From NCBI RefSeq assembly GCF_000732605.1, contig NZ_JPME01000003.1:124151-188150 (forward strand): DNA of 64,000 nt. The letters run 5' to 3'. Under the pieces are notes generated by a model, which was not told the DNA's origin, searched no databases, and saw only the letters and a program-made list of their open reading frames with translations. A program made the position numbers and the translations under genes. This DNA is from Lacrimispora celerecrescens (GTDB lineage: Bacteria; Bacillota; Clostridia; Lachnospirales; Lachnospiraceae). Below are positions 1 to 64,000 of this stretch, one piece after another (within the stretch, counting starts at the first letter, position 1; the number at the start of each line of letters is the position of its first letter).

Positions 1-447
1 TATTATGAAACCCTGGTGACCCAGTTTGATTATTATCTGACCACCATGCTTGGAGGATTTTTGGGAAATTTGGACCCTAACCTGACTGTGCCTCCCTTCT
101 GTCTTATGATTTTGTGGTATGTGCTTTTTATCAGTGTGATAAGGAGAGAAGGAGAAGAAGCTCCTATGTCCGGAGGACAGAAGCTTTGGATGGTCATTCT
201 GGTGTTTTTAAGTGCCTGTCTGGTTCTTGCCTCCATGCTATTAGGCTGGACGCCGCGGGAGCTTACCTATATAACGGGTGTTCAGGGACGGTATTTTATC
301 CCCCTGCTGCCCCTTGTGCTGTTGGTTGTATTTGATAAACGCCTGGTCATAAACATGGATTTAAGGAAAAGTGCATGGTATCTGGAATGCTTTGTGAGCA
401 TCTATGCCCTGATACGCATCTGTTCCACGGCGTGTCTGCGCTACTGA
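1..447 (+). CDS. DUF2142-type polytopic membrane protein, C-terminal part (cut by window edge)
   Basis: The reading frame is open from the first base, so only the last 148 or so codons of a longer gene are present; the GTG at 16 is internal. The visible part has three hydrophobic segments and the motif GVQGRYFIPLLP just before the last helix, which is characteristic of the C-terminus of DUF2142 membrane proteins. These are common in rhamnan and other surface-polysaccharide loci and are thought to be GT-C-like membrane glycosyltransferases, but their reaction is not established. The next gene, a GT2 glycosyltransferase, begins about 90 bases downstream on the same strand, consistent with a shared polysaccharide operon that starts outside the window. 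The family call is fairly safe; substrate is unknown. Confidence 0.7.
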   Translation, partial: YYETLVTQFDYYLTTMLGGFLGNLDPNLTVPPFCLMILWYVLFISVIRREGEEAPMSGGQKLWMVILVFLSACLVLASMLLGWTPRELTYITGVQGRYFIPLLPLVLLVVFDKRLVINMDLRKSAWYLECFVSIYALIRICSTACLRY

Positions 448-534
448 TTCATTCGAAGGCAGCGGGTCAAATGGAAGCTCGCTTGATCCTTGAGGCTGTT
501 CGCGGAGTATTTAACTGGAAGGTAGGAAATTGCA

Positions 535-1491
535 ATGGAAGAAAAAAGGCAGGAAAAATCCGTTGATGTGATTATTCCCGTATATAAACCGGATGAGAAG
601 TTACAGCTTTTGATGAAGCGCCTGGGGGAACAGTCATACCCGATCCGGCGGATCATCATCATGAACACGGAACGGTCCTATTGGAAGGATGAGGAATATG
701 GCTGGGTCCCCAATCTGGAAGTACACCATGTGACAAAAGAGGAATTTGACCATGGCGGTACCAGAAACCGGGGAGCCGGTTATTCTGAGGCAGATATTAT
801 GGTATTTATGACCGATGATGCAGTTCCGGCTGATGGGAATTTAATAGAAGCGCTGGTAAAAGGTCTTGACCAGACAGGAAAAGGCGGAGAAAAGGTGGTC
901 ATGGCCTATGGAAGGCAGCTGCCGAATTCCGACTGTGCCCTGGCAGAGCAGTATACCCGTTCCTTTAATTACCCGGAACAAAGCAGGGTGAAAACAGGCG
1001 GGGATCTAAAGGAGCTGGGAATCAAGACCTTTTTTGCCTCCAATGTCTGCTGCGCCTATGACCGGGCTGCATTTTTAGAGGCCGGGGGATTTATTAAGCG
1101 GACTATTTTTAATGAGGACATGATTTATGCGGGAAATGCGGTAAGACACCGGGGGCAGGCGGTAGCCTATGCAGCCGATGCAAACGTGTACCATTCCCAT
1201 AATTACGGCTGTATCGCCCAGTTTAAACGGAATTTTGACCTTGCGGTATCCCAGACCGATCATCCGGAGGTGTTTGAGGGAATCCGCTCGGAAGGCGAGG
1301 GGATCCGTCTTGTGAAAAAAACCTGCGCCTGGCTTTTAAAGGTGAATAAGCCATGGCTCATTTCCGGAGTCATTGTAAAGAGTGGTTTTAAATACATGGG
1401 ATACCTTATGGGAAAACGGTATCGCACCCTGCCAAAAGGGTTGGTTTTAAGCTTTACTATGAACAAGGAATATTGGAAAAAAGAAAAATAG
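535..1491 (+). CDS. GT2-family glycosyltransferase, rhamnosyltransferase-like
   Basis: A 318-aa cytoplasmic GT-A glycosyltransferase with no clear membrane segment. It opens with VDVIIPVYKPDEKL, the usual GT2 nucleotide-binding start, and has MTDDAVP near residue 100 as the DxD-type metal site. FNEDMIYAG near residue 198 fits the acceptor-side acidic motif (ED). Overall it resembles rhamnosyltransferases (RfbF/RgpF-like), adding a sugar from a nucleotide donor to a lipid-linked glycan. The ATG at 535 has an upstream GGAAGG-type site. It follows the DUF2142 gene and is the last gene before a bidirectional terminator, so it ends that operon. The donor sugar is an inference from family resemblance. 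Confidence 0.8.
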   Translation: MEEKRQEKSVDVIIPVYKPDEKLQLLMKRLGEQSYPIRRIIIMNTERSYWKDEEYGWVPNLEVHHVTKEEFDHGGTRNRGAGYSEADIMVFMTDDAVPADGNLIEALVKGLDQTGKGGEKVVMAYGRQLPNSDCALAEQYTRSFNYPEQSRVKTGGDLKELGIKTFFASNVCCAYDRAAFLEAGGFIKRTIFNEDMIYAGNAVRHRGQAVAYAADANVYHSHNYGCIAQFKRNFDLAVSQTDHPEVFEGIRSEGEGIRLVKKTCAWLLKVNKPWLISGVIVKSGFKYMGYLMGKRYRTLPKGLVLSFTMNKEYWKKEK

Positions 1492-1536
1492 ATATTGAGA
1501 AAAGCTGTCTGGTAAAAACCGGGCTGCAAAGTTAAA

Positions 1537-1570
1537 AAAATAGGCTCAAGATATACTTTGAGCCTATTTT
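1537..1570. terminator. Bidirectional Rho-independent terminator
   Basis: Thirteen-base arms (AAAATAGGCTCAA and its complement) with a 7-8 base loop and A/T tracts on both flanks. It lies between the convergent GT2 gene and serine hydrolase gene, so it can end both transcripts. Confidence 0.85.
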
Positions 1571-1587
1571 CTACTATATTGTCATTC

Positions 1588-2562
1588 TCAATCCTCAAAT
1601 ATTGGTTCAATATGCTCCATAATCAGCCCTATCCTGTCCTTAGCGTCCGGCATAAAAAGAGAAGCGATAGAAATAACCATCTTTTTCTTTGTATTGACGT
1701 AAATTACGTTTCCCCCGTCTCCCAAAGCTGCATAGACAGGTTCTTTATCATCAAATATCCACCACAAGTAGCCATAAGACAGCCGGTCCAATCGTATGTG
1801 CTCCTTTGTGCTTTCTTCTATCCATTTCTCTGATATGATTTGTTTGTTTTCCCATATTCCGCCGTTTAAATACAATTGGCCTATTTTTGCCATATCCGAA
1901 GGCGTCAGAAATAGCCCCCAGCTTGACGTGTTTATCCCTTGAGGATCAACGACCCAACCGCTGGTGTTTTTATCATTCATAACGGCGATATGCTCTTCTT
2001 TATTATGCAGTACCACGTTGCGCGTAACCTTGATTCCCAGCGGCGAGAATAAATTCTCCGAAGCGAAATCAAGTACCGGCTGCCCCGTCGCTCTTACGAG
2101 AATGCCTGACAAGATATGTGTTCCTATGATGGGAGAATACATAAATTCTCCTGTATGTTTCTCGCCTCCCAATAAATCAAGGGCTGCGTTCACCCAGTTA
2201 TCGCTTGCGAAAAACTCTTCGTATGGCTCAGACTTATATTTATATGGGGCTGTCATGGTAAGTAAATTCTTAAGCGTAATACCCTGTATTATCATTTCGC
2301 CTGCTTTAACAGTGTAATCCGGGAAAAAGTCTAATACCTTCTGGTCTGCACTTTTGATAAAGCCCTTATCAATAGCGATACCAATCAATGCAGAGAATAC
2401 GCTCTTTGTCACCGAAAACACATGAACGGCGTTAATGGCGGTATATCCATTAAAATAGTTTTCATATAGTTTTATGCCGTTTTTTTGTATAAGTATGCCT
2501 GAGATATTGCTATAGTCACTGTTAATCGTCTTTTCAAGCTCTTTAATTTTTTCCTGAATCAT
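1588..2562 (-). CDS. Serine hydrolase of the class C beta-lactamase / penicillin-binding-protein-like family
   Basis: A 324-aa protein with no signal peptide or membrane anchor. The family nucleophile motif SxxK is visible as SVTKS near residue 51, and YSPIIG near residue 142 occupies the position of the YxN-type motif. YGYLWWIFDD near residue 265 and GDGGNVIYV near residue 281 match the C-terminal part of the fold, with a GDGG in place of the KTG/HTG box. Members act as esterases, DD-peptidases or beta-lactamase relatives; the substrate cannot be read from sequence. A good GGAGG site precedes the ATG at 2562. It is a single-gene minus-strand unit between plus-strand operons, more AT-rich than its neighbours and flanked by similar hairpins, which suggests insertion. 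Confidence 0.8.
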   Translation of the reverse strand: MIQEKIKELEKTINSDYSNISGILIQKNGIKLYENYFNGYTAINAVHVFSVTKSVFSALIGIAIDKGFIKSADQKVLDFFPDYTVKAGEMIIQGITLKNLLTMTAPYKYKSEPYEEFFASDNWVNAALDLLGGEKHTGEFMYSPIIGTHILSGILVRATGQPVLDFASENLFSPLGIKVTRNVVLHNKEEHIAVMNDKNTSGWVVDPQGINTSSWGLFLTPSDMAKIGQLYLNGGIWENKQIISEKWIEESTKEHIRLDRLSYGYLWWIFDDKEPVYAALGDGGNVIYVNTKKKMVISIASLFMPDAKDRIGLIMEHIEPIFED

Positions 2563-2773
2563 ATCATTTCCTCCTTTAGGTTATAAAGGATATCCTTAAG
2601 ATAAAGATAAGGTAATTAAAAATTAATTGCAAGACCTATTTCTAAATAATTAAAAAATTAACAAGTATGATAACCTTTCTGTCAGTCCGGTAAAAAACCG
2701 GGCTGTTTCCCATTTATTTTTCCCCCATGATTTAGTATAATGGTCTTAGTGCTATATGAAAAAGGGGATAACC

Positions 2774-3793
2774 ATGGATAACAGAAAGAAAAGCCTGGTG
2801 CTGCTGGTTTTTGGGGGATTGTTCAGTATTGCATTTCTTACGCTTTTGACCGCATCCTTTTATGGATTCGTGTTAAAAAGGATCGGGGTTGAGCATGCGG
2901 AAAATACCAGAACCTACCGGTACCACTATGTTATGATCATCAATGACCTGGATTCCCAGTTCTGGAACGACGTGTACCAGAGCGTACGGAAAGAAGCAGC
3001 CCTGCACGATGCTTATGTGGAGCTTAAGGGAAGAAGTCAGTCATCGGAATATAATGCTGTGGATTTTATGGATATGAGCATAGCAGCAAAGGTGGATGGG
3101 ATTCTGCTTGAATTTACGGGAGAAGATAAGCTGGAAGAACGGATCAATGAAGCGGCTGCAAGGGGAATACCTGTGGTAACAATATTAAACGATGCACCTG
3201 CTACGGACCGGAAAAGCTACGTTGGAATTAATTCCTATGAGCTGGGGCAGGAATATGGAAACCAGATCTTAAAGATTTTGCCCCAGGATTCCAGGAAGGC
3301 CAGAGTGATGATGCTCCTTCATGACAATTCCATAGACAGCAATCAGTCCCAGATTTTTAATCAGATCAACAACCGGATGGTCACTTCAAAGGAAACAGCG
3401 GACCGGATTAAGGTAGAAGAAATCAAAATCCCGTCCGGGCGGGCATTTGAAGCAGAGGAAATTGTGCGCAACCTGTTTCAGAATCCCCAAGGTCCGCCGG
3501 ACATCATCGTCTGTATGGATGAGGTGGATACGGAGGCCGTGTATCAGGCAGTCATCGACTACAACAGCGTAGGCAGGACTCAGGTCATCGGCTATTATAA
3601 ATCAAAGGCAGCCTTAGAAGCGGTGAGAAAGGGGACGATGGCCATGACCCTTTACATTGACACCGACCAGATGGGGAAATTCAGCGTACAGGCTCTTACC
3701 GAATCCATACATGACGGGAGGACTAATTCCTTTTACAGTGTGGATCTGCAGTTTGTAACAAAGGAAAATGCGTCTGATTTCATGAGTAATTAG
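2774..3793 (+). CDS. Membrane-anchored sugar-binding sensor protein (XylFII-like)
   Basis: A 339-aa periplasmic-binding-protein-fold protein (type I, ribose/xylose class) held by one N-terminal transmembrane helix at about residues 8-33. The sensor domain starts with YHYVMIINDLDSQFWNDVY and contains the hinge pattern KVDGILLEF...GIPVVTILND. An upstream in-frame ATG at 2756 has no ribosome site, whereas AAAGGGGAT sits correctly before 2774, so I use 2774; a -10-like TATAAT lies at 2736-2741. It is immediately followed by a LytS-type kinase and a YesN-type regulator. In Clostridium beijerinckii the XylFII-LytS pair senses D-xylose through such an anchored binding protein and controls xylFGH, and the arrangement here is the same. 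The exact sugar is inference. Confidence 0.8.
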   Translation: MDNRKKSLVLLVFGGLFSIAFLTLLTASFYGFVLKRIGVEHAENTRTYRYHYVMIINDLDSQFWNDVYQSVRKEAALHDAYVELKGRSQSSEYNAVDFMDMSIAAKVDGILLEFTGEDKLEERINEAAARGIPVVTILNDAPATDRKSYVGINSYELGQEYGNQILKILPQDSRKARVMMLLHDNSIDSNQSQIFNQINNRMVTSKETADRIKVEEIKIPSGRAFEAEEIVRNLFQNPQGPPDIIVCMDEVDTEAVYQAVIDYNSVGRTQVIGYYKSKAALEAVRKGTMAMTLYIDTDQMGKFSVQALTESIHDGRTNSFYSVDLQFVTKENASDFMSN

Positions 3794-3803
3794 TGGAGCG
3801 GCT

Positions 3804-5315
3804 ATGAAAAATAAATGGAAACACCTATGGGAAAACTTGCCGATTGCCCGCAAGCTGTTTTTGGAAGTTGCGGTAACGGCAGCCACGCTTTTTGCCAGCA
3901 ATTTATTCATCTACGCTCAGATCAACCAGATGGTAGAGCGTATGAATTCTGTATACATAAGCAATGTGAACCTCAATGAACTGTCGGATGTTTTCTCCGA
4001 TGTACAGAGTTTTATGTACAAATATTTACAGGTAAAGGATTCCGAGTCCTTAACCGATTATTACCGGGCGGAGCAGGATTACAGGAAGTTGTTAGAGGGG
4101 CTTAATGTAGCTGTGACAGATAATCAGATTCAGATTCTGGAAAAAAATATCCGCAACATGTCGGACAGCTATCTGGCCATTACAGATGAGACAGTACAGG
4201 CCAAACGGGGACAGAATGTAGAAAAGTATAAAAGCTCCTACGAATCTGCTCTAAAGCTTTATCAGTTCATCAACCATGATATTTCCGTCTTAAACAGCCG
4301 GCAGTTTAAAAATAATTCCGCCAGCTATCAGACCTTACAGGCAGCCCTTCAGTATCTGGAAGTGATAAGCACAGTAATCTTAATGATTGTAATGGTCATA
4401 AGCCTGACGGTTATGATGATGATGACAAAAGATATTGTGACTCCCCTCACTAACTTAGCCCATACGGCAAAGCTGGTAGGGCAGGGAAATTTCCACGTAA
4501 AGGTACCAACATTAAGTACCGGAGATGAGCTGGGGATTGTAACCGGAACCTTTAACCAAATGGTGGATAGTTTGGACGAGTATGTGAATAAAATTAAGGA
4601 GAGCGCGGAAAAAGAGCAGGAGATGAAGGAACGGGAACTTTTAATGGAAAACCACTTAAAGGAAGCCCAGTTAAAATATCTTCAGTCCCAGATCAATCCC
4701 CACTTTCTTTTTAATTCCTTAAACGCCGGAGTTCAGCTGGCCATGATGGAGGATGCGGAGAAAACCTCGGTATTTATGGAAAAGATGGCAGATTTCTTCC
4801 GCTATAATGTGAAAAAGGGTTCAAGGGATGCCACCATTCGCGAAGAGGTGGAGGCAGTGGAAAACTATGTTTATATATTGAATGTCCGTTTTGCAGGAGA
4901 TATCCGGTACCATTCAAAGATCGATGAGGAGGCAATGGATTTTTCCATTCCAAGCATGATTTTGCAGCCCCTGGTGGAGAACGCGGTGAACCATGGGATC
5001 CGGAATATTGAACGGCCGGGGGAAATTTATCTGACCGTGGAGAACCATGTGGAGAAAATAGAGATACGCATCAAGGACAATGGGGCCGGAATGGAAAAGG
5101 AAACCCTTGACAGGATCCTGACCGGAGGACAAGCCGCAGAAGGGGTAAATTCTACCGGGATCGGTATTCACAATGTTATTTCCCGCCTGGAGCTTTATTA
5201 TAATGATGACGGTATTTTCCATATGTTCAGCGATGGGGAGGATAAAGGAACCACAGTGGTATTAAGGATTCCAAAAAGAGGGGGTGATGTACATGTTTCG
5301 CATACTGGTAGCTGA
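3804..5315 (+). CDS. LytS/YesM-type sensor histidine kinase
   Basis: A 503-aa two-component sensor kinase. TM1 lies at about residues 18-38, an extracytoplasmic helical region at 39-185, TM2 at 187-207 and a HAMP linker at about 208-260. A short coiled coil (KEQEMKERELLMENHLKEAQ) leads into the His_kinase domain, whose phospho-acceptor is H300 in SQINPHFLFNSL. The ATPase part has the N-box LQPLVENAVNHG (N393), DNGAGM and STGIGIHNV. It begins 10 bases after the anchored binding protein and overlaps the response regulator gene by 23 bases, indicating coupled translation. By analogy with XylFII-LytS the binding protein probably docks on the extracytoplasmic domain and signals sugar binding. Confidence in the kinase role is high; the ligand is inferred. 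Confidence 0.92.
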   Translation: MKNKWKHLWENLPIARKLFLEVAVTAATLFASNLFIYAQINQMVERMNSVYISNVNLNELSDVFSDVQSFMYKYLQVKDSESLTDYYRAEQDYRKLLEGLNVAVTDNQIQILEKNIRNMSDSYLAITDETVQAKRGQNVEKYKSSYESALKLYQFINHDISVLNSRQFKNNSASYQTLQAALQYLEVISTVILMIVMVISLTVMMMMTKDIVTPLTNLAHTAKLVGQGNFHVKVPTLSTGDELGIVTGTFNQMVDSLDEYVNKIKESAEKEQEMKERELLMENHLKEAQLKYLQSQINPHFLFNSLNAGVQLAMMEDAEKTSVFMEKMADFFRYNVKKGSRDATIREEVEAVENYVYILNVRFAGDIRYHSKIDEEAMDFSIPSMILQPLVENAVNHGIRNIERPGEIYLTVENHVEKIEIRIKDNGAGMEKETLDRILTGGQAAEGVNSTGIGIHNVISRLELYYNDDGIFHMFSDGEDKGTTVVLRIPKRGGDVHVSHTGS

Positions 5316-6879
5316 TGATGAGGGGATTATGCTGGAATCCATCAGTCATATTATAAAGTCCAATTTCGGCAGCGATTGTGAGATCGTCTGTGTCAAAACG
5401 GGCAGGGCGGTCATTGAACAGGCCGGCTCCTTCCGGCCGGATATTGCATTCGTGGATATTCAGATGCCTGGATTAAACGGGATCCAGGCAATCAGGGAGG
5501 TACGTAAATTCAATCCCTCCGTTGTATTTATTATCATAACAGCCTATGATAAATTTTCTTATGCCCAGGAAGCGGTGAACTTAGGGGTTATGGAATTTAT
5601 CATGAAGCCGGTCTATAAAAAGAAGATCTTAGATGTATGTGTAAAGGCCATGCATCAGGTAGAGGAGGCCAGGCAGAAGTTAAGCGATGATTTAAAGATC
5701 AGGGAAAAGCTTGAGATCGTAATTCCCATGATCGAAAGCGGGTTCATCTACAGTGTGCTTCAAGAGGACTTAGAGCTTTCTAAAAACGGATACATTGAAA
5801 TGCTGGACATAAAAAGCCCTTATGGCTTTATGATTATTCTGGAATTTGGGGACAGCATTGAGGGAGGTACCATGACCAATGCCATAGGGGTCAGTGTCCG
5901 GGTGAACAAGTATTATCCAATGGTCAGAGAGATTGTGAAGGATTATTTTGATTGTGTCATGGGTCCGGCCATGGGAAACCGGCTAGTGCTTTTTCTGCCT
6001 TTTGAACAGGAAAAAGTACGGTATGAGGAGCGGGTGGAAATTATCACAAGGACCCGGAATATGATCCATAAGCTGGAAAGCACCACGGATATCAAATGCA
6101 GGGGAGGGATCGGTTCTGTAAAACCTTTAGAAGGGATTAGAGACTCCTATAAAGAGGCCTTAAAATCCTTACGGGACAGTGACAGCCATGTAGTGCATAT
6201 TACAGACATCCCGGCAGTGGCTGATTATGACGGAGAATATCCTCTGGACTTAGAAAACCAGTACCTTCAAAGGGGGACAAAGGCGGACAGGGAAGGAACG
6301 TTGGCCTGTGCCGGTGAATTTTTTGACTGGATGCTGGCTCACGACGGCAATGTAAGGTCCAATATTGAGGTAAAGATACTGGAACTGGTCATGAGACTTG
6401 AGAGACGGGCTTTTGAGGCAGGAAATGTACGTTATGGTTTCCGCTATCGGGAGAACTACTTAGAAGAACTGAAGGAAGCTGCCGATACGGACGCGCTTCG
6501 GCGCTGGTTTCTAAATAAAACAAGAGAAGTATGCGAAAACATCAGTACTTCCAGGGAGAAGGAATATGAAAATGTAGTTTCAAGAGTCAAGAGTTATATT
6601 GATGAGAATTATGCCAAGGACATTTCTCTTGACGATGCTTCCCGAATGGTTGACATAAGTCCATATTATTTTAGTAAATTATTTAAGCAGGAGGTGGGAG
6701 AAAATTTTATAGAGTATGTAACCAGAACCAGGATTAAGAACGCCAGGCGTCTTCTGGAAGATTCCAGATACAGCATTAAGGAGGTATGTATCATGTCCGG
6801 CTACAGTGATCCTAATTATTTCAGCCGGATATTTAAAAAGTATGAAGGGATGACGCCAAGCGAGTATAGGGAGAGGTAA
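5293..6879 (+). CDS. YesN-type response regulator with AraC DNA-binding domain
   Basis: A 528-aa regulator. The receiver domain occupies residues 1-125, with acidic pocket D8/D9, phospho-acceptor D55 in FVDIQMPG and K105 in MKPVYK. A long middle region follows, and the last 100 residues form an AraC-type double helix-turn-helix, with DISLDDASRMVDISPYYFSKLF and a second helix-turn-helix ending GMTPSEYRER. Possible starts are 5284, 5287 and 5293; 5293 gives the typical MFRILVADDE start and the best spacing from AGAGGGGG. It overlaps the kinase gene, its likely partner. The expected target is the sugar ABC operon starting at 12479, now separated from it by the tryptophanase cassette, and perhaps the downstream lipoprotein gene. 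Confidence 0.9.
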   Translation: MFRILVADDEGIMLESISHIIKSNFGSDCEIVCVKTGRAVIEQAGSFRPDIAFVDIQMPGLNGIQAIREVRKFNPSVVFIIITAYDKFSYAQEAVNLGVMEFIMKPVYKKKILDVCVKAMHQVEEARQKLSDDLKIREKLEIVIPMIESGFIYSVLQEDLELSKNGYIEMLDIKSPYGFMIILEFGDSIEGGTMTNAIGVSVRVNKYYPMVREIVKDYFDCVMGPAMGNRLVLFLPFEQEKVRYEERVEIITRTRNMIHKLESTTDIKCRGGIGSVKPLEGIRDSYKEALKSLRDSDSHVVHITDIPAVADYDGEYPLDLENQYLQRGTKADREGTLACAGEFFDWMLAHDGNVRSNIEVKILELVMRLERRAFEAGNVRYGFRYRENYLEELKEAADTDALRRWFLNKTREVCENISTSREKEYENVVSRVKSYIDENYAKDISLDDASRMVDISPYYFSKLFKQEVGENFIEYVTRTRIKNARRLLEDSRYSIKEVCIMSGYSDPNYFSRIFKKYEGMTPSEYRER

Positions 6880-6884
6880 GAGTT

Positions 6885-7934
6885 ATGAAAATGGGTCGAG
6901 GGAGATTGTTACTGGTAGTGATACTCTGCTGTGGTTTGACGGCAGGCTGTGTAAATGCCAAGGCAGAGGCAGAGACCGAGGTTTCGGCAAAGGCCGGGGA
7001 GAGGCCCTTACAGATCGGGTTAAGCATTGATTCCTTTGTGATCGAGAGGTGGATCAGGGATCGGGATGTTTTTGTATCAACCGCAAAGGAACTGGGGGCA
7101 GAGGTTAATGTACAAAACGCAAACGGGGATGTAAACGAGCAGATCGAACAGATAAAATACTTCATAAAAAAGCAGATGGATGTAATTGTGGTGGTGGCTG
7201 GAGACTGTGAAGCGTTATCTGATGTCATGAAAAAGGCAAAGGAAGCAGGGATCAAGACCATGAGCTATGACCGGCTGATCCAGAATGCGGACAGCGATAT
7301 GTACATATCCTTTGACAACAGGGAGGTCGGAATACTCATGGCGGAAAGCCTGGTAAAGGACATTCCTGAGGGAGGTAAGATTTTCATGATCCAGGGCCCT
7401 GAGACGGATCATAATGTGGCAATGGTCCGGGAGGGCTTTGATTCGGTTATAAAGGGGAAAAATCTGGAAGTGGTTTATAAAAGCAACTGTGAGGGCTGGC
7501 TTTCGGAGCATGCCTTTGACTATGCCAAAGAAGCGCTGGAAAAGCACCCGGATGTAAAGGGAATCATGTGCGGGAACGATGATCTGGCGACTCAGGTTTT
7601 CCGTGCCCTGTCCGAAGACAGAATGGCCGGAAGGGTCTGTCTGGTGGGCCAGGATGGGGATCTGATGGCCTGTCAGAGGATCGTGGAAGGAACTCAGAAT
7701 ATGACGGCCTTTAAATCCGTAGAGGAAGAGGCCAGAATCGCAGCGGAATATGCGGTGAAGCTTGGGAAGGGAGAGCCTTTGGAGGGAATTGTGACCACCG
7801 TAGACGATGGAACCTATGATGTCCCTAGCCTGGAGCTTAGGCCGGTGGCAGTTACCAGGGAAAATATGGATTCCGTCATCATTCAGGGAGGATTCCATGG
7901 TAGGGAGGATGTATACCTGAATGTGAAACAGTAG
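6885..7934 (+). CDS. Sugar-binding lipoprotein (xylose/ChvE-type, type I fold)
   Basis: A 349-aa exported lipoprotein. The signal peptide ends in the lipobox LTAGC with acylation at C22. The mature part is a type I periplasmic-binding fold: LQIGLSIDSFVIERW, then VIVVVAGDCEAL, MSYDRLI and MCGNDDLA, the last being typical of xylose/multiple-monosaccharide binding proteins. It begins 5 bases after the regulator stop with its Shine-Dalgarno inside the regulator gene, so it belongs to the sensor operon. It is a paralogue of the binding protein at 12479. No transporter genes sit next to it, so it may deliver sugar to the anchored sensor or to the downstream transporter; the sequence does not decide between these. 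The gene ends at a strong terminator. Confidence 0.85.
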   Translation: MKMGRGRLLLVVILCCGLTAGCVNAKAEAETEVSAKAGERPLQIGLSIDSFVIERWIRDRDVFVSTAKELGAEVNVQNANGDVNEQIEQIKYFIKKQMDVIVVVAGDCEALSDVMKKAKEAGIKTMSYDRLIQNADSDMYISFDNREVGILMAESLVKDIPEGGKIFMIQGPETDHNVAMVREGFDSVIKGKNLEVVYKSNCEGWLSEHAFDYAKEALEKHPDVKGIMCGNDDLATQVFRALSEDRMAGRVCLVGQDGDLMACQRIVEGTQNMTAFKSVEEEARIAAEYAVKLGKGEPLEGIVTTVDDGTYDVPSLELRPVAVTRENMDSVIIQGGFHGREDVYLNVKQ

Positions 7935-7951
7935 TAGTGTCTTTTGCCGTG

Positions 7952-7981
7952 AAAAGTCCTGATCATTCAGGACTTTTTTTA
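7952..7981 (+). terminator. Rho-independent terminator of the sensor operon
   Basis: Stem AAAAGTCCTGA / TCAGGACTTTT with a TCAT loop and a T-run. A near copy including upstream GCCGT occurs at 12346-12378, on the other side of the tryptophanase cassette. Confidence 0.9.
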
Positions 7982-8089
7982 TTGTTATTGTTCATGGTAT
8001 CTCCTGGGCTGTTGTTTGAGTAACTGATTGTGCTACCGTTTGTATATATATCATAATAAAAATGTTGTTATGCCACTTTTTTTAGTCAT

Positions 8090-8118
8090 TTTACAAAAGA
8101 GTGAAACTGTATTAAAAT
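8090..8118 (+). promoter_or_regulatory. Candidate sigma-A promoter of the tryptophanase operon
   Basis: TTTACA at 8090-8095, a 17-base spacer and TAAAAT at 8113-8118, about 50 bases before the tnaA start. No TnaC-like leader peptide with a key tryptophan codon was recognised in the leader. Confidence 0.55.
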
Positions 8119-8167
8119 AAATACATATAAAAAAATATACAAAAAAGCAAAAGGAGAGAAAACAAAT

Positions 8168-9559
8168 ATGGCTGTAAAGTATATTCCAGAACCGTTCAGA
8201 ATTAAGATGGTAGAGCGTATTAAGATGTTAACCCGAGAGGAACGTATTGAAAAAATTAAAGAGGCTAAGTATAATATGTTTGGGTTAAGGGGCGAAGATG
8301 TCTATATTGACCTTTTAACTGATAGCGGAACCAATGCTATGAGTGATGACCAATGGTCAGGCGTTATGAAGGGTGATGAAGCTTACGCCGGTTCATCCAG
8401 TTACTATAAATTATTTGATGCGGGCAAAGATATATTCGGTTATGATTTTATACAGCCGGTTCATCAGGGCCGCGCTGCTGAGAAGGTGCTTTTCCCCATT
8501 TTCCTTTCCAAAGGCAAATTTGCTATTTCCAATATGTTCTTTGACACGACAAGAGCTCATGTGGAATTGGCAGGAGCCAGAGCCATCGACTGTGTGGTAG
8601 AAGAAGCGAAAAATCCTTCTGTAAGAGCTCCATTTAAAGGCAACATGGACGTTGTTAAATTAGAAAAACTAATCAACGAACTGGGTGCTGAAAATGTTGG
8701 CCTTGTTGTAATGACAATTACGAACAACTCAGCAGGTGGTCAGCCTGTATCCATGGCTAACATGAGAGAGGTATCCGAAATCTGTAAAAGGTATAACATT
8801 CCTCTTAATATTGATGCTGCCAGATATGCGGAAAATGCCTTTTTCTTAAAGCAGCGGGAAGAAGAATGCAAAGATATGTCCATTAAAGAGATTGTCAACA
8901 AAATCTTCAGCTATGGCGATATGTTTACGATGTCTGCCAAAAAGGATACCATTGTAAATATCGGCGGCCTGATTGGAATAAAAGATGGCAATTCACCAAT
9001 GATATTAAAAGTAAAAGCCAATTGTATTTCTTTCGAAGGATTTTTTACATATGGAGGACTTTCCGGACGTGATCTTGAAGCCCTGGCAATTGGACTTTAT
9101 GAAGGAATCGACGAAAACTTCTTAAGATACCGCATTGGCCAGATGGAATACCTGGCAGCTAAATTGGACGATGCAGGAATTGCTTATCAATCCCCGGTTG
9201 GAGGCCATGGAGTTTTTGTAGATGCGGCAGCATTTTTCCCGCATATCCCATATAATGAGTTCCCTGCACAGGTGCTTGCCATAGAGCTTTACAAAGAGGC
9301 TGGAATCCGTACCTGTGACATAGGCTCCTTTATGCTGGGCAACGACCCTGATACTGGCGTGCAGCTTCATTCCGAGTTTGAATTTACTCGTTTTGCAATC
9401 CCACGCCGTGTTTATACACAGGCACATATTGATATTATGGCTGATGCATTAATTGCAATCAAGCAAAGAGCGTCCGAAATCGAGCATGGATACCGCATTA
9501 CCTGGGAGCCGCCGATTTTACGCCACTTCCAGGCATCTTTGGAACCCATCGAATATTAA
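8168..9559 (+). CDS. tnaA: Tryptophanase (tryptophan indole-lyase)
   Basis: A 463-aa PLP enzyme of the beta-eliminating lyase family, splitting L-tryptophan to indole, pyruvate and ammonia in the cytoplasm. The family signatures [33 protein letters not shown] and the PLP-lysine segment MSAKKD (K258/K259) are present. Tyrosine phenol-lyase is the close alternative. Tryptophanase is favoured by FFDTT (Asp where phenol-lyase has Thr), by [13 protein letters not shown] in place of the phenol-lyase MERG region, and by LRHF near the C-terminus, where phenol-lyase has LRFF. A GGAGAG site precedes the ATG. An NSS transporter and its small subunit follow in the same direction, making an uptake-and-degrade operon. 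Quite confident on family and good on substrate. Confidence 0.9.
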
Positions 9560-9589
9560 GAATATATCCGACATCAGGGGGTATTTACT

Positions 9590-11092
9590 ATGCGTGATCA
9601 ATGGAATAGCAGAACAGGATTTTTATTCGCAGCAATTGGGGCTGCGGTAGGATTAGGTAATTTATGGAGATTTCCGTTTCAAGCTTATAAAAATGGTGGA
9701 GGTGCCTTTTTTTTACCATATTTTGTAGCTATTATTACATGTGCCGTTCCTTTAATGATCATGGAATATACCTATGGTCGGAGAATACGTGGCGGTTCTA
9801 CTAAGGCTTTTGCCAAGCTTAAAAAAAAGTTTGAGATTATTGGTTGGGTACAGGTTATGGTACCGATCGTAGTCATGATGTTCTACAGCACCATTATTTC
9901 CATATCCGTCGTCTTTATGATCTACTGTATCGGTCATGCTTTCGGTGTGGTAAACTGGATGAGCAATCCAGGACCGCTGTTAGGTGCTATTACCGGGCAG
10001 GCCCAGAATGCGTTCGACTTTGCAAGCGGCTTTAGTTTTTATATGCTGGGTGCAGTGGTTGTCGTATGGTTTGCCAACTGGGCCATCGTCCGGCAGGGGA
10101 TTTCCGGAGGAATTGAGAAAGCCTCAAAGATATTCACTCCTATGCTCATGATCTTAATGATAATTTTTATGATTAATTCCATGACGTTAGAGGGGGCCAA
10201 CATTGGGTTAAACGCATTATTTACACCGGACTTTTCTAAAATTTTAAACCCCAGTATCTGGGTTGCGGCATATGCACAGGTATTTTTCTCCACCACACTT
10301 GCAGTGGGTGTTATGATTGCTTACGGCTCTTATTTGGGAGAAAAACAGGATATTGTAAACAACTCGTTTATCACCGTATTGTCAAACAGCTCGTTTGATA
10401 TTATTGCAGGGATTACCGTATTTTCAACCCTGGGATTTCTGGTCAATAAACAAGGCGTTTCCTTTGATTCGTTTGGAAACGGAGCCGGAGTTGCTTTTAT
10501 CGCATTTCCAATTGCAATTTCAACCATGTCATCCAATATTGTGGTTCAAGGTATTTTAGGATTTTTATTTTTCTTTTGCCTGTTTATTGCCGGTATTTCT
10601 TCCAGTATTTCTATGCTTGAGGCATTTAATACCGCAGCCTTGGATAAATTTAAGATTTCACGCAAAAAGCTAACAAGCATCATATCCATCGTCGGTTTTA
10701 TTGGAAGTGCCACCTTTGCTACATACTGCGGATTCAACTATATTTTGGATCTTGTGGATTCTTACGTGGCAAACTATGTAATCGCTACTCTTGGCCTGGT
10801 GGAAGTTATTGCAATCAGTCATATATATGGTACTGAAAAGCTCAGAGAAGATGCAAATCAATATTCTGATTTCAAGGTCGGCAAATGGTGGGATTACTTA
10901 CTTAAGTATTTTACGCCCATATTGCTTGGAATTACCGTCATTACAAATTTTGTGTCCGGCATCATGCAGATGTTTGATATGGATTCTGTAACCTTACTAT
11001 CAAATGTTGTGTTCGGTTGGGGAACTGTTATAGTTATGATCGGTGTTGCCATTGTGTTCTGTAAACGCCCATGGCAAGTTGAAATTGAATAA
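9590..11092 (+). CDS. Sodium-dependent amino-acid transporter, NSS/SNF family (TnaT-like)
   Basis: A 500-aa integral membrane protein with about eleven or twelve hydrophobic helices. The first helix carries the NSS hallmark GAAVGLGNLWRFPFQ, followed by NGGGAFFLPYF, the unwound sodium/substrate site in LeuT-fold transporters. The family couples Na+ entry to amino-acid uptake. It starts 31 bases after tryptophanase with a GGGGG-rich site. TnaT of Symbiobacterium is a tryptophan-specific NSS protein encoded next to tnaA, so tryptophan is the likely cargo here. The 35-aa downstream ORF resembles MetS, the small subunit of the methionine/alanine NSS importer MetPS, so other cargo is not excluded. 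Confidence 0.88.
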   Translation: MRDQWNSRTGFLFAAIGAAVGLGNLWRFPFQAYKNGGGAFFLPYFVAIITCAVPLMIMEYTYGRRIRGGSTKAFAKLKKKFEIIGWVQVMVPIVVMMFYSTIISISVVFMIYCIGHAFGVVNWMSNPGPLLGAITGQAQNAFDFASGFSFYMLGAVVVVWFANWAIVRQGISGGIEKASKIFTPMLMILMIIFMINSMTLEGANIGLNALFTPDFSKILNPSIWVAAYAQVFFSTTLAVGVMIAYGSYLGEKQDIVNNSFITVLSNSSFDIIAGITVFSTLGFLVNKQGVSFDSFGNGAGVAFIAFPIAISTMSSNIVVQGILGFLFFFCLFIAGISSSISMLEAFNTAALDKFKISRKKLTSIISIVGFIGSATFATYCGFNYILDLVDSYVANYVIATLGLVEVIAISHIYGTEKLREDANQYSDFKVGKWWDYLLKYFTPILLGITVITNFVSGIMQMFDMDSVTLLSNVVFGWGTVIVMIGVAIVFCKRPWQVEIE

Positions 11093-11108
11093 CTAAGGGG
11101 GAATTACT

Positions 11109-11216
11109 ATGAATTCATTTGCATTGGCTATGATGATTGTTGGCTGTTCCGTTGTATGGGGTGGACTGTTTCTATGCGTTGGCATAGCCCTGACTAAAAA
11201 ACCTGAGAATAAATAA
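11109..11216 (+). CDS. MetS-like small subunit of the NSS transporter (35 aa)
   Basis: A short ORF starting with ATG at 11109, preceded by AAGGGGG at good spacing and 16 bases after the transporter stop. The product is a single hydrophobic helix at about residues 4-29 followed by a basic tail (TKKPENK). Size, one-helix layout, GG near mid-helix and position directly after an NSS gene match the MetS small subunit, which in Corynebacterium is required for MetP activity. No other function is suggested. The operon ends with a strong stem-loop just downstream. Confidence 0.75.
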   Translation: MNSFALAMMIVGCSVVWGGLFLCVGIALTKKPENK

Positions 11217-11228
11217 GATATAAAAATC

Positions 11229-11277
11229 TAAAGGGATATTGCCTAACTAATCAGGTTAATTAGGCAATATCCCTTTA
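11229..11277. terminator. Long bidirectional stem-loop terminator
   Basis: An 18-base perfect inverted repeat (TAAAGGGATATTGCCTAA and its complement) around a 13-base loop, between the convergent metS-like and LysR genes. Arms are A/T-ended, so it can act on both strands. Confidence 0.75.
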
Positions 11278-11285
11278 TCCATTTG

Positions 11286-12173
11286 TTAACTGTCTTTTAA
11301 AGAAGCCAATTCAATAAAAATTTTTATAAAAGGATTTTCATTGGATTTCTGGAACATGGCAACAAAATTCCCGGGATCAAAATCCTTTAAATTAATCGCT
11401 TTCACATTCGGTGTTAAATGCTTGGTACAAATACTCGGCAGGAATGCCACACCCAGACCGGACTCTACCATTAATATCTGTGATTCCAAGCTGTTGGCAT
11501 TAATAATATCTTTGATATTAAGACCTGCCGTCATCGTAAATTGCTTTAAAATATCAAGAGAGCAGGGCCCTGAGTCTTCACTTAAAGTAATTAATGTACA
11601 ATCATTAAGTGAATCCGCTGATATGGTATCAAATTGAGCAAGGGGATGCTTTTTATTTACAATGATATACATCGTGGAAGGAAAAACCTGCTTTACCACG
11701 GTCTCATCCAGTGATACAAAAGCGGGACTAAAGGGAAGTGTGAATACGACATCTAATTTTCCTGCCTGCAAATATGTTATAAGGTCATTATAGCTATACT
11801 TAGCAACCAAGACATCAATATCCGGATATAGGGTTCGAAACTCAGAAACTACTTGCGCGATTAAAATATGTTCGTAATGACCAAAACCAATTTCTAATAC
11901 TTTGGGATGCAGTTTAGCCGTCTTTTGAGTTTGAGAGATCATCTCATTGTACAGTTCTATCACCTTTAATGCTTTGTTATAAAAAACTTCCCCGGCAGAT
12001 GTTAGCAAAACGGACCTGTTGTTACGCTTTAACAAAACGACTCCCAGTTCTTCTTCAATCGCTGCAATCTGGCGGCTCATTGCTGTTTGCACCATGTGGT
12101 GTTCCTGGGCAGCTTTTGTGAAATTCTTATGTTTTACAACTGAAACAAAATAAGATAATTTTCTGATTTCCAT
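11286..12173 (-). CDS. LysR-family transcriptional regulator
   Basis: A 295-aa regulator. The N-terminal winged helix-turn-helix is clear: MEIRKLSYFVSVVKHKNFTKAA, then MSRQIAAIEEELGVVLLKR. The effector domain follows from about residue 90 with LEIGFGHYEH and a typical VAFLP near residue 255. An upstream in-frame ATG at 12224 exists, but the protein beginning at 12173 has the canonical LysR N-terminus and a GGTGG site. It is convergent with the tryptophanase-transporter operon and separated from it by a shared terminator. It may regulate that operon, but LysR regulators more often lie divergent to their targets, so the link is inference. Confidence 0.85.
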   Translation of the reverse strand: MEIRKLSYFVSVVKHKNFTKAAQEHHMVQTAMSRQIAAIEEELGVVLLKRNNRSVLLTSAGEVFYNKALKVIELYNEMISQTQKTAKLHPKVLEIGFGHYEHILIAQVVSEFRTLYPDIDVLVAKYSYNDLITYLQAGKLDVVFTLPFSPAFVSLDETVVKQVFPSTMYIIVNKKHPLAQFDTISADSLNDCTLITLSEDSGPCSLDILKQFTMTAGLNIKDIINANSLESQILMVESGLGVAFLPSICTKHLTPNVKAINLKDFDPGNFVAMFQKSNENPFIKIFIELASLKDS

Positions 12174-12345
12174 ATAACCACCATATCTTTTCAATGAGAT
12201 GTAAAATACCTGATTGAGATACACTATAAGAAAAACTTATATCATTCCTATTTTAACAAGATGACTGAAAAATTGCAACCTTAAGTCTAAATTATCTCCC
12301 TGATGGCACAATTGCTATGGCGGCTTCAGTAGCATTTTCTTGCCG

Positions 12346-12378
12346 TAAAAAAGTCCTGAACATTCAGGGCATTTTTTA
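12346..12378 (+). terminator. Orphan terminator resembling the one at 7952
   Basis: Stem AAGTCCTGA / TCAGGGCATT with an ACAT loop and a T-run, preceded by TTGCCGT as at 7952. No plus-strand gene ends just before it; the rest of 12174-12478 holds the leaders of the LysR gene and the ABC operon. Confidence 0.6.
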
Positions 12379-12478
12379 TTTGGATTAATCAGTGCTAATG
12401 ATTCGCAAACAAGTCCTGTTCTATTCGTGATAAGATGAAACCGTCAGCAAAAACAAATATTGGAGGAGGAAGAGAAAC

Positions 12479-13642
12479 ATGAAACGAAAATTTTTAGCGG
12501 CTGCAATGGCCCTTGCCTTAACGGCAGGAATGCTTTCCGGATGCTCAAGTTCTACAGGTTCTGCGCCGGAGAACAAAGAAACCCAGACAACTTCAGCAGC
12601 CACCACAGAAGCCACCAAAGCGGCTGAGACCAAGGCAGAGGAAACCAAAGCAACAACGGGAACTGGAACTTTAGTCGGAGTTGCCATGCCCACCAAGGAT
12701 TTGCAGAGATGGAACCAGGATGGATCGAATATGAAGAAGGAACTGGAAGATGCCGGATATAAGGTAGATTTACAGTATGCCAGCAATGATGTCCAGACCC
12801 AGGTATCCCAGGTAGAGAACATGATTTCCAACGGCTGCCAGATATTAGTCATTGCCTCTATTGATGGAAGCTCTTTAGGAGAACCATTAAGCCAGGCCAA
12901 AGCCATGGGAATTCCAGTTATTTCCTATGACCGTCTGATCATGAACTCTGACGCTGTTACATATTATGCAACCTTTGATAACTATAAAGTCGGCCAAAAG
13001 CAGGGTGAGTACCTGGTAGAGGCTCTTGATCTTGAGAAGGCAACGGAGCCTAAGAACATTGAGCTGTTTACCGGCGATCCGGCTGATAACAACTGTAACT
13101 TCTTCTTTGGCGGAGCTATGGATGTTCTTAAGAAGTATATTGACAGCGGCAAGCTTGTAGTAAAATCCGGCCAGACTGCTTTTGAGCAGGTAGCAACCGC
13201 TAACTGGGATTCTGAGAAATCTCAGAACCGTATGGATACCATTATCGCTGGTAACTATTCTGACGGAACCGTACTAGATGCAGTCCTCTGCTCCAATGAC
13301 TCCACTGCTCTTGGCGTGGAGAATGCACTTGCTTCTTCCTATACCGGAAAGTATCCAGTTATTACCGGACAGGACTGTGATATCGCCAATGTAAAGAACA
13401 TGCTTCAGGGCAAACAGGCCATGAGTATCTTTAAGGATACCCGTACCCTTGCTTCACAGGTAGTAAAAATGGTAGATTCCGTTATGCAGGGCGGAGAAGC
13501 TGAGATCAATGATACCAAATCCTATGATAACGGAACCGGAATCATCCCAACGTTCCTGTGTGATCCAGTGGTAGTAACAGTTGACAACTATAAAGATATG
13601 TTAATTACTTCCGGATACTACACGGAAGACCAGTTAAAGTAA
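12479..13642 (+). CDS. Sugar ABC importer, substrate-binding lipoprotein (XylF/ChvE type)
   Basis: A 387-aa exported lipoprotein: signal peptide with lipobox LSGC (C22), then a Thr/Ala/Glu/Lys-rich linker to about residue 58. The type I binding fold starts GTLVGVAMPTKDLQRWNQDG and includes ILVIASIDGSSL, ISYDRLI and CSNDSTALGVENAL. This is the multiple-monosaccharide/xylose binding class that works with a GguA/GguB or XylG/XylH-type transporter. A GGAGGAGG site lies just before the ATG. It is the first gene of the importer operon and the likely target of the YesN-type regulator upstream. The precise sugar (xylose, arabinose, glucose or galactose) cannot be set from sequence. Confidence 0.88.
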   Translation: MKRKFLAAAMALALTAGMLSGCSSSTGSAPENKETQTTSAATTEATKAAETKAEETKATTGTGTLVGVAMPTKDLQRWNQDGSNMKKELEDAGYKVDLQYASNDVQTQVSQVENMISNGCQILVIASIDGSSLGEPLSQAKAMGIPVISYDRLIMNSDAVTYYATFDNYKVGQKQGEYLVEALDLEKATEPKNIELFTGDPADNNCNFFFGGAMDVLKKYIDSGKLVVKSGQTAFEQVATANWDSEKSQNRMDTIIAGNYSDGTVLDAVLCSNDSTALGVENALASSYTGKYPVITGQDCDIANVKNMLQGKQAMSIFKDTRTLASQVVKMVDSVMQGGEAEINDTKSYDNGTGIIPTFLCDPVVVTVDNYKDMLITSGYYTEDQLK

Positions 13643-13723
13643 TAGAAATTATTTTCTTATGGGGACGGCTTCTTTCAGATATAGAGGCCGTCCTTAAGAA
13701 ATGACGGCAAGGGAGGGATATTC

Positions 13724-15262
13724 TTGGCAAAAATACTTTTGGAAATGAAGAGCATAACCAAGACATTTCCAGGCGTTAAGGCTCTGGATAATGTAAACCT
13801 TCAGGTAGAGGAAGGTGAGATCCATGCCCTGGTGGGTGAAAATGGAGCTGGCAAATCTACCTTGATGAACGTGCTCAGCGGCATTTATCCCTATGGCACC
13901 TATGAGGGAGATATTATTTATAGCGGAGAGATCTGTAAATTTAACCGAATCAGTGACAGTGAACAAAAGGGAATCGTCATCATTCATCAGGAGCTTGCTC
14001 TTGTTCCCTATATGACGATTGCTGAAAACATGTATCTGGGAAATGAAAAGGGAAAAAGGTACGCAATCAACTGGAATGAAACCTATGGAGAGGCGGACCG
14101 TTACTTAAATACAGTGGGACTTATGGAATCTTCCCATACGTTAATTAAGGATATCAGCGTGGGAAAGCAGCAGCTGGTGGAAATTGCTAAGGCACTTGCA
14201 AAGAATGCCAGGCTTTTGATCCTGGATGAGCCTACTGCATCCTTAAATGAAGATGATTCCAAAGCGCTTCTGGAGCTTTTGCTAAAATTTAAATCAGAGG
14301 GATTAACCTCTATCATTATTTCTCATAAACTGAATGAAATTGCCTATGTGGCGGATAAGATTACAGTCATCCGCGACGGCTCAACCATAGAAACATTGGA
14401 CAGGAAAAAGGATGCCATTACCGAGGACCGTATTATCAAAGGCATGGTAGGGCGGGAACTGGTGGATCGCTTTCCCAAACGAGATGACGTGGAGATCGGT
14501 GAAAAGGCCATGGAGGTGGAGCACTGGAATGCCTGCCATCCTCTGTATTCGGACCGGAAGGTTGTAAACGATGTCTCCTTTTATGTGAGAAGAGGAGAAG
14601 TCGTTGGAATCTGCGGCTTAATGGGCGCCGGAAGAACAGAGTTAGCCATGAGCATTTTCGGAAAAAGCTACGGTGTCAATATCTCGGGAAAGGTCCGGAT
14701 CAAAGGGCAGGAAGTAGCGTTAAACTCTGTCCGGGAAGCCATACGCCATAAGCTTGCTTATGTTACAGAAGACCGGAAGGGCAATGGTCTGATCCTTGGA
14801 AATCCTATTAAGATCAACACGACCCTTGCAAATATGCAGGCAATCAGCCGCCGTTCCATTATTGATAAGGATAAGGAATTTGCTGTGGCGGAAGATTACC
14901 GGGATAAATTGAAGACCAAGTGCCCCACTGTGGAACAAAATGTAGGGAACTTAAGCGGCGGAAACCAGCAGAAAGTCCTCCTTTCAAAATGGATGTTTGC
15001 AGAGCCGGATATTCTGATTTTAGATGAACCCACCAGAGGAATCGATGTGGGAGCAAAATACGAAATATACTGTATCATCAACCGCCTGGCTGCGGAGGGT
15101 AAATCCGTCATCATGATATCGTCGGAGCTTCCAGAGGTACTTGGAATGTCCGACCGCATTTATATCATGAATGAGGGCCGTATGGTGGGAGAGGTCAGTG
15201 CGGCCGAGGCAACTCAGGAGAATATCATGGCCTGTATTTTAAAATCAGATAAAGGAGAGTAG
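13724..15262 (+). CDS. Sugar ABC importer, double-domain ATP-binding protein (XylG/GguA type)
   Basis: A 512-aa cytoplasmic ATPase with two fused ABC domains. The first has Walker [10 protein letters not shown] near residue 40, signature [14 protein letters not shown] and Walker B LLILDEPT. The second has the degenerate P-loop [16 protein letters not shown] usual in this family, signature [13 protein letters not shown] and [12 protein letters not shown]. It begins with TTG at 13724, chosen because AAGGGAGGG stands at ideal distance and the protein then starts MAKILLEMK; an ATG seven codons later has no site. It follows the binding protein gene by 81 bases and runs directly into the permease gene. 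Confidence 0.92.
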
Positions 15263-15265
15263 AAG

Positions 15266-16440
15266 ATGGAGAATAAGATGAAATTATCTGAGGGATTAAA
15301 AAAATATACGATGGTAATCGTTCTGGCCGTTGTAGTCATTCTTTTTACAGTCAACACCGGAGGAAAGATGCTCCTGCCCCAGAATGTAAACAACTTGATT
15401 GCCCAAAACGCCTATGTATTTATTCTTGCAACCGGTATGCTTTTTTGCATCCTTACGGGAGGCAACATTGACTTATCCGTAGGCTCTGTGGTTTGTTTTG
15501 TAGGAGCGGTAGGCGGAAGCATGATGATTACCATGGGGATCAATCCCTATTTAACCCTGCTTGCAATGCTGATCATCGGTATGCTGGTAGGTGCATGGCA
15601 GGGCTTCTGGATCGCCTATGTACGAATTCCTCCTTTATCGTGACTCTGGCCGGCATGCTCATGTTCCGCGGGTTATCCAATGTGGTTTTGCAGGGTATGA
15701 CCTTGTCCCCAATTCCGGATCAGTTTTTGAATTTGTTTAATACCTATGTTCCTGATATATTCGGGATGCAGGGCTTTAACCTTACCTGCTTTTTAGTGGG
15801 AATCATTGCTTGCCTGGTTTTTGTGGCACTGGAACTTTTAAACCGCAGAAAAAAGATTCAAAAGGGATACCGGGTGGATCCTATTGGGGGCTTGGCAATC
15901 AAAATGGCTTTCATCAGTTTTGTAGTCCTGTTCTTTATGTATAAGCTGGCAAGATATAAAGGAATTCCCAATGCCCTTATCTGGGTGACTGCGATCATCG
16001 GGATTTACAGTTATATTTCTTCCAAGACCACCACAGGCCGGTACTTTTACGCTGTGGGCGGAAATGAGAAGGCCACCAGACTGTCTGGTATTGATACCAA
16101 TAAAGTGTATTTCCTCGCATATTTGAATATGGGACTGCTGGCAGCAGTGGCAGGCATGGTAACGGTAGCCCGCTTAAATTCCGCCAATCCTACAGCAGGA
16201 AACAGCTATGAAATGGATGCCATCGGAGCCTGCTTTATCGGAGGCGCTTCCGCATACGGCGGTACCGGAACAGTACCTGGTGTAATCGTGGGTGCAACCT
16301 TAATGGGTGTGCTTAACCTGGGCATGAGCATCATGGGTGTGGACCAGAACCTTCAGAAGGTGGTAAAGGGTGCGGTTCTTATGGCAGCAGTTATTTTCGA
16401 TGTGGTAAGTAAGAGAAAATCATTTATTGTTAAGCAGTAA
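15266..16440 (+). pseudogene. Sugar ABC importer permease (XylH/GguB type), interrupted by a single-base frameshift
   Basis: Two overlapping frames encode one permease. The first (15266-15643) gives TGGNIDLSVGSV and ends IAYVRIPPLS at a TGA. The second continues with FIVTLAGMLMFRGLSNVVL to 16440. Restoring one T to the short run at 15634-15636 joins them as IPPFIVTLAG, the sequence expected for the family, and gives about 391 residues with 9-10 membrane helices. The rest of the gene is intact, with GGNEKATRLSGI and GAVLMAAVIFDV near the end, so the lesion is either very recent or a sequencing error. If real, the importer would lack its channel. It starts 4 bases after the ATPase gene. Confidence 0.88.
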
Positions 16441-16459
16441 ATGAAATATATTTCTAAAT

Positions 16460-16506
16460 AAAATGCTGTTTTCTTGTACGGATGTATGAGAGACAGCATT
16501 TTTTAT
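16460..16506 (+). terminator. Rho-independent terminator of the sugar ABC operon
   Basis: Stem AATGCTGT-type arm and ACAGCATT arm with a loop of about 20 bases and a T-run. It sits 20 bases after the permease stop. Confidence 0.7.
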
Positions 16507-16714
16507 CGCAATAAAATACATTTTTCGCATTTTACTCTATCTGGATTCTCCTGGGAATGAGCGGCTTATTTAAATAAAAATCCCCCTATATATAGAAATC
16601 TGGTCAAACTTGTGGTAGAATGCTACAAGTAAAAGAATGTTTTGAAAGATAAATACTTTACAAGTATACCATTTTGTCAAAAAAATAGACAGAAAATGGA
16701 AAGGAGCATAAATT

Positions 16715-17269
16715 ATGGGAAAGATTAAAGTATCAACATGCGGAATAGAAGGACTTTTTGTCATAGAGCCAGCGGTATTTCATGATTCCAGAGGATATTT
16801 CATGGAAACTTATAATCAGAATGATTTTAAGGAAGCCGGACTTGACATGGTTTTTGTACAGGACAACCAGTCCATGTCTACAAAAGGCGTACTGCGGGGG
16901 CTTCATTTCCAGAAGCAGTTCCCACAGGGAAAGCTTGTGCGGGTCGTAAGAGGGAAAGTGTTTGACGTAGCAGTGGACCTGCGTTCTGCGTCTGAAACTT
17001 ATGGTAAATGGTTCGGGGTGGAATTGTCTGCAGAAAACAAAAAGCAGTTCTACATTCCGGAAGGCTTTGCACATGGATTTTTAGTTTTATCCGATGAGGC
17101 AGAATTTGCATATAAATGTACCGATTTCTATCACCCGGGTGATGAGGGCGGTATTTTATGGAGTGACCCGTCAATTGGCATTGACTGGCCGATTGAAGAA
17201 GGCATGGAGCTGACTATTTCTGAGAAGGATCAGAAATGGAGCGGAATCCGGGATACCTTCAAATTTTAG
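16715..17269 (+). CDS. rfbC: dTDP-4-dehydrorhamnose 3,5-epimerase
   Basis: A 184-aa cupin enzyme converting dTDP-4-keto-6-deoxyglucose to dTDP-4-keto-rhamnose. Family motifs are complete: GYFMETYNQNDF, VLRGLHFQ with the catalytic His, FDVAVDLR and YIPEGFAHGFLVLSD. The ATG at 16715 has a strong AAAGGAGC site. RfbA, RfbB and RfbD are not in this window, so dTDP-rhamnose synthesis must be completed by genes elsewhere. It is the first gene of a long plus-strand glycan operon and lies 15 bases before the exporter permease, implying that the exported polymer contains rhamnose or a related deoxysugar. Confidence 0.93.
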   Translation: MGKIKVSTCGIEGLFVIEPAVFHDSRGYFMETYNQNDFKEAGLDMVFVQDNQSMSTKGVLRGLHFQKQFPQGKLVRVVRGKVFDVAVDLRSASETYGKWFGVELSAENKKQFYIPEGFAHGFLVLSDEAEFAYKCTDFYHPGDEGGILWSDPSIGIDWPIEEGMELTISEKDQKWSGIRDTFKF

Positions 17270-17284
17270 TGAGAGGAGAAAACC

Positions 17285-18097
17285 ATGAATTATCTGGTTT
17301 CCTTAATAAAAGAAATAATTACAAAGAGAAAGCTCATTCTGGATCTGTCAAAGGCGGATTTTAAAAAGCGGTTTGTAGGCTCCTATTTCGGGATCGCCTG
17401 GATGTTTCTGCAGCCTATGGCAACCGTGCTGGTATACTTTTTCGTATTCCAGATGGGCTTTAAAAGCGTACCCCCTGTCCCGGATTACCCTTACGTGCTG
17501 TGGCTGATCCCAGGCATTGTACCCTGGTTTTATTTCAGCGAGGTGCTGAATATGGGGACGGGCTGTCTTCAGGAATATAATTATCTGGTGAAAAAGGTGG
17601 TGTTCCGGGTAGAGATCCTTCCGGTCATCAAGATGCTTTCCTGCCTGATGGTACATGGTATATTTGCAATCATTATGATCCTGGTATTTTTCTGCTACGG
17701 CTTCCTTCCAAAGGCAAGCTGGATCCAGATCCTGTATTATTCCTTTGCAAGCTCCATGCTGTCACTGGCTATTGCGTATTTTACCAGTGCCATTCATGTG
17801 TTTTTCAAAGATATGGCTCAGATCATAGGGATCTGCCTGCAGTTTGGCATGTGGATGGTGCCGATTATGTGGGCGCCGGAGATGTTTCCGACAATCCCAT
17901 CCTGGCTGCCGGTACTGCTTAAGCTAAATCCCTTCTATTATATCGTAGCCGGATACCGTGACAGCATGCTGACCGGAAACTGGCTGACAGAACGGCCGAC
18001 CCTGGGACTTTATTTCTGGTCAGTGACCATTGTACTGATGCTAATAGGGCTAAAGGTATTTAAAAAACTGCGCCCACACTTTTCTGATGTGCTATAA
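17285..18097 (+). CDS. wzm: Polysaccharide ABC exporter permease (Wzm/TagG-like)
   Basis: A 270-aa ABC-2 membrane protein with six hydrophobic helices. It has the N-terminal amphipathic region LDLSKADFKKRFVGSYFGIAW typical of Wzm/TagG exporters, and WLIPGIVPWFYFSEVL. It would flip a completed lipid-linked glycan outward together with the ATPase encoded next. A GAGAGGAG site precedes the ATG. Between it and wzt lies a 144-nt structured element rather than the usual few bases, and the -10 of that element's promoter overlaps the stop codon of this gene. Confidence 0.9.
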   Translation: MNYLVSLIKEIITKRKLILDLSKADFKKRFVGSYFGIAWMFLQPMATVLVYFFVFQMGFKSVPPVPDYPYVLWLIPGIVPWFYFSEVLNMGTGCLQEYNYLVKKVVFRVEILPVIKMLSCLMVHGIFAIIMILVFFCYGFLPKASWIQILYYSFASSMLSLAIAYFTSAIHVFFKDMAQIIGICLQFGMWMVPIMWAPEMFPTIPSWLPVLLKLNPFYYIVAGYRDSMLTGNWLTERPTLGLYFWSVTIVLMLIGLKVFKKLRPHFSDVL

Positions 18098-18098
18098 C
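18090..18098 (+). promoter_or_regulatory. Extended -10 of element A
   Basis: TGC followed by TATAAC, aligned with TGG-TATAAT in copies B and C, four bases before the conserved CACGAAAGC. It includes the TAA stop of wzm. No good -35 is visible. Confidence 0.45.
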
Positions 18099-18101
18099 CT
18101 T

Positions 18102-18245
18102 CACGAAAGCAATGAGTAGTGCGAAATATGGCAGAAAAAGATTTTCGTTGTGCTTGCACATAAGAAACTCTTTTCCTGACATATTTCATAGGGCGAATGC
18201 CCGTGAGCTTGGGAAACTGAAAGTTTCCCAAGCTGCACTACGGAC
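18102..18245 (+). ncRNA. Structured repeat element, copy A
   Basis: One of three copies of a 140-145 base element. It starts CACGAAAGCAATGAG and ends GCACTACGGAC. Basal stem P1 pairs GTAGTGC (18116-18122) with GCACTAC (18235-18241), where copies B and C have GCAGTGC/GCACTGC: a T-A to C-G compensatory change. P2 is a long stem, about 20 pairs with two mismatches, capped by TGTGC-TT-GCACA. P3 is GGGCGAATGCCC. P4 pairs AGCTTGGGAAACT with its complement. It lies between wzm and wzt, sense to wzt, ending 36 bases before its start. There is no T-run after P1, so it does not look like a simple terminator. Function unknown: regulatory leader, small RNA or mobile repeat are all possible. Confidence 0.7.
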
Positions 18246-18280
18246 CTGTGGGATTAATTTTATGTAACATGGAGGATTCA

Positions 18281-19627
18281 ATGTCCGTAGAATGGAACAA
18301 CAAAGCAATATCTGTTAATAATGTAACAAAAATCTACAAACTATACGAAAAGCCCGTGGACCGATTAAAAGAGGCTTTAAGCATAACCCACAAAAACTAT
18401 CACAAAGATTTCTATGCCCTAAACGGCATTTCTTTTGATGTAGAAAAAGGAAAAACCGTAGGAATCATCGGAACCAATGGATCAGGCAAGTCCACCATAC
18501 TAAAGATCATAACCGGAGTCCTCACCCCCACCTCAGGCAGTTTAGAGGTAAACGGTGTAATTTCCGCTCTATTAGAGCTGGGAGCCGGATTTAATATGGA
18601 TTATACCGGAATCGAAAACATTTACATGAATGGCACCATGATGGGCTTCTCCAAAAAAGAGATGGACAGTAAACTTCAGGACATCCTAGACTTTGCAGAC
18701 ATCGGAGACTTCGTATATCAGCCAGTAAAAACCTACTCAAGCGGTATGTTCGTCCGCCTTGCATTTGCCCTTGCAATTAACGTAGAGCCTGAAATCCTGA
18801 TCGTTGACGAGGCCTTATCTGTTGGAGACGTATTTTTCCAGGCCAAATGCTACCGCCGAATGGAAGATATCCGCCAGAATGGAACCACGATTCTAATGGT
18901 CACTCATGATATGGGCGCAATCATCAAATATTGTGATCGAGTAGTTGTATTAAACAAAGGCAATTTCATCGCCGAAGGAGAGCCCGGAAAAATGGTGGAT
19001 CTCTATAAAAAGATCCTGGCAAATCAAATGGACGACCTTGGAGAAGAGCTGGAAGAGATAAGAAGCGGCATTCTAAACGATTTTTCCGGAGACCAGGCAA
19101 CAGTTCTGGCACAGTCCAAAACCTCCCGCCAGGAAGGTCTAATGAAAGAAAAACTGACCATCAACCCAACCCGTACCGAATACGGCGACAAAAGAGCAGA
19201 GATCGTGGATTTCGGGCTTCTGGACGAAAGAGGAAATGTAACCAACCTCCTCCTTAAAGGAGAACGCTTTACCATTAAAGAACGGATCCATTTCCATACC
19301 CAAATAGAGACCCCAATCTTTACCTACACCATAAAAGATAAACGAGGAGCCGATTTAACCGGCACCAACACCATGTACGAGGCCTCTGATGTGCAGGCCG
19401 TGGGAAAAGGCGATGAATATGAGGTGGAATTCAACCAGAAAATGACCCTTCAGGGAGGGGAGTATCTTCTTTCCATGAGCTGCACCGGATTTGAAAACGG
19501 AGAGCATGTGGTTTACCACCGCCTGTATGACATCGCAAATATTACGGTCATTTCCAATAAAAATACGGTAGGTATTTATGATATGGAACCGGAAGTAAGT
19601 GTAAAGCTTCACCGGGCAGGAGAGTGA
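18281..19627 (+). CDS. wzt: Polysaccharide ABC exporter ATPase with C-terminal glycan-binding domain (Wzt-like)
   Basis: A 448-aa protein. The ATPase domain covers residues 1-240 with Walker A GTNGSGKST, signature YSSGMFVRLAFAL and Walker B ILIVDEAL. The remaining 200 residues form a Wzt_C-type beta-sandwich domain, which in Wzt proteins recognises the capped end of the polymer before export. An in-frame GTG at 18248 lies upstream, but GGAGG at 18271 points to the ATG at 18281. It pairs with the permease upstream. The presence of a C-terminal domain suggests that the glycan carries a terminal modification, which the next gene, a methyltransferase, could add. Confidence 0.9.
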   Translation: MSVEWNNKAISVNNVTKIYKLYEKPVDRLKEALSITHKNYHKDFYALNGISFDVEKGKTVGIIGTNGSGKSTILKIITGVLTPTSGSLEVNGVISALLELGAGFNMDYTGIENIYMNGTMMGFSKKEMDSKLQDILDFADIGDFVYQPVKTYSSGMFVRLAFALAINVEPEILIVDEALSVGDVFFQAKCYRRMEDIRQNGTTILMVTHDMGAIIKYCDRVVVLNKGNFIAEGEPGKMVDLYKKILANQMDDLGEELEEIRSGILNDFSGDQATVLAQSKTSRQEGLMKEKLTINPTRTEYGDKRAEIVDFGLLDERGNVTNLLLKGERFTIKERIHFHTQIETPIFTYTIKDKRGADLTGTNTMYEASDVQAVGKGDEYEVEFNQKMTLQGGEYLLSMSCTGFENGEHVVYHRLYDIANITVISNKNTVGIYDMEPEVSVKLHRAGE

Positions 19628-19640
19628 GGAGGAAACGTCC

Positions 19641-20420
19641 ATGAATGATATAAGCCCTGAACTTAAGAAGTTGTTTGTAAAATATAATGGAGATACGAAA
19701 AAGCTGCTGCAGGAGAATCCGAACCTGGATTACCTGTACGCATTATCAGATATACGTGAGAACCTTCTGGAGTGGTATGAATTTGATGAAGAGGGCTCTC
19801 TGCTTCAGGTAGGGTCCGACTACGGAGCCCTGACAAACTTGTACAGCAGGCGGGTCAGAGAGGTAACCGTCCTTGACCCTGACAGTAATAATCTGTCCTT
19901 CAATCGTTTGCGCAATGAAAAACAGGGAAACATCCAATATATAACCGGAGACTTAGACACCTTTGAAGAAGAAGGCTTCGACTATGTGGTGTTGGTGGGA
20001 TCTTTAAAGCCGCCCTATGACAAACACATAAGAAAGGCAAAATCCCTTTTAAAACCGCAAGGAAAGCTGATCCTCTCCATATGCAACCGCTTAGGCCTTA
20101 AATATCAGGCCGGTGCGATTCCTGATAAGGACCGTCTTTCAAGGACAGAGGTCCTGGAGCTTTTATGCGGAGAGGACAAAAGATCGGGTAATGCCGAATT
20201 CCATTATCCCATGCCTGACTACCGTCTGCCCATCACCCTGTATTCCGATGAATATCTGCCAGGCAAGGGAGATTTAACTCACGCCATTCTGGCCTATGAT
20301 TATCCCAAATATCTGAAGTTTGATTTAGGAAAGATGTTCGATGAGGTATGTGAGGGAAAACAGTTTGAGACATTTGCCAATTCATTTTTAACCATTTGGA
20401 GCCGTCATGAAAAAAATTAA
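19641..20420 (+). CDS. SAM-dependent class I methyltransferase
   Basis: A 259-aa soluble protein with a Rossmann methyltransferase core. Motif I appears as LLQVGSDYGALTN near residue 54, an acidic end of strand 2 as VTVLDPDS, motif II as ITGDLDTF and the post-I strand as FDYVVLVGSL. It may methylate a sugar of the growing glycan, for example a chain-terminating cap recognised by the Wzt C-terminal domain, but the acceptor is inference. It starts 13 bases after wzt with a GGAGGAAA site and overlaps the next gene by 14 bases, so the three are translationally linked. Confidence 0.8.
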   Translation: MNDISPELKKLFVKYNGDTKKLLQENPNLDYLYALSDIRENLLEWYEFDEEGSLLQVGSDYGALTNLYSRRVREVTVLDPDSNNLSFNRLRNEKQGNIQYITGDLDTFEEEGFDYVVLVGSLKPPYDKHIRKAKSLLKPQGKLILSICNRLGLKYQAGAIPDKDRLSRTEVLELLCGEDKRSGNAEFHYPMPDYRLPITLYSDEYLPGKGDLTHAILAYDYPKYLKFDLGKMFDEVCEGKQFETFANSFLTIWSRHEKN

Positions 20421-23400
20421 CTTTGTAAAATACAATAAGACCCGTAGGGAAGCGTTCCAGATCCGCACCAGTCTGGTGGAAGAAGATGGCTGTCCATTTG
20501 TTGAGAAGACAGCCTTAAAACCTGAGGGTGTTGCACATATAAAATCCCTTGGTGAAAAATATAAAAGCCTTACTGCGCAAAGCCAAAAGCTTAAGGTCGC
20601 CGGGGTTTCCATAAGTCCGGATGAAAGGACCGCCCGTTTCGATTTCCTTAAGGGTCATACTCTTTCCGAGTTGCTCGGAAAGGAGATCTGTAACGGAAAG
20701 GTTTCCGTATCCCATATGGAAGACGGGCTTTCCCTGATTCTGGGTGTGAAAGAAAACTGCATCATTCCCTTTACCATTACGGCCGAATTTGAAGAGGTGT
20801 TTGGAACACTCACGAAAGCAGATGAAAAAGACTGGGCGTTTAAAACCTCCAACATTGACTGCCTTTTTGAGAACATCATGATGACCGAGGACGGTCCTTA
20901 TCTCCTGGACTATGAATGGGTATTTACCTTCCCGGTTCCAGTCACCTTTATTAAGTTCCGGGTTCTTTATTATTTTTACGAACAGTATAAAAGCCTTTTG
21001 TCCTATGATTCTATGGAAGCATTTATGGAAGAGTTCGGTGTGGAGACAGATCGTATTGCCATGTATGAGGAGATGGAACGCTGTTTCCAGGAATATGTCC
21101 ATGGGGAGAACCAGCAGATCTATCTGGTCAATTACATGCAGGAAACCCATGCCTTGCCTGAGGATATGTATGGCTTATCCCAGGTGATTGATGAGACAAA
21201 GGAACGCCTTTCCCAGATGGAAATGGAGATCCGGGAAAAGGATGTGCTCATCACCAGGCAGCAGGAGGAAAAGCGCCTGACTGACAATCATGTGACCAAC
21301 CAGGAGATCATTATTCAGACCCTCCGGAAGGATTGCGATGATATGAGGGAAATGATCACCTGGCTTCAGGGGCACGAAGCATTGACTTTCCGCGCCAGAA
21401 GGAAGCTTGGAAGAATCTTTAACGAAAAATTCCCCAAAGGGACCAGAAAACGGAAACTGCTGTTTTATGCCAAGGATACGGTATTTCATCCGCTGAAATC
21501 CTTCCGCCTCTATACAACAGAGGAAGGTCGGAACCTGATTGAAGGCGATATGAAGATTGGAGATGCCTACCGGACCCATGGAAAGCTCCGTTTCATAAAA
21601 GAGGGCCATCCCATGGTTTCCATCGTCATCCCGGTCTACAATCAGATCCATTATACCTATGCCTGCCTTGCATCCATTCTGGAGCATACAAAGGACGTGG
21701 TATATGAGGTCATTATAGCAGACGATGTTTCTACTGATGCAACGGCAGAACTTTCTAAGTTTACGGAAAACGTAGTCATATGCCGCAATGAGACCAACCA
21801 AGGATTTTTGCGGAACTGCAACCAGGCGGCCAAAGCAGCCAGGGGAAAATATGTTATGTTCCTAAATAATGACACCCAGGTAACAGAAGGTTGGCTAAGC
21901 AGTCTGGTAAACTTAATCGAATCAGATTCAACCATCGGCATGGTAGGATCCAAGCTGGTTTATCCTGACGGACGCCTGCAGGAAGCAGGGGGGATCATCT
22001 TCCGTGATGGTTCCGGCTGGAATTACGGACGCCTTGACGATCCGGACAAGCCAGAATACAACTATGTGAAAGATGTGGATTATATATCAGGAGCCGCCAT
22101 CCTTCTCTCCAACGATTTATGGAAGCGGATCGGCGGATTTGACGACCGGTTTGCTCCTGCTTATTGTGAGGATTCTGACCTTGCCTTTGAGGTGCGCAAG
22201 GCCGGCCTTCGGGTGGTTTACCAGCCGTTATCCAAGGTTATACATTTTGAGGGCATTTCCAACGGAACTGATGTCAACGGTTCAGGTCTTAAGCGGTACC
22301 AGGTTGAAAACGGCCATAAGTTAAGGGAAAAATGGGCGGCTGAATTTAAGCTGCAAAGTGAAAACAACGGAAATCCCAATGTATTCCGGGCAAGAGAGAG
22401 AAGCCAGGGCAAAGACATTATTTTGGTGGTGGACCATTATGTTCCCACCTATGACCGGGATGCCGGTTCCAAGACCACCTTCCAGTATTTAAAGATGTTT
22501 TTGGAAAAGGGCTATGTGGTGAAGTTCCTGGGAGATAATTTCCTCCATGAAGAACCTTATTCCACCGTTTTGCAGCAGATGGGAATTGAGATCCTATACG
22601 GCAGGGAATTCCAGGTGAAAATCTGGGACTGGTTAAAGGAGCATGGAGATGATATCAAGGTTGCTTATTTAAACCGTCCCCATATTGCTACCAAATATGT
22701 GGATTTTATCAAGGATAAAACAAACATTAAGATGATCTATTATGGTCATGACCTGCACTTCTTAAGGGAAGGCAGAGAGTATGAACTGACCGGAGATCCT
22801 AAGAAAAGAGAGTCTTCTGAATACTGGAGGTCTGTGGAGCTTCGCCTGATGAGAAAGGCGGCGGTATCCTATTATCCTTCCTATGTGGAACGGGAGGCCA
22901 TTCATGAAATAGAGCCTTCTATTCATGTGAAAGCTATAGTAGCCTATGTTTATGAAAAATTCTTAAACCACATTCCTTATAACTTTGAAAAGAGGGAAGG
23001 GCTCTTGTTTGTAGGAGGATTTGCCCATCCCCCTAACGCAGATGCTGTTTTGTGGTTTGCACAGGAAATATTCCCACTAATCCGGGAACAGCTTCCCATA
23101 GATTTCTATATCGTGGGTTCCAAGGTGACAGATGAAATCAAGGCTTTGGAGCAGCCGGGCAGCGGAATCATTGTAAAGGGATTTGTATCAGAGGAGGAAC
23201 TTGCAAGGCTTTATTCAAGCTGCCGGGTAGTCGTGGTGCCTTTGCGTTACGGTGCAGGTGTGAAGGGAAAAGTCATTGAAGCCTTATATAACGGTGCTCC
23301 GGTGATCACTACTTCCATTGGTGCAGAGGGAATTCCTGAGGCAGAAAAGGTCATGGTGGTGAGAGATGAGCCGGCAGCCTTTGCAGGGGAAGTTATTTCC

Positions 23401-23511
23401 CTGTACCAGGATCCTGAACGATGCAAACAGATGTGTATGGAAACTCAGAATTATATCCGCAGTTATCACAGTATTGATGCTGCCTGGAACGTAATAGGAG
23501 AAGATTTTTAA
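20407..23511 (+). CDS. Large multi-domain glycosyltransferase: kinase-like N-terminus, GT2 domain, GT4-like domain
   Basis: A 1034-aa cytoplasmic protein. Residues 1-235 resemble a small-molecule kinase fold: NIDCLFENIMM and LLDYEWVF fit the catalytic-loop Asn and metal-binding Asp of aminoglycoside/choline-type kinases, but the usual HxD is absent. Residues 255-325 include a heptad-rich coiled coil. A GT2 domain begins near residue 402 (VSIVIPVYNQIHY, FLNNDTQV, GFDDRFAPAYCEDSDL), a form typical of O-antigen rhamnosyltransferases. A GT4-like domain begins near 671 (VDHYVPTYDRDAG) with FVGGFAHPPNADAV and VPLRYGAGVKGK. It probably assembles two linkages of the exported glycan. Start ATG overlaps the methyltransferase gene. 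Confidence 0.85.
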   Translation: MKKINFVKYNKTRREAFQIRTSLVEEDGCPFVEKTALKPEGVAHIKSLGEKYKSLTAQSQKLKVAGVSISPDERTARFDFLKGHTLSELLGKEICNGKVSVSHMEDGLSLILGVKENCIIPFTITAEFEEVFGTLTKADEKDWAFKTSNIDCLFENIMMTEDGPYLLDYEWVFTFPVPVTFIKFRVLYYFYEQYKSLLSYDSMEAFMEEFGVETDRIAMYEEMERCFQEYVHGENQQIYLVNYMQETHALPEDMYGLSQVIDETKERLSQMEMEIREKDVLITRQQEEKRLTDNHVTNQEIIIQTLRKDCDDMREMITWLQGHEALTFRARRKLGRIFNEKFPKGTRKRKLLFYAKDTVFHPLKSFRLYTTEEGRNLIEGDMKIGDAYRTHGKLRFIKEGHPMVSIVIPVYNQIHYTYACLASILEHTKDVVYEVIIADDVSTDATAELSKFTENVVICRNETNQGFLRNCNQAAKAARGKYVMFLNNDTQVTEGWLSSLVNLIESDSTIGMVGSKLVYPDGRLQEAGGIIFRDGSGWNYGRLDDPDKPEYNYVKDVDYISGAAILLSNDLWKRIGGFDDRFAPAYCEDSDLAFEVRKAGLRVVYQPLSKVIHFEGISNGTDVNGSGLKRYQVENGHKLREKWAAEFKLQSENNGNPNVFRARERSQGKDIILVVDHYVPTYDRDAGSKTTFQYLKMFLEKGYVVKFLGDNFLHEEPYSTVLQQMGIEILYGREFQVKIWDWLKEHGDDIKVAYLNRPHIATKYVDFIKDKTNIKMIYYGHDLHFLREGREYELTGDPKKRESSEYWRSVELRLMRKAAVSYYPSYVEREAIHEIEPSIHVKAIVAYVYEKFLNHIPYNFEKREGLLFVGGFAHPPNADAVLWFAQEIFPLIREQLPIDFYIVGSKVTDEIKALEQPGSGIIVKGFVSEEELARLYSSCRVVVVPLRYGAGVKGKVIEALYNGAPVITTSIGAEGIPEAEKVMVVRDEPAAFAGEVISLYQDPERCKQMCMETQNYIRSYHSIDAAWNVIGEDF

Positions 23512-23635
23512 ACGGCAAAGAAGGTTAACCCGTCCCGGTATGACCGGGCGCGGTGCCATGCCGTTGCCTGCAAGGGCATACTTAAATGAAGTGAAAGGAA
23601 CAATGAGGAAAGTAAGGGGAAAGGAAGAAGATCGC

Positions 23636-24727
23636 ATGGAAGAGATAAAAAGGGACCGGTTTCTGTTTTGGGATATTTTAAAGGGCATCGGAATCGTATC
23701 CATTGTGTTTGGTCATTCACAAAATTTGGGGATTGCCATTCGGACGGTGTATTATTACCATCTGGCCATATTCTTTTTCATCTCAGGATACCTGTATAAT
23801 GAAGCGCGTTACGGGGATGCCCCCTTTGACTTTTTTGCACGGAGGTTAAAGAATATGTGGGTACCCTATTTCTGTTATGGGGGCCTGTTCGTTTTACTAC
23901 ATAACTTACTTTCAAAGTATCTGCTTTTTCTGTCCGATGCATATTACGGAAAAAAGGAGATGATCCTTGCCATGGCAAATACCTTGTTCCTGCGATGCCC
24001 AGAAGTCCCATCAGGCGCGATGTGGTTCGTGCCCCTTATGCTGGGGGCAGGAACAGGCTTTTCGGTCATTCTCTGGTTCTGCAGGAACTATCTTCCGGCT
24101 TCTTTCCGGCCATGGGCAGCAGCGGCTCTTAGCGTTGGAGCAGGGCTTTTTGGTGCGGCCCTCATCCGGAGGGAGGTTTTCTTAAGCTATCACCTTCAGA
24201 CAGCCCTATTGGTGATCCCGGTTTATTATGGCGGTTATGCTGTGCGGACCTGGAAGATTTCCATTGAAAAATATGTGACATGGTATGGTGCTGCTTTGTG
24301 CGCAGGGCTTTTCTATTATTTCCTGATGTTTACAGAGGAAAGTGTGGAGCTTTCTGCCAATCAGATACCAGGTGGAATCAATTTTTATATCATTTCCGCA
24401 GCTGGCATTTATCTATGCTGCTTTGCAGCCAAGTGTTTACAGAAGGCTCCGATTGCAGGGAAGGCTGCGGCCTTGCTTGGAAAATATTCCTTTGATATCA
24501 TGGCTCTTCATTTTCTGGTATTTAAGATTTGTGACTGGATTTATGCCCGGATGATACTGGAACCCGCAGAAAATCAGGGAGGATTCCCTCACTCCTATCC
24601 GGAACTTCATGTTCTGTATCTGATCTTGGGAATTGTCCTTCCGGTCCTATTTGCAATTGGGGCAAGGAAGGTTATACATGGCCTGGGAGGCATGCTTCGG
24701 TCCCAGACAGAAAATCCACGGAAATGA
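23636..24727 (+). CDS. Acyltransferase family 3 membrane protein
   Basis: A 363-aa membrane protein with about ten hydrophobic segments. It opens FLFWDILKGIGIVSIVFGHS, where the His near the end of helix 1 is the family's catalytic residue; such proteins O-acetylate or O-succinylate glycans. An upstream in-frame ATG at 23603 also has a site, but 23636 is preceded by AAGGAAGAAG and gives the usual start. It sits between the large glycosyltransferase and the heptose genes in the same operon, so an acyl decoration of the same glycan is likely. The acyl group is unknown. Confidence 0.87.
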   Translation: MEEIKRDRFLFWDILKGIGIVSIVFGHSQNLGIAIRTVYYYHLAIFFFISGYLYNEARYGDAPFDFFARRLKNMWVPYFCYGGLFVLLHNLLSKYLLFLSDAYYGKKEMILAMANTLFLRCPEVPSGAMWFVPLMLGAGTGFSVILWFCRNYLPASFRPWAAAALSVGAGLFGAALIRREVFLSYHLQTALLVIPVYYGGYAVRTWKISIEKYVTWYGAALCAGLFYYFLMFTEESVELSANQIPGGINFYIISAAGIYLCCFAAKCLQKAPIAGKAAALLGKYSFDIMALHFLVFKICDWIYARMILEPAENQGGFPHSYPELHVLYLILGIVLPVLFAIGARKVIHGLGGMLRSQTENPRK

Positions 24728-24754
24728 TCTTTCTGGATTCTTCTAAGGGATATA

Positions 24755-24763
24755 TGATATAAT
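24755..24763 (+). promoter_or_regulatory. Candidate internal promoter of the heptose genes
   Basis: Extended -10 TGATATAAT, 33 bases before the hddC-like start. No convincing -35. Confidence 0.4.
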
Positions 24764-24796
24764 AACGATTAGAAAAAATATCAGGAGGGTACAGTT

Positions 24797-25558
24797 ATGC
24801 AGGCAGTTTTACTGGCAGGGGGCCTTGGCACACGGCTTCGTTCCGTTGTAAGCGACAGGCCAAAGCCAATGGCTCTGATCGGAGACAAGCCTTTTATGGA
24901 ATATGTAGTCTTGGAGCTGATACACCACGGAGTAAGGTCAATTATTTTTGCCGTAGGCTATAAAGGCTCTATGGTAGAAGAATATTTTAAAGATGGGTCC
25001 AAATGGGGAATCCGGGTTTCTTATTCTTATGAGGAAGAACTGTTAGGAACTGCGGGAGCCATTAAAAATGCTGGGTCCAGGATACAGTCAGACCGATTCC
25101 TTGTACTGAATGCGGATACCTTTTACCGCATTGATTACAGTAAGCTTATGGAGCTTGGCAAAGAACGGGATCTTGACATGGCCCTGGTGCTCCGGGAGGT
25201 GCCTGATGTGTCCCGTTACGGACAGGCTGTTCTAAAAGACGGCTGGCTTACGTCCTTTAATGAGAAGACAGAGGAAAAACGCTCGGGAACCATTAACGGC
25301 GGTATCTATATACTTAAGCGTGAACTGCTTGACGAAATTCCTGAAGGAAAGGTTTCCCTGGAACAGGTAATGATTCCAAAATGGCTTTCAGAAGGTAAAA
25401 AGCTGGGCGGCATTGTAGGCAGCGGGTACTTCATTGATATAGGAATTCCGGAAGATTATTACCGGTTTGCGGAAGACGTAAGGAAACACCTTACAGGTAT
25501 ACCTTTATGCCCGGAGAGCATGGGCGGAGAGGGGAAAGGAGAAGTGAACTTATGGTAA
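24797..25558 (+). CDS. hddC: D-glycero-D-manno-heptose 1-phosphate guanylyltransferase-like nucleotidyltransferase
   Basis: A 253-aa sugar-phosphate nucleotidyltransferase. The nucleotide site LLAGGLGTRLRSVVSDRPKPM is at the N-terminus; LGTAGAIKNAG, VLNADTFY and IDIGIPEDYYRF are typical of the family. Assignment to HddC, forming GDP-D-glycero-D-manno-heptose, rests on its neighbours: a GHMP kinase, a GmhB phosphatase and a GmhA isomerase follow directly, the set known from GDP-heptose synthesis for S-layer glycans in Aneurinibacillus. On its own it could be read as a mannose- or glucose-1-phosphate nucleotidyltransferase. A GGAGGG site precedes the ATG, and the gene overlaps the next by 7 bases. 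Confidence 0.82.
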   Translation: MQAVLLAGGLGTRLRSVVSDRPKPMALIGDKPFMEYVVLELIHHGVRSIIFAVGYKGSMVEEYFKDGSKWGIRVSYSYEEELLGTAGAIKNAGSRIQSDRFLVLNADTFYRIDYSKLMELGKERDLDMALVLREVPDVSRYGQAVLKDGWLTSFNEKTEEKRSGTINGGIYILKRELLDEIPEGKVSLEQVMIPKWLSEGKKLGGIVGSGYFIDIGIPEDYYRFAEDVRKHLTGIPLCPESMGGEGKGEVNLW

Positions 25559-26622
25559 TCAGAGGACGTGCTCCCCTGCGGGTGAGCTTTGGCGGCGGAG
25601 GAACCGATGTGGCTCCCTTCTGTGTGGAACAGGGAGGGGCAATCATCGGCAGCACCATCAATAAGTATGCATACTGCTCCATCGTACCAAGGGATGACGA
25701 TCAGATCATCGTTCATTCTCTGGACTTTGATATGACGGTCAAGTACAACACAAATGAAAATTATGTATATGACGGTCGTCTGGATCTTGTAACGGCGGCG
25801 TTAAAAGCAATGGATATCAAACAGGGCTGTGAGGTGTACTTACAGTGTGATGCTCCCCCCGGATCAGGTCTTGGCACTTCCTCCACCGTTATGGTAGCCT
25901 TATTAACGGCTATGGCTAAATGGAAAGGCGTGGAAATGGACAGCTATGCCATGGCAAACTTAGCTTATCAGGTGGAGAGAGAGGATTTAAAGATCGATGG
26001 CGGTTACCAGGACCAGTATGCCGCTACCTTTGGAGGCTTTAATTTCATTGAGTTCCACGGACGCAACAATGTGGTGGTCAACCCTCTCCGCATAAAAAAA
26101 GAGATTATCCATGAGCTGCAGTACAATCTGCTTCTTTGCTATACAGGAAACATTCATGTATCCGCCAACATTATAAAGGACCAGGTGAAAAACTACGAAA
26201 AGAAGGACCCCTTTGATGCTATGTGCGAGGTAAAGGCACTTGCTTATGCCATGAAGGATGAGCTGTTAAAAGGAAATCTTTACAGCTTTGGAAAGCTTCT
26301 TGATTACGGCTGGAAGAGCAAAAAGCGCATGAGCAGTAAGATCTCTACTCCCCATATTGACGAGCTTTATGAGGAAGCATTAAAGGCAGGAGCTCTTGGA
26401 GGAAAGCTTTTAGGAGCCGGTGGAGGCGGATTCCTTCTGGTGTACTGTCCTTATAACGTACGCCATAAGGTAGCCGCACGCATGGAAGCAGCCGGAGGAC
26501 AGCTTACGGACTGGAACTTTGAGCTTCGGGGCGCCCAGGCGTGGATCACGGACGAAAAGCGCTGGGATTACCAGGAGGTCAGGGTAGCTATACCAGGAGG
26601 CGAATATCATTTTCAAGTATAA
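25552..26622 (+). CDS. hddA: D-glycero-D-manno-heptose 7-phosphate kinase (GHMP family)
   Basis: A 356-aa GHMP kinase that would phosphorylate heptose 7-phosphate at C1. Motifs are GRAPLRVSFGGGGTDV at the N-terminus, the ATP loop PPGSGLGTSSTV near residue 102, and GGKLLGAGGGGFLLVYC in motif 3. A longer frame from 25507 exists, but GGGGAAAGGAG before 25552 and the MVIRGRAPLR start fix the beginning. Length and motifs match HddA proteins and distinguish it from galactokinase or mevalonate kinase. It overlaps hddC and precedes gmhB by 21 bases. Confidence 0.88.
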   Translation: MVIRGRAPLRVSFGGGGTDVAPFCVEQGGAIIGSTINKYAYCSIVPRDDDQIIVHSLDFDMTVKYNTNENYVYDGRLDLVTAALKAMDIKQGCEVYLQCDAPPGSGLGTSSTVMVALLTAMAKWKGVEMDSYAMANLAYQVEREDLKIDGGYQDQYAATFGGFNFIEFHGRNNVVVNPLRIKKEIIHELQYNLLLCYTGNIHVSANIIKDQVKNYEKKDPFDAMCEVKALAYAMKDELLKGNLYSFGKLLDYGWKSKKRMSSKISTPHIDELYEEALKAGALGGKLLGAGGGGFLLVYCPYNVRHKVAARMEAAGGQLTDWNFELRGAQAWITDEKRWDYQEVRVAIPGGEYHFQV

Positions 26623-26643
26623 TCCGAAAAAGGAGGAAAAACC

Positions 26644-27222
26644 ATGGACAGGGTCGTGTTTTTAGACCGGGACGGGACCATCAATGAAGAAGTGGAATAC
26701 CTGCACCGGCTTAAGGATCTGGTGATCCTTCCAGGGGTGCCGGAAGCCTTAAGAAGGCTTAGGGAACAAGGATTTAAGCTTGTGGTAGTCACCAACCAGG
26801 CCGGAGTGGCAAGGGGATATTACGGAGAAGAGGATGTGAAAGCTCTTCATGAATACTTAAACCATCTTCTTTCAAAAGAAGGTGCACAAATAGACCGCTT
26901 TTATTATTGTCCCCACCATCCGGTTCATGGGATCGGAAAATACCGGATGGAATGTCACTGCCGGAAGCCGGAAACAGGAATGTTTGAAATGGCAGAGACA
27001 AGCTTTCAGATAGACAAGCCCCATTCTTATATGATCGGAGATAAGCTTCTGGATACAGAGGCTGGAAAAAGATACGGAGTGAACACGGTTTTAGTAGGGA
27101 CCGGATATGGAAAAGAATTATACGACAACTTAACCCAATCAGAGAAAAATAATTCTTTTGACTTCTATGCCCCTGCCATGAAAGAAGCTGCAGACTGGAT
27201 ACTGAACAGAGAAGGAGAGTGA
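26644..27222 (+). CDS. gmhB: D-glycero-D-manno-heptose 1,7-bisphosphate 7-phosphatase
   Basis: A 192-aa HAD-family phosphatase. The catalytic DxD is in VVFLDRDGTINEE; VTNQAGVARGYY supplies the Thr/Asn motif and YMIGDKLLDTEAG the acidic motif. The insertion CPHHP...CHCRKP near residues 96-110 is the zinc loop specific to GmhB and related histidinol phosphatases. It removes the 7-phosphate after the kinase step, leaving heptose 1-phosphate for the nucleotidyltransferase. A GGAGG site precedes the ATG. Confidence 0.92.
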   Translation: MDRVVFLDRDGTINEEVEYLHRLKDLVILPGVPEALRRLREQGFKLVVVTNQAGVARGYYGEEDVKALHEYLNHLLSKEGAQIDRFYYCPHHPVHGIGKYRMECHCRKPETGMFEMAETSFQIDKPHSYMIGDKLLDTEAGKRYGVNTVLVGTGYGKELYDNLTQSEKNNSFDFYAPAMKEAADWILNREGE

Positions 27223-27227
27223 GAAAC

Positions 27228-27863
27228 ATGGAACCTATGAACTATTTAGAAGAGCTGATCGAACGTTACCCTGTGCTGGCCGGCTTAAAGCCTCAAATCA
27301 GGGAAGCTTATGAGATTCTGGAATCATGTTATGATAACGGTGGAAAGCTGCTGATCGCAGGAAACGGCGGAAGCTGTGCGGATGCAGAGCACATTGTAGG
27401 GGAATTGATGAAGGGTTTTGTAAAACGCCGTCCTGTATCAGAAGATTTTGCCGCAAAGCTCCTAGAGGCGGACCCAGTACTTGGTAAGGAACTTGGAGAA
27501 AAGCTTCAGGGAGGTCTTCCAGCCATTGCCTTAACAGGCCATCCCAGCCTTTCAACTGCATTTTTAAACGATGTTGACGGGGGACTGATCTACGCCCAGC
27601 AGACTTATGGATACGGAAAGAAGGGGGATGTGCTTTTGGGAATATCCACCTCCGGTAATGCGAAAAATGTTATGTATGCCGTAACGGCAGCGAAGGCAAT
27701 TGGCATGAAAACCATCGGCCTTTCCGGGAAAGACGGAGGTCTTTTAAAGAAGGCTGCAGATGTGACGGTAGTGGTTCCGGAAACGGAGACGTTTAAAATT
27801 CAGGAACTCCATCTTCCGGTTTACCATGCACTCTGCCTAATGCTGGAGGAGCGGTTCTTTTAA
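27228..27863 (+). CDS. gmhA: Sedoheptulose 7-phosphate isomerase
   Basis: A 211-aa SIS-domain protein: GNGGSCADAEHIVGELMKGF near residue 45, LGISTSGNAKNV in the middle and QELHLPVYHALC with the catalytic His near the C-terminus. It converts sedoheptulose 7-phosphate to D-glycero-D-manno-heptose 7-phosphate, the first step of the pathway. An extended segment of about 30 residues after the first SIS motif is typical of GmhA proteins. An in-frame GTG at 27219 overlaps the gmhB stop, but GGAGAG points to the ATG at 27228. It completes the four-gene GDP-heptose set. Confidence 0.92.
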   Translation: MEPMNYLEELIERYPVLAGLKPQIREAYEILESCYDNGGKLLIAGNGGSCADAEHIVGELMKGFVKRRPVSEDFAAKLLEADPVLGKELGEKLQGGLPAIALTGHPSLSTAFLNDVDGGLIYAQQTYGYGKKGDVLLGISTSGNAKNVMYAVTAAKAIGMKTIGLSGKDGGLLKKAADVTVVVPETETFKIQELHLPVYHALCLMLEERFF

Positions 27864-27893
27864 CAAATATTCGAAATAAGAAAGGGGCTAGAG

Positions 27894-29693
27894 ATGAAAG
27901 ATAAACAGTGGATATCTGAGTGGAAGGAAGAAATCATCGCAGCGGCTCTTTTGCTGGGATTTGCTTTTTTCATAAACAGGGGGATCGAGATAAAAGGGCT
28001 TTATATGGATGATTTATATCTTTGGTCCTGTTACGGAGAGCAGTCTTTCCGTGAATTTGTATTCCCTCTGGGAAGCACACGGTTCCGTTTTGTCTATTAT
28101 CTGGCATCCTGGCTGGAGCTGATGGTCTTCGGAAACCACATCGGCTGGTTTGTTCCTTTTAATATCCTTTTAAACAGCTGTATAGCCTATACGGTTTACC
28201 GGTTCGGAAAGCGTTTGTCCGGCAGACGGTTAATTGGTTTTTCCTGTGGCATTTTATATCTGCTCTCCCGGATGTCCTACTACCAGATCAGCCAAGTATA
28301 CGGCTTGATGGAAAGCATGGCGCTGTGGGCGGCTATCGGCATTTTTTACTGTCTCTACCGTTATCTCTCCGATGAAAAGGAGAGAAAGTGGCTTGTACCG
28401 GCTGCAACGGCAATGTATTTCTCTGTCTGCTTTATTCATGAACGCTACATGGTGCTTTTACCCTTGTTTTATGCTGCATTTCTCATGAAAAAAGAGAGGA
28501 AGCCAATGCCATGGCTGAGTATTACCGGGGCGTTTCTGGTGGTTCAGGTGATCCGCTTTCTTACCATCGGAAGTATTTCTCCAGCTGGTACTGGAGGAAC
28601 GGATGTGGCGGATACCTTCCATCTTTCGGAAACCCTCCGTTATGCCTTAAGCCAGGTGCTTTATATATTTGGAATCAATGCAGGCCCTGATCATTTAAAT
28701 GGACTTAGCTGGGGAAGATCTCCTTACTGGGTTCATGTTCTTGTCGTGTTCGCAGATTTACTTCTCCTTATTATGACCGTGATTTTTCTTGTAACCGTGA
28801 TACGAGAGCGGAAGCAGCTGAAAAAGCGCCTTCCTGTGATCTGCCTCTTCCTTTTATTCATCGCCCTGTGTATTGGCTCTTCCAGTGTCACTATCCGGGT
28901 AGAGACCCGGTGGATCTATGTCTCCATGACGGCAGCGTGGCTGCTTGCTGCTTATATGTGCGGTATAGTAAAGCGTGTCAGGCCTCTATTATACTGCGGC
29001 CTGTTTCTACTTTACGGCATTCTCATGCTTCCGGTTGAAAGTTTTTATCGGGGAAAATACGAGAATCTTTATTACTGGTCATCCCAGCTGCGATACAATT
29101 CCCTTGCAGAAGAGACTTTCGGGAAATACAAGAATGAGATATTCGGAAAGAAAATTTACATCATCGGCAATTCCTACGAGATGAGTGATTTTACTGCCAG
29201 GACCTTTTTCAAAACCTTTGATAAAGAACGACTGGCAGAGGGAACCGAAGTTACGTTTATTGAATCCATCCACGACATCGGCCTCATAACTCCAAACATG
29301 CTGATCCTGAGGGAAGATCCGGCTCATAACGCATTTCAGGATGTAACGGATTTTGTGCGGAACTTAAAATTTGAACGGGTCTATGGCTGTTATGAGGACG
29401 GCTGGATGGATGAAAGCGCTAAAGTCCGGATCATGGCAGGGAAAGAAGGGAAGATTGGTTTGAAATTCTATTATCCCGGCGTCATTACCGGTCTTGAACA
29501 GATCGCCGTGACCATAAATGGAAAGGAAAACCAGGTCATTCCCATTACTTCCAATACAGTAACAGCTGAAATTGATGCGACGGCCTTTCAGGTTACGGAG
29601 CTGACGTTTGAAAGCAACTTTTACTACGAAAATGCATCGGAGCAAAGAGGAGATAAGCACCTCTCCGTCGTTGCTTCCATAACGGCAAATTAA
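27894..29693 (+). CDS. Polytopic membrane protein, possible GT-C glycosyltransferase
   Basis: A 599-aa protein with about 11 hydrophobic helices in the first 400 residues and a soluble C-terminal region of about 200. Near the N-terminus, IKGLYMDDLYLWSCYGEQSF places an acidic pair (DD) in the first external loop, as in GT-C enzymes that use polyprenyl-phosphate sugars. I do not recognise the family with certainty and cannot give a substrate. The C-terminal region has no clear domain. A GAAAGGGG site precedes the ATG. Two further large membrane proteins and a GtrB-like glycosyltransferase follow, a combination that fits side-group addition on the outer face. Confidence 0.6.
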   Translation: MKDKQWISEWKEEIIAAALLLGFAFFINRGIEIKGLYMDDLYLWSCYGEQSFREFVFPLGSTRFRFVYYLASWLELMVFGNHIGWFVPFNILLNSCIAYTVYRFGKRLSGRRLIGFSCGILYLLSRMSYYQISQVYGLMESMALWAAIGIFYCLYRYLSDEKERKWLVPAATAMYFSVCFIHERYMVLLPLFYAAFLMKKERKPMPWLSITGAFLVVQVIRFLTIGSISPAGTGGTDVADTFHLSETLRYALSQVLYIFGINAGPDHLNGLSWGRSPYWVHVLVVFADLLLLIMTVIFLVTVIRERKQLKKRLPVICLFLLFIALCIGSSSVTIRVETRWIYVSMTAAWLLAAYMCGIVKRVRPLLYCGLFLLYGILMLPVESFYRGKYENLYYWSSQLRYNSLAEETFGKYKNEIFGKKIYIIGNSYEMSDFTARTFFKTFDKERLAEGTEVTFIESIHDIGLITPNMLILREDPAHNAFQDVTDFVRNLKFERVYGCYEDGWMDESAKVRIMAGKEGKIGLKFYYPGVITGLEQIAVTINGKENQVIPITSNTVTAEIDATAFQVTELTFESNFYYENASEQRGDKHLSVVASITAN

Positions 29694-29710
29694 GGGCATA
29701 GGTGAATCCC

Positions 29711-31090
29711 ATGAATCGAAAGTATCTGTATGGCCTGTTTCCCCTTTTGGGGACTGTTTTTGGCCTCTGGTATATCTTTACGGCAACCTGTGACGGAATT
29801 TATACCGATTACGTCCGCCTTGTAAACAGTTATTTGCCTGACGTATGGAATCCGGCAAAGTTCTTTGTGCCGGATGTCCTCACCAGGATTCCGGTCAACT
29901 ATCTGGGAAGGATCCTTAATGTCTCGCTTTTCGGATACAATATCATGTTTGATCGGGTGTTAGGCGTCCTGGCCCTTGGACTTTCCGGCCTGGCTCTGGG
30001 AAGCTACTGCAGCCGCAGGAAGGTTTCTCTTGGCTGGTTTGGGGCTTTAATGATTGTGCTTTTCAGCCTTAACAAGTGGGAAATGCTGACCAATGGAAGC
30101 GGCTGGGCCCACTTTCTGTCCTTTGCCTGCTTCTATTACCATTATGAGGTGATGGACCGTGTATGGAGCGGACAGGAAAAGAAATATGACAGGATAAAGC
30201 TCCTGCTTCTTCCGTTTTTTACAACGCTGCTGGTGGCAGGCCCCTATTGTGCCATTTACTCGGTCACGGTAATAATAGCCTGTGGCTTCATGTTCCTGTT
30301 AAAAAACGGTGATTCGAGAAAGGGCTGGGGTTTAAGCGGCCTTTGTACCCTGATCCCTCTTCTCCTTTATTTGTGGAGCAATGCCTACGCGGTGGAAGAC
30401 CACGCGGCCCCGGCAACCGTTCCTCTCCTTGTTCAGTTAAAGGATACGCCCGGTTTTTTTGTTCGTTTTTTCGTAAAGTCCTTTTCCTCCATGGTCATTG
30501 AAGGGGAGCAGGCTGAAAATATCTTTCGGACCAATGTGCCGTTTTTGATTCTTGGATTTCTGGTTATCCTGCTGTATCTGTTTGCTCTATGGGCAAATTT
30601 ACGGTACCGCCTGTATGAAAAGACGATCCTACCTGTCATGCTCATTGTCTCGGGAGGGTTGAATCACGTGCTCATCCTTTTATCCAGGTGGATATTCCTT
30701 AAGGAAAATTACGGTTTAAGCTCCAGATATGCCCTTCAATTCCAGTCTGGGATTCTTGGAATCTTGCTGACCTTTGCCTTATTGTCAAAACAGTGGAAGA
30801 GGAAGGGAAAGCCTTTCCTTCGGATCGCTGCCTGCGGGGCTTGCGTGCTGTTTCTGGCAGGAAATTGCTATTCCACTTATTCAGAGATAAAAAAGGCCCC
30901 TTATCGCAGAGAAAGTTTTGAAGAAAAGGCAGTGTTAGCTTTAAACTTTGAAACAGTTACAGATGATGAGCTGCGGGGAAATTTTGAATACAGGCCCAGT
31001 CTGCCTGACAGTGGGGCTAAGGTGAGGAGTGCGCTGACGATATTAAAGGAAAACGGATACAGTGTTTTCCGAAGTGATTATAAACGGTAG
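29711..31090 (+). CDS. Polytopic membrane protein of unknown function, possible GT-C glycosyltransferase
   Basis: A 459-aa protein with roughly ten hydrophobic segments and a short soluble tail. The first external loop contains CDGIYTDYVRL, with acidic residues where GT-C enzymes have their catalytic Asp; NKWEMLTNGSGW appears mid-protein. No family could be named. An in-frame GTG at 29702 precedes the ATG at 29711; neither has a strong ribosome site and translation may be coupled to the gene before, which ends 17 bases upstream. Context suggests glycan assembly. Confidence 0.55.
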   Translation: MNRKYLYGLFPLLGTVFGLWYIFTATCDGIYTDYVRLVNSYLPDVWNPAKFFVPDVLTRIPVNYLGRILNVSLFGYNIMFDRVLGVLALGLSGLALGSYCSRRKVSLGWFGALMIVLFSLNKWEMLTNGSGWAHFLSFACFYYHYEVMDRVWSGQEKKYDRIKLLLLPFFTTLLVAGPYCAIYSVTVIIACGFMFLLKNGDSRKGWGLSGLCTLIPLLLYLWSNAYAVEDHAAPATVPLLVQLKDTPGFFVRFFVKSFSSMVIEGEQAENIFRTNVPFLILGFLVILLYLFALWANLRYRLYEKTILPVMLIVSGGLNHVLILLSRWIFLKENYGLSSRYALQFQSGILGILLTFALLSKQWKRKGKPFLRIAACGACVLFLAGNCYSTYSEIKKAPYRRESFEEKAVLALNFETVTDDELRGNFEYRPSLPDSGAKVRSALTILKENGYSVFRSDYKR

Positions 31091-31137
31091 CTTATCTATC
31101 GGATTTATCAGTATACAAAATGACAACGGGGGTTTTT

Positions 31138-33399
31138 ATGGGTCGATCACAGAAGCATGGATATGGAGTCCTGCTGTTTATGTTTTTCTCAGCGGCAGGG
31201 ATCCTGTATTCTCTGAATCAGATTTTAAACCAGGAAGTTTTTCAGTGGATCATGAATCAGAGGGAATATAAGACCATGATGGCAGAGACGGCAGGGCTGT
31301 TTGCTGCCTTCTGTTTTTCGGGTTTTTTATTCCCTAAGAGCAAGCAGAAACTGATGGCGGCGGTCCTTATTACGGCCGTCTTTTTGTGGGCCCATGTGGT
31401 TTTTGTTCCGGTGCTGGTATCCGGTCTTTATCTGGCATATATCCTGTTCTTCGGACGTTTTCTCCGGGTATCCTTATGGAAACTTCCAAAGGATGACGGG
31501 CTGGCTTCCGACTTTCTCGCCGGTGCTTCCTTTCTAATAGTTATATATTGCCTTATGTCAGCCATTGGCATTGGCTCCATCGGTTACTTAACCGCATTTG
31601 TCTTTATAAGCGGCGGGATCCTGCTTCTATTTGGAAGGTCCTGTCTGGGTGACGGAGGGAATGGGAATGGCTTGAATTTCACCGGTAAAGAGCTTCTTTT
31701 GCTTTCATTTCTCCTGACTATGGTGTGCCTCCAGGCGGGGCGGCTTAACATAGCCATAGATTACGACAGCCTGTGGTATGGGGTCAGGTCCCGGTATATC
31801 TTAGACAATGGACATGGAATTTATGAAAATCTGGGTACCATTGGAATTGTCTACACCTACTCCAAGGGCTTCGAGGTTTTGACCCTGCCCCTGTCACAGC
31901 TTCCTTCCTACAGCTTTGTAACCTCAGTCAATCTATGGCTGTCCCTGGGAGTCCTTTTTATGGGTTACCAAATAGGCCGCTTTTATATGAAACGGGAGCA
32001 GGCGGTTTTTTTGGCTGCCCTGCTGTCAGGAGTTCCAGGAATCATGAATATGGCAGTCACAGCCAAAAGCGATATCATTACACTGCTTGTTCAGGAGATC
32101 ATGTTGTATTACCTGCTGTGCTATATAAAAGCGGGGCGAAAGTCCTGGCGTTATCTGGGTTACGGAACGGCGGCCTTTTTTATCAGCCTGACTTTGAAGC
32201 CAACAGCTCTGATCTTTTCCACTGCTGTCTTTGGAATGGGATTTTTATATCTGCTAGGAAAGCTTTTGCTTCCCAAATTTGGAGCGGAAGGGGGAAATGC
32301 CGGTGGATTGGCAGTTGTGGCAGGTTCGCTTTTGGCCTTAGGAGGTATCTGGGCAAGAACTCAGTTGTTAACAGGCCTTCCCCTTACCTCGGTTTTCTCA
32401 TCCCTGCTTACAAGGATAGGATTTCATTTGAAATATCCATTCATGGTTAATACCATACCTAATTCCGGTGCCGGAATGTCCATGAAGGAAAGAACCGTAC
32501 ATCTGGCAAACCGGCTTCATGGATTTTTCTTTTGTCCTGTAGGAGAGGATATGGATCATGTGGTCCTCGCCTGGGGTGGATATCTGCTGTACTTTCTTCT
32601 TTTATTGTGGATTGTAAGCTGTTTTTACGGCAAGAATGTGGATAGAGGGAAAAATTGTCAGCTATCCGTTTTCCTAAAAGTTATCTACGTACCGTTTTTG
32701 GTGGTTAATCTTATCAGCTTAGGTATGCTGACCCAGGTTGACGGGAATTATTTCATGCTGTTCTATGTCCTCACGGCGGTCTATGTCCTAAAGGCAGCGG
32801 CGGAAGCAAAGGAAAAGGTTGTCTGGCGTGGAGGCATAGGAGCCGGAGTCTGGGTGCTTATGTTTTCTGTATTCTTCACAGCCATGACCAGCTGGAATTG
32901 GAGCCTTGGCTTTACACCGGTGTCATTTCATCATAAAGGCTATTATAACCACCAGGAAGCCGCCAGACAGGACATGGTATCAAAGGGAAACGGAAGAGTG
33001 TGGGATATCCTTGCTGCCGACCCGGAAGCCCGTCTCATTGCCATTGGAGACCATCCGGATGTACTGGCATTCCCATGCAACGTACAGTCCTATGATGATA
33101 TAACAGGGGTATGGGGAAATGTGGCCCTGGTTAAGAAAATGGATTATTTCGTGGAGTTTATGGATTATGCAAAAGCAGAATATGTTTATGTCCAGGCAGG
33201 CTATACGGGAGAAGAGAACCGTTCCTACTCCCTTGTCAGGGATATGATCGAATGGGGGAAACTGATACCTGTATGCTATGACAACGGAAACCTTTTGGCT
33301 GCAGTAGATGTAAATGGGGATTACAATGAAAAATCAGCACGGGCATTGACAGAATTTGAACAATGTTATATAAAAAAGGAAGCAAATGATAATCAATAG
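31138..33399 (+). CDS. Large polytopic membrane protein, GT39/ArnT-like
   Basis: A 753-aa protein with about 13-15 hydrophobic helices. IDYDSLWYGVRSRYILDNG near residue 215 has the acidic residue and aromatic context of a GT-C first-loop motif, though it lies after an extended N-terminal block of helices. VTAKSDIITLLVQE matches a second conserved loop of GT39-type proteins. The C-terminal 150 residues look soluble. An upstream in-frame ATG at 31120 is possible; I prefer 31138 because ACGGGGG lies before it. It probably transfers a sugar from polyprenyl phosphate, perhaps one supplied by the next gene, but no substrate can be stated. Confidence 0.6.
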   Translation: MGRSQKHGYGVLLFMFFSAAGILYSLNQILNQEVFQWIMNQREYKTMMAETAGLFAAFCFSGFLFPKSKQKLMAAVLITAVFLWAHVVFVPVLVSGLYLAYILFFGRFLRVSLWKLPKDDGLASDFLAGASFLIVIYCLMSAIGIGSIGYLTAFVFISGGILLLFGRSCLGDGGNGNGLNFTGKELLLLSFLLTMVCLQAGRLNIAIDYDSLWYGVRSRYILDNGHGIYENLGTIGIVYTYSKGFEVLTLPLSQLPSYSFVTSVNLWLSLGVLFMGYQIGRFYMKREQAVFLAALLSGVPGIMNMAVTAKSDIITLLVQEIMLYYLLCYIKAGRKSWRYLGYGTAAFFISLTLKPTALIFSTAVFGMGFLYLLGKLLLPKFGAEGGNAGGLAVVAGSLLALGGIWARTQLLTGLPLTSVFSSLLTRIGFHLKYPFMVNTIPNSGAGMSMKERTVHLANRLHGFFFCPVGEDMDHVVLAWGGYLLYFLLLLWIVSCFYGKNVDRGKNCQLSVFLKVIYVPFLVVNLISLGMLTQVDGNYFMLFYVLTAVYVLKAAAEAKEKVVWRGGIGAGVWVLMFSVFFTAMTSWNWSLGFTPVSFHHKGYYNHQEAARQDMVSKGNGRVWDILAADPEARLIAIGDHPDVLAFPCNVQSYDDITGVWGNVALVKKMDYFVEFMDYAKAEYVYVQAGYTGEENRSYSLVRDMIEWGKLIPVCYDNGNLLAAVDVNGDYNEKSARALTEFEQCYIKKEANDNQ

Positions 33400-33534
33400 C
33401 ATGGTAGCAGCTCGGCCACATAGAACTGTAACATAGCATGAGGAGCATAAGGTTGTAAGAACCCCTCTTTCAACCTTGGATTTGCGATTTAACCGGATAT
33501 GCAAGCAAATCCACTGATTCATTAGGAGGCACAT

Positions 33535-34470
33535 ATGGGAAAAACAATATCGGTCGTGGTATCATGTTACAATGAGGAACTGGCTCTCAACCAGTTCTAT
33601 CATGAAACGGCCAGAATTTTAAATAAACTGAACTGGGATTATGAACTGATTTTCGTCAATGACGGAAGTCAGGATGGCACCATGAAGATTCTAGACGACT
33701 TGTCCGGGAAGGATAAAAAGGTAAAGGTCATCAGCTTTTCCAGAAACTTCGGGCATGAGGCAGCTATGATTGCCGGTCTGGATTATAGCAGCGGGGATGG
33801 GATCGTCTGCATGGATGCGGACTTACAGCATCCTCCCCAGTATCTGCCGGAGATTGTCAGGAAGCTTGAGGACGGCTATGATGTCATTAATATGGTGCGC
33901 ACGAAAAATGAGTCCGCAGGGTGGTTTAAGAATTTTGCCTCCTCTGCCTTTTACCATCTGATCAACGTGCTTTCCGATGTGAAATTCGAACCAAACGCCT
34001 CTGATTTTTTTGCAATTTCCAGGCGGGCTGGTGACGTACTTCGGGACAATTACAGGGAAAAGGTCCGTTTCCTGCGGGGGTATGTGCAAAACATCGGGTT
34101 TAACCGTGCTACCATTGAATATGAGGCAGGAGTCAGGGTGGCAGGAGAAAGCAAATACAGCATTAAAAAGCTGATGGCTTTTTCACTGAATACCATCATG
34201 TGCTTTTCTAACCTGCCATTAAAGCTTGGGATCTATGCCGGGTGCGGTGCCGGCATTCTGGGAATCGCCATGATGATTTACACCATATGGAGCTGGGCCA
34301 GGGTAGGGACGCCAAACGGGTATGCTACCACCATAGTGCTGATCTGCTTTATGTTTTCCGTCCTGTTCCTGATTGTGGGGGTCATTGGCAATTACATTGC
34401 CATCCTGTTTGCGGAGCTTAAGGACAGGCCTATTTATATTGTTGGAGAGACGAAGAACTTTTTGGAGTAA
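33535..34470 (+). CDS. GtrB/DPM1-like polyprenyl-phosphate glycosyltransferase
   Basis: A 311-aa GT2 protein of the family that charges undecaprenyl phosphate with a single sugar. The GT-A domain covers residues 1-225, with ISVVVSCYNEE, VNDGSQDGT and the metal site MDADLQHPP. Two transmembrane helices at about 230-255 and 265-295 anchor it, the layout of GtrB. The membrane-bound sugar would serve as donor for the GT-C-like proteins encoded upstream. A GGAGG site precedes the ATG. It is the last gene of the 18-kb operon, which ends at a strong terminator. Confidence 0.85.
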   Translation: MGKTISVVVSCYNEELALNQFYHETARILNKLNWDYELIFVNDGSQDGTMKILDDLSGKDKKVKVISFSRNFGHEAAMIAGLDYSSGDGIVCMDADLQHPPQYLPEIVRKLEDGYDVINMVRTKNESAGWFKNFASSAFYHLINVLSDVKFEPNASDFFAISRRAGDVLRDNYREKVRFLRGYVQNIGFNRATIEYEAGVRVAGESKYSIKKLMAFSLNTIMCFSNLPLKLGIYAGCGAGILGIAMMIYTIWSWARVGTPNGYATTIVLICFMFSVLFLIVGVIGNYIAILFAELKDRPIYIVGETKNFLE

Positions 34471-34489
34471 ATAAGATTTTGAGAAAAGA

Positions 34490-34541
34490 AATGCGCTTTG
34501 AATCGGGCTTATAAAGCCGTATTCAAAGCGCATTCTTTTTT
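34490..34541. terminator. Bidirectional Rho-independent terminator
   Basis: A 14-base perfect stem (AATGCGCTTTGAAT and its complement) with a partly paired loop, a T-run downstream and an A-rich flank upstream. It can serve the glycan operon on the plus strand and the GH25 gene on the minus strand. Confidence 0.9.
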
Positions 34542-34646
34542 GGGGGAGCTATTTCTTATCTTTGGAGCTATTTCATTCTTTAGATCTTATTCATTATATG
34601 AGCCGTCATTGCAGCTGTATATTGTAACAGGCTCGTCTACAGTTTA

Positions 34647-36443
34647 TTAATGGATTCCAGGACCGATTTCTTTTGTCTGGTTGGTGGAAGAATCAATTGG
34701 AGCTGTTTCCGTCCCTGCCTGACCAGCCTGGCTTTCTGCCGTGCTTTCTCCTTCTGGCTGCTCGGCGGCTGTCTGTGGTGTCACGGTACATACGCCGTTT
34801 GCATCTGCGGTATAGGAGACTCCATCAAGTACAAAGGTAGCAGAGGCAGCCATCTTTCCGTCAGCTGGATTTAAGTAATACTGCTGGCCGCCTACCTGTG
34901 TCATACCGGTTGCCATGGCACCGCTTCCGCCAAAGTAATACCAAGATCCATCGACCTGTCTCCAGCCTACAGTCATCTTACCGGAAGAAGTGCTTAAATA
35001 GTACTTGGCTCCCCGTTCCTCAAGCCATCCGGACTGCATCTTTCCGTCATTTCCAATGTAGTACCAGCTTCCGTCAGGATTGATCCAACCTGTAGTCATG
35101 GCTCCGGTCTGGTTAAAGAAATACCAGCTGTTATCAATGAGCTGCCATCCGGTTGAAACTGCGCCGTTTCCTGCCAGATAATACTTGGAGGTTCCGTCGG
35201 TATGCCAACCCGTTACCATGGAACCGTCGTTATTTAAGTAATATCGGGCGCCGTTGTTATCCAGCCATCCGGTTGACATCACGCCGCTTTCCTGTAAGAA
35301 GTACCATTTGTCGTTTATGTTCTTCCAGCCGGTAGCCATTTTGCCTGAAGAAGGATCCAGGTAATAATACTGGCCGTTTAATTCCTGCCATCCGGTGGCC
35401 ATGGTGCCGTCGGAACCGAGGTAATAACGTGCCCCGTTGTCAGTAAGCCAGCCGGTATTCATGGAACCGCTTGGATTGAAGAAATACCATTTGTCGGAAA
35501 GCTGCTTCCAACCGATGTTCATACGTCCGGAAGTTTCGTCAAGATAATAACGCAGCCCATCTTTATCAAACCATCCGGTGGCAGTCAGTCCTTCTTCGTT
35601 CATATAAAACCATCCGGAGCCGTCATTGACCCAGGTATTTTTCTGGATCGCATAATTCTGGTAGTAATAGGTCTTTCCTCCAATGGTCCTCCACATATTT
35701 CCAGGAAGCTTTGGAGTTAAGTCCTTATAGAGGAAGTCAATGTCAACATTTCCGTTGATTCCGTTAATTGAGCCGGTGCTGGTGACCTGCCACATGATCG
35801 GGTTGGAATAAACGTGTTTTGCCTCATAACGGGCAACCCATACGTCATAATGCATATTGGATAAATCAATTTTATTTGATAACCAGTAATCATTGGCATA
35901 CACAATGGGATAATATCCGGCATCAGCAATTCGCTGGCAGAATGCATTGATGATTTCACTCACCTGTGCCGGGGGAAGGGTACCAAGGGTGGCACTGTCT
36001 TCTGCGTCAAAAGCGATGGGAAAGGAGATTGGATAATCCTTTACCAGACTAAGGACAAAATCCGCTTCCTCTCTGGCCATATCCGGAGTGGTAGCCAAAG
36101 AATATATGTAAGCGCCAACTTTCAGACCTGCTGCTGATGCACCCTGTACATTGGTATGGAAGTACGGATCCACAATACCCTTGGATCTGGTGCCCAGCAT
36201 GACAAAGCTGACATCATCTGCTGCAACAGCCGCCCAGTTTACATTTCCCTGCCATCTGGAAACGTCGATTCCTCTGGCAATTACCTGTTCAATCACCGTG
36301 CCGTTTGCAAGCTGATAATAGCCATTGACCTTTTCATAGCCAGCTGCCCAGGAATTCATGGCCGGGCCAAACCCCGCAGACATTCCCATAAGGGCACATA
36401 ATGCGGCTGCTGCAAACCGTATGCCTAATTTCTTGTGTCTCAA
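34647..36443 (-). CDS. GH25 lysozyme with choline-binding-type cell-wall repeats
   Basis: A 598-aa exported protein. A signal peptide covers about residues 1-34. The GH25 muramidase domain at 57-245 has the catalytic pattern GIDVSRWQG (Asp at 60) and FDAEDS (146-150), with VWVARYEAKH and IMWQVTS. From about 250 to 545 there are some 14 repeats of about 20 residues of the form GW...WYYF/GxM, the aromatic pattern of choline-binding modules. The last 46 residues are a polar Glu/Ser/Thr-rich tail. It would bind and cut peptidoglycan outside the cell. A GGAGG site precedes the ATG. It lies in tandem with another repeat protein and close to a LicC-LicA fusion. Confidence 0.93.
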   Translation of the reverse strand: MRHKKLGIRFAAAALCALMGMSAGFGPAMNSWAAGYEKVNGYYQLANGTVIEQVIARGIDVSRWQGNVNWAAVAADDVSFVMLGTRSKGIVDPYFHTNVQGASAAGLKVGAYIYSLATTPDMAREEADFVLSLVKDYPISFPIAFDAEDSATLGTLPPAQVSEIINAFCQRIADAGYYPIVYANDYWLSNKIDLSNMHYDVWVARYEAKHVYSNPIMWQVTSTGSINGINGNVDIDFLYKDLTPKLPGNMWRTIGGKTYYYQNYAIQKNTWVNDGSGWFYMNEEGLTATGWFDKDGLRYYLDETSGRMNIGWKQLSDKWYFFNPSGSMNTGWLTDNGARYYLGSDGTMATGWQELNGQYYYLDPSSGKMATGWKNINDKWYFLQESGVMSTGWLDNNGARYYLNNDGSMVTGWHTDGTSKYYLAGNGAVSTGWQLIDNSWYFFNQTGAMTTGWINPDGSWYYIGNDGKMQSGWLEERGAKYYLSTSSGKMTVGWRQVDGSWYYFGGSGAMATGMTQVGGQQYYLNPADGKMAASATFVLDGVSYTADANGVCTVTPQTAAEQPEGESTAESQAGQAGTETAPIDSSTNQTKEIGPGIH

Positions 36444-36529
36444 TGTGTTACCTCCTTATCATTCGGGTATTATGTAATACGTACGCTTTCTTGCTTCCGG
36501 AATGTTTTGTTTATCCGGTCCGCTGCCTG

Positions 36530-36569
36530 CGTAAATAAAAGGGGTATCTGCGCCGAGGTGCAGATACCC
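36530..36569 (-). terminator. Rho-independent terminator of the 36594-37697 gene
   Basis: On the minus strand, GGGTATCTGC and GCAGATACCC pair around an 8-base loop and are followed by CTTTTATTT. Confidence 0.85.
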
Positions 36570-36593
36570 ACACAGATACTAATTCTTATTAGA

Positions 36594-37697
36594 TCAGCCG
36601 GGGCCTGATGTAAGCCCTGGTGATAGCTGATATACGCCATTGCTTGAAGAATTGGAGCTGCTGCCGCCAGGAGTGTCATTAGAAGAACTTCCCGGTGCTC
36701 CGCTTAAGTTATTGTTGTCAGAAGAGGATCCTCCCGGCCCGCCAGAACCCGATGGAGTCGAGGTAGATCCGCCTGGCGCATTGGAGGAACCGGTTGATGA
36801 GCCTCCGGGGGTGTTCCCACCAGTTGAACCGGAAGGAGAACCGGAAGCATTTCCCTGGTAAGCTCCGTTTGAACCAAAGGTGTAGCTTGTTCCGTCAATG
36901 GTAAGGGTGGTGTTTGCTGCCATCTTACCGGTAGATGGATCAAGATAATAATAAACACCGGAAAGCTGTACCCAGCCGGTCATCATATGACCTGAATCAT
37001 TAAAATAATAATAGGAACCGTCAATCTGCAGCCAGCCGTGGGCCATCTTTCCGCTGCTGGTATCCATGTAATACTTGTTGGTTCCATCACTGAGCCAGCC
37101 GGTCATCATACGTCCCAGCACAGACTTGGTATCAACATTCAGATAGTAGTAGGCATTATCAATCTGTTTCCATCCGGTTACCATCTTGCCGTCAGAACCA
37201 AAATAAAACCAATCGCTTCCAATCTGCCCCCATCCAATGGTGCATTTACCATTTTCTTTGAAATAATACCAGCCGCCGTCCATTTCCCGCCAGCCGGCGG
37301 ACATGGAGCCGTCACCCTTCATGTAGTAGTAGTCATTGCCTATTTTTAACCAGCCCTTAACAAGGACGCCTGTATCATCCATGAGGTAATAGTATTTACC
37401 GCCGTCCTGTATCCACTTGGTAGCCATTGCGCCGTTGGAATGAAAATAGTACCAGTTACCGTTGATCTGTTTCCAACCAGTTGCCATAAAGCCTGTGGAG
37501 AGATCTAGAAAATAAAAGGTTCCATCGGATGTCTTTACCCAGCCCTTGTGGGTGGAACCATCCTGGTCTATGTACTTCCACTGAGTGCCTTCTGCTACCC
37601 AGCCGGTAGCCCCCCAGGCCGTGCCTGCCGGTATCAGAGTAGAGGTTCCCACAAGCCCTGCTATGAGCAATGCTGTCATTTTCTTTCTGTATTGCAT
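36594..37697 (-). CDS. Cell-wall-binding repeat protein with Gly/Ser/Pro-rich tail
   Basis: A 367-aa exported protein. A signal peptide ends near residue 29 (GTAWGA). Residues 30-280 are about a dozen choline-binding-type repeats of the form GWxxxxGxWYYxxxxGxM. Residues 281-367 are a low-complexity tail of Gly, Ser, Pro, Asn and Thr. No enzymatic domain is present, so it may be a surface scaffold or a wall-anchored structural protein. Its leader contains structured element B, which ends 42 bases before the start, followed by an AGGAGGAAGG ribosome site. Its own terminator lies just downstream, making it a single-gene unit. Confidence 0.9.
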   Translation of the reverse strand: MQYRKKMTALLIAGLVGTSTLIPAGTAWGATGWVAEGTQWKYIDQDGSTHKGWVKTSDGTFYFLDLSTGFMATGWKQINGNWYYFHSNGAMATKWIQDGGKYYYLMDDTGVLVKGWLKIGNDYYYMKGDGSMSAGWREMDGGWYYFKENGKCTIGWGQIGSDWFYFGSDGKMVTGWKQIDNAYYYLNVDTKSVLGRMMTGWLSDGTNKYYMDTSSGKMAHGWLQIDGSYYYFNDSGHMMTGWVQLSGVYYYLDPSTGKMAANTTLTIDGTSYTFGSNGAYQGNASGSPSGSTGGNTPGGSSTGSSNAPGGSTSTPSGSGGPGGSSSDNNNLSGAPGSSSNDTPGGSSSNSSSNGVYQLSPGLTSGPG

Positions 37698-37739
37698 ACC
37701 GTCCTTCCTCCTGTCTAGCCGTTTTATTTATGTGCTATA

Positions 37740-37884
37740 GTCCGCAGTGCAGCGAGTAAAGCCTTCGGCTTTACTCGCTCACGGGCTTTCGCCCTATGAA
37801 ATAAGACGGGTAAAGATTTTCTTATGTGCGGGGCACAACGAAAATCTTTACCCGTCTTATTTCGCACTGCTCATCGCTTTCGTG
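37740..37884 (-). ncRNA. Structured repeat element, copy B
   Basis: Read on the minus strand, it starts CACGAAAGCGATGAG and ends GCACTGCGGAC. P1 pairs GCAGTGC (37864-37870) with GCACTGC (37744-37750). P2 here is a perfect 24-base stem beginning GAAATAAGACGGG, capped by TGTGC-CCC-GCACA with the conserved TAAG on the 3' side. P3 is GGGCGAAAGCCC, and P4 pairs GCGAGTAAAGCC with its complement around GAA. Of the three copies this has the best-paired arms. It lies in the leader of the cell-wall-binding protein gene at 36594-37697, in the sense direction. Function unknown. Confidence 0.72.
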
Positions 37885-37887
37885 TAC

Positions 37888-37896
37888 ATTATACCA
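37888..37896 (-). promoter_or_regulatory. Extended -10 of element B
   Basis: Minus-strand TGG-TATAAT, four bases before CACGAAAGC, placing transcription start at or within a few bases of the element's first base. It is likely also the promoter of the downstream cell-wall-binding protein gene. Confidence 0.6.
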
Positions 37897-37958
37897 CAGT
37901 ACCGACAGGAATACCTAAACATTTTATTACGATTTGCGGACATTTTCCAAAAATATCA

Positions 37959-39782
37959 TTATTTGGCGATTATGAAGCATTTTTTGTAATAGTTTTTTGC
38001 ATAACGATACATGATTATGGTATATTCGCCAAATTCATCTCCTAAGGCTGCCTTGTATACTGCCCATAGACTCCACAGAAAACCGCCAAGAGCGATATAA
38101 GCATAAACGGTGAAACGTTCTTCTTCAGATGGCTCTCGTTCCAGGTAGATTCTTATTAGATCATCTGCTTCTTCTTCGTTGTAGTAGGAGTAAATCGCGC
38201 TCATACTGATATCGATAAGCGGATCACACATTCCGGAATATTCCCAATCGATTAAGCGCACGTTGCCATCGGGCATCATTAAAAAGTTATCGACCACGGT
38301 ATCAATATGGGAAAGGACTTTCTTATGATTCAACTTGTCCAATTGGTCTAAGAGCTCAGTCATCTGCTTACGGACAGCGGAGTAATCGTCAAACGGGATA
38401 CCCCCATGGGCCTTACATAGCTTTTCGTAGAAGTCGATCCGTTCGCGAATGTCAAAGGAATGGTCTACGGTAAGTCCGGATTTGTGGAGCCTTCGGATAA
38501 CCGCCATGCAGCGTTCCATTTCTTCCCGGCTGGAAGGGTTTGCATTATGAGTACCTTCATAAAATTCCGCAATCTTATATCCTGTTTCTCCATTAAAGTA
38601 AATGACTTTTTCCGTAATATCCAGACCGCTTAATGCATCATAAACTGCTTTTTCCTGCTGGCGGTTAATAAGAAGCTCTGTTCCGGCCCCCGGGATGCGG
38701 CAGATATAATGGCGGTCCTTAATTTTAAATAGGAAGGATTTATTGGTCATGCCTGATTTTAGGCATCGTATTTCTGTGATCTCTGACTCAGGTACTTTGA
38801 ATACGGTCGATACTAATTCCATTGCTTCATTATCGGAATGGTGCTGATATTTCAAATCAAAACGGCGAAGCTCTTCCAGGTTCTCAAATTCATATACTTC
38901 GTCAGCCGGTCTGCGGTTGATAAACAGGTCAATGTCCTGTTTTGCCTCAGGGATATGAGGAAGCCTCTTAGCTGCTTCTCCGGACAGCATTTCCATATAG
39001 ACATTTTCCCAGTAAAACTGTTCGGTTCCAGGAAGATTGTAATAATTTTCTAATACGGTGAGAAATTGCTCTGAGAATAATTTTGAGAAAAAAACCGGCC
39101 CATACATCACCCATTTGTCCTGGCCGCCTACAGATACATTTAAAATGCGTCCCTTCTTATTATAATCAAGGCACCATTCGGAGGTTTCCCCTTCCATGTA
39201 TGACGCGGAGTACCATGCACCGCCTTCATAGGCATGGTACATATTGTGGCGCATCCAGTTATCGGATGAAAGAACGTACATATTCCTACCACGGAGGAGC
39301 TCACGGGCATGATAAATGGTGGTCAGGGTGTTTTTCTGGGAATACTCAGGATTATATAAAAGCTTAACCTGATATTTGTCTATAAGGTATTCAAATTTTT
39401 CCTTTAAATAACCCACCACAATGGTGATGTCCCTGATTCCGGCTTCATGGAGCTGGCGGATCTGACGTTCGATCATTCGTTCTCCGAATACTTCCAGCAG
39501 GCCTTTGGGTGTTTCGAACGTTAAGGGGACGAAACGAGAACCGAAGCCGGCAGCGATGATGACGGCACCGTCTACCTTATTATCATTTAGAAGGGCTTGG
39601 CCAGCCGGAAGTAATTCGTATAGATCGTTGGCGTTTCCAATCTCAATGTATTTTTTTTCTATGCATTCCTTTATTAAGTTATTAACGGTTCCCAGGGAAA
39701 CGCTAAGCTCTTTTGATAAATCTCTTTGTGTGACTGCCGGGTTTTCCAGAATGGAACGGCAGATGATGACGTTACGATCCAT
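37959..39782 (-). CDS. Fusion of winged-helix domain, LicC-like cytidylyltransferase and LicA-like choline kinase
   Basis: A 607-aa cytoplasmic protein with three parts. Residues 1-62 look like a winged helix-turn-helix (PAVTQRDLSKELSVSLGTVN). Residues 70-300 are a nucleotidyltransferase with AAGFGSRFVPLTFETPKGL and VLSSDNWMRHNMY, like LicC, which makes CDP-choline. Residues 320-607 are a choline/ethanolamine kinase fold with HIDTVVDNFLM and LIDWEYSG, like LicA. Together these would turn choline into CDP-choline for phosphocholine decoration of wall polymers, the ligand for choline-binding repeats. Three genes for such repeat proteins surround it and a fourth lies 22 kb away. The substrate (choline or another amino alcohol) is inferred. 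A GGAGG site precedes the ATG. Confidence 0.85.
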   Translation of the reverse strand: MDRNVIICRSILENPAVTQRDLSKELSVSLGTVNNLIKECIEKKYIEIGNANDLYELLPAGQALLNDNKVDGAVIIAAGFGSRFVPLTFETPKGLLEVFGERMIERQIRQLHEAGIRDITIVVGYLKEKFEYLIDKYQVKLLYNPEYSQKNTLTTIYHARELLRGRNMYVLSSDNWMRHNMYHAYEGGAWYSASYMEGETSEWCLDYNKKGRILNVSVGGQDKWVMYGPVFFSKLFSEQFLTVLENYYNLPGTEQFYWENVYMEMLSGEAAKRLPHIPEAKQDIDLFINRRPADEVYEFENLEELRRFDLKYQHHSDNEAMELVSTVFKVPESEITEIRCLKSGMTNKSFLFKIKDRHYICRIPGAGTELLINRQQEKAVYDALSGLDITEKVIYFNGETGYKIAEFYEGTHNANPSSREEMERCMAVIRRLHKSGLTVDHSFDIRERIDFYEKLCKAHGGIPFDDYSAVRKQMTELLDQLDKLNHKKVLSHIDTVVDNFLMMPDGNVRLIDWEYSGMCDPLIDISMSAIYSYYNEEEADDLIRIYLEREPSEEERFTVYAYIALGGFLWSLWAVYKAALGDEFGEYTIIMYRYAKNYYKKCFIIAK

Positions 39783-40364
39783 AGTCGTGTGACCTCCGTA
39801 TAGTTTATAAATTAGTAAAATGGCGAAAGGTGTTCAGAAATTGTGATTATTATTAATATATGAACATTATACCTATTGTAATGGTAAATTGCAATAGGGG
39901 ATTGTGATTGGATTGCGGCAGAAGATTGTTTTTGAAGATTGTTATAAAAAATTGTCGATATATATTGAATACATATGCTTGAGAATTGATTGTCATGTGT
40001 TTATTTAATCATGTACTGTTTTGCTCTGAGACAAACTGAGATTGCTGTGTGTAGCAGAAAAAACTAGGTTTTTGGTCGTAAGTGATACTATTTTCTGGTG
40101 TTGAATCTTTGCCAATGATATGGATTATAAAGGAAAATGTGGAAAATAAATCATTGAAAACAAGATTGTACTAATAAAAAAACAATTTATCATTAATAAT
40201 ACAATTTCGTAATGATTATGTAAGAAAATGCACAGAGAAATGTTATAGCATTTTCCAAAAAAATATATTATACTATACCATGTGATGGAGGAATTGATAG
40301 CTTCTACCGGAAATGTTAATTTTTTTTATATTTTGCAAAAAATGCAAAAAAAGTAAAAAAGGTA
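39783..40364. other. AT-rich intergenic region between divergent genes
   Basis: About 580 bases of AT-rich sequence with many short ATTGT/TTGTAT-like runs. It holds the leader of the LicC-LicA-like gene on the left and upstream sequence of the 40460 gene on the right. No supported gene was seen. Confidence 0.5.
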
Positions 40365-40393
40365 TTGATAATTTCCATTATAGGAAGTATAAT
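40365..40393 (+). promoter_or_regulatory. Strong sigma-A promoter of the 40460 gene
   Basis: TTGATA at 40365-40370, a 17-base spacer and consensus TATAAT at 40388-40393. Transcription would start near 40400, which rules out the upstream in-frame start at 40313. Confidence 0.8.
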
Positions 40394-40459
40394 TACCTCG
40401 TAATGCAATTAGGAATTTCGAAGAGTATTTCAAAAAGAAAAAAGGAGAGTGCATTAATT

Positions 40460-42124
40460 ATGAGAAAGCAGACCAAATTAGTTGCTGTATTATCTACAGC
40501 AGCACTGCTTGCATTAGGCGCTTCCATGTCCTCTTTCGCAGCAACTGGCTGGCAGGAAGAAAATGGTACATGGGTGTACTATGACAAGAACGGCGATTTA
40601 GAGACAGAGAAATGGGAGAAATCAGGAGATAACTGGTTCTACCTCAATGAAGATGGCGAGATGGCTACCGATGCTATCGTTGAATACAACGATAACTACT
40701 ACTATGTAGACGAGAACGGTGCTATGACAGCTAATAAGTGGGTTTCCGTTGAGAATGATGATTATGACGGAGATGACGAAGAAGAGCCAGCTAATAACTG
40801 GTACTACTTTGGTTCCAATGGTAAAGCATATAAGAAATCTACCAACAGCCAGAGCGCAAACTTCAAAACCATCAACGGTAAGAAGTATGTCTTTGATGAA
40901 GAAGGTAAGATGTTATACGGCTGGATCAACAAAGAAGGCGAAAGAGAAACTACAGATGAAGATAAGTGGCAGAATGGCCTTTATTACTGTGGCAATGAGA
41001 ATGACGGAGCACAGACCATTGGATGGGTTCTGGTTGACATTGTAGATCCTAACTACGCAGATACAGACGCTGGATTCTCTAGCGGCAACGTATTTGATGA
41101 TGAGAATCAGACTCGTTGGTTCTATTTCAAGGACAACGGTAAAAAGATGTCTAAGGAAGCTGGTAAGACCATTAATGGCAAGAAGTACAGCTTTGATGAA
41201 TATGGTCGTATGAATGCTGAGTGGGTTAACTGGGATGCAACTCCAAGTGAAGCTAGTGCTAGCAATGCAGATTATGACTATATCAGAGGATTCCGTTATT
41301 ATGGAAGCCCAGAAGATGGCGCTAGAATTACCAAAGGCTGGTTCCAGGTTGTTCCGGATTCCTACTTGAATTCAGAAGATTATGAGGACGATGAAAATAA
41401 CTGGTATTATTCTGATAAGGACGGTAAGCTGACTGTATCTGCAATTAAGACCATCAATGGTAAGAAATATGCATTTAACGAGTATGGTGTAATGCAGGAT
41501 GGATTAAAGGCAGTTAAGTTCGATGGAACAAGTACAACTGATATTGAAAAAGTTGTTGGAGATGGCGGAGTAAATGGCCACTCATACAAAGACGGTGATC
41601 AGTTTAAGAACAATATATCTGATCTGATTACTGAAGATGGTTACCGTATGTACTATTTTGGTAGCGGCGATGACGGCTCCATGAAGACAGGTAAGCAGAC
41701 TGTAACTATCGATGGAGAGGCTTATTCATTCTTATTCAATAAGTCTGGAAGCACCAAGGGCCAGGGCAAATTCGGCGTTGATAGTGACAAATATTACTTA
41801 GGTGGTATGTTACTGCAGGCTGATAAAGATGATAAGTATGCAGTTGTTAAAGCAACAAAATCTGGTAATGAATATACCAAGATGGAATTACTCACAACTG
41901 AAGAGTTCTTAGATGATGTTAAAGCTGAAAATGCACCTAAAAAGGGTTATACAGAGTTCTATGATGTTGCAGCTAATGCAGCAGATAAGGACGGAGTTGA
42001 GTATAGACTGGTAAATACAGCTGGTACAGTTCAGAAGAGCAAGAGCAAAGCTAAAGACGGTAGTGATCGTTGCTTCGAAGTTAATAAAGATAAGAAGATC
42101 ACAAGTGTATTTGTTCAGGATTAA
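40460..42124 (+). CDS. Acidic cell-wall-binding repeat protein with conserved C-terminal domain
   Basis: A 554-aa exported protein with a signal peptide ending near residue 27 (SSFAA). The frame extends upstream to 40313, but the promoter and AAAGGAGAG fix the ATG at 40460. Aromatic repeats (GxWVYYDKNGD, WFYLNEDGEM, YYYVDENGAM) match the choline-binding type but are longer, more irregular and rich in Asp/Glu. The last 120 residues include KGQGKFG and a region aligning with the protein at 61673-63013 (KGQGVHG), so the two are paralogues. Strong promoter and Lys/Asp/Asn-rich content suggest an abundant surface protein. Terminator follows. Confidence 0.87.
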   Translation: MRKQTKLVAVLSTAALLALGASMSSFAATGWQEENGTWVYYDKNGDLETEKWEKSGDNWFYLNEDGEMATDAIVEYNDNYYYVDENGAMTANKWVSVENDDYDGDDEEEPANNWYYFGSNGKAYKKSTNSQSANFKTINGKKYVFDEEGKMLYGWINKEGERETTDEDKWQNGLYYCGNENDGAQTIGWVLVDIVDPNYADTDAGFSSGNVFDDENQTRWFYFKDNGKKMSKEAGKTINGKKYSFDEYGRMNAEWVNWDATPSEASASNADYDYIRGFRYYGSPEDGARITKGWFQVVPDSYLNSEDYEDDENNWYYSDKDGKLTVSAIKTINGKKYAFNEYGVMQDGLKAVKFDGTSTTDIEKVVGDGGVNGHSYKDGDQFKNNISDLITEDGYRMYYFGSGDDGSMKTGKQTVTIDGEAYSFLFNKSGSTKGQGKFGVDSDKYYLGGMLLQADKDDKYAVVKATKSGNEYTKMELLTTEEFLDDVKAENAPKKGYTEFYDVAANAADKDGVEYRLVNTAGTVQKSKSKAKDGSDRCFEVNKDKKITSVFVQD

Positions 42125-42156
42125 TTAACTTTAGTATATAAGTTGATTATTTAATG

Positions 42157-42203
42157 GGTTGGTGTCTTAGTGTTGAAAATACACTAAGGCACCAGCCTTT
42201 TTT
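42157..42203 (+). terminator. Rho-independent terminator of the 40460 gene
   Basis: Sixteen-base arms (GGTTGGTGTCTTAGTG with one G-T type mismatch to its partner), a 9-base loop and TTTTTT. Confidence 0.9.
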
Positions 42204-43030
42204 ATGTCATTTGCTTGTTAAATATGGTTGAATTTCGCTATTTTCTCTAAAAGCGAAATGTAAGCTCTTTGTCATTAGTTGTGGTAGAATCATTTAGATC
42301 ATGCTTCATTCTTGCATTTATAACTATTTTGATTACTGATTCTATCGTATGTAGTTTTTTGCATGCAAAACAATTCTCTGCAATTACCGATTGCTATATT
42401 CTATGATGAATAATGAAGTATACAGTTCCAGAATTGCTAAAAGTTGTAGATTCAATAAGAAATTTGATTTAGTGCAATGGCCTTTTGTTGAATCCCTTGT
42501 AACACCATTCGCTGCGCCATATAAAAGCATTTATGACTTTTTCCTTCTAACTAAGAGATTTATGGCACATTTTTTTATTCTGTTTTATCGCAATCCATGG
42601 CATTTGCAACTTAATTATCAAATTCCTGTTACCGCTCATGGTAAGATACTATTTGGCAGATGTCTTAATGTGAGCCCAAGCAGTTCATTATAATAGAACA
42701 TCAGGGGACAGGCTTTCCTATTCGATAAAGCCATTTGTGTACATAGTTGATGGTCCACATGTAAAGTATAAATATTACATGAATTGCCAGCAAGTATGAA
42801 TTGATAATTATCGGTGATTATGTTATTCTTGATTTTAATCATGGCATACGTCGGAAATGATATAGGGTAGTTTACAGTGTCTTCCCTAGGAAATAGCGTT
42901 AACATATACATTCGTAGATCTTTCAATGAACTGCAGTAGGAATAAAAGCTTCTGCTGAGAAGAAAAGGTTACCAGGTTTTCATAATCTGATGGAGAGGAA
43001 TGTGTATTTCGTAGAAATATAAATGTATCG
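42204..43030. other. Gene-poor AT-rich stretch
   Basis: About 830 bases. Two overlapping ORFs of about 100 codons (42391-42693 plus, 42636-42926 minus) occur, but neither has a convincing ribosome site or a recognisable domain. An extended -10 like TGGTAGAAT lies at 42283-42291. It may be decayed sequence at the border between the cell-wall-protein block and the AT-rich polysaccharide locus. Confidence 0.4.
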
Positions 43031-43059
43031 TTGTTTTGAAGATACGCTTATGATAAAAT
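43031..43059 (+). promoter_or_regulatory. Candidate promoter of the AT-rich polysaccharide locus
   Basis: TTGTTT at 43031-43036, a 17-base spacer and TAAAAT at 43054-43059, followed by GAAAGGG before the start at 43086. Confidence 0.55.
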
Positions 43060-43085
43060 AGAAAAAACGAAAGGGATAGTTCATA

Positions 43086-44639
43086 ATGATGACATCAAGC
43101 AAGAAAACAGAAAAAGATAATTTTTTATCAATAATTCTTGGAATATACGTAGTTCTAATAGGTGTAGGTCTTCCTTTAGTTGTTAAAAATAGGTATTTTG
43201 ATATTCTAAAAGTTAAGTACTATTATTATTGCATTTGCACTATTTTAATGGTGATATTGGTTGTAGGATATTCTATCACTAAGGGGGCAAAGCAAACAAC
43301 ACAGTATTTTAAGAATATATCTTTAAGAAATCTCCTGAGAAATTGCACAGTAGCGGATTATGCAGTCTTAATATATCTAATGATTGCTATTATTTCGACG
43401 ATTACATCAGATTATCAATATGAGTCATTCTGGGGCAATGAAGGGAGATATACGGGCCTTTTTTTAATTACTTGGTATGTAGTTAGTTATTTTTGTGTGA
43501 GTAGATTTTTGAAGTTTAAAAACTGGTATATTGATATTATTCTAGCTGTAGGAATGCTTGTGTGTTTGTTTGGAATTACCGATTATTTTAATTTGGATAT
43601 TTTCCATTTTAAAATAGCTATGGTTGCAGAACAAAGATCCATTTTTACATCAACAATTGGAAATATAAATACCTATACCGCGTATGTTGGGATCTTAGTT
43701 TCGATTGCGGTGGTTTTATTTACAACAGATAGAAAATATAAAAATATGATATGGCACTATATCTGTATGGTGATCGGTTTTTTTGCTATTATTATGGGAG
43801 TTAGTGATAATGCATACCTTTCTTTGGGCGCCTTGTTTGGTTTTTTGCCATTTTATTTATTTAAAAGCCCAAAAGGAATTCGAAGGTATGTCATTGTGTT
43901 GGCTACATTTTTTTCTGTGGTTCAATGCATTGACTGGATAAATATTTATTGTGGAGAGAGCGTGCTAGGAATAGAAAGTGCATTTGAAGTGGTGATTAGT
44001 TTTCGTGGATTACCGTATTTGGTAATGAGTTTATGGGGGATTGTCATTCTTTGGTGTTTTATTGTCTCTAATAGGAAACATGAAGTCGAAGAATTTGGTA
44101 ATGTGTTCAGATATCTTTGGGCCGCTCTTCTTATTTCGATTATTTTAGCCGTACTATACGCTCTTTATGATTGTAATGTTGCTGGCAATGTAAGTAAATA
44201 TAAGAGTTTAAGTTCATATTTTCTCTTTAATGATGATTGGGGAACCGCCAGGGGATATATCTGGAGAAATGCTATGGAATGTTATCAGAATTTGCCGTTT
44301 TGGAAAAGAATCGTAGGATTTGGACCTGAAACTTTTGGCATTTTAATAATGCAAAAAACTGCTAATAATCCCTATAAGCAATTGTTTGATAATGCACACA
44401 ATGAATATCTTCATATGTTGACTACAATTGGAGTTGCGGGATTGATGGCTTATTTGACTTTTATATTTGGATATGTAAAGAGATGCTTATATTGTAGAGA
44501 TAAAACACCGTATATTATTGCGATAATGTTTGGTGTTATCTGTTATAGTGTTCAGGCTTTTGTGAATCTTAACCTACCAATTGTCACACCTGTATTCTGG
44601 CTTTTATTAGGAATGGGGGCCGCAAGGTATCCTGATTGA
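43086..44639 (+). CDS. O-antigen ligase/polymerase family membrane protein (Wzy/WaaL-like)
   Basis: A 517-aa membrane protein with about 12 helices. A long external loop before the last helices contains RGYIWRNAMECYQNLPFWKRIVGFGPETFG and DNAHNEYLHMLTTIG (given here in short pieces), where HNEYLH is the signature of the Wzy_C/O-antigen ligase family. Such proteins polymerise repeat units or ligate glycans to an acceptor outside the membrane. The locus also has an EpsG-type polymerase at 56297, so this one may be the ligase attaching the polymer to the wall or a lipid. It stands first in the locus, 150 bases before the initiating sugar transferase. Confidence 0.8.
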   Translation: MMTSSKKTEKDNFLSIILGIYVVLIGVGLPLVVKNRYFDILKVKYYYYCICTILMVILVVGYSITKGAKQTTQYFKNISLRNLLRNCTVADYAVLIYLMIAIISTITSDYQYESFWGNEGRYTGLFLITWYVVSYFCVSRFLKFKNWYIDIILAVGMLVCLFGITDYFNLDIFHFKIAMVAEQRSIFTSTIGNINTYTAYVGILVSIAVVLFTTDRKYKNMIWHYICMVIGFFAIIMGVSDNAYLSLGALFGFLPFYLFKSPKGIRRYVIVLATFFSVVQCIDWINIYCGESVLGIESAFEVVISFRGLPYLVMSLWGIVILWCFIVSNRKHEVEEFGNVFRYLWAALLISIILAVLYALYDCNVAGNVSKYKSLSSYFLFNDDWGTARGYIWRNAMECYQNLPFWKRIVGFGPETFGILIMQKTANNPYKQLFDNAHNEYLHMLTTIGVAGLMAYLTFIFGYVKRCLYCRDKTPYIIAIMFGVICYSVQAFVNLNLPIVTPVFWLLLGMGAARYPD

Positions 44640-44793
44640 TACTGAGCATTAATAAAATATTAATAATAATTAAGTCTATCTCTATATCACTAAATTTGCA
44701 TATCACTTATAATTATGATATACTTTGTGTGCTGTTAATAAAATAAGATGTCTGGAATTTTGTTGACAAAGAATATTTCAGGAATGGGTGTTA

Positions 44794-46191
44794 ATGATGA
44801 ATAAAGCAGAGCAATTTAAGACAATCATAAAATTTATATCGTCAACTGTATTACTTGCCATGCAAACACTTCTATATGGCTATACATGGATGACCTATTA
44901 TGGCAGCAATATTTGGGATGCCCCTTTTTATAGAAGAGGTAACTGGTTGGTGATAGCTCTATATGGATTGCTGTTATTTTTATTTATCAATACCTATGGT
45001 GGATTCAAAATTGGATATTTGAGAAAACTTGATGCGATATTCTCACAGATACTTGCAACTCTATGTGTTAATGTGATTACATATATACAGATTTGTTTGC
45101 TGGACAGACATTTTGTAGATATCATTCCTTTTTTGGGATTTACGTTTATTGAGGGTATCATTATAGCGGTTTGGGCCAATATCTATCAACTGATCTATGC
45201 CTGGTTGTTTCCTCCGAGGAGGATGATCCTGATATATGGTGAAAGACCGGTGTTTGGACTCAAGGATAAGATAAATTCTCGTGGGGACAAATATAACATC
45301 TGTGAGATGGTTGATATAAATAAAGGATTGGAGTATGTCTATAATAAAATGATTGGTTATGAGGCTGTCATAATTGGAGATATACCGTCCCAATATCGGA
45401 ATCAGATTTTGAAACGATGTTTTGAAAAATCTATCAGGACATATATGCTGACAAAGATATCAGACGTCATATTAAGGGGTTCTGATGACATACATCTTTT
45501 TGATTCACCGTTGCTTTTAGCCAGAAACTCAGGGCTTTCCTTTGAACAAAAAGTCATTAAACGATTGACAGATGTTTTGGTTTCATCTATTATGCTTGTG
45601 ATTGCTTCACCTGTGATGCTTGTGGTTGCGTTTCTGATAAAAGCATATGACGGCGGGACTGCGCTCTATAAGCAAGTCAGACTCACAAAGGACGGTCGGG
45701 AATTTGAAGTATATAAATTCAGAAGCATGATCATGGAAGCTGAAAAAGACGGGGTAGCTCGTCTGTCCATGTCAGGTGATTCCAGGATTACTCCTATCGG
45801 AAAATTCATCAGAGCTACCAGATTGGATGAATTACCACAGCTTATCAATATCATGAAAGGAGATATGTCCCTGGTCGGTCCAAGACCGGAACGCCCTGAG
45901 ATAGCAACAGAATATAGTGAATATATGCCTGAATTTGGCTACCGGCTTAAAGTAAAGGCAGGACTGACAGGGTATGCTCAGATTTATGGCAAATATAATA
46001 CTTTACCATACGACAAGCTTAAGCTGGATCTTATGTATATACAGAACTATTCATTTAGACTGGATTTAAAACTCATACTCATGACCTTTAAGATCATGTT
46101 TATGAAAGAAAGTACGGAGGGTGTTGATAATGGACAACTTACGGCGGCGACGATGGAAGATTATCGTGATTCTATCCGAAAGGAAATATAA
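44794..46191 (+). CDS. Initiating polyprenyl-phosphate sugar-1-phosphate transferase
   Basis: A 465-aa membrane enzyme that transfers the first sugar phosphate to undecaprenyl phosphate. Four or five N-terminal helices are followed by a CoA-binding-like domain (about 140-240) and the catalytic bacterial sugar transferase domain from about 250: KRLTDVLVSSIMLVIASP, QVRLTKDGREFEVYKFRSM, TRLDELPQL and SLVGPRPERP, all family hallmarks. An in-frame GTG at 44788 lies two codons before the ATG at 44794; the true start may be either. Which sugar is used cannot be read. It is followed 2 bases later by a GT2 gene. Confidence 0.9.
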   Translation: MMNKAEQFKTIIKFISSTVLLAMQTLLYGYTWMTYYGSNIWDAPFYRRGNWLVIALYGLLLFLFINTYGGFKIGYLRKLDAIFSQILATLCVNVITYIQICLLDRHFVDIIPFLGFTFIEGIIIAVWANIYQLIYAWLFPPRRMILIYGERPVFGLKDKINSRGDKYNICEMVDINKGLEYVYNKMIGYEAVIIGDIPSQYRNQILKRCFEKSIRTYMLTKISDVILRGSDDIHLFDSPLLLARNSGLSFEQKVIKRLTDVLVSSIMLVIASPVMLVVAFLIKAYDGGTALYKQVRLTKDGREFEVYKFRSMIMEAEKDGVARLSMSGDSRITPIGKFIRATRLDELPQLINIMKGDMSLVGPRPERPEIATEYSEYMPEFGYRLKVKAGLTGYAQIYGKYNTLPYDKLKLDLMYIQNYSFRLDLKLILMTFKIMFMKESTEGVDNGQLTAATMEDYRDSIRKEI

Positions 46192-46193
46192 AT

Positions 46194-47015
46194 ATGTATA
46201 AGAATTATTCTGTACTTATGTCTGTGTACTATAAAGAAAAATCAGAATATTTAAGAGAATCAATAGAGAGTATGATGAATCAGACGATAGTAACAGATGA
46301 TTTTGTGATCGTGTGTGATGGTCCTCTGACGAATGAACTGGATTTGGTTATCAATGAGTTCACTATGAAATATCCCAATATTTTTAATGTAGTTAGGTTG
46401 CCTAAAAATGTCGGTGTTGGGGAAGCGTTAAGTAAAGTGCTCGTTCTCTGTCAAAACGAACTGATCGCGCGAATGGATAGTGATGATATCTCGATATCAG
46501 ACAGATGTGAACGAGAATTAGAGTGTTTTAATAGATATAATGTCGATATAGTCAGCGGAACTGTATGGGAATTCGTAGGTAGTATAGAAAATTTGACTGT
46601 AAAGAGAATACTGCCGCAAAATCATGATGATATAGTAAAGTTTGCCAAAAGGCGTAATCCTTTCAGTCAGCCCTCCATCATGTTTAGAAAAAGCATAGCT
46701 TTAGAAAGCGGTGGATATAAACCTTTTCATCTATGCGAAGATTATTATCTATGGATACGTATGTTGATGAATGGAGCTATAGGATATAATATACAAGAAC
46801 CTATATTATATATGCGTTCCGGGGATGGTATGTATGATAGAAGATCAGGTTTTTTGTATCTGAAGTCTATGATAAGATTCAGGAAGTATATGTATCATGT
46901 TCATTTTAGTTCTTTTAAAGATTTGGCGATTAGTTCGATAGGTCAATGCATCGTATGTTTGTCTCCAAAAGCTGTAAGAAAATTACTATATTACAAATTA
47001 TTAAGAAAAAAGTAG
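46194..47015 (+). CDS. GT2-family glycosyltransferase
   Basis: A 273-aa GT-A enzyme starting YSVLMSVYYKEKSEYL, with ARMDSDDIS as the metal-binding DxD region near residue 96 and LCEDYYLWIRM near residue 180 as the catalytic acidic motif. This is a common capsule glycosyltransferase type. It starts two bases after the sugar transferase stop and is followed 12 bases later by a GT4 gene, so it likely adds an early sugar of the repeat unit. Codon use is rich in ATA and other AT-ending codons, as in the whole locus. Confidence 0.85.
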   Translation: MYKNYSVLMSVYYKEKSEYLRESIESMMNQTIVTDDFVIVCDGPLTNELDLVINEFTMKYPNIFNVVRLPKNVGVGEALSKVLVLCQNELIARMDSDDISISDRCERELECFNRYNVDIVSGTVWEFVGSIENLTVKRILPQNHDDIVKFAKRRNPFSQPSIMFRKSIALESGGYKPFHLCEDYYLWIRMLMNGAIGYNIQEPILYMRSGDGMYDRRSGFLYLKSMIRFRKYMYHVHFSSFKDLAISSIGQCIVCLSPKAVRKLLYYKLLRKK

Positions 47016-47027
47016 TGGAGAAGTAAT

Positions 47028-48129
47028 ATGAAACCATATAGAGTGTTACAGATTACCAGTATTAATATATATAGTGGCGTAGCGAGTGTGGTGATGAATT
47101 TATACCGTTATATGGACAAATCTAAGGTACAGTTTGACTTTATGACTTGGAATATAGAACCTGGTAATAATTATCAGTCAGAAATTGAAGAAATGGGCGG
47201 TAGGATATATGAATTACCATATTACAAAGATAATTTATCAGGATTTTGTAAAAGAATAGATCAGATAATGAAAAGCGGCGATTATCAAATAGTTCATGCT
47301 CATGAATCAGTGATAAGTTTGCTTCCATTATATTATGCCAGGAAAAGACATATACCATATCGTATAGCTCATAGTCATAATCCTACTATGGAGACAACTA
47401 TAAAGAATAAAATCGTTGCCTTATGCAGACCATTATTTAAAAAATATGCTACGAATTATTTTGCCTGTTCCGTAGAGTCAGGAGATTTTTTATTTGGAGT
47501 AAAAGTAGATACTCATGTGTTAAATAATGCAATAGATACTAAAAAATTTTCTTATCATTGGGAGATAAGAGAAAAAATCAGAAAACAATTAGGGTTAGAG
47601 GATTCTTTTGTAGTTGGGAATGTCGGAAGATTATGTCTACAAAAAAATCAAAGTTTTCTTATAGATATATTTTATGAACTGCAAAAAGAAAAGTATAATG
47701 CGAAGTTGATTATAGTAGGAGAAGGTGAACTGAGAGAGGAACTGGAAGGGAAAGTAAACAGATATAACATAGCTGATAAAGTACTCTTTCTTGGATTGAG
47801 AAAAGATATAGATGAATTATATCAGGCGATGGACGTATTTATATTACCATCTGTTTGAGGGGTTGGGGTTGGTGTTGGTGGAAGCCCAATGTTCGGGTTT
47901 GCCGTGCTTTATGAGTGATACTGCTAACAAAAAAGTAAAGGTTAGCGATTATATATACGAGATGAGTATAAAAGAAAATCCTAAATTATGGGCAAGAGAA
48001 ATATTATCATATTCTTTCAATAATAATGAAAGAAGCAAAGGTTCAGAATATGTAAAATTTCATGGTTATGCTTTAGAAGATACGTCAAAACAAATGCTTG
48101 ATTTTTATCTGGATAGGTGCGAGGCATGA
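47028..48129 (+). pseudogene. GT4-family glycosyltransferase split by a frameshift
   Basis: The first frame (47028-47858) encodes an N-terminal and middle GT4 region: VLQITSINIYSGVASVVMN, HAHESVISLLP and VVGNVGRLCLQKNQSFLID. It stops at TGA in LPSV. A second frame, entered around 47854-47856, continues HLFEGLGLVLVEAQCSGLPC to 48129. Family members read LPSxFEGLG, so two T bases appear to be missing from a short T run, or one is gained. Repaired, the protein is about 366 aa and otherwise normal, so the change is recent or a sequencing error. The end overlaps the next gene as ATGA. Confidence 0.85.
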
Positions 48130-49298
48130 AAGTCAGATTAAAACTCCTTTTTTTATATGTAATGAAAATAGTATTAAAAGTTTTTTGGTTATTTCCTGTA
48201 AAAGAAAATAGACTCATCTTTTACACCCATGAAGGAAAATCTTTTAGTTGTAATCCTAAATATATATATTTATATTTGAGAAATCAAGCTGTAAATAATT
48301 TTGACTTTGTTTGGGTGCTTAATAAGAAACAGAATATCGGCGATTTGGAAGGAGTAAAACAAGTTAAGAGCAAGTCACTTGAATTTTTTTACTACTTGCT
48401 TACTTCAAAAGTTATCATAAATAATGACATAGCACCTTCATATTTTCCTGTTAGAAAGTCTCAGTGTATCATAGGAACATGGCATGGAGGAGGTTCATAT
48501 AAGAAATGGGGGATAGATGTATATAATGACTCATTTAACAGAAAAATATTTAATATTATTGCAGATAATGTTACTTATGTCAGTTCAAGTTGTAAGGCGT
48601 TTAGTGATTCGTTGATTAACGCCTGCCTTATAGATAATAAAAAGATTCTGCCAATCGGTATGCCGCGTAATGATCTGCTTTTCAATAATTCGGAGAAGAA
48701 AATATCGCAAATTAAGGAGAAGCTGAATATTCCGGCGGTCTGTAAAGTGGTACTATATGCACCTACTTTTAGAGGAGTAGCTGATAGGATAAATAGTTCA
48801 GTTGTATTTAAAGGAGTGCCATTTGACTACGATGTTTTGGTTGCATCATTAAACAAAAGATTTGGCGGAGAGTGGACAATCTTATTCAGAGCACACCATA
48901 CTTTACAAGAATGTATTTCTCCCGGCAAGATGATAGATGTATCTTCCTATCCGGATATGCAGGAACTTCTTCTTATTAGTGATGTTCTCATCAATGACTA
49001 TTCATCTTCTATGTGGGATTTCAGCCTGATGAAGAAACCATGTTTTATTTATGCAGATGATATAGAAGAGTATAGTCATACCAGAGGTTTTTATACTCCG
49101 ATGGATAGATGGCCGTTTCCCATAGCGTCTACGCAGGAAGAACTGATACAGAAAATAGAACAGTTTGATGAAGAAACCTATATTAAGGCAGTTGACAGAC
49201 ACCATGAAGAACTTGGCAGTTATGAAACAGGCACTGCGACAGAAACTATATGTAAAATTATTTGCGATTTTTGCGGAGTAACATTAGACGAAATATAA
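48126..49298 (+). CDS. CDP-glycerol:polyol-phosphate glycerophosphotransferase family protein
   Basis: A 390-aa protein of the TagB/TagF type (PF04464 pattern): GTWHGGGSYKKWG near residue 120, LINDYSSSMWDF near residue 295 and MKKPCFIYADDIEEY after it. Family members transfer glycerol phosphate or ribitol phosphate from CDP donors onto glycans or teichoic-acid primers. The ATG at 48126 overlaps the stop of the glycosyltransferase gene; the in-frame GTG at 48117 is less likely. An IspD/TarI-like cytidylyltransferase gene lies nearby and may supply a CDP-polyol. The transferred polyol is not known. Confidence 0.88.
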   Translation: MKVRLKLLFLYVMKIVLKVFWLFPVKENRLIFYTHEGKSFSCNPKYIYLYLRNQAVNNFDFVWVLNKKQNIGDLEGVKQVKSKSLEFFYYLLTSKVIINNDIAPSYFPVRKSQCIIGTWHGGGSYKKWGIDVYNDSFNRKIFNIIADNVTYVSSSCKAFSDSLINACLIDNKKILPIGMPRNDLLFNNSEKKISQIKEKLNIPAVCKVVLYAPTFRGVADRINSSVVFKGVPFDYDVLVASLNKRFGGEWTILFRAHHTLQECISPGKMIDVSSYPDMQELLLISDVLINDYSSSMWDFSLMKKPCFIYADDIEEYSHTRGFYTPMDRWPFPIASTQEELIQKIEQFDEETYIKAVDRHHEELGSYETGTATETICKIICDFCGVTLDEI

Positions 49299-49332
49299 TT
49301 GTATGGAAGTAATATAGCAGACAACAGGTTAA

Positions 49333-49461
49333 TTAAATAAACTTGTAGATGCGGTAAAAACATATGAGGAATCCTTATTATGTGTAATTTTATATGGCTC
49401 AGTAGATGTAGTAGTGGAATTGGAATATGATAAAGTTTTGTACGTTATTGATATTGATTAA
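49333..49461 (+). pseudogene. Fragment of a nucleotidyltransferase-like gene
   Basis: A 42-codon open stretch without a start codon or ribosome site reads NKLVDAVKTYEESLLCVILYGS and ends in VIDID. The helix followed by hydrophobic strand and LYGS matches the N-terminal part of MNT/minimal nucleotidyltransferase domains, but the usual GS-x-ARG-x-x-xxSD metal site is lost. I read it as a decayed remnant in the gap between the glycerophosphotransferase and IspD-like genes. The match is short. Confidence 0.4.
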
Positions 49462-49605
49462 GAGAAGTTCCATAAATGGGAGAAAACAATGTTGTTTTAT
49501 AAAAATACAAAAAAGATAGGATAGTTTTATGGAAGGCAGCATAGGAGAACCGGCAAAATGCCGGATGGACTATACCCAGTAAAAGAAAGAGAGCCAATAA
49601 ACAAT

Positions 49606-50316
49606 ATGAACATAGCGATAGTGATAGCAGGCGGAAGCGGAAGCCGCATGAACAATGAGATACCAAAGCAATTTATTCATATATATGATAAACCTATTCT
49701 GATATATACTTTAGAGGGATTTGAGAAGCACCCTGAGATCGATGCCATAGAGGTGGTCTGTCTTGACGGTTGGCAGGATATATTAAAAGCATATGCGAAG
49801 CAGTTTCATATAAACAAGCTTAAGTGGGTGGTCACAGGCGGCAATACCGGACAAGAATCCATCCGTAACGGAGTGGATAATCTTGCTGGTGTATGTAGTG
49901 ATAAAGATATCATCATCATACACGATGGTATTCGACCTATGGTTGATATGGCAGTTTTATCCGATGTTATAGTCACTGCGAAACGCCATGGTAATGCAGT
50001 CACTTCTCTGCCATATAATGAGCAGATATTTAAGGTAAATGATGAATATACAACAAAAGAATATATCCCGCGAGAAACACTGAGAAGAGTATCAACACCG
50101 CAAGCTTACGAGTATGGAAAATTGAAATGGGCATATAAAGAAGCTTTTGATAGAAAGATAGGCATATATGGATCGTCATATACGAATACTATGATGGTTG
50201 ACTTGGGAGAGATGCTATACTTTGCAGCGGGGTCGGAGAAGAATATTAAGCTCACTACACCTGATGATTTGGAAACCTTCAAGGCATATTTAAGAAGCCA
50301 AAAAGAAGAAAGGTAA
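49606..50316 (+). CDS. IspD/TarI-family cytidylyltransferase
   Basis: A 236-aa enzyme that activates a polyol or sugar-alcohol phosphate with CTP. IAGGSGSRMNNEIPKQF is the CTP-binding start, and IIIHDGIRPMVD, SLPYNEQIF and TPQAYEY match the family. A frame opens upstream at 49558, but conserved sequence begins at the ATG at 49606. Close relatives are IspD (methylerythritol phosphate) and TarI (ribitol 5-phosphate). Within a polysaccharide locus and near a glycerophosphotransferase gene, a CDP-ribitol or CDP-glycerol role is more likely than isoprenoid synthesis. No TarJ-like dehydrogenase is present. Confidence 0.82.
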   Translation: MNIAIVIAGGSGSRMNNEIPKQFIHIYDKPILIYTLEGFEKHPEIDAIEVVCLDGWQDILKAYAKQFHINKLKWVVTGGNTGQESIRNGVDNLAGVCSDKDIIIIHDGIRPMVDMAVLSDVIVTAKRHGNAVTSLPYNEQIFKVNDEYTTKEYIPRETLRRVSTPQAYEYGKLKWAYKEAFDRKIGIYGSSYTNTMMVDLGEMLYFAAGSEKNIKLTTPDDLETFKAYLRSQKEER

Positions 50317-50327
50317 AAACATATTAA

Positions 50328-50423
50328 ATGGTAGATAGTGCAAACAATCATAGACTTGTTTTCCGGGAGGTACTTAGAGCAATTAGTATTAATTCAATTG
50401 TGATAGGACATTGCAGCCTATAA
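50328..50423 (+). pseudogene. N-terminal fragment of an acyltransferase family 3 gene
   Basis: A 31-codon frame starting ATG at 50328 ends LVFREVLRAISINSIVIGHCSL and stops. LRAIS...IVIGHCS is the first helix of acyltransferase family 3 proteins, including the catalytic His. Nothing of the remaining 300 or so residues follows, so it is a truncated relic between the IspD-like and epimerase genes. The assignment depends on about 20 residues. Confidence 0.5.
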
Positions 50424-50447
50424 TTTACTATCGAAAGGGAAGTGAAA

Positions 50448-51506
50448 ATGATCTTACTTGAGCAGGAAGAGTATATAAAACAAATAAAAGCTGTTACTTT
50501 ATTACCACTCCCGTGGGATAAACTTAACGATAAAAGGATACTTATATCAGGTGCTACCGGTATGGTGGGGACGTGTCTAGTTCATATTCTGACTGAAGTA
50601 TATAAAGCTTATGGATTAACAGGAAGAATCTATGCTCTTAGCCGTAACTCCGAAAAAGCCAAAGAGAGATTTAAATCCAATGGGCAAGTAACTGATAAAA
50701 TTGAATTTATCTCTCATGATATAAATCAGAAACTGTGTGAAATGGGTAATATGGATTATATCATACACGGTGCGAGTAATACCCACCCGGTAGCTTATGC
50801 GACAGACCCGATCGGTACAATTACTACCAATGTGTCTGGTACATTTAACTTACTTGACTATGCTACAACTCATAACGCTGAGAGATTTATGCTTCTATCC
50901 AGCGTAGAAATATACGGAGAAAACAGAGGCGATACTGATAAATTTACAGAAGAATCCTGTGGCTATATAGACTGTAACACAGTCAGGGCGGGCTATCCGG
51001 AGGGCAAGCGTGTCAGCGAGTCACTTTGTCAGGCATATAAGGCACAAAAGGGACTGGATGTAGTAATCGCAAGACTGGCGAGAACTTATGGTCCGACGAT
51101 GCTTCCATCAGATACAAAGGCCATATCTCAGTTTATAAAAAAAGGTGCGGCCGGTGAAAATATTGTACTTAAAAGTTCAGGGACACAGTTTTATTCATAT
51201 GTGTATGTGTTTGATGCGGTTTCTGCGCTTCTTACCATAATGTTGAAAGGTAAAAATGGTGAGGCATATAATATATCAGGACTGGATTCTGATGTTTCAT
51301 TGAAAGACCTGGCTCAGACGATTGCCAATATATCAGGAAAAAAAGTTATATTTGAGATACCTGATCTGGTGGAGTCCGCAGGGTATTCTAAAGCGACTAA
51401 GGCAGTGCTGGATTCATCAAAGTTGTACGACTTAGGTTGGGAAAGCAAATATCCCATAAAGCATGGACTTGAACATACCATAAATTTAATTGAATCAAGG
51501 AGATAA
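50448..51506 (+). CDS. NAD-dependent epimerase/dehydratase (extended SDR)
   Basis: A 352-aa extended short-chain dehydrogenase. The dinucleotide motif ISGATGMVGTCL is near residue 30, ASNTHPVAYATDP and LLSSVEIYG lie mid-protein, and the catalytic Tyr-Lys pair is YPEGK. ARLARTYGP and FYSYVYVFDAV follow. It resembles UDP-glucuronate decarboxylase or sugar-nucleotide epimerases often paired with IspD-like genes in streptococcal and clostridial capsule loci. The frame starts with GTG at 50442, but GAAAGGGA fits the ATG at 50448 better. The sugar nucleotide substrate is unknown. Confidence 0.82.
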   Translation: MILLEQEEYIKQIKAVTLLPLPWDKLNDKRILISGATGMVGTCLVHILTEVYKAYGLTGRIYALSRNSEKAKERFKSNGQVTDKIEFISHDINQKLCEMGNMDYIIHGASNTHPVAYATDPIGTITTNVSGTFNLLDYATTHNAERFMLLSSVEIYGENRGDTDKFTEESCGYIDCNTVRAGYPEGKRVSESLCQAYKAQKGLDVVIARLARTYGPTMLPSDTKAISQFIKKGAAGENIVLKSSGTQFYSYVYVFDAVSALLTIMLKGKNGEAYNISGLDSDVSLKDLAQTIANISGKKVIFEIPDLVESAGYSKATKAVLDSSKLYDLGWESKYPIKHGLEHTINLIESRR

Positions 51507-51514
51507 CTGATGAT

Positions 51515-52492
51515 ATGGACTTAATCAGTGTGATAGTACCTGTCTATAATGTTGAGAAGTACTTAAGAAAATGTATAGATTCAATACTTTCCCAGACATA
51601 TACAAATCTGGAAATTATATTGGTAGATGACGGCTCTGTGGATAACAGTGACAAGATTTGTGATGAGTATAAAGAAAAAGACTCAAGAATTGTAGTTATT
51701 CATAAAGAAAACGGTGGTGCAAGTTCAGCACGTAATGTAGGGCTTGACATGGCACATGGGAAGTATATCGGGTTTATAGATAGTGATGATTACATCGACA
51801 GCGATATGTACGAAGAATTATATAAGAATATGCAAGATAACAATGCAGATCTATCTATATGTGGAATACTAAATCTTTATCAAGGGACTGAACCAAAAAG
51901 AAATATTCCGGATAAAAAAGTGATGTTGGCAGCAGGGGCAATTAAATTAATGTTAACAGGGTTAACAGTCAGTCCTTGTAATAAATTATTCAAAAGGAAA
52001 CTCTTTAAAGATATAAGATATCCGACAGGTAAAACAGCAGAGGACGCCTTTATACTTATAGAGATTTTGCTAAAATGTGATATAGTTGCATTTACGTCTG
52101 AAGAAAAGTATTACTATGTTCATAGAGGAAACAGTATAACTACAAGAAAATATCATAAAAGTGATGATGACGTAATAGAAGCATGGGAGAAAAATTATAA
52201 GCTGATATCAGAAAACTGTCCTGAATTAGAATCATATGCTATTAGCAGAGTTTGTTGGGCATATCTATATGTATTGGACAAAGTAGTATATGCCGATATG
52301 GAAAAAGAGTGTTATCGCACAAATGAAATCATCAAATTTATCAAAAATCATATAAGGGACATACTTAATGCAGAAATTTTCAGCATTAAGAAAAAGGTAA
52401 TGGTACTTTTTTTATATGTATCATTGCATTTGTATAAGCGTTGTATTAAATACTCACTGAATGTCAAGCGTAAAGTATTTAAGCAGAGGTGA
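51515..52492 (+). CDS. GT2-family glycosyltransferase
   Basis: A 325-aa GT-A enzyme: ISVIVPVYNVEKYLRKCIDS at the start, VDDGSVDNSDKICDEY, NGGASSARNVGLD and the metal site GFIDSDDYID near residue 90, then TAEDAFILIE near residue 175. This is the common EpsJ/capsule type. The last 50 residues are basic and partly hydrophobic and could hold it to the membrane. It begins 9 bases after the epimerase stop, in the same transcription unit. Confidence 0.87.
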   Translation: MDLISVIVPVYNVEKYLRKCIDSILSQTYTNLEIILVDDGSVDNSDKICDEYKEKDSRIVVIHKENGGASSARNVGLDMAHGKYIGFIDSDDYIDSDMYEELYKNMQDNNADLSICGILNLYQGTEPKRNIPDKKVMLAAGAIKLMLTGLTVSPCNKLFKRKLFKDIRYPTGKTAEDAFILIEILLKCDIVAFTSEEKYYYVHRGNSITTRKYHKSDDDVIEAWEKNYKLISENCPELESYAISRVCWAYLYVLDKVVYADMEKECYRTNEIIKFIKNHIRDILNAEIFSIKKKVMVLFLYVSLHLYKRCIKYSLNVKRKVFKQR

Positions 52493-52532
52493 ACATAACT
52501 TCGTTTGAGTGACTGAAAAAGGATTTAAGTAA

Positions 52533-52552
52533 AGGCAAACTTATGTTTGCCT
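52533..52552 (+). repeat. Short perfect hairpin between glycosyltransferase genes
   Basis: AGGCAAAC-TTAT-GTTTGCCT with no T-run after it. It may affect mRNA stability; it is too weak to call a terminator. Confidence 0.5.
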
Positions 52553-52595
52553 GTGTGATTTGAATAATAATATATAAAAAGCAGGTGAAAAACAG

Positions 52596-53564
52596 ATGAT
52601 TTCAGTCGTTATGGCATCCTATAATGGAGAGAGATATATTACCGCACAGCTTGAATCGATTTTGAATCAGGAGCTTCCACCGGACGAAGTGATTATATCT
52701 GATGATTGCTCGACAGACAGGACAGTTTCCATAATAGAACAATTTATAAAAGACAACAATTTATTGGGCTGGAAATTATATACCGGTGAGACTAATGTGG
52801 GATTTTCACATAACTTTATGAACGCAGTAAGCCGGGCGACAGGTGATTATATATTTTTTGCGGATCAGGACGATATATGGATAGAAACCAAGATATCCGA
52901 AATGATGAATATCATCGTATCAAGAGATGAAATAAATACGTTGTCATGCAGATACACACTGATAGATGCCCATGGTAAAACTATGCGTACAAATTACTGG
53001 ATAGAACTGGATGAGAAGGTTCATAAAATAGATTTTAAGAGTTACCTGACACAATGGGGGTATCCCGGTATGTCCATGGTTGTCAGGAGAGAGTTTTTAA
53101 ATAAAGTGATCGATCATTTACCGAAGTCATACATAGCACATGACTTCGCAATAAATCTTGTTGCGGTAGCGAAAGGCAGTATGTATTGTTATGCAAAATC
53201 TCTGGTCTTATACAGACAGCACAGTTCCAACGCTATAGGCGTAAATCATAACCTCACAAAGGATTATAGATTTACTTTAAATGAACGGCTGGAATATATA
53301 GAAAAAAATATAAAGCACCTTGAAAAAGCAGGAGAGATATTAGAAGCATATGACGATATGGAACTTACAGAAAAACAACAACAATTGAAGTTTATCAAAA
53401 GGCGCTTTATATGCTATCATAAGCGAAAAAAAATACTGGAAAGAGGCAGTGTGTTCGGGGCAATAGGGATGATCAGATGCATATCATCGTATCCTATGCT
53501 TAGAGTGTATATCGGTGATATATGGTTCTGTATAAAAAGGTTTATGCCGGAAGGAAAGCAATGA
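52596..53564 (+). CDS. GT2-family glycosyltransferase, rhamnosyltransferase-like
   Basis: A 322-aa GT-A enzyme opening ISVVMASYNGERYITAQLES, with ISDDCSTDRTV, TNVGFSHNFMNA and the metal site FFADQDDIW near residue 89; AHDFAINLVAVAKG is the acceptor-side motif. The FADQDDIW form is typical of rhamnosyltransferases such as WbbL/RfbF relatives. Its stop overlaps the start of the flippase gene (ATGA), so the two are translationally coupled. Confidence 0.87.
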   Translation: MISVVMASYNGERYITAQLESILNQELPPDEVIISDDCSTDRTVSIIEQFIKDNNLLGWKLYTGETNVGFSHNFMNAVSRATGDYIFFADQDDIWIETKISEMMNIIVSRDEINTLSCRYTLIDAHGKTMRTNYWIELDEKVHKIDFKSYLTQWGYPGMSMVVRREFLNKVIDHLPKSYIAHDFAINLVAVAKGSMYCYAKSLVLYRQHSSNAIGVNHNLTKDYRFTLNERLEYIEKNIKHLEKAGEILEAYDDMELTEKQQQLKFIKRRFICYHKRKKILERGSVFGAIGMIRCISSYPMLRVYIGDIWFCIKRFMPEGKQ

Positions 53565-55003
53565 AAGAAAAGTCATTAAAGAAAAATACGGTATTTAATT
53601 TTTTAAAAGCAATTGCAAGCTTAATCTTCCCATTTATCACGTTTCCTTACGTATCAAGAGTACTTGGTGTAGAAAAAATCGGACAAGTAAACTTTGCGAA
53701 TAATTTAGTCAACTATTTTGTACTTATATCGGGGCTTGGTATATCCAATTATGCCATCAGAGAAGGAGTAAAATATAGAGATGACAAAAGATTAATCAGT
53801 CAGTTCAGTATGGAGATGATTATCATAAATTTACTCTCTACGCTGATTTCCTACATTTTACTCTTTATTGTCATTTCCATACCTTCACTTGCAGATTATC
53901 GTATGCTGATGCTTCTCTTTAGTACGATGTTGATATTTAACATAGTAGGAATCAACTGGTTGTTTAACATATTTGAGGAATTTGGATATATAACATTTCG
54001 CACTATTATCATGCAGATAGTTTCGCTTGTATTATTGCTTTTCCTGGTGCGTGGCAAGGAAGACTATCTCAAGTATACACTGGTTTTGGTGATTTCAAGT
54101 GTAGGAGCTAATATTTTCAACATAAGCTACGCAAGAAAATTTATCTCTTATAAAACTTATAAAAAACCGGAACTTTTAAAACATTTAAAGCCAATACTTA
54201 TCATTTTTGCCATGAGCGTGGCAAGTAATATATATTTAAATATTGATACTACCATGCTTGGGTTTATGCTTGGCGACTATGAAGTAGGGATTTATACAGC
54301 TGGAAGCAAGATTAATAAGATTATTGTAAATCTGCTATCTTCTGTACTGGTAGTTTTTTTGCCTAGGTTATCATACTATGTAAAGCTCGGTAAAAAAGAT
54401 GAGTTTACATCTATGGTGGACAAGGCTTTAAACTATATATTAGGACTCACTATACCGGCGTGTATCGGTTTTGTTTTACTAAGTAAAGAGATCATACTTC
54501 TGTTTAGTGGCTCGGAATTCACAGATGCCATACCTGTACTGATGATCAAAGCGCCGAATATCATATTTTCAGTGCTGAATGGTTTTATAGCCATACAGCT
54601 TTTTATGCCTCTCGGTAAAGAAAAAATATCTCTTTATGCCACGTTATGCGGTGCATTATTAAATGTATTTTTCAATGTTTTATTGATACCGGAATTTGGC
54701 GCTGTGGGATCCTCAGTGGCTACTATAGTGGCAGAAGGAGTAGTCATGATAGTGTGTGTGTGTACTCTAAGAAAAGATTATACATTTGACAGACTGAAGA
54801 GTGAAACCGGAAAATATATTGTGGCAAGTGTTTGTATGGTACCGGTGGGTATGTTGTTTAAACATACTGGAATGGGATTGTTCGGAAGAACGGTATCAAC
54901 GGTATTTTTCGACGGCATCATATATGTATTAGTGCTATACGTAATGAAAGCTGAGATAATTATAGAGAATCTCTCTCTAATTAGAAATAAACTAAAAACA
55001 TAG
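53561..55003 (+). CDS. wzx: Polysaccharide repeat-unit flippase (Wzx-like)
   Basis: A 480-aa MOP-superfamily transporter with 12-14 helices. NFLKAIASLIFPFITFPYVSRVLG at the start (shown in part) and GVEKIGQVNFANNLVNYF are typical of Wzx/oligosaccharide flippases; the central AGSKINKIIVNLLSSVLVV is a further family feature. It moves the lipid-linked repeat unit to the outer face. The frame opens at 53522, but the ATG at 53561 overlapping the previous stop and preceded by GGAAAG is the natural start. It precedes Wzz-like and EpsG-like genes. Confidence 0.9.
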   Translation: MKEKSLKKNTVFNFLKAIASLIFPFITFPYVSRVLGVEKIGQVNFANNLVNYFVLISGLGISNYAIREGVKYRDDKRLISQFSMEMIIINLLSTLISYILLFIVISIPSLADYRMLMLLFSTMLIFNIVGINWLFNIFEEFGYITFRTIIMQIVSLVLLLFLVRGKEDYLKYTLVLVISSVGANIFNISYARKFISYKTYKKPELLKHLKPILIIFAMSVASNIYLNIDTTMLGFMLGDYEVGIYTAGSKINKIIVNLLSSVLVVFLPRLSYYVKLGKKDEFTSMVDKALNYILGLTIPACIGFVLLSKEIILLFSGSEFTDAIPVLMIKAPNIIFSVLNGFIAIQLFMPLGKEKISLYATLCGALLNVFFNVLLIPEFGAVGSSVATIVAEGVVMIVCVCTLRKDYTFDRLKSETGKYIVASVCMVPVGMLFKHTGMGLFGRTVSTVFFDGIIYVLVLYVMKAEIIIENLSLIRNKLKT

Positions 55004-55018
55004 ATATGGAGAAAAGAT

Positions 55019-56284
55019 ATGAGCCAGACATTTTTTGATTTACGGGAGTTTATCATAATTGTACTAAAGAAGCTTAAAATGACAATAGGAATTACATTGA
55101 CACTGACTGTGGTTATGGCTTTGTATCGTTTTATACCGCTGATGATCCAATATATCAATTATGACAATATTACTGCCGAACAGATGATGAATGCAGATGT
55201 AGATTTTCCGTATTATTATCAGGCTCGCAGGACTTTGTATATAGAGCCTGTTTATGAGGCTATAGGACAGACATATATAGACAAGTCAAAGCAAATATTA
55301 GAAACATATGGAGCTGTACAGTTTAATGATGAAGTTATAGGGCCGATCGTAGATGAGTATTATATCGATATGGCTGCATATTATAATGAGAATCAGGATG
55401 CACAGTTAGAGTATCATTATATAACATCAGCTCAAAAGAAAAATTTTTTAACAGAGAATTTCTATGAGGCATTTACCATCAGCCTGCCTTCAGACCACAT
55501 CATAAACCTAAGCGTGAAGACGCCGAACGAGGAATTATCTAACACACTTTTGGAAGCATGGGAGAGGAATTTGAATAAGTATGTAGAGGGAGTGCTCGGT
55601 AAGTATGATTATAAAATAACAGTAGGTCAGGTGGGTAAAACCGTTCCACAGAGTTTTACAGGCGGCGCAGAAATAAGCCCTTCATCTACTCAGAGTATAA
55701 AACATAGAAATAGTATGTCTTTTATAGCTGCAAGGACGATAAAAGGTGGCATTTGGGGAATCGGTGTAGGTATCCTCATCAGCATAGTTATATCATTCTT
55801 CACTTACGCACTTAGTACAAAGATAGAGTATGAGAGTGATCTATCTCCTTTTTCTTTTCCTGTAATTGCAAGTATAAGGCGGGAAAAGAAAAAAGGGCTT
55901 GGCTTTATCAATCGTATGGTCGATAAATTAGAAGGAAATGCAGCAGACTGTTACAGTTTAGAAACAGCTGCGAATATTACCGCAGAGTATGTAAATGCAT
56001 CACAGGGGCCAAACTCGATAGTGTTACTAACAGGTGATATATGTAATATCGAACTTGAATCATTATGTGATTTATTAAACAAATTATCAGCAGGAGAAAA
56101 GATGAGTTTTATCTGTGGTACAGATATTCTGACCAATGCCGGTACATTTAAGAAAACGAAAGATGCAGATAAGGTTATCGTTGTATCACAGATTGGCGTT
56201 TCATATAAAGAGAGCATTAAGAAAAGTGTTGATTTGATAAGAAGCATTGATAAGCAAATACTTGGTTTTGTACTTATTAAGTAA
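55019..56284 (+). CDS. Wzz/CapA-like chain-length regulator with degenerate kinase-like tail
   Basis: A 421-aa membrane protein. A cytoplasmic N-terminus (FDLREFIIIVLKKLK) leads into TM1 near residues 22-42, an external domain to about 240, and TM2 near 245-268, as in Wzz/Wzc-type proteins. The cytoplasmic C-terminal 150 residues follow the order of a BY-kinase fold (NITAEYVNASQGPNSIVLLTGD, then VIVVSQIGVSYKESIKKSVDLI) but lack a P-loop GKST and a tyrosine tail, so it cannot act as a kinase. It probably sets chain length with the polymerase encoded next. Confidence 0.75.
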   Translation: MSQTFFDLREFIIIVLKKLKMTIGITLTLTVVMALYRFIPLMIQYINYDNITAEQMMNADVDFPYYYQARRTLYIEPVYEAIGQTYIDKSKQILETYGAVQFNDEVIGPIVDEYYIDMAAYYNENQDAQLEYHYITSAQKKNFLTENFYEAFTISLPSDHIINLSVKTPNEELSNTLLEAWERNLNKYVEGVLGKYDYKITVGQVGKTVPQSFTGGAEISPSSTQSIKHRNSMSFIAARTIKGGIWGIGVGILISIVISFFTYALSTKIEYESDLSPFSFPVIASIRREKKKGLGFINRMVDKLEGNAADCYSLETAANITAEYVNASQGPNSIVLLTGDICNIELESLCDLLNKLSAGEKMSFICGTDILTNAGTFKKTKDADKVIVVSQIGVSYKESIKKSVDLIRSIDKQILGFVLIK

Positions 56285-56296
56285 AGAGGTAGATTC

Positions 56297-57373
56297 ATGA
56301 CTTATTTTATGATGATACTTATAACTGGAATACTGATAAATATATGTCTGCCGTATATGAAACAGCAGACGTTGGGTACTATCAGTATATTTGGCTATGA
56401 GTTCAGGTTCAAAAGAGAGTTCTTTATAGCGATTGTTGCGTTGCCGATGTTCTTGTTGCTCGCACTCCAATATGCAGTTAATAGCGATTATGATAATTAT
56501 ATAAAAATATTTTATCAAGTTCAGCTTGGAGAAAGTAATATCGAGATTGGGTACAGGCTGATTAACAAAATGACTGCAATGCTGAATTTGGATTTTCAGT
56601 GGATTTATATTATCATGTACGGAATTTCTTTTGTATTATTGGTAAAGTGTTTGCTTCCGTATTCAGAAGACATCTTTTTATCTCTGATTTTACTCTTTTT
56701 TTGTTTTTTTGAAATAGTATTTATACAGATACGCCAGCTTGCTGCAGTACTTATATGTATGTCAGCATTTCACCTTATTGCCGAGAAAAAAATGTGGAGG
56801 TATTTCCTGGCTGTTTTAATTGCCTGTTCATTTCATAAATCAGCTGTAATAATGTTGCCGATGTATTTTTTTCTGACATATGATTTCAAATTTACTTATT
56901 ATTTGATGATAGGCGGAGCTTTGTTTGGGCTTGGTTTTTTTTCCAACAGATGGATACCTTTTTTGCTTGGTAAGTTCATACCTGAACGAGTAGGTTGGTT
57001 TCAGATGTATAAAAGTAACCCGATCAGTAAATGGCAGTCTTTATTTATCTTACTGATGTTAGTTATTGTTATTTTGTATTATGATCAGATTAAAGAGATG
57101 CACGCATTTAACAGGATATTATTAAATGCTTTTTTGCTTAGAATAATAATATATTTATGTGGGAACTGGATTCCCGAAAATAGGAGGTTCGGTTTTTATT
57201 TTTATCTGCCGATTACGATTTTAATTCCAAATTTGCTTGCTCGTGAAAAAAACAAATATTTGAAAAGCCTACTGTCATTTATAGTATGTGCTTCGGTATT
57301 TGTCGTGTTTTGGTTACAATATGGTGGGAGAGAATGGATGAATTATAAGAGTATATTTTCACGCATAGGTTGA
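56297..57373 (+). CDS. EpsG-family polysaccharide polymerase
   Basis: A 358-aa membrane protein with about 10 helices. NSDYDNYIKIFYQ and EIGYRLINKM near residues 58-85 are the EpsG-type signature, with RQLAAVLICMSAF and ACSFHKSAVIMLP later, matching the conserved R-Q-x-x-A and F-H-x-S-A motifs. Such proteins polymerise repeat units after Wzx export. It is the last intact gene of the AT-rich locus. With the ligase-like gene at 43086, the locus holds two polymerase-class proteins. Confidence 0.85.
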   Translation: MTYFMMILITGILINICLPYMKQQTLGTISIFGYEFRFKREFFIAIVALPMFLLLALQYAVNSDYDNYIKIFYQVQLGESNIEIGYRLINKMTAMLNLDFQWIYIIMYGISFVLLVKCLLPYSEDIFLSLILLFFCFFEIVFIQIRQLAAVLICMSAFHLIAEKKMWRYFLAVLIACSFHKSAVIMLPMYFFLTYDFKFTYYLMIGGALFGLGFFSNRWIPFLLGKFIPERVGWFQMYKSNPISKWQSLFILLMLVIVILYYDQIKEMHAFNRILLNAFLLRIIIYLCGNWIPENRRFGFYFYLPITILIPNLLAREKNKYLKSLLSFIVCASVFVVFWLQYGGREWMNYKSIFSRIG

Positions 57374-57437
57374 AAGTTGATTTGAATTAAAAAAATTTAA
57401 CACGCTCCTGGAGTATCCCAAAGATTGTTTAAACCTT

Positions 57438-57468
57438 CAAACTGATATAAGATACAATTATCAGTTTG
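57438..57468. repeat. Inverted repeat at the left side of the IS256 remnant
   Basis: CAAACTGATA and its complement around an 11-base loop. It could be a weak terminator of the polysaccharide operon or part of the inserted sequence. Confidence 0.4.
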
Positions 57469-57479
57469 GAGGTATTTTT

Positions 57480-58240
57480 ATGGTGAAACGAAAAGATACA
57501 CTGCAAAAGGCTGCCATGGATGATATATAATTAATTTCGCAAATTCAATTTCAAAAAAATAGACATGGTCTATAGCCGTTTAAAATGCCTTGGGATGCTG
57601 GAATCCATTCTAGAAGTATTTCCGGATACAAAGTATCAAAGAGTACTGTACATTTCTACCGGAATATATTCTCTGCTACTCCACGTTATAAGATGAAAGA
57701 AGTCCCTGTGCTGCTAAAGGCTACCCATGCTCAAGAGTGTAAAGCTTCTACAAGAGAAAATGCAAAACAAGTAGCTGAAAGACTAAAATGAAACTGACAT
57801 CGGTAGCCAAAAAGGTCGAAGATGGAATCGAAGAAACACTTACATACATGGATTTCCATAGCCAACACTGGACTAAAATTCGTACCAACAACAACATTAA
57901 GAGACTAATCAAGAAATTAAACGCAGAACCTGTGCAATTAGTGCATTCCCTGATTGGCAAAGTGCTTTGATGCTTGTATGTGCCAGATTACGTCATGTAG
58001 CTGAAACCCAATGGGGTACAAAACGCTACATGAATATGGAGCATCTAAAAGAAATGGATATCCATTACGAGTCTGATATCATAGCCGGCGGACTACCGGC
58101 TACCAGACGGTTGAAATACTATTTGCGAAAAATTCTTGACACCATCTGTGGTATACCTTTCATATTACCGGCTAAACAAACGGTATACATAAAATTATTT
58201 TATAAAATGCACACCTTTATTTTTTGTAAAATCTAGAGAA
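57480..58240 (+). mobile_element. Degraded IS256-family transposase gene
   Basis: Pieces of one transposase appear in shifting frames. A start MVKRKDTLQKA at 57480 stops after 16 codons. From about 57590 follow EVFPDTKYQR, then STVHFYRNIFSATPRYKMKE in another frame, EDGIEETLTYMDF with HWTKIRTNN, then RRTCAISAFPDWQSALM and LRHVAETQWGTKRYMNMEHL. The order and wording match the C-terminal half of IS256-type transposases. The middle of the gene, including most of the DDE domain, is missing and there are at least three frameshifts, so it is inactive. It marks the right end of the AT-rich polysaccharide locus. Confidence 0.85.
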
Positions 58241-58370
58241 TAGTTAAGATTAGTAATAGTGCTGGATGGCTTTTCCGATGACTGTGTTGAAACACGGCTG
58301 CCATTATGGGAAAGCTTTCTTTAATTTGAATAGCAATAATATACTAAATTTATTAAAAATAAAAAACCCC

Positions 58371-58413
58371 TTGCAATTTATCTCTACATAGAGTAATATA
58401 TAACTACATAGAG
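58371..58413 (+). promoter_or_regulatory. Promoter and likely MarR operator
   Basis: TTGCAA at 58371-58376, a 17-base spacer and TAATAT at 58394-58399. CTACATAGAG occurs twice exactly 20 bases apart (58384-58393, 58404-58413), straddling the -10; the first lies within the palindrome CTCTACATAGAG. Two helical turns between sites is typical of autoregulated MarR promoters. Confidence 0.75.
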
Positions 58414-58430
58414 ATAATATAGGAGATGAA

Positions 58431-58865
58431 ATGGCAAAAACAGAATTAAAAATCCTAATTGGCCTACACCGGGCCGTAAACTATATTGACCGCCAATCAA
58501 CCAAGATATTTTCAGAGTACAATCTTACCATGGGCCAATTTGCCGTATTAGAGGCATTATATCACAAAGGAGACATGACCATCGGTCAGGTTCAGGAAAA
58601 AATATTAAGTTCCAGCGGAACCATTCCTCTTATTATAAATAACCTTGAAAAAAGAGGGTATCTTATAAGGAAAGCAGACAGCAAAGATAAGAGGCGATGC
58701 ATTCTCCATATCACAGCTCAGGGACAAGAATTGATTGGTCAGGTATATCCAAGAAATGAAGCCAGAATTATTGAGTTAATGACTCATTGGACTGATGAAG
58801 AAAAAGAACAATTGGCAATTTTATTAAAAAAGTTTGGAGATGAGATGAATGGAGAGAAAGATTAA
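58431..58865 (+). CDS. MarR-family transcriptional regulator
   Basis: A 144-aa dimeric winged-helix regulator. Features are GQFAVLEALYHKGDMTIGQVQEKIL (helix-turn-helix start), SSSGTIPLIINNLEKRGYLIRK (recognition helix) and DSKDKRRCILHITAQGQEL (wing). The promoter carries repeated CTACATAGAG sites consistent with autorepression. The gene overlaps the pirin gene by 17 bases, and pirin and nitroreductase genes follow, a combination often linked to response to quinones or electrophiles. The inducer is unknown. Confidence 0.92.
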   Translation: MAKTELKILIGLHRAVNYIDRQSTKIFSEYNLTMGQFAVLEALYHKGDMTIGQVQEKILSSSGTIPLIINNLEKRGYLIRKADSKDKRRCILHITAQGQELIGQVYPRNEARIIELMTHWTDEEKEQLAILLKKFGDEMNGEKD

Positions 58866-59694
58866 AAGACAGGTAAGAGGTTTTAGAACCCAGGATGGTG
58901 CAGGCGTAAACCTGGTAAGGGTGTTAGGACATGAAACAATGGAAGAATACGATCCCATACTGATGCTGGATTCCTTTGACAGTACAAATCCCGATGATTA
59001 CACGGCCGGATTCCCCATGCACCCGCATAGGGGCATTGAAACCATCAGTTATGTATACCGCGGGCAGATGGTTCATAAGGATAGTTTGGGAAATGAAGAT
59101 TCCATTTCAGACGGAGAAGTCCAGTGGATGACAGCAGGCTCCGGAATCCTGCATGAAGAGAAGCTGCCTGCTTCAGCACGAATGCTTGGTGTACAGCTGT
59201 GGCTGAATTTACCGTCAAAGGATAAAATGACCGCTCCTTCTTACCACAGCATAAAAAATGATGAGATTGAAGAGATCAATCTTGAAAGTGGAAAATTGAG
59301 ACTGCTTGCCGGGCAATATAAAGACAATAAAGGATATGAGGGCAAATATCTTCCTCTGGATTACTACGATATCCATCTAGATCCCAACGCTTCCATTTCC
59401 TTAGATACGGAGCCAAACCGCTCGGTTATGATCTTTACCCTGTCAGGAGAGGTTTCTGTAGGAGGAGAACTGGTGAGAGAGAAGACAGCGGCGAAGCTTA
59501 CCTCTGGAGATACGGTCGAGATAAAAAGTGCTGAAAAGAATGCTCAGGTATTATTTATAAGTTCAACGTCTTTGGGAGAGCCTATAGCCTGGGGCGGCCC
59601 CATTGTCATGAATACGAAAGCCGAATTGCAAAAAGCTTTTACAGATTTAAATCAAGGAACATTCTTACAAAAGGGAATGTCATATGACGACTAA
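58849..59694 (+). CDS. Pirin family protein
   Basis: A 281-aa bicupin. The N-terminal cupin has the pirin metal motif: GFPMHPHRGIETISYVYRG with HPHRG, and GILHEEKLP (a His and Glu), giving the usual three His and one Glu. PTGSEWMTAGSG-like context appears as QWMTAGSGILH. Bacterial pirins include quercetin 2,3-dioxygenases and redox-linked regulators; the substrate is not clear. It overlaps the MarR gene and precedes a nitroreductase-family gene, so it is probably under MarR control. Confidence 0.9.
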   Translation: MERKIKRQVRGFRTQDGAGVNLVRVLGHETMEEYDPILMLDSFDSTNPDDYTAGFPMHPHRGIETISYVYRGQMVHKDSLGNEDSISDGEVQWMTAGSGILHEEKLPASARMLGVQLWLNLPSKDKMTAPSYHSIKNDEIEEINLESGKLRLLAGQYKDNKGYEGKYLPLDYYDIHLDPNASISLDTEPNRSVMIFTLSGEVSVGGELVREKTAAKLTSGDTVEIKSAEKNAQVLFISSTSLGEPIAWGGPIVMNTKAELQKAFTDLNQGTFLQKGMSYDD

Positions 59695-59733
59695 TAAAAC
59701 TAAAATTATTTAATTAGAATAGGAGGAATTAAA

Positions 59734-60306
59734 ATGAGCATTATTAAATCATTAGAAAAGAGAAGAAGCTATTACAACATTAATAAAGAACTTCCCGTTA
59801 ATACTAGCGAAGTCATTGAACAGATTGAAAAATTGACAGAACTGGTGCCCGATGCTTTTAATATGAAAAGCTCCCGCATTGTGGTGGCCTTAGAAGAAAA
59901 GCAGGAGCTATTATGGGATTCTATCTATGACGCTTTCGGGGGCCAGGTTCCAAGAGAAAAAATAGACAGCTTTAAAGCAGGGGCAGGAACCATTCTTTAT
60001 TTCTACGATCAGGAGGTCGTAAAAGGGCTTCAGGGACAGTTTCCGCTATATGCAGATAATTTCCCCGCCTGGGCGATGCAGTCCAGTGCAATGCTTCAAA
60101 TCAGCATCTGGAGCGGGCTGCGGGAATTAGGGATCGGTGCTTCCTTACAGCATTACAATCCTGTTATAGATCAGAAAGTCCGGGAACTGTTTAATTTGCC
60201 GGAAAGCTATCTGCTGATTGGCCAAATGCCTTTTGGAGGTATTGTAAAAGAGCCTGAAGCAAAAGAAAAGGAAGATATTTCAAAACGAGTTCGGATTGAA
60301 CGATAA
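59734..60306 (+). CDS. Nitroreductase-family oxidoreductase
   Basis: A 190-aa flavoprotein of the NfsB/FRP-like superfamily, closest in layout to the HBN1/Frm2 type: KRRSYYNINKELPV near the start supplies the phosphate-binding Arg, DAFNMKSSRIVVALEE the FMN-facing Ser, and LRELGIGASLQHYNP with GGIVKEP the C-terminal FMN contacts. It reduces quinones, nitro compounds or similar electrophiles using NAD(P)H. A GGAGG site precedes the ATG. It is the last gene of the MarR operon; a terminator lies 25 bases after it. Confidence 0.87.
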   Translation: MSIIKSLEKRRSYYNINKELPVNTSEVIEQIEKLTELVPDAFNMKSSRIVVALEEKQELLWDSIYDAFGGQVPREKIDSFKAGAGTILYFYDQEVVKGLQGQFPLYADNFPAWAMQSSAMLQISIWSGLRELGIGASLQHYNPVIDQKVRELFNLPESYLLIGQMPFGGIVKEPEAKEKEDISKRVRIER

Positions 60307-60331
60307 ATTAATTAAATTTTATCCAAATTTG

Positions 60332-60364
60332 AAAAAGCAGGCGTAATATACGCTTGCTTTTTTA
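60332..60364 (+). terminator. Rho-independent terminator of the MarR operon
   Basis: AAAAAGCAGGCGT and ACGCTTGCTTTTT arms with one mismatch and a 5-base loop, ending in a T-run. Confidence 0.85.
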
Positions 60365-60835
60365 CGTCAACTCTCTCGTTACTCAACATCTTTTCCGATA
60401 CCGAACTTCTTTCCATCGTCTGCTTGCCGCCCAATCGGTCATAATAAATATCCGTATTTTTAATGCAGTCGCCCTATCTATTACTTTGGAGTATACGTAA
60501 TATAACTACCTCAGACCACCCAATAGGTCCCTAATAAACCACAGGTACCCTGGATATCAGAAAAATGATGTGAATTGTTGCATATAGTCGTTAAAAGGTT
60601 ATCAGAAGTAATCAATTTTTCACGAATTTTATCGACAATCCTACACGGCACATATTGTACCTTGTTTTATTGGTATAAATAGATGTTGTATTTTTGCTTC
60701 TTTTTGGATAAAAATATGGTTAATTTATTAAAGAATGACAAAAAAATGTCGAATATTGCGATTTGTTTCGCTTTTCAAACAATAGAAAACGGCTTATAGT
60801 GATTACAAGAAAAGCAAAAAAGGAGGGTTTTCTAT
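60365..60835. other. Intergenic stretch without a supported gene
   Basis: About 470 bases. The left half has mixed composition and stop codons in all frames; the right half is AT-rich. TATAGT at 60796-60801 could be a -10 for the small ORF that follows. Nothing else recognised. Confidence 0.4.
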
Positions 60836-60985
60836 ATGACAGATGCTGAGAGGCTAAGGATTATAGAGATTGAGAATGAGAGGCTTATGGAAGAGAATGA
60901 GAAACTCCATAAAGTGATTAAAAGGTTAAATCAGACGCTTAACAGATTAATAGGTCGTTACATAAGAGCTGACGAGGTTGCCTGA
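60836..60985 (+). CDS. Small coiled-coil protein, 49 aa, unknown function
   Basis: An ORF with ATG at 60836 preceded by AAGGAGGG at good spacing. The product is nearly all helix with heptads of Leu/Ile and charged residues (EIENERLMEENEKLHKVI), then a basic end (NRLIGRYIRA). It has no signal peptide or cysteines. The ENEKLxKxI segment resembles the C-terminal coiled coil of the zinc-ribbon protein encoded convergently at 61032-61439 (ETENEKLNKTIEW), so the two could be related or pair with each other. No family recognised. The strong ribosome site makes translation likely. Confidence 0.65.
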   Translation: MTDAERLRIIEIENERLMEENEKLHKVIKRLNQTLNRLIGRYIRADEVA

Positions 60986-60988
60986 CTA

Positions 60989-61029
60989 GGGATAGCCAGG
61001 GAGTGCGGGGGCACTCCCGGGAGTATCCC
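60989..61029. terminator. Nested stem-loop between convergent genes
   Basis: GGGAGTGC-GGGG-GCACTCCC inside an outer GGGATA/TATCCC pairing. It lies at the ends of the small ORF and the zinc-ribbon gene. There is no T-run on either strand, so function as an intrinsic terminator is uncertain. Confidence 0.5.
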
Positions 61030-61031
61030 TG

Positions 61032-61439
61032 TCAGGGATCGATCCCGGTTTTGGAATTTTCCTCGTTGCCGGGATCATATCCCTTTGTCTTGCGCATCAG
61101 TTCCCATATTGTTTGATGCATCCATTCAATAGTTTTATTCAGCTTTTCATTTTCTGTTTCTAATTCGGTAATGCGCTCCCCCATAAGGGCAATAATCTCC
61201 CGGTTGTTATTGACTCTGTGTGGCGCCAACAGGCGCTGGACGTAGGGAGATGATGCGGCAACGATATGGGTGGAAAGTAATTCATCTCTTGCTTCACAGG
61301 AGAGATCCATAAAATCCTGATAACTGATGGATAAGGTTACCATATCCTCCCTGCACTTGGGACAAACTGCGTTCCGCTGAAGCTGATAATATCCATAGTA
61401 ACCGCATTTGGGACAATAGTACACGGACAGTTCTCTCAT
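61032..61439 (-). CDS. Zinc-ribbon and coiled-coil protein of unknown function
   Basis: A 135-aa protein. The N-terminus has a zinc ribbon, YYCPKCGYYGYY...AVCPKCRED (two CxxC pairs at about residues 8-30). A central region includes DLSCEARDELLSTHI, and the last 45 residues form a coiled coil (GERITELETENEKLNKTIEW). The frame extends upstream to 61463, but AAGGAGGAG lies inside that extension and points to the ATG at 61439. Not a family I can name; zinc ribbons of this kind often mediate nucleic-acid or protein binding. It stands alone between terminators. Confidence 0.75.
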   Translation of the reverse strand: MRELSVYYCPKCGYYGYYQLQRNAVCPKCREDMVTLSISYQDFMDLSCEARDELLSTHIVAASSPYVQRLLAPHRVNNNREIIALMGERITELETENEKLNKTIEWMHQTIWELMRKTKGYDPGNEENSKTGIDP

Positions 61440-61597
61440 CGGTCTCCTCCTTTTTTTTACCATAAAAACAATCTACCTCTATAATATATAACGTAAAATA
61501 ATTTTAATTATAACGCAAAAAAGTACTAAAAATATAAAAAGTTGTAAGTTTATAGAAGGTATACAAAAACCCCCGGATAATTGGTGCAGAATGCATA

Positions 61598-61634
61598 AAA
61601 GAGATCCGCACGCGGCGAACGTGCGGATCTCTTT
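61598..61634 (-). terminator. Rho-independent terminator of the 61673-63013 gene
   Basis: A 15-base perfect stem (AAAGAGATCCGCACG and its complement) with a 7-base loop, followed on the minus strand by TTTTATG. Confidence 0.88.
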
Positions 61635-61672
61635 ATGTTTGAACGGATGAATCATTTGTAATATTTTTAAAT

Positions 61673-63013
61673 TTACTGGATAATGCCGTTTACATCGACA
61701 ATCCATACTTTGTCATTGGAATCCTTATAATCCTTATATCCTGCTCCAAGATCTGGCTTTGTAGCTGACTTGGAAGAGGAAGATGCTTTCTGGAGGGAAC
61801 CGCTGGCATTTACCAGATACTGCTTGCCTTCAAAGGAAATAGGAGCAACCTTTAAGTCGGCATCAGCTTCTTTTCTTAAGCCATATTCATACAGGACGTT
61901 GTCACGGATACCGTGAACTCCCTGTCCTTTGTTAGTACCTTCTGTCTGAAAGAACCATACCTGATTCTCATCCAGATCTTCGTTGTAAATTGTCTGCTTT
62001 CCGGTAGCCATGGCACCGTCTGTTCCAAAGTAGAAATTAGCGATTCCGCCGTCTTCTAAGTTGATAACGTTCAGTCCGGTCTGCATTTCTCCCTTTGTAT
62101 TGAATGCATATTTTTTGGAATCAATGGTAACTAATTCAAGACCATTTGCTGCACAGGAAGGAGCACCGTTCTTGAAATAGAAGTTGTAGATTTCTCCCTC
62201 TTCGCTAAGTCCTTCAATACCTTCGATTTCCTTCCAACCGTTAACCCGTGCACCACTCTCTGGATCATAATACTGGTATCCAGCTGCTGTAGTTGCATCA
62301 GCGGTTGCTTCGGATTCGGTTGCAGTAACAGGAAGCTTGTACCAGCCTTTCTGCATGATTCCGTTTACAAAGGTATAATAGTTTCCATCGATCTTTTTGT
62401 CGACCTGGTTTTCTACCATACGGCCGCTCTTATCAAAATAGTACCAGGAATGAGTTTCATCAAGTTCGTCGGAGTCATTTTCAAGCTCAATCCAGCCTGT
62501 CTTCATAACGCCGTCATTCTCTTGTCCTAAATAATAAATACTTCCTTCAATCTCGATCTTTCCGGTCTGCATTTCACCCTGGTCGTTGAAGTAGTACACA
62601 TTATCGTTGATTTTCTGCCACTTGGAAATAACTTCTTTACCATTTTTTCCATAGTAGTGCCATAAAAACTCAGGGGCATCAGCAGAATCCCAGAAGTTTT
62701 CATTGGCCATGGAAACCCATTTGTCAGAAACTCTTTTCCCATTTTCGTCTACGTAATATTCATCGATTTGTGTATTAGTGGCGACATTGCCGTCCTCATT
62801 TAAGTAGAACCAGTCTTCGCCTCGCTTTTTCCAGGAATCGGTTACGTAGCTGTCATTATCTTCATAAAATTTCCAGCTTCCGTTTTCTTCAACCCAGCCA
62901 ACTACCTTAGCGTAGGCGGTGGCTGCTGTGCTGATTAAGCCCAGCTCTGGAGCTGCTACGGTTAAAACACCGGCAGCGGATAATACAGCCATCAATTTTA
63001 AGTGCTTTTTCAT
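61673..63013 (-). CDS. Acidic cell-wall-binding repeat protein, paralogue of the 40460 product
   Basis: A 446-aa exported protein with a signal peptide to about residue 34 (ATAYA). A longer frame starts at 63073, but AAAGGAGAG precedes the ATG at 63013. Repeats WKFYEDNDS, WFYLNEDGNV, YYVDENGKR and WYYFDKSGRM are of the choline-binding type and rich in acidic residues. Repeat order at the N-terminus, and the C-terminal part with KGQGVHG and LVNASGSLQKA, align with the 40460-42124 protein (KGQGKFG, LVNTAGTVQKS), so the two share a C-terminal domain outside the simple repeats. No catalytic domain seen. Likely a wall-bound surface protein. Confidence 0.87.
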   Translation of the reverse strand: MKKHLKLMAVLSAAGVLTVAAPELGLISTAATAYAKVVGWVEENGSWKFYEDNDSYVTDSWKKRGEDWFYLNEDGNVATNTQIDEYYVDENGKRVSDKWVSMANENFWDSADAPEFLWHYYGKNGKEVISKWQKINDNVYYFNDQGEMQTGKIEIEGSIYYLGQENDGVMKTGWIELENDSDELDETHSWYYFDKSGRMVENQVDKKIDGNYYTFVNGIMQKGWYKLPVTATESEATADATTAAGYQYYDPESGARVNGWKEIEGIEGLSEEGEIYNFYFKNGAPSCAANGLELVTIDSKKYAFNTKGEMQTGLNVINLEDGGIANFYFGTDGAMATGKQTIYNEDLDENQVWFFQTEGTNKGQGVHGIRDNVLYEYGLRKEADADLKVAPISFEGKQYLVNASGSLQKASSSSKSATKPDLGAGYKDYKDSNDKVWIVDVNGIIQ

Positions 63014-63240
63014 AAATATGTTCTCTCCTTTTTTGCAATAAGTTTTATCGTGGCCGAAAATCCATAGTTGCATTACCCTGCGATTATACCGTATTATGAA
63101 GGCCTATAGATAGTGTGGTTTGATGGCAGATATGGAAGGAGATAACATAAAAAGAAAAAAGAAGAGAAATCCCAGGGGTTAGGAGCAACCAAAAAGAAAA
63201 GAAAGTAAGAAAACTTTAAATAGGAAAAAGGGGGGGTGTG

Positions 63241-63249
63241 TGGTATAAT
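63241..63249 (+). promoter_or_regulatory. Extended -10 of element C
   Basis: TGG-TATAAT, preceded by GTGTG, with CTA before CACGAAAGC. The same TGTGGTATAAT-N-TACACGAAAGC arrangement is found on the minus strand at copy B. No clear -35. Confidence 0.6.
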
Positions 63250-63252
63250 CTA

Positions 63253-63392
63253 CACGAAAGCAATGAGCAGTGCGAATTAGAACACGAAAATTTCGTCGTG
63301 CTTGCACGTAAGAAAAAATTTCCGTGTTCTAATTCATAGGGCGAAGCCCGTGAGCCTGTGAAGCCGCAGGCTTCACAGGCTGCACTGCGGAC
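63253..63392 (+). ncRNA. Structured repeat element, copy C
   Basis: It starts CACGAAAGCAATGAG and ends GCACTGCGGAC. P1 pairs GCAGTGC (63267-63273) with GCACTGC (63382-63388). P2 begins GAATTAGAACACG and pairs with CCGTGTTCTAATTC; it is capped by CGTGC-TT-GCACG, where copies A and B have TGTGC/GCACA, a compensatory T-A to C-G change. P3 is GGGCGAAGCCC. P4 pairs AGCCTGTGAAGCC with its complement. It lies about 90 bases upstream of the thiamine-diphosphate enzyme gene in the sense direction. Function unknown. Confidence 0.72.
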
Positions 63393-63481
63393 TAGAGTAT
63401 ACGATGTGGCTACAGCCTACACCTCAAGCTACAGTCCGTAAAAGTTCAAAATAAACATCTAAAAAAGAGGAGAGAAGATCC

Positions 63482-64000
63482 ATGAGAATGAAAGTATCCA
63501 ATTATATCTCCCAGAAGTTGGTTGATTCCGGGATTACACAGGTGTTTACGGTTACAGGCGGAGGCGCCATGCATTTAAACGACGCCCTGGGGCATCAGGA
63601 GGGAATGCACTGCTTATATAACCATCATGAGCAGGCATGTGCCATAGCGGCCGAGTCCTATGCCAGAATCAAGGACCGTATAGCTGCAGTCTGCGTAACC
63701 ACAGGCCCAGGCGGCACCAATGCCATCACCGGAGTACTTGGAGGTTTTCTGGATTCCATTCCCATGTTAATTCTATCCGGTCAGGTGCGCTATGACACAA
63801 CGGCCAGATGGTCAGGAGTTGGGATCAGAGCCATGGGAGACCAGGAGTTTGATATAACAAAGGCAATTGACTGTATGACAAAATACAGCGAGATGGTAAT
63901 TGATCCCATGAGGATCCGCTACACATTAGAAAAAGCCATTTACCTTGCCTTATCCGGCCGTCCAGGCCCCACCTGGCTGGACATCCCCTTAAATGTCCAG
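63482..64000 (+). CDS. Thiamine-diphosphate-dependent enzyme, acetolactate-synthase-like (N-terminal part, cut by window edge)
   Basis: 173 codons are visible and open to the end. NYISQKLVDSGITQVFTVTG and MHLNDALG at the start, YNHHEQACAIAAESYARI with the Glu that activates the cofactor, and TTGPGGTNAITGVLGGFLDS are typical of the pyrimidine-binding domain of acetolactate synthase-like proteins. GRPGPTWLDIPLNVQ ends the visible domain. Such enzymes also occur in surface-sugar loci, decarboxylating keto acids or transferring two-carbon units, so a role outside branched-chain amino-acid synthesis is possible. GAGGAG precedes the ATG. The upstream leader contains structured element C. Confidence 0.85.
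   Translation, partial: MRMKVSNYISQKLVDSGITQVFTVTGGGAMHLNDALGHQEGMHCLYNHHEQACAIAAESYARIKDRIAAVCVTTGPGGTNAITGVLGGFLDSIPMLILSGQVRYDTTARWSGVGIRAMGDQEFDITKAIDCMTKYSEMVIDPMRIRYTLEKAIYLALSGRPGPTWLDIPLNVQ

Follow-up and report, generated by a model that had tools for sequence, protein, structure and literature searches.

A folded element of about 145 bases, present in three copies in a 64-kb window (the whole stretch of DNA analysed) of the Lacrimispora celerecrescens genome, belongs to a large and apparently undescribed family that occurs in many genomes of the gut family Lachnospiraceae. What an earlier, preliminary description observed of this element is confirmed far beyond chance, and its interpretation is partly supported. 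The explanation tentatively preferred here is a self-dispersing, sense-strand structured RNA at the start of untranslated mRNA that may protect or insulate the transcript. Such an RNA would be a module of about 145 nt that has spread through the genomes of Lachnospiraceae, in most cases sense-oriented, and would fold immediately on emerging to cap the first stretch of mRNA that is without ribosome cover. The cap would keep Rho from loading, R-loops from forming or ribonucleases from entering, and this shielding may insulate or tune the flanking cistrons, whatever their products.

The copies in the window and their family

Copies A, B and C can be aligned across their entire length, and the start motif, with zero mismatches, is found at only three places in the window, which are these copies. 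The preliminary description was correct in their coordinates and strands, and the features it reported are present in the sequence: three conserved blocks, a change of P1 from GTAGTGC/GCACTAC to GCAGTGC/GCACTGC, a change of the P2 cap between copies, and a P2 that is perfect over 24 bp in copy B. In the fold read from the sequence, P1 closes the hairpins P2, P3 and P4, and a pseudoknot pairs the 5′-end of the element (CACG) with bases that follow P3 (CGTG). The preliminary description did not include the pseudoknot, the size of the family, its pattern of presence and absence at orthologous sites, or the rule of its placement.

All three elements were delimited by sequence, alignment and covariance model. 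Copy A (144 nt; 18102-18245, plus strand) separates a Wzt-type ATPase gene from an ABC-2 polysaccharide-export-type permease gene (17285-18097), whose TAA stop codon (18095-18097, plus) is 4 nt ahead of the element, within TATAAC (18093-18098). Its features, all on the plus strand, are the 5′ strand of the pseudoknot, CACG (18102-18105; read from the sequence and from family covariation), whose partner CGTG is at 18202-18205; the 5′ strand of P1, GTAGTGC (18116-18122), whose partner GCACTAC is at 18235-18241; the P2 hairpin (18123-18187), with its conserved GT/TAA internal loop and TGTGC-TT-GCACA cap; the P3 hairpin GGGC-GAAT-GCCC (18191-18202); and the P4 hairpin (18206-18234). Copy B (145 nt; 37740-37884, minus strand) occupies the leader of a gene for a choline-binding-repeat protein (37697-36594, minus) and follows by 3 nt a TATAAT −10-like box with an extended TGG (37888-37893, minus); its P2, with the 24-bp lower stem, is at 37798-37863, P3 (GGGC-GAAA-GCCC) at 37783-37794 and P4 at 37751-37779, all on the minus strand. 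Copy C (140 nt; 63253-63392, plus strand) is in the leader of a thiamine-pyrophosphate (TPP) enzyme gene whose start is near 63482, again 3 nt past a TATAAT −10-like box with an extended TGG (63244-63249, plus), and has P2 at 63274-63335, P3 (GGGC-GAA-GCCC) at 63339-63349 and P4 at 63353-63381, all on the plus strand.

The term "three-copy family" used in the preliminary description holds for the window but not for the genome, which has about 20 copies. A covariance model built from 10 copies of this genome recovered 20 full-length copies (E 3e-41 to 2e-12) and one further, shorter match (E 2e-8); the search returned 37 rows, the remainder being antisense or partial matches to these copies and a handful of weak places. 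Among the 25 genus genomes, 7 have between 25 and 37 model matches and 18 have between 1 and 4, the counts from this model (R1), here as in the genome of origin, including antisense matches that inflate the high values. Scans with a second model (R2) detected the family in 240 of the 396 Lachnospiraceae genomes sampled and in 34 of 393 from the class, with at most 8 scored candidates per genome, so that copy numbers in these scans are lower bounds. Two sets of copies were used for comparison: a recent set of 60 from three genomes, for which 20 listed places of 37 matches were taken from genome G002 and 20 of 31 from G008, and a wider, named alignment of 82 rows among the matches listed, from which 6 were dropped as partial or second matches within a locus to leave 76 copies.

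The preliminary description could tie the copies to no known family, and Rfam 15 bears this out. At the gathering threshold there were no matches across the 64-kb window and none at 12 divergent loci; at 8 loci the element was unmatched, and only 6S, tRNA and glycine riboswitch were found elsewhere in the loci. Around copy C, permissive searching yielded 12 matches, all far under the cutoff and mostly to miRNA families, and identity with a known Rfam RNA was rejected on both searches. No published description of the element was found in the literature; the candidate tables of PMC8040213, which according to the accessible part of that source hold 3161 candidate structured RNAs, may still include the family.

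Fold, covariation and the pseudoknot

Selection on pairing rather than on sequence, as the preliminary description proposed, is borne out by the many further copies, which covary strongly, and neither of the outcomes that it set as refutations was obtained. Both members of a pair are changed in 906 of 2966 pair cells; the shuffled mean is 257 (0 of 500 shuffles), and slid controls give at most 208. Fitting to the model's structure biases the alignment towards that structure. Both-sided change affects 46 of the 50 pairs (37.1 when shuffled), and the covariation score is 0.657 versus 0.152 shuffled and at most 0.127 slid. Covariation thus lies above shuffles and slid controls alike, as is generally expected of a structured RNA. 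Beside the variable stems, unpaired bases are near-invariant: AAAGCAATGAG, the GT/TAA internal loop, ATA, GTGA and CGGAC. The 5′ CGWAAG and the 3′ TYAYG tail give the element an inverted-repeat look, but an outer stem formed by them was tried and rejected (named set 6.80 versus 6.85 shuffled; three-genome set 6.89 versus 7.10); the terminal complementarity of the element comes from P1.

The preliminary description left the choice between a functional RNA and DNA hairpins, and this hedge is partly retained: G-U pairs, which a structured RNA would tolerate more than A-C mismatches on the transcribed strand, stand to them at 52:21 in the wide set but only at 23:16 in recent copies. In this count a motif filter dropped 14 of 60 recent and 3 of 75 named copies, P2 being counted in 41 and 69 and P4 in 35 and 27, respectively. 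With model alignments the ratios are 75:33 in the named set and 34:35 in recent copies. Within ortholog groups P2 has 14 G-U versus about 20 A-C changes, and P4 has 12 versus 0.

The pseudoknot has a helix score of 8.07 versus 6.63 (sd 0.21; 0 of 2000 shuffles), with 57 distinct pairs, 22 both-sided cells versus 9.9 (0 of 500 shuffles) and a covariation score of 0.288 versus at most 0.119 slid. Taken alone it exceeds shuffles on three of five covariation measures, the two on which it does not being double-change pairs (360 of 500) and further pair types (206 of 500). When the helix is allowed to slide, promoter-type sites and other sites are each above all 600 shuffles. In fixed register the promoter-type sites are above shuffles (69 of 5000), and a fixed-register helix at non-promoter sites was rejected (1.515 versus 1.502 shuffled; 2505 of 5000); at the latter the helix seems to slide. 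Transcription usually starts about 7 nt past the −10 box. This position would fall near G4 of CACG, and the 5′ strand of the pseudoknot would therefore be partly missing from promoter-type RNA. Such transcripts, short of pseudoknot bases, together with G-U barely above A-C in recent copies, leave room for a role as a DNA hairpin.

Placement and neighbours

Of 35 independent sites drawn from three genomes, 34 have the element beginning at a stop codon or just past a −10 box; for control positions the counts are 22 of 280 and 49 of 455 (8-11%). Among the named copies (from the matches listed, and not collapsed to independent sites) the figure is 67 of 76, versus 40 of 568 and 127 of 962 for controls, and in six of the named copies among the matches listed a terminator-like hairpin and T-run precedes the element. 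T occupies position −2 at 32 of the 35 sites, and a TATAAT-like left flank is seen even at some stop-codon sites, rplQ being one example. Orientation is similarly regular: 21 of 22 tandem-gene sites in the three genomes are co-directional, and the exception has a co-directional ribosome-binding site and a 59-codon ORF 41 nt downstream. Among the 76 named copies (matches listed) 41 tandem sites are co-directional and 5 copies look antisense to both neighbours, 2 of these having ORFs of at least 100 codons. Strict placement of this kind could reflect insertion targeting rather than function.

The flanking genes include trpS, ftsE, ftsW and a dnaD-like gene, read by eye, and M16 peptidase, polysaccharide export and TPP enzyme genes, which are among the seven proteins examined with Pfam; no common pathway or metabolic theme is visible among these neighbours, which were mostly read by eye. 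A link to LoaP/NusG was considered, from the literature and from the ORF at 16715-17269, and set aside; by eye this ORF resembles RmlC.

A cis-regulator, either a riboswitch or a protein-responsive leader that binds one ligand or protein and serves a scattered regulon, would account for near-invariant unpaired bases beside variable stems and for the many copies immediately after a −10 box. It is rather unlikely given that the flanking genes lack a visible theme, that 4 of the 35 sites lie between convergent genes, and that the rplQ copy is in a 3′ UTR, with the terminator of the ribosomal operon preserved behind it. Processive antitermination by an RNA of the put or EAR type, which modifies RNA polymerase during its own transcription, would fit the compact pseudoknotted fold and the sites that open leaders or separate the genes of an operon, but is an improbable explanation, as the six named copies with a hairpin and T-run (matches listed) have the element after rather than before the terminator-like structure, and the rplQ copy precedes a terminator that is retained.

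The sites might be joined by one rule, which is speculative and distinctly unlikely to be right as a whole. Start sites, stop codons and the feet of terminator hairpins may all be places where a stretch of nascent RNA able to pair with the template has its upstream edge, and a mobile RNA may enter, or be kept at, this R-loop edge in the non-template orientation, its fast-folding pseudoknot suppressing R-loops and Rho.

Apparent gain, constraint and related repeats

As is characteristic of MITEs, the element is polymorphic for presence at orthologous sites. It is present in 7 and absent from 16 of 24 genomes at trpS (1 unread), present in 7 and absent from 18 of 25 at the M16 peptidase site, present in 8 (1 truncated) and absent from 16 of 24 at rplQ, and present in 7 (1 internally deleted, 1 degenerate) and absent from 17 of 24 at the dnaD-like site. 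Empty orthologous sites at the four loci retain the −10 box or stop codon that precedes the element elsewhere, and by eye the target is changed by a few bp at most, with no clear target-site duplication at the trpS and dnaD-like sites and a possible TA or TTA at the M16 site. From these comparisons the copies look like lineage-specific gains. Three are truncated, deleted or degenerate, which implies that not every copy is indispensable.

Once in place, copies appear to be constrained. Across 34 ortholog pairs divergence is 0.11 in the element, 0.33 in the downstream spacer and 0.13 in the upstream spacer, with the element at least as diverged as the spacer in 5 of the 34, and in orthologous stems changes to both bases of a pair are more frequent than single changes to G-U or A-C. 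This excess of double changes, and the long perfect hairpins, would also be expected if these were ordinary repeats in which compensatory changes arose by hairpin-templated DNA repair without selection. That origin is very improbable: by eye the changes are mostly in isolated pairs with unchanged neighbours, the crossing pseudoknot covaries, and overall the element has diverged one third as much as the adjacent spacer.

Selfish MITE-like DNA has a stronger claim, although it too is judged somewhat unlikely. Single-stranded DNA would form the hairpins and pseudoknot, be mobilised by an enzyme encoded elsewhere, and target promoters, stop codons and terminators for their AT-rich sequence or exposed non-template strand, with incidental effects on genes. 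Presence/absence with little target change (by eye), the uneven distribution across the genus (the high counts inflated by antisense matches), the T at −2, the TATAAT-like flank at some stop-codon sites and the rough equality of G-U and A-C in recent copies all favour this origin, but constraint in place, orthologous stems that change mainly as compensated pairs, and the G-U excess in the wide set argue against it. The enzyme is a further difficulty. A REP/RAYT or IS200/IS605 system would have a Y1 transposase in the high-copy genomes, yet two of the seven (G008 and G014) have no PF01797 match, possibly through past loss, and the other five do; element-like ends were near none of 8 sampled Y1 genes, one of them from a high-copy genome. 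Mobilisation by Y1 is thus unsupported, and a search of the Y1 family yielded no mobilising enzyme. There was no match to one exact pattern in viral contigs, or to copy C as query in plasmids or phages.

To our knowledge, the bcr repeats are restricted to the Bacillus cereus group. They are interspersed, like the present element, and by the accessible account in PMC3446304 bcr1-bcr3 resemble MITEs and are frequently found in UTRs or operon spacers, while bcr10 and bcr18 have conserved RNA structure; this likeness is one of description, not of aligned sequence or structure. The BOX, RUP and SPRITE repeats of Streptococcus pneumoniae, as partly available in PMC3049150, are likewise short (under 200 bp by general definition), folded, interspersed and numerous, and may occur in transcribed regions, where they are thought to influence co-transcribed genes. 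They are judged probably parasitic in that paper and reported as over-represented between convergent genes, whereas the present element is mostly co-directional at tandem sites, with a fixed left edge, a covarying pseudoknot and constraint in place. REP, BIME and REPIN sequences with Y1 (RAYT) transposases are also extragenic palindromic repeats, going by the available parts of PMC3116915 and PMC3686654, but REPs are given as 20-40 bp in that of PMC3733652, against some 145 nt, a junction of three hairpins and a pseudoknot in the present element, whose copy number does not follow the occurrence of Y1 transposases. Cis-acting leader RNAs (riboswitches, put and EAR), as portrayed in the accessible portions of PMC9378689 and PMC12691694, are similar in being compact RNAs at leader starts or between operon genes, and differ in that the element has no Rfam match or visible common regulon and its copies are recently dispersed.

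The placement rule of the element ties together dispersal, transcript boundaries and RNA structure, a connection not reported for BOX or bcr repeats in the accessible portions of PMC3049150 and PMC3446304. The element is present in 240 of the 396 sampled family genomes and has no Rfam match; transcriptome and engineering work on these gut bacteria will encounter copies, and leaders of housekeeping genes are among its sites. The many natural pairs of sites with and without the element are a resource for testing how leader and intercistronic structures affect expression. Should the R-loop-edge rule be true, the element would define a new type of mobile genetic element, in which an insulating RNA marks transcript boundaries and spreads by doing so.

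A structured family in the window and the genome

Three elements of about 145 nt, at 18102-18245 (+), 37740-37884 (-) and 63253-63392 (+) (copies A, B and C), lie exactly where the preliminary description had placed them and align with one another end to end, and the window contains no other mismatch-free occurrence of their start motif. Copy A is flanked by genes for an ABC-2 permease and a Wzt-type ATPase, copy B by those for a fused nucleotidyltransferase/choline-kinase protein and a choline-binding-repeat protein, and copy C by those for a choline-binding-repeat protein and a TPP enzyme; no common theme was seen among the genes flanking copies, mostly as judged by eye. Genome-wide, the pattern matched 12 places when up to one mismatch was allowed, 10 of which are full elements, and RNAalifold folded these ten into 50 pairs with compensatory double changes in 23. 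When the 5.04-Mb genome was searched with a covariance model built from the ten (R1), 20 full-length copies and a single shorter match emerged; the other rows were antisense or partial matches to these elements or, in a few cases, weakly scoring places.

Two features of the window stand apart from the family. The fused nucleotidyltransferase/choline-kinase gene adjoins a choline-binding-repeat gene at 36594-39782 (-), with a second choline-binding-repeat gene further along (61673-63073, -), and these predicted products suggest that the cell surface of this Lacrimispora-like species is decorated with phosphocholine. At 15266-16440 (+), the 3′ part of a permease-like ORF (15266-15643) overlaps a long ORF that runs on in a different frame (15493-16440), an arrangement that could reflect either a frameshifted gene or an error of sequencing.

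A typical element consists of CACG, AAAGCAATGA, the 5′ strand of P1 (the stem closing the P2, P3 and P4 hairpins), P2, ATA, P3, GTGA, P4, the 3′ strand of P1, and GGAC. The long P2 stem is interrupted by a conserved GT/TAA internal loop and capped by GTGC-YN-GCAC, and P3 is GGGC-GAAN-GCCC. The earlier proposal that pairing is conserved was upheld in an alignment of 64 diverse sequences, fitted to R1 and thus biased towards its structure: 92.8% of cells are paired (62.7% when shuffled), both sides change in 46 of 50 pairs (37.1 shuffled), and covariation scores 0.657, compared with 0.152 for shuffled and at most 0.127 for slid partners. An outer stem that was plausible at first sight was unsupported when tested. 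Among variants, P4 is much lengthened in the trpS-leader copies of two species, L199 (genome G008) and L200 (G011), the remainder of which fits the family pattern. In the 3′ flank of six copies (L023, L272, L260, L279, L027, L310), the copy's own 3′ end, around GCTGCACTGCGGAC, recurs as short tandem units, up to several per copy. Partial or tandem duplicates adjoin each other at L074 (G057), L067, L065, L068 and L117; these cases include a genome from a different family within the order.

The hairpin stems of the preliminary description stand, but it had not seen a crossing helix, in which the 5′-end CACG pairs with CGTG, formed by the final base of P3 and the three bases after it. Covariants of this pseudoknot include CACG/CGTG, CGCG/CGCG, CGTG/CACG, GCGA/TCGC, TTGA/TCAA and TGGT/GCCA. 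In a sliding test over 57 distinct pairs the score was 8.07 against 6.63 (sd 0.21), reached by none of 2000 shuffles, and promoter and non-promoter sites taken separately each exceeded all 600 shuffles. A fixed-register count of three pseudoknot pairs gave 72.9% paired against 64.5% (0/500 shuffles), 22 double-changed cells against 9.9 (0/500) and a covariation score of 0.288 where shuffles gave 0.210 (1/500); two more measures of this count were not above shuffles, and with sites split by type the fixed-register version showed no excess at non-promoter sites.

Distribution among genomes

Matches to R1 occur in 36 of 61 genomes (the source genome and relatives); within the genus, seven of 25 genomes hold 25-37 matches, high counts that antisense matches inflate, and the other 18 hold 1-4. 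No family in Rfam 15 matches the element. A broader model (R2) at an E-value of 1e-5 matched 240 of 396 sampled Lachnospiraceae genomes, representing 187 of 280 genera. In a sample of the class, R2 matched 34 of 393 genomes, 18 of them outside Lachnospiraceae. A scan of named genomes with one pattern included Hungatella, Enterocloster, Roseburia, Eisenbergiella, Hespellia and others among the matches listed. Viral contigs gave no match to that single pattern, and plasmids and phages gave none with copy C as query.

Placement, insertion and constraint

Placement was examined in 60 copies, 20 each from the source genome, G002 (of 37 matches) and G008 (of 31). Counting each of 16 ortholog groups once, alongside 19 singletons, gives 35 independent sites. 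A -10-like box precedes the element at 23 of the 35, usually with 3-nt spacing, the element's start lies between -30 and +5 relative to a stop codon at 19, and at least one of these rules holds at 34; control positions conform in 22/280 cases downstream and 49/455 upstream. Position -2 is T at 32 of the sites. The named copies, counted without collapse to independent sites, conform in 67 of 76 cases (controls 40/568 and 127/962). At L084, L091, L097, L115, L135 and L151 the element starts 3′ of a terminator-like hairpin and T-run, seven bases past it at L091; L084 and L151 are two of the nine named copies that fail the automatic rules. Genes downstream of terminator-type copies include, by eye, tyrS-like and trpE-like ones.

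Where the neighboring genes are in tandem, the element is co-directional at 21 of 22 independent sites; the exception is followed, 41 nt downstream, by a co-directional ORF of 59 codons that crude ORF calling had missed, together with a ribosome-binding site. Among named copies, 41 tandem sites are co-directional, and five copies (L112, L103, L125, L135, L099) appear antisense to both neighbors, these being ORFs of at least 50 codons and, for two of the five, of at least 100; some of the neighboring ORFs are short and perhaps not real genes.

Orthologous sites are either filled or empty (gene names assigned by eye, the M16 peptidase excepted). The trpS site carries an element in 7 of 24 genomes, none in 16 and is unreadable in one, and at empty sites the TTGACA-TACAAT promoter continues directly into the leader. 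At the M16 peptidase site the element lies immediately 3′ of the upstream stop codon in 7 of 25 genomes and is absent from 18. At the rplQ site it sits past the stop codon and ahead of the operon terminator in 8 of 24 genomes, one copy lacking P4 and the P1 3′ strand, and is absent from 16. A dnaD-like site is filled in 7 of 24 genomes, with one copy internally deleted and one degenerate, and the 17 without an element have an intact promoter. One and the same set of seven genomes has the element at trpS, at M16 and at the dnaD-like gene; these seven and one more have it at rplQ. From sequence comparison, we read the filled sites as insertions into pre-existing sites, with a target change of at most a few bases.

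Across 34 non-independent ortholog pairs, elements differ at 358/3392 paired and 180/1490 unpaired positions, the latter class taking in hypervariable hairpin tips. In the downstream spacer 426/1292 aligned sites differ, with 122 further positions in gaps; in the upstream region, taken to be mostly coding, 1092/8305 sites differ, with 262 in gaps. Element divergence equals or exceeds spacer divergence in five of the 34 pairs. Stem differences appear scattered by eye and are mainly from one Watson-Crick pair to another (76 pair-cells in P2, 47 in P4), with changes to G-U in 14 and 12 and to A-C in about 20 and none, respectively.

RNA and DNA readings of the family

The chief rival to a role in RNA is a selfish element acting at the DNA level. 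Neutrally aligned arms give a G-U to A-C balance of 52:21 for the named set (75:33 on its model alignment), which favors transcribed RNA, and of 23:16 for the three-genome set (34:35 on its model alignment), which hardly does. Transcription usually starts about 7 nt past the -10 box; in promoter-type copies the expected start would fall near G4 of the element, so that the 5′ pseudoknot strand would lie partly outside the RNA. As for mobilization, Y1 transposases do not track copy number, being absent from high-copy G008 and G014 and present in the other five high-copy genomes, and no element-like ends were found near eight sampled Y1 genes.

Pneumococcal BOX, RUP and SPRITE repeats are described as probable parasites that may influence genes transcribed along with them (PMC3049150), and bcr repeats as located in UTRs, with a decay-rate correlation for bcr3 only (PMC3446304); thousands of candidate RNAs have been reported from human microbiomes (PMC8040213). 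The present family is of the same general kind as BOX, RUP, SPRITE and bcr, but differs from them, as those accounts describe them, in its left-edge placement, orientation, pseudoknot and in-place constraint.

The family is large and structured, and sites that are orthologous in other respects may have it or lack it. Its copies are mostly sense-oriented and usually occupy the left edge of an untranslated segment, and once there they are largely kept. In the favored reading, the fold would protect or insulate the RNA that starts at the element. Start site, stop codon and terminator foot share one property, each being the first point at which nascent RNA is free of the start site, the ribosome or the hairpin, which suggests a bolder and less likely reading in which the element would mark the edge of an R-loop.
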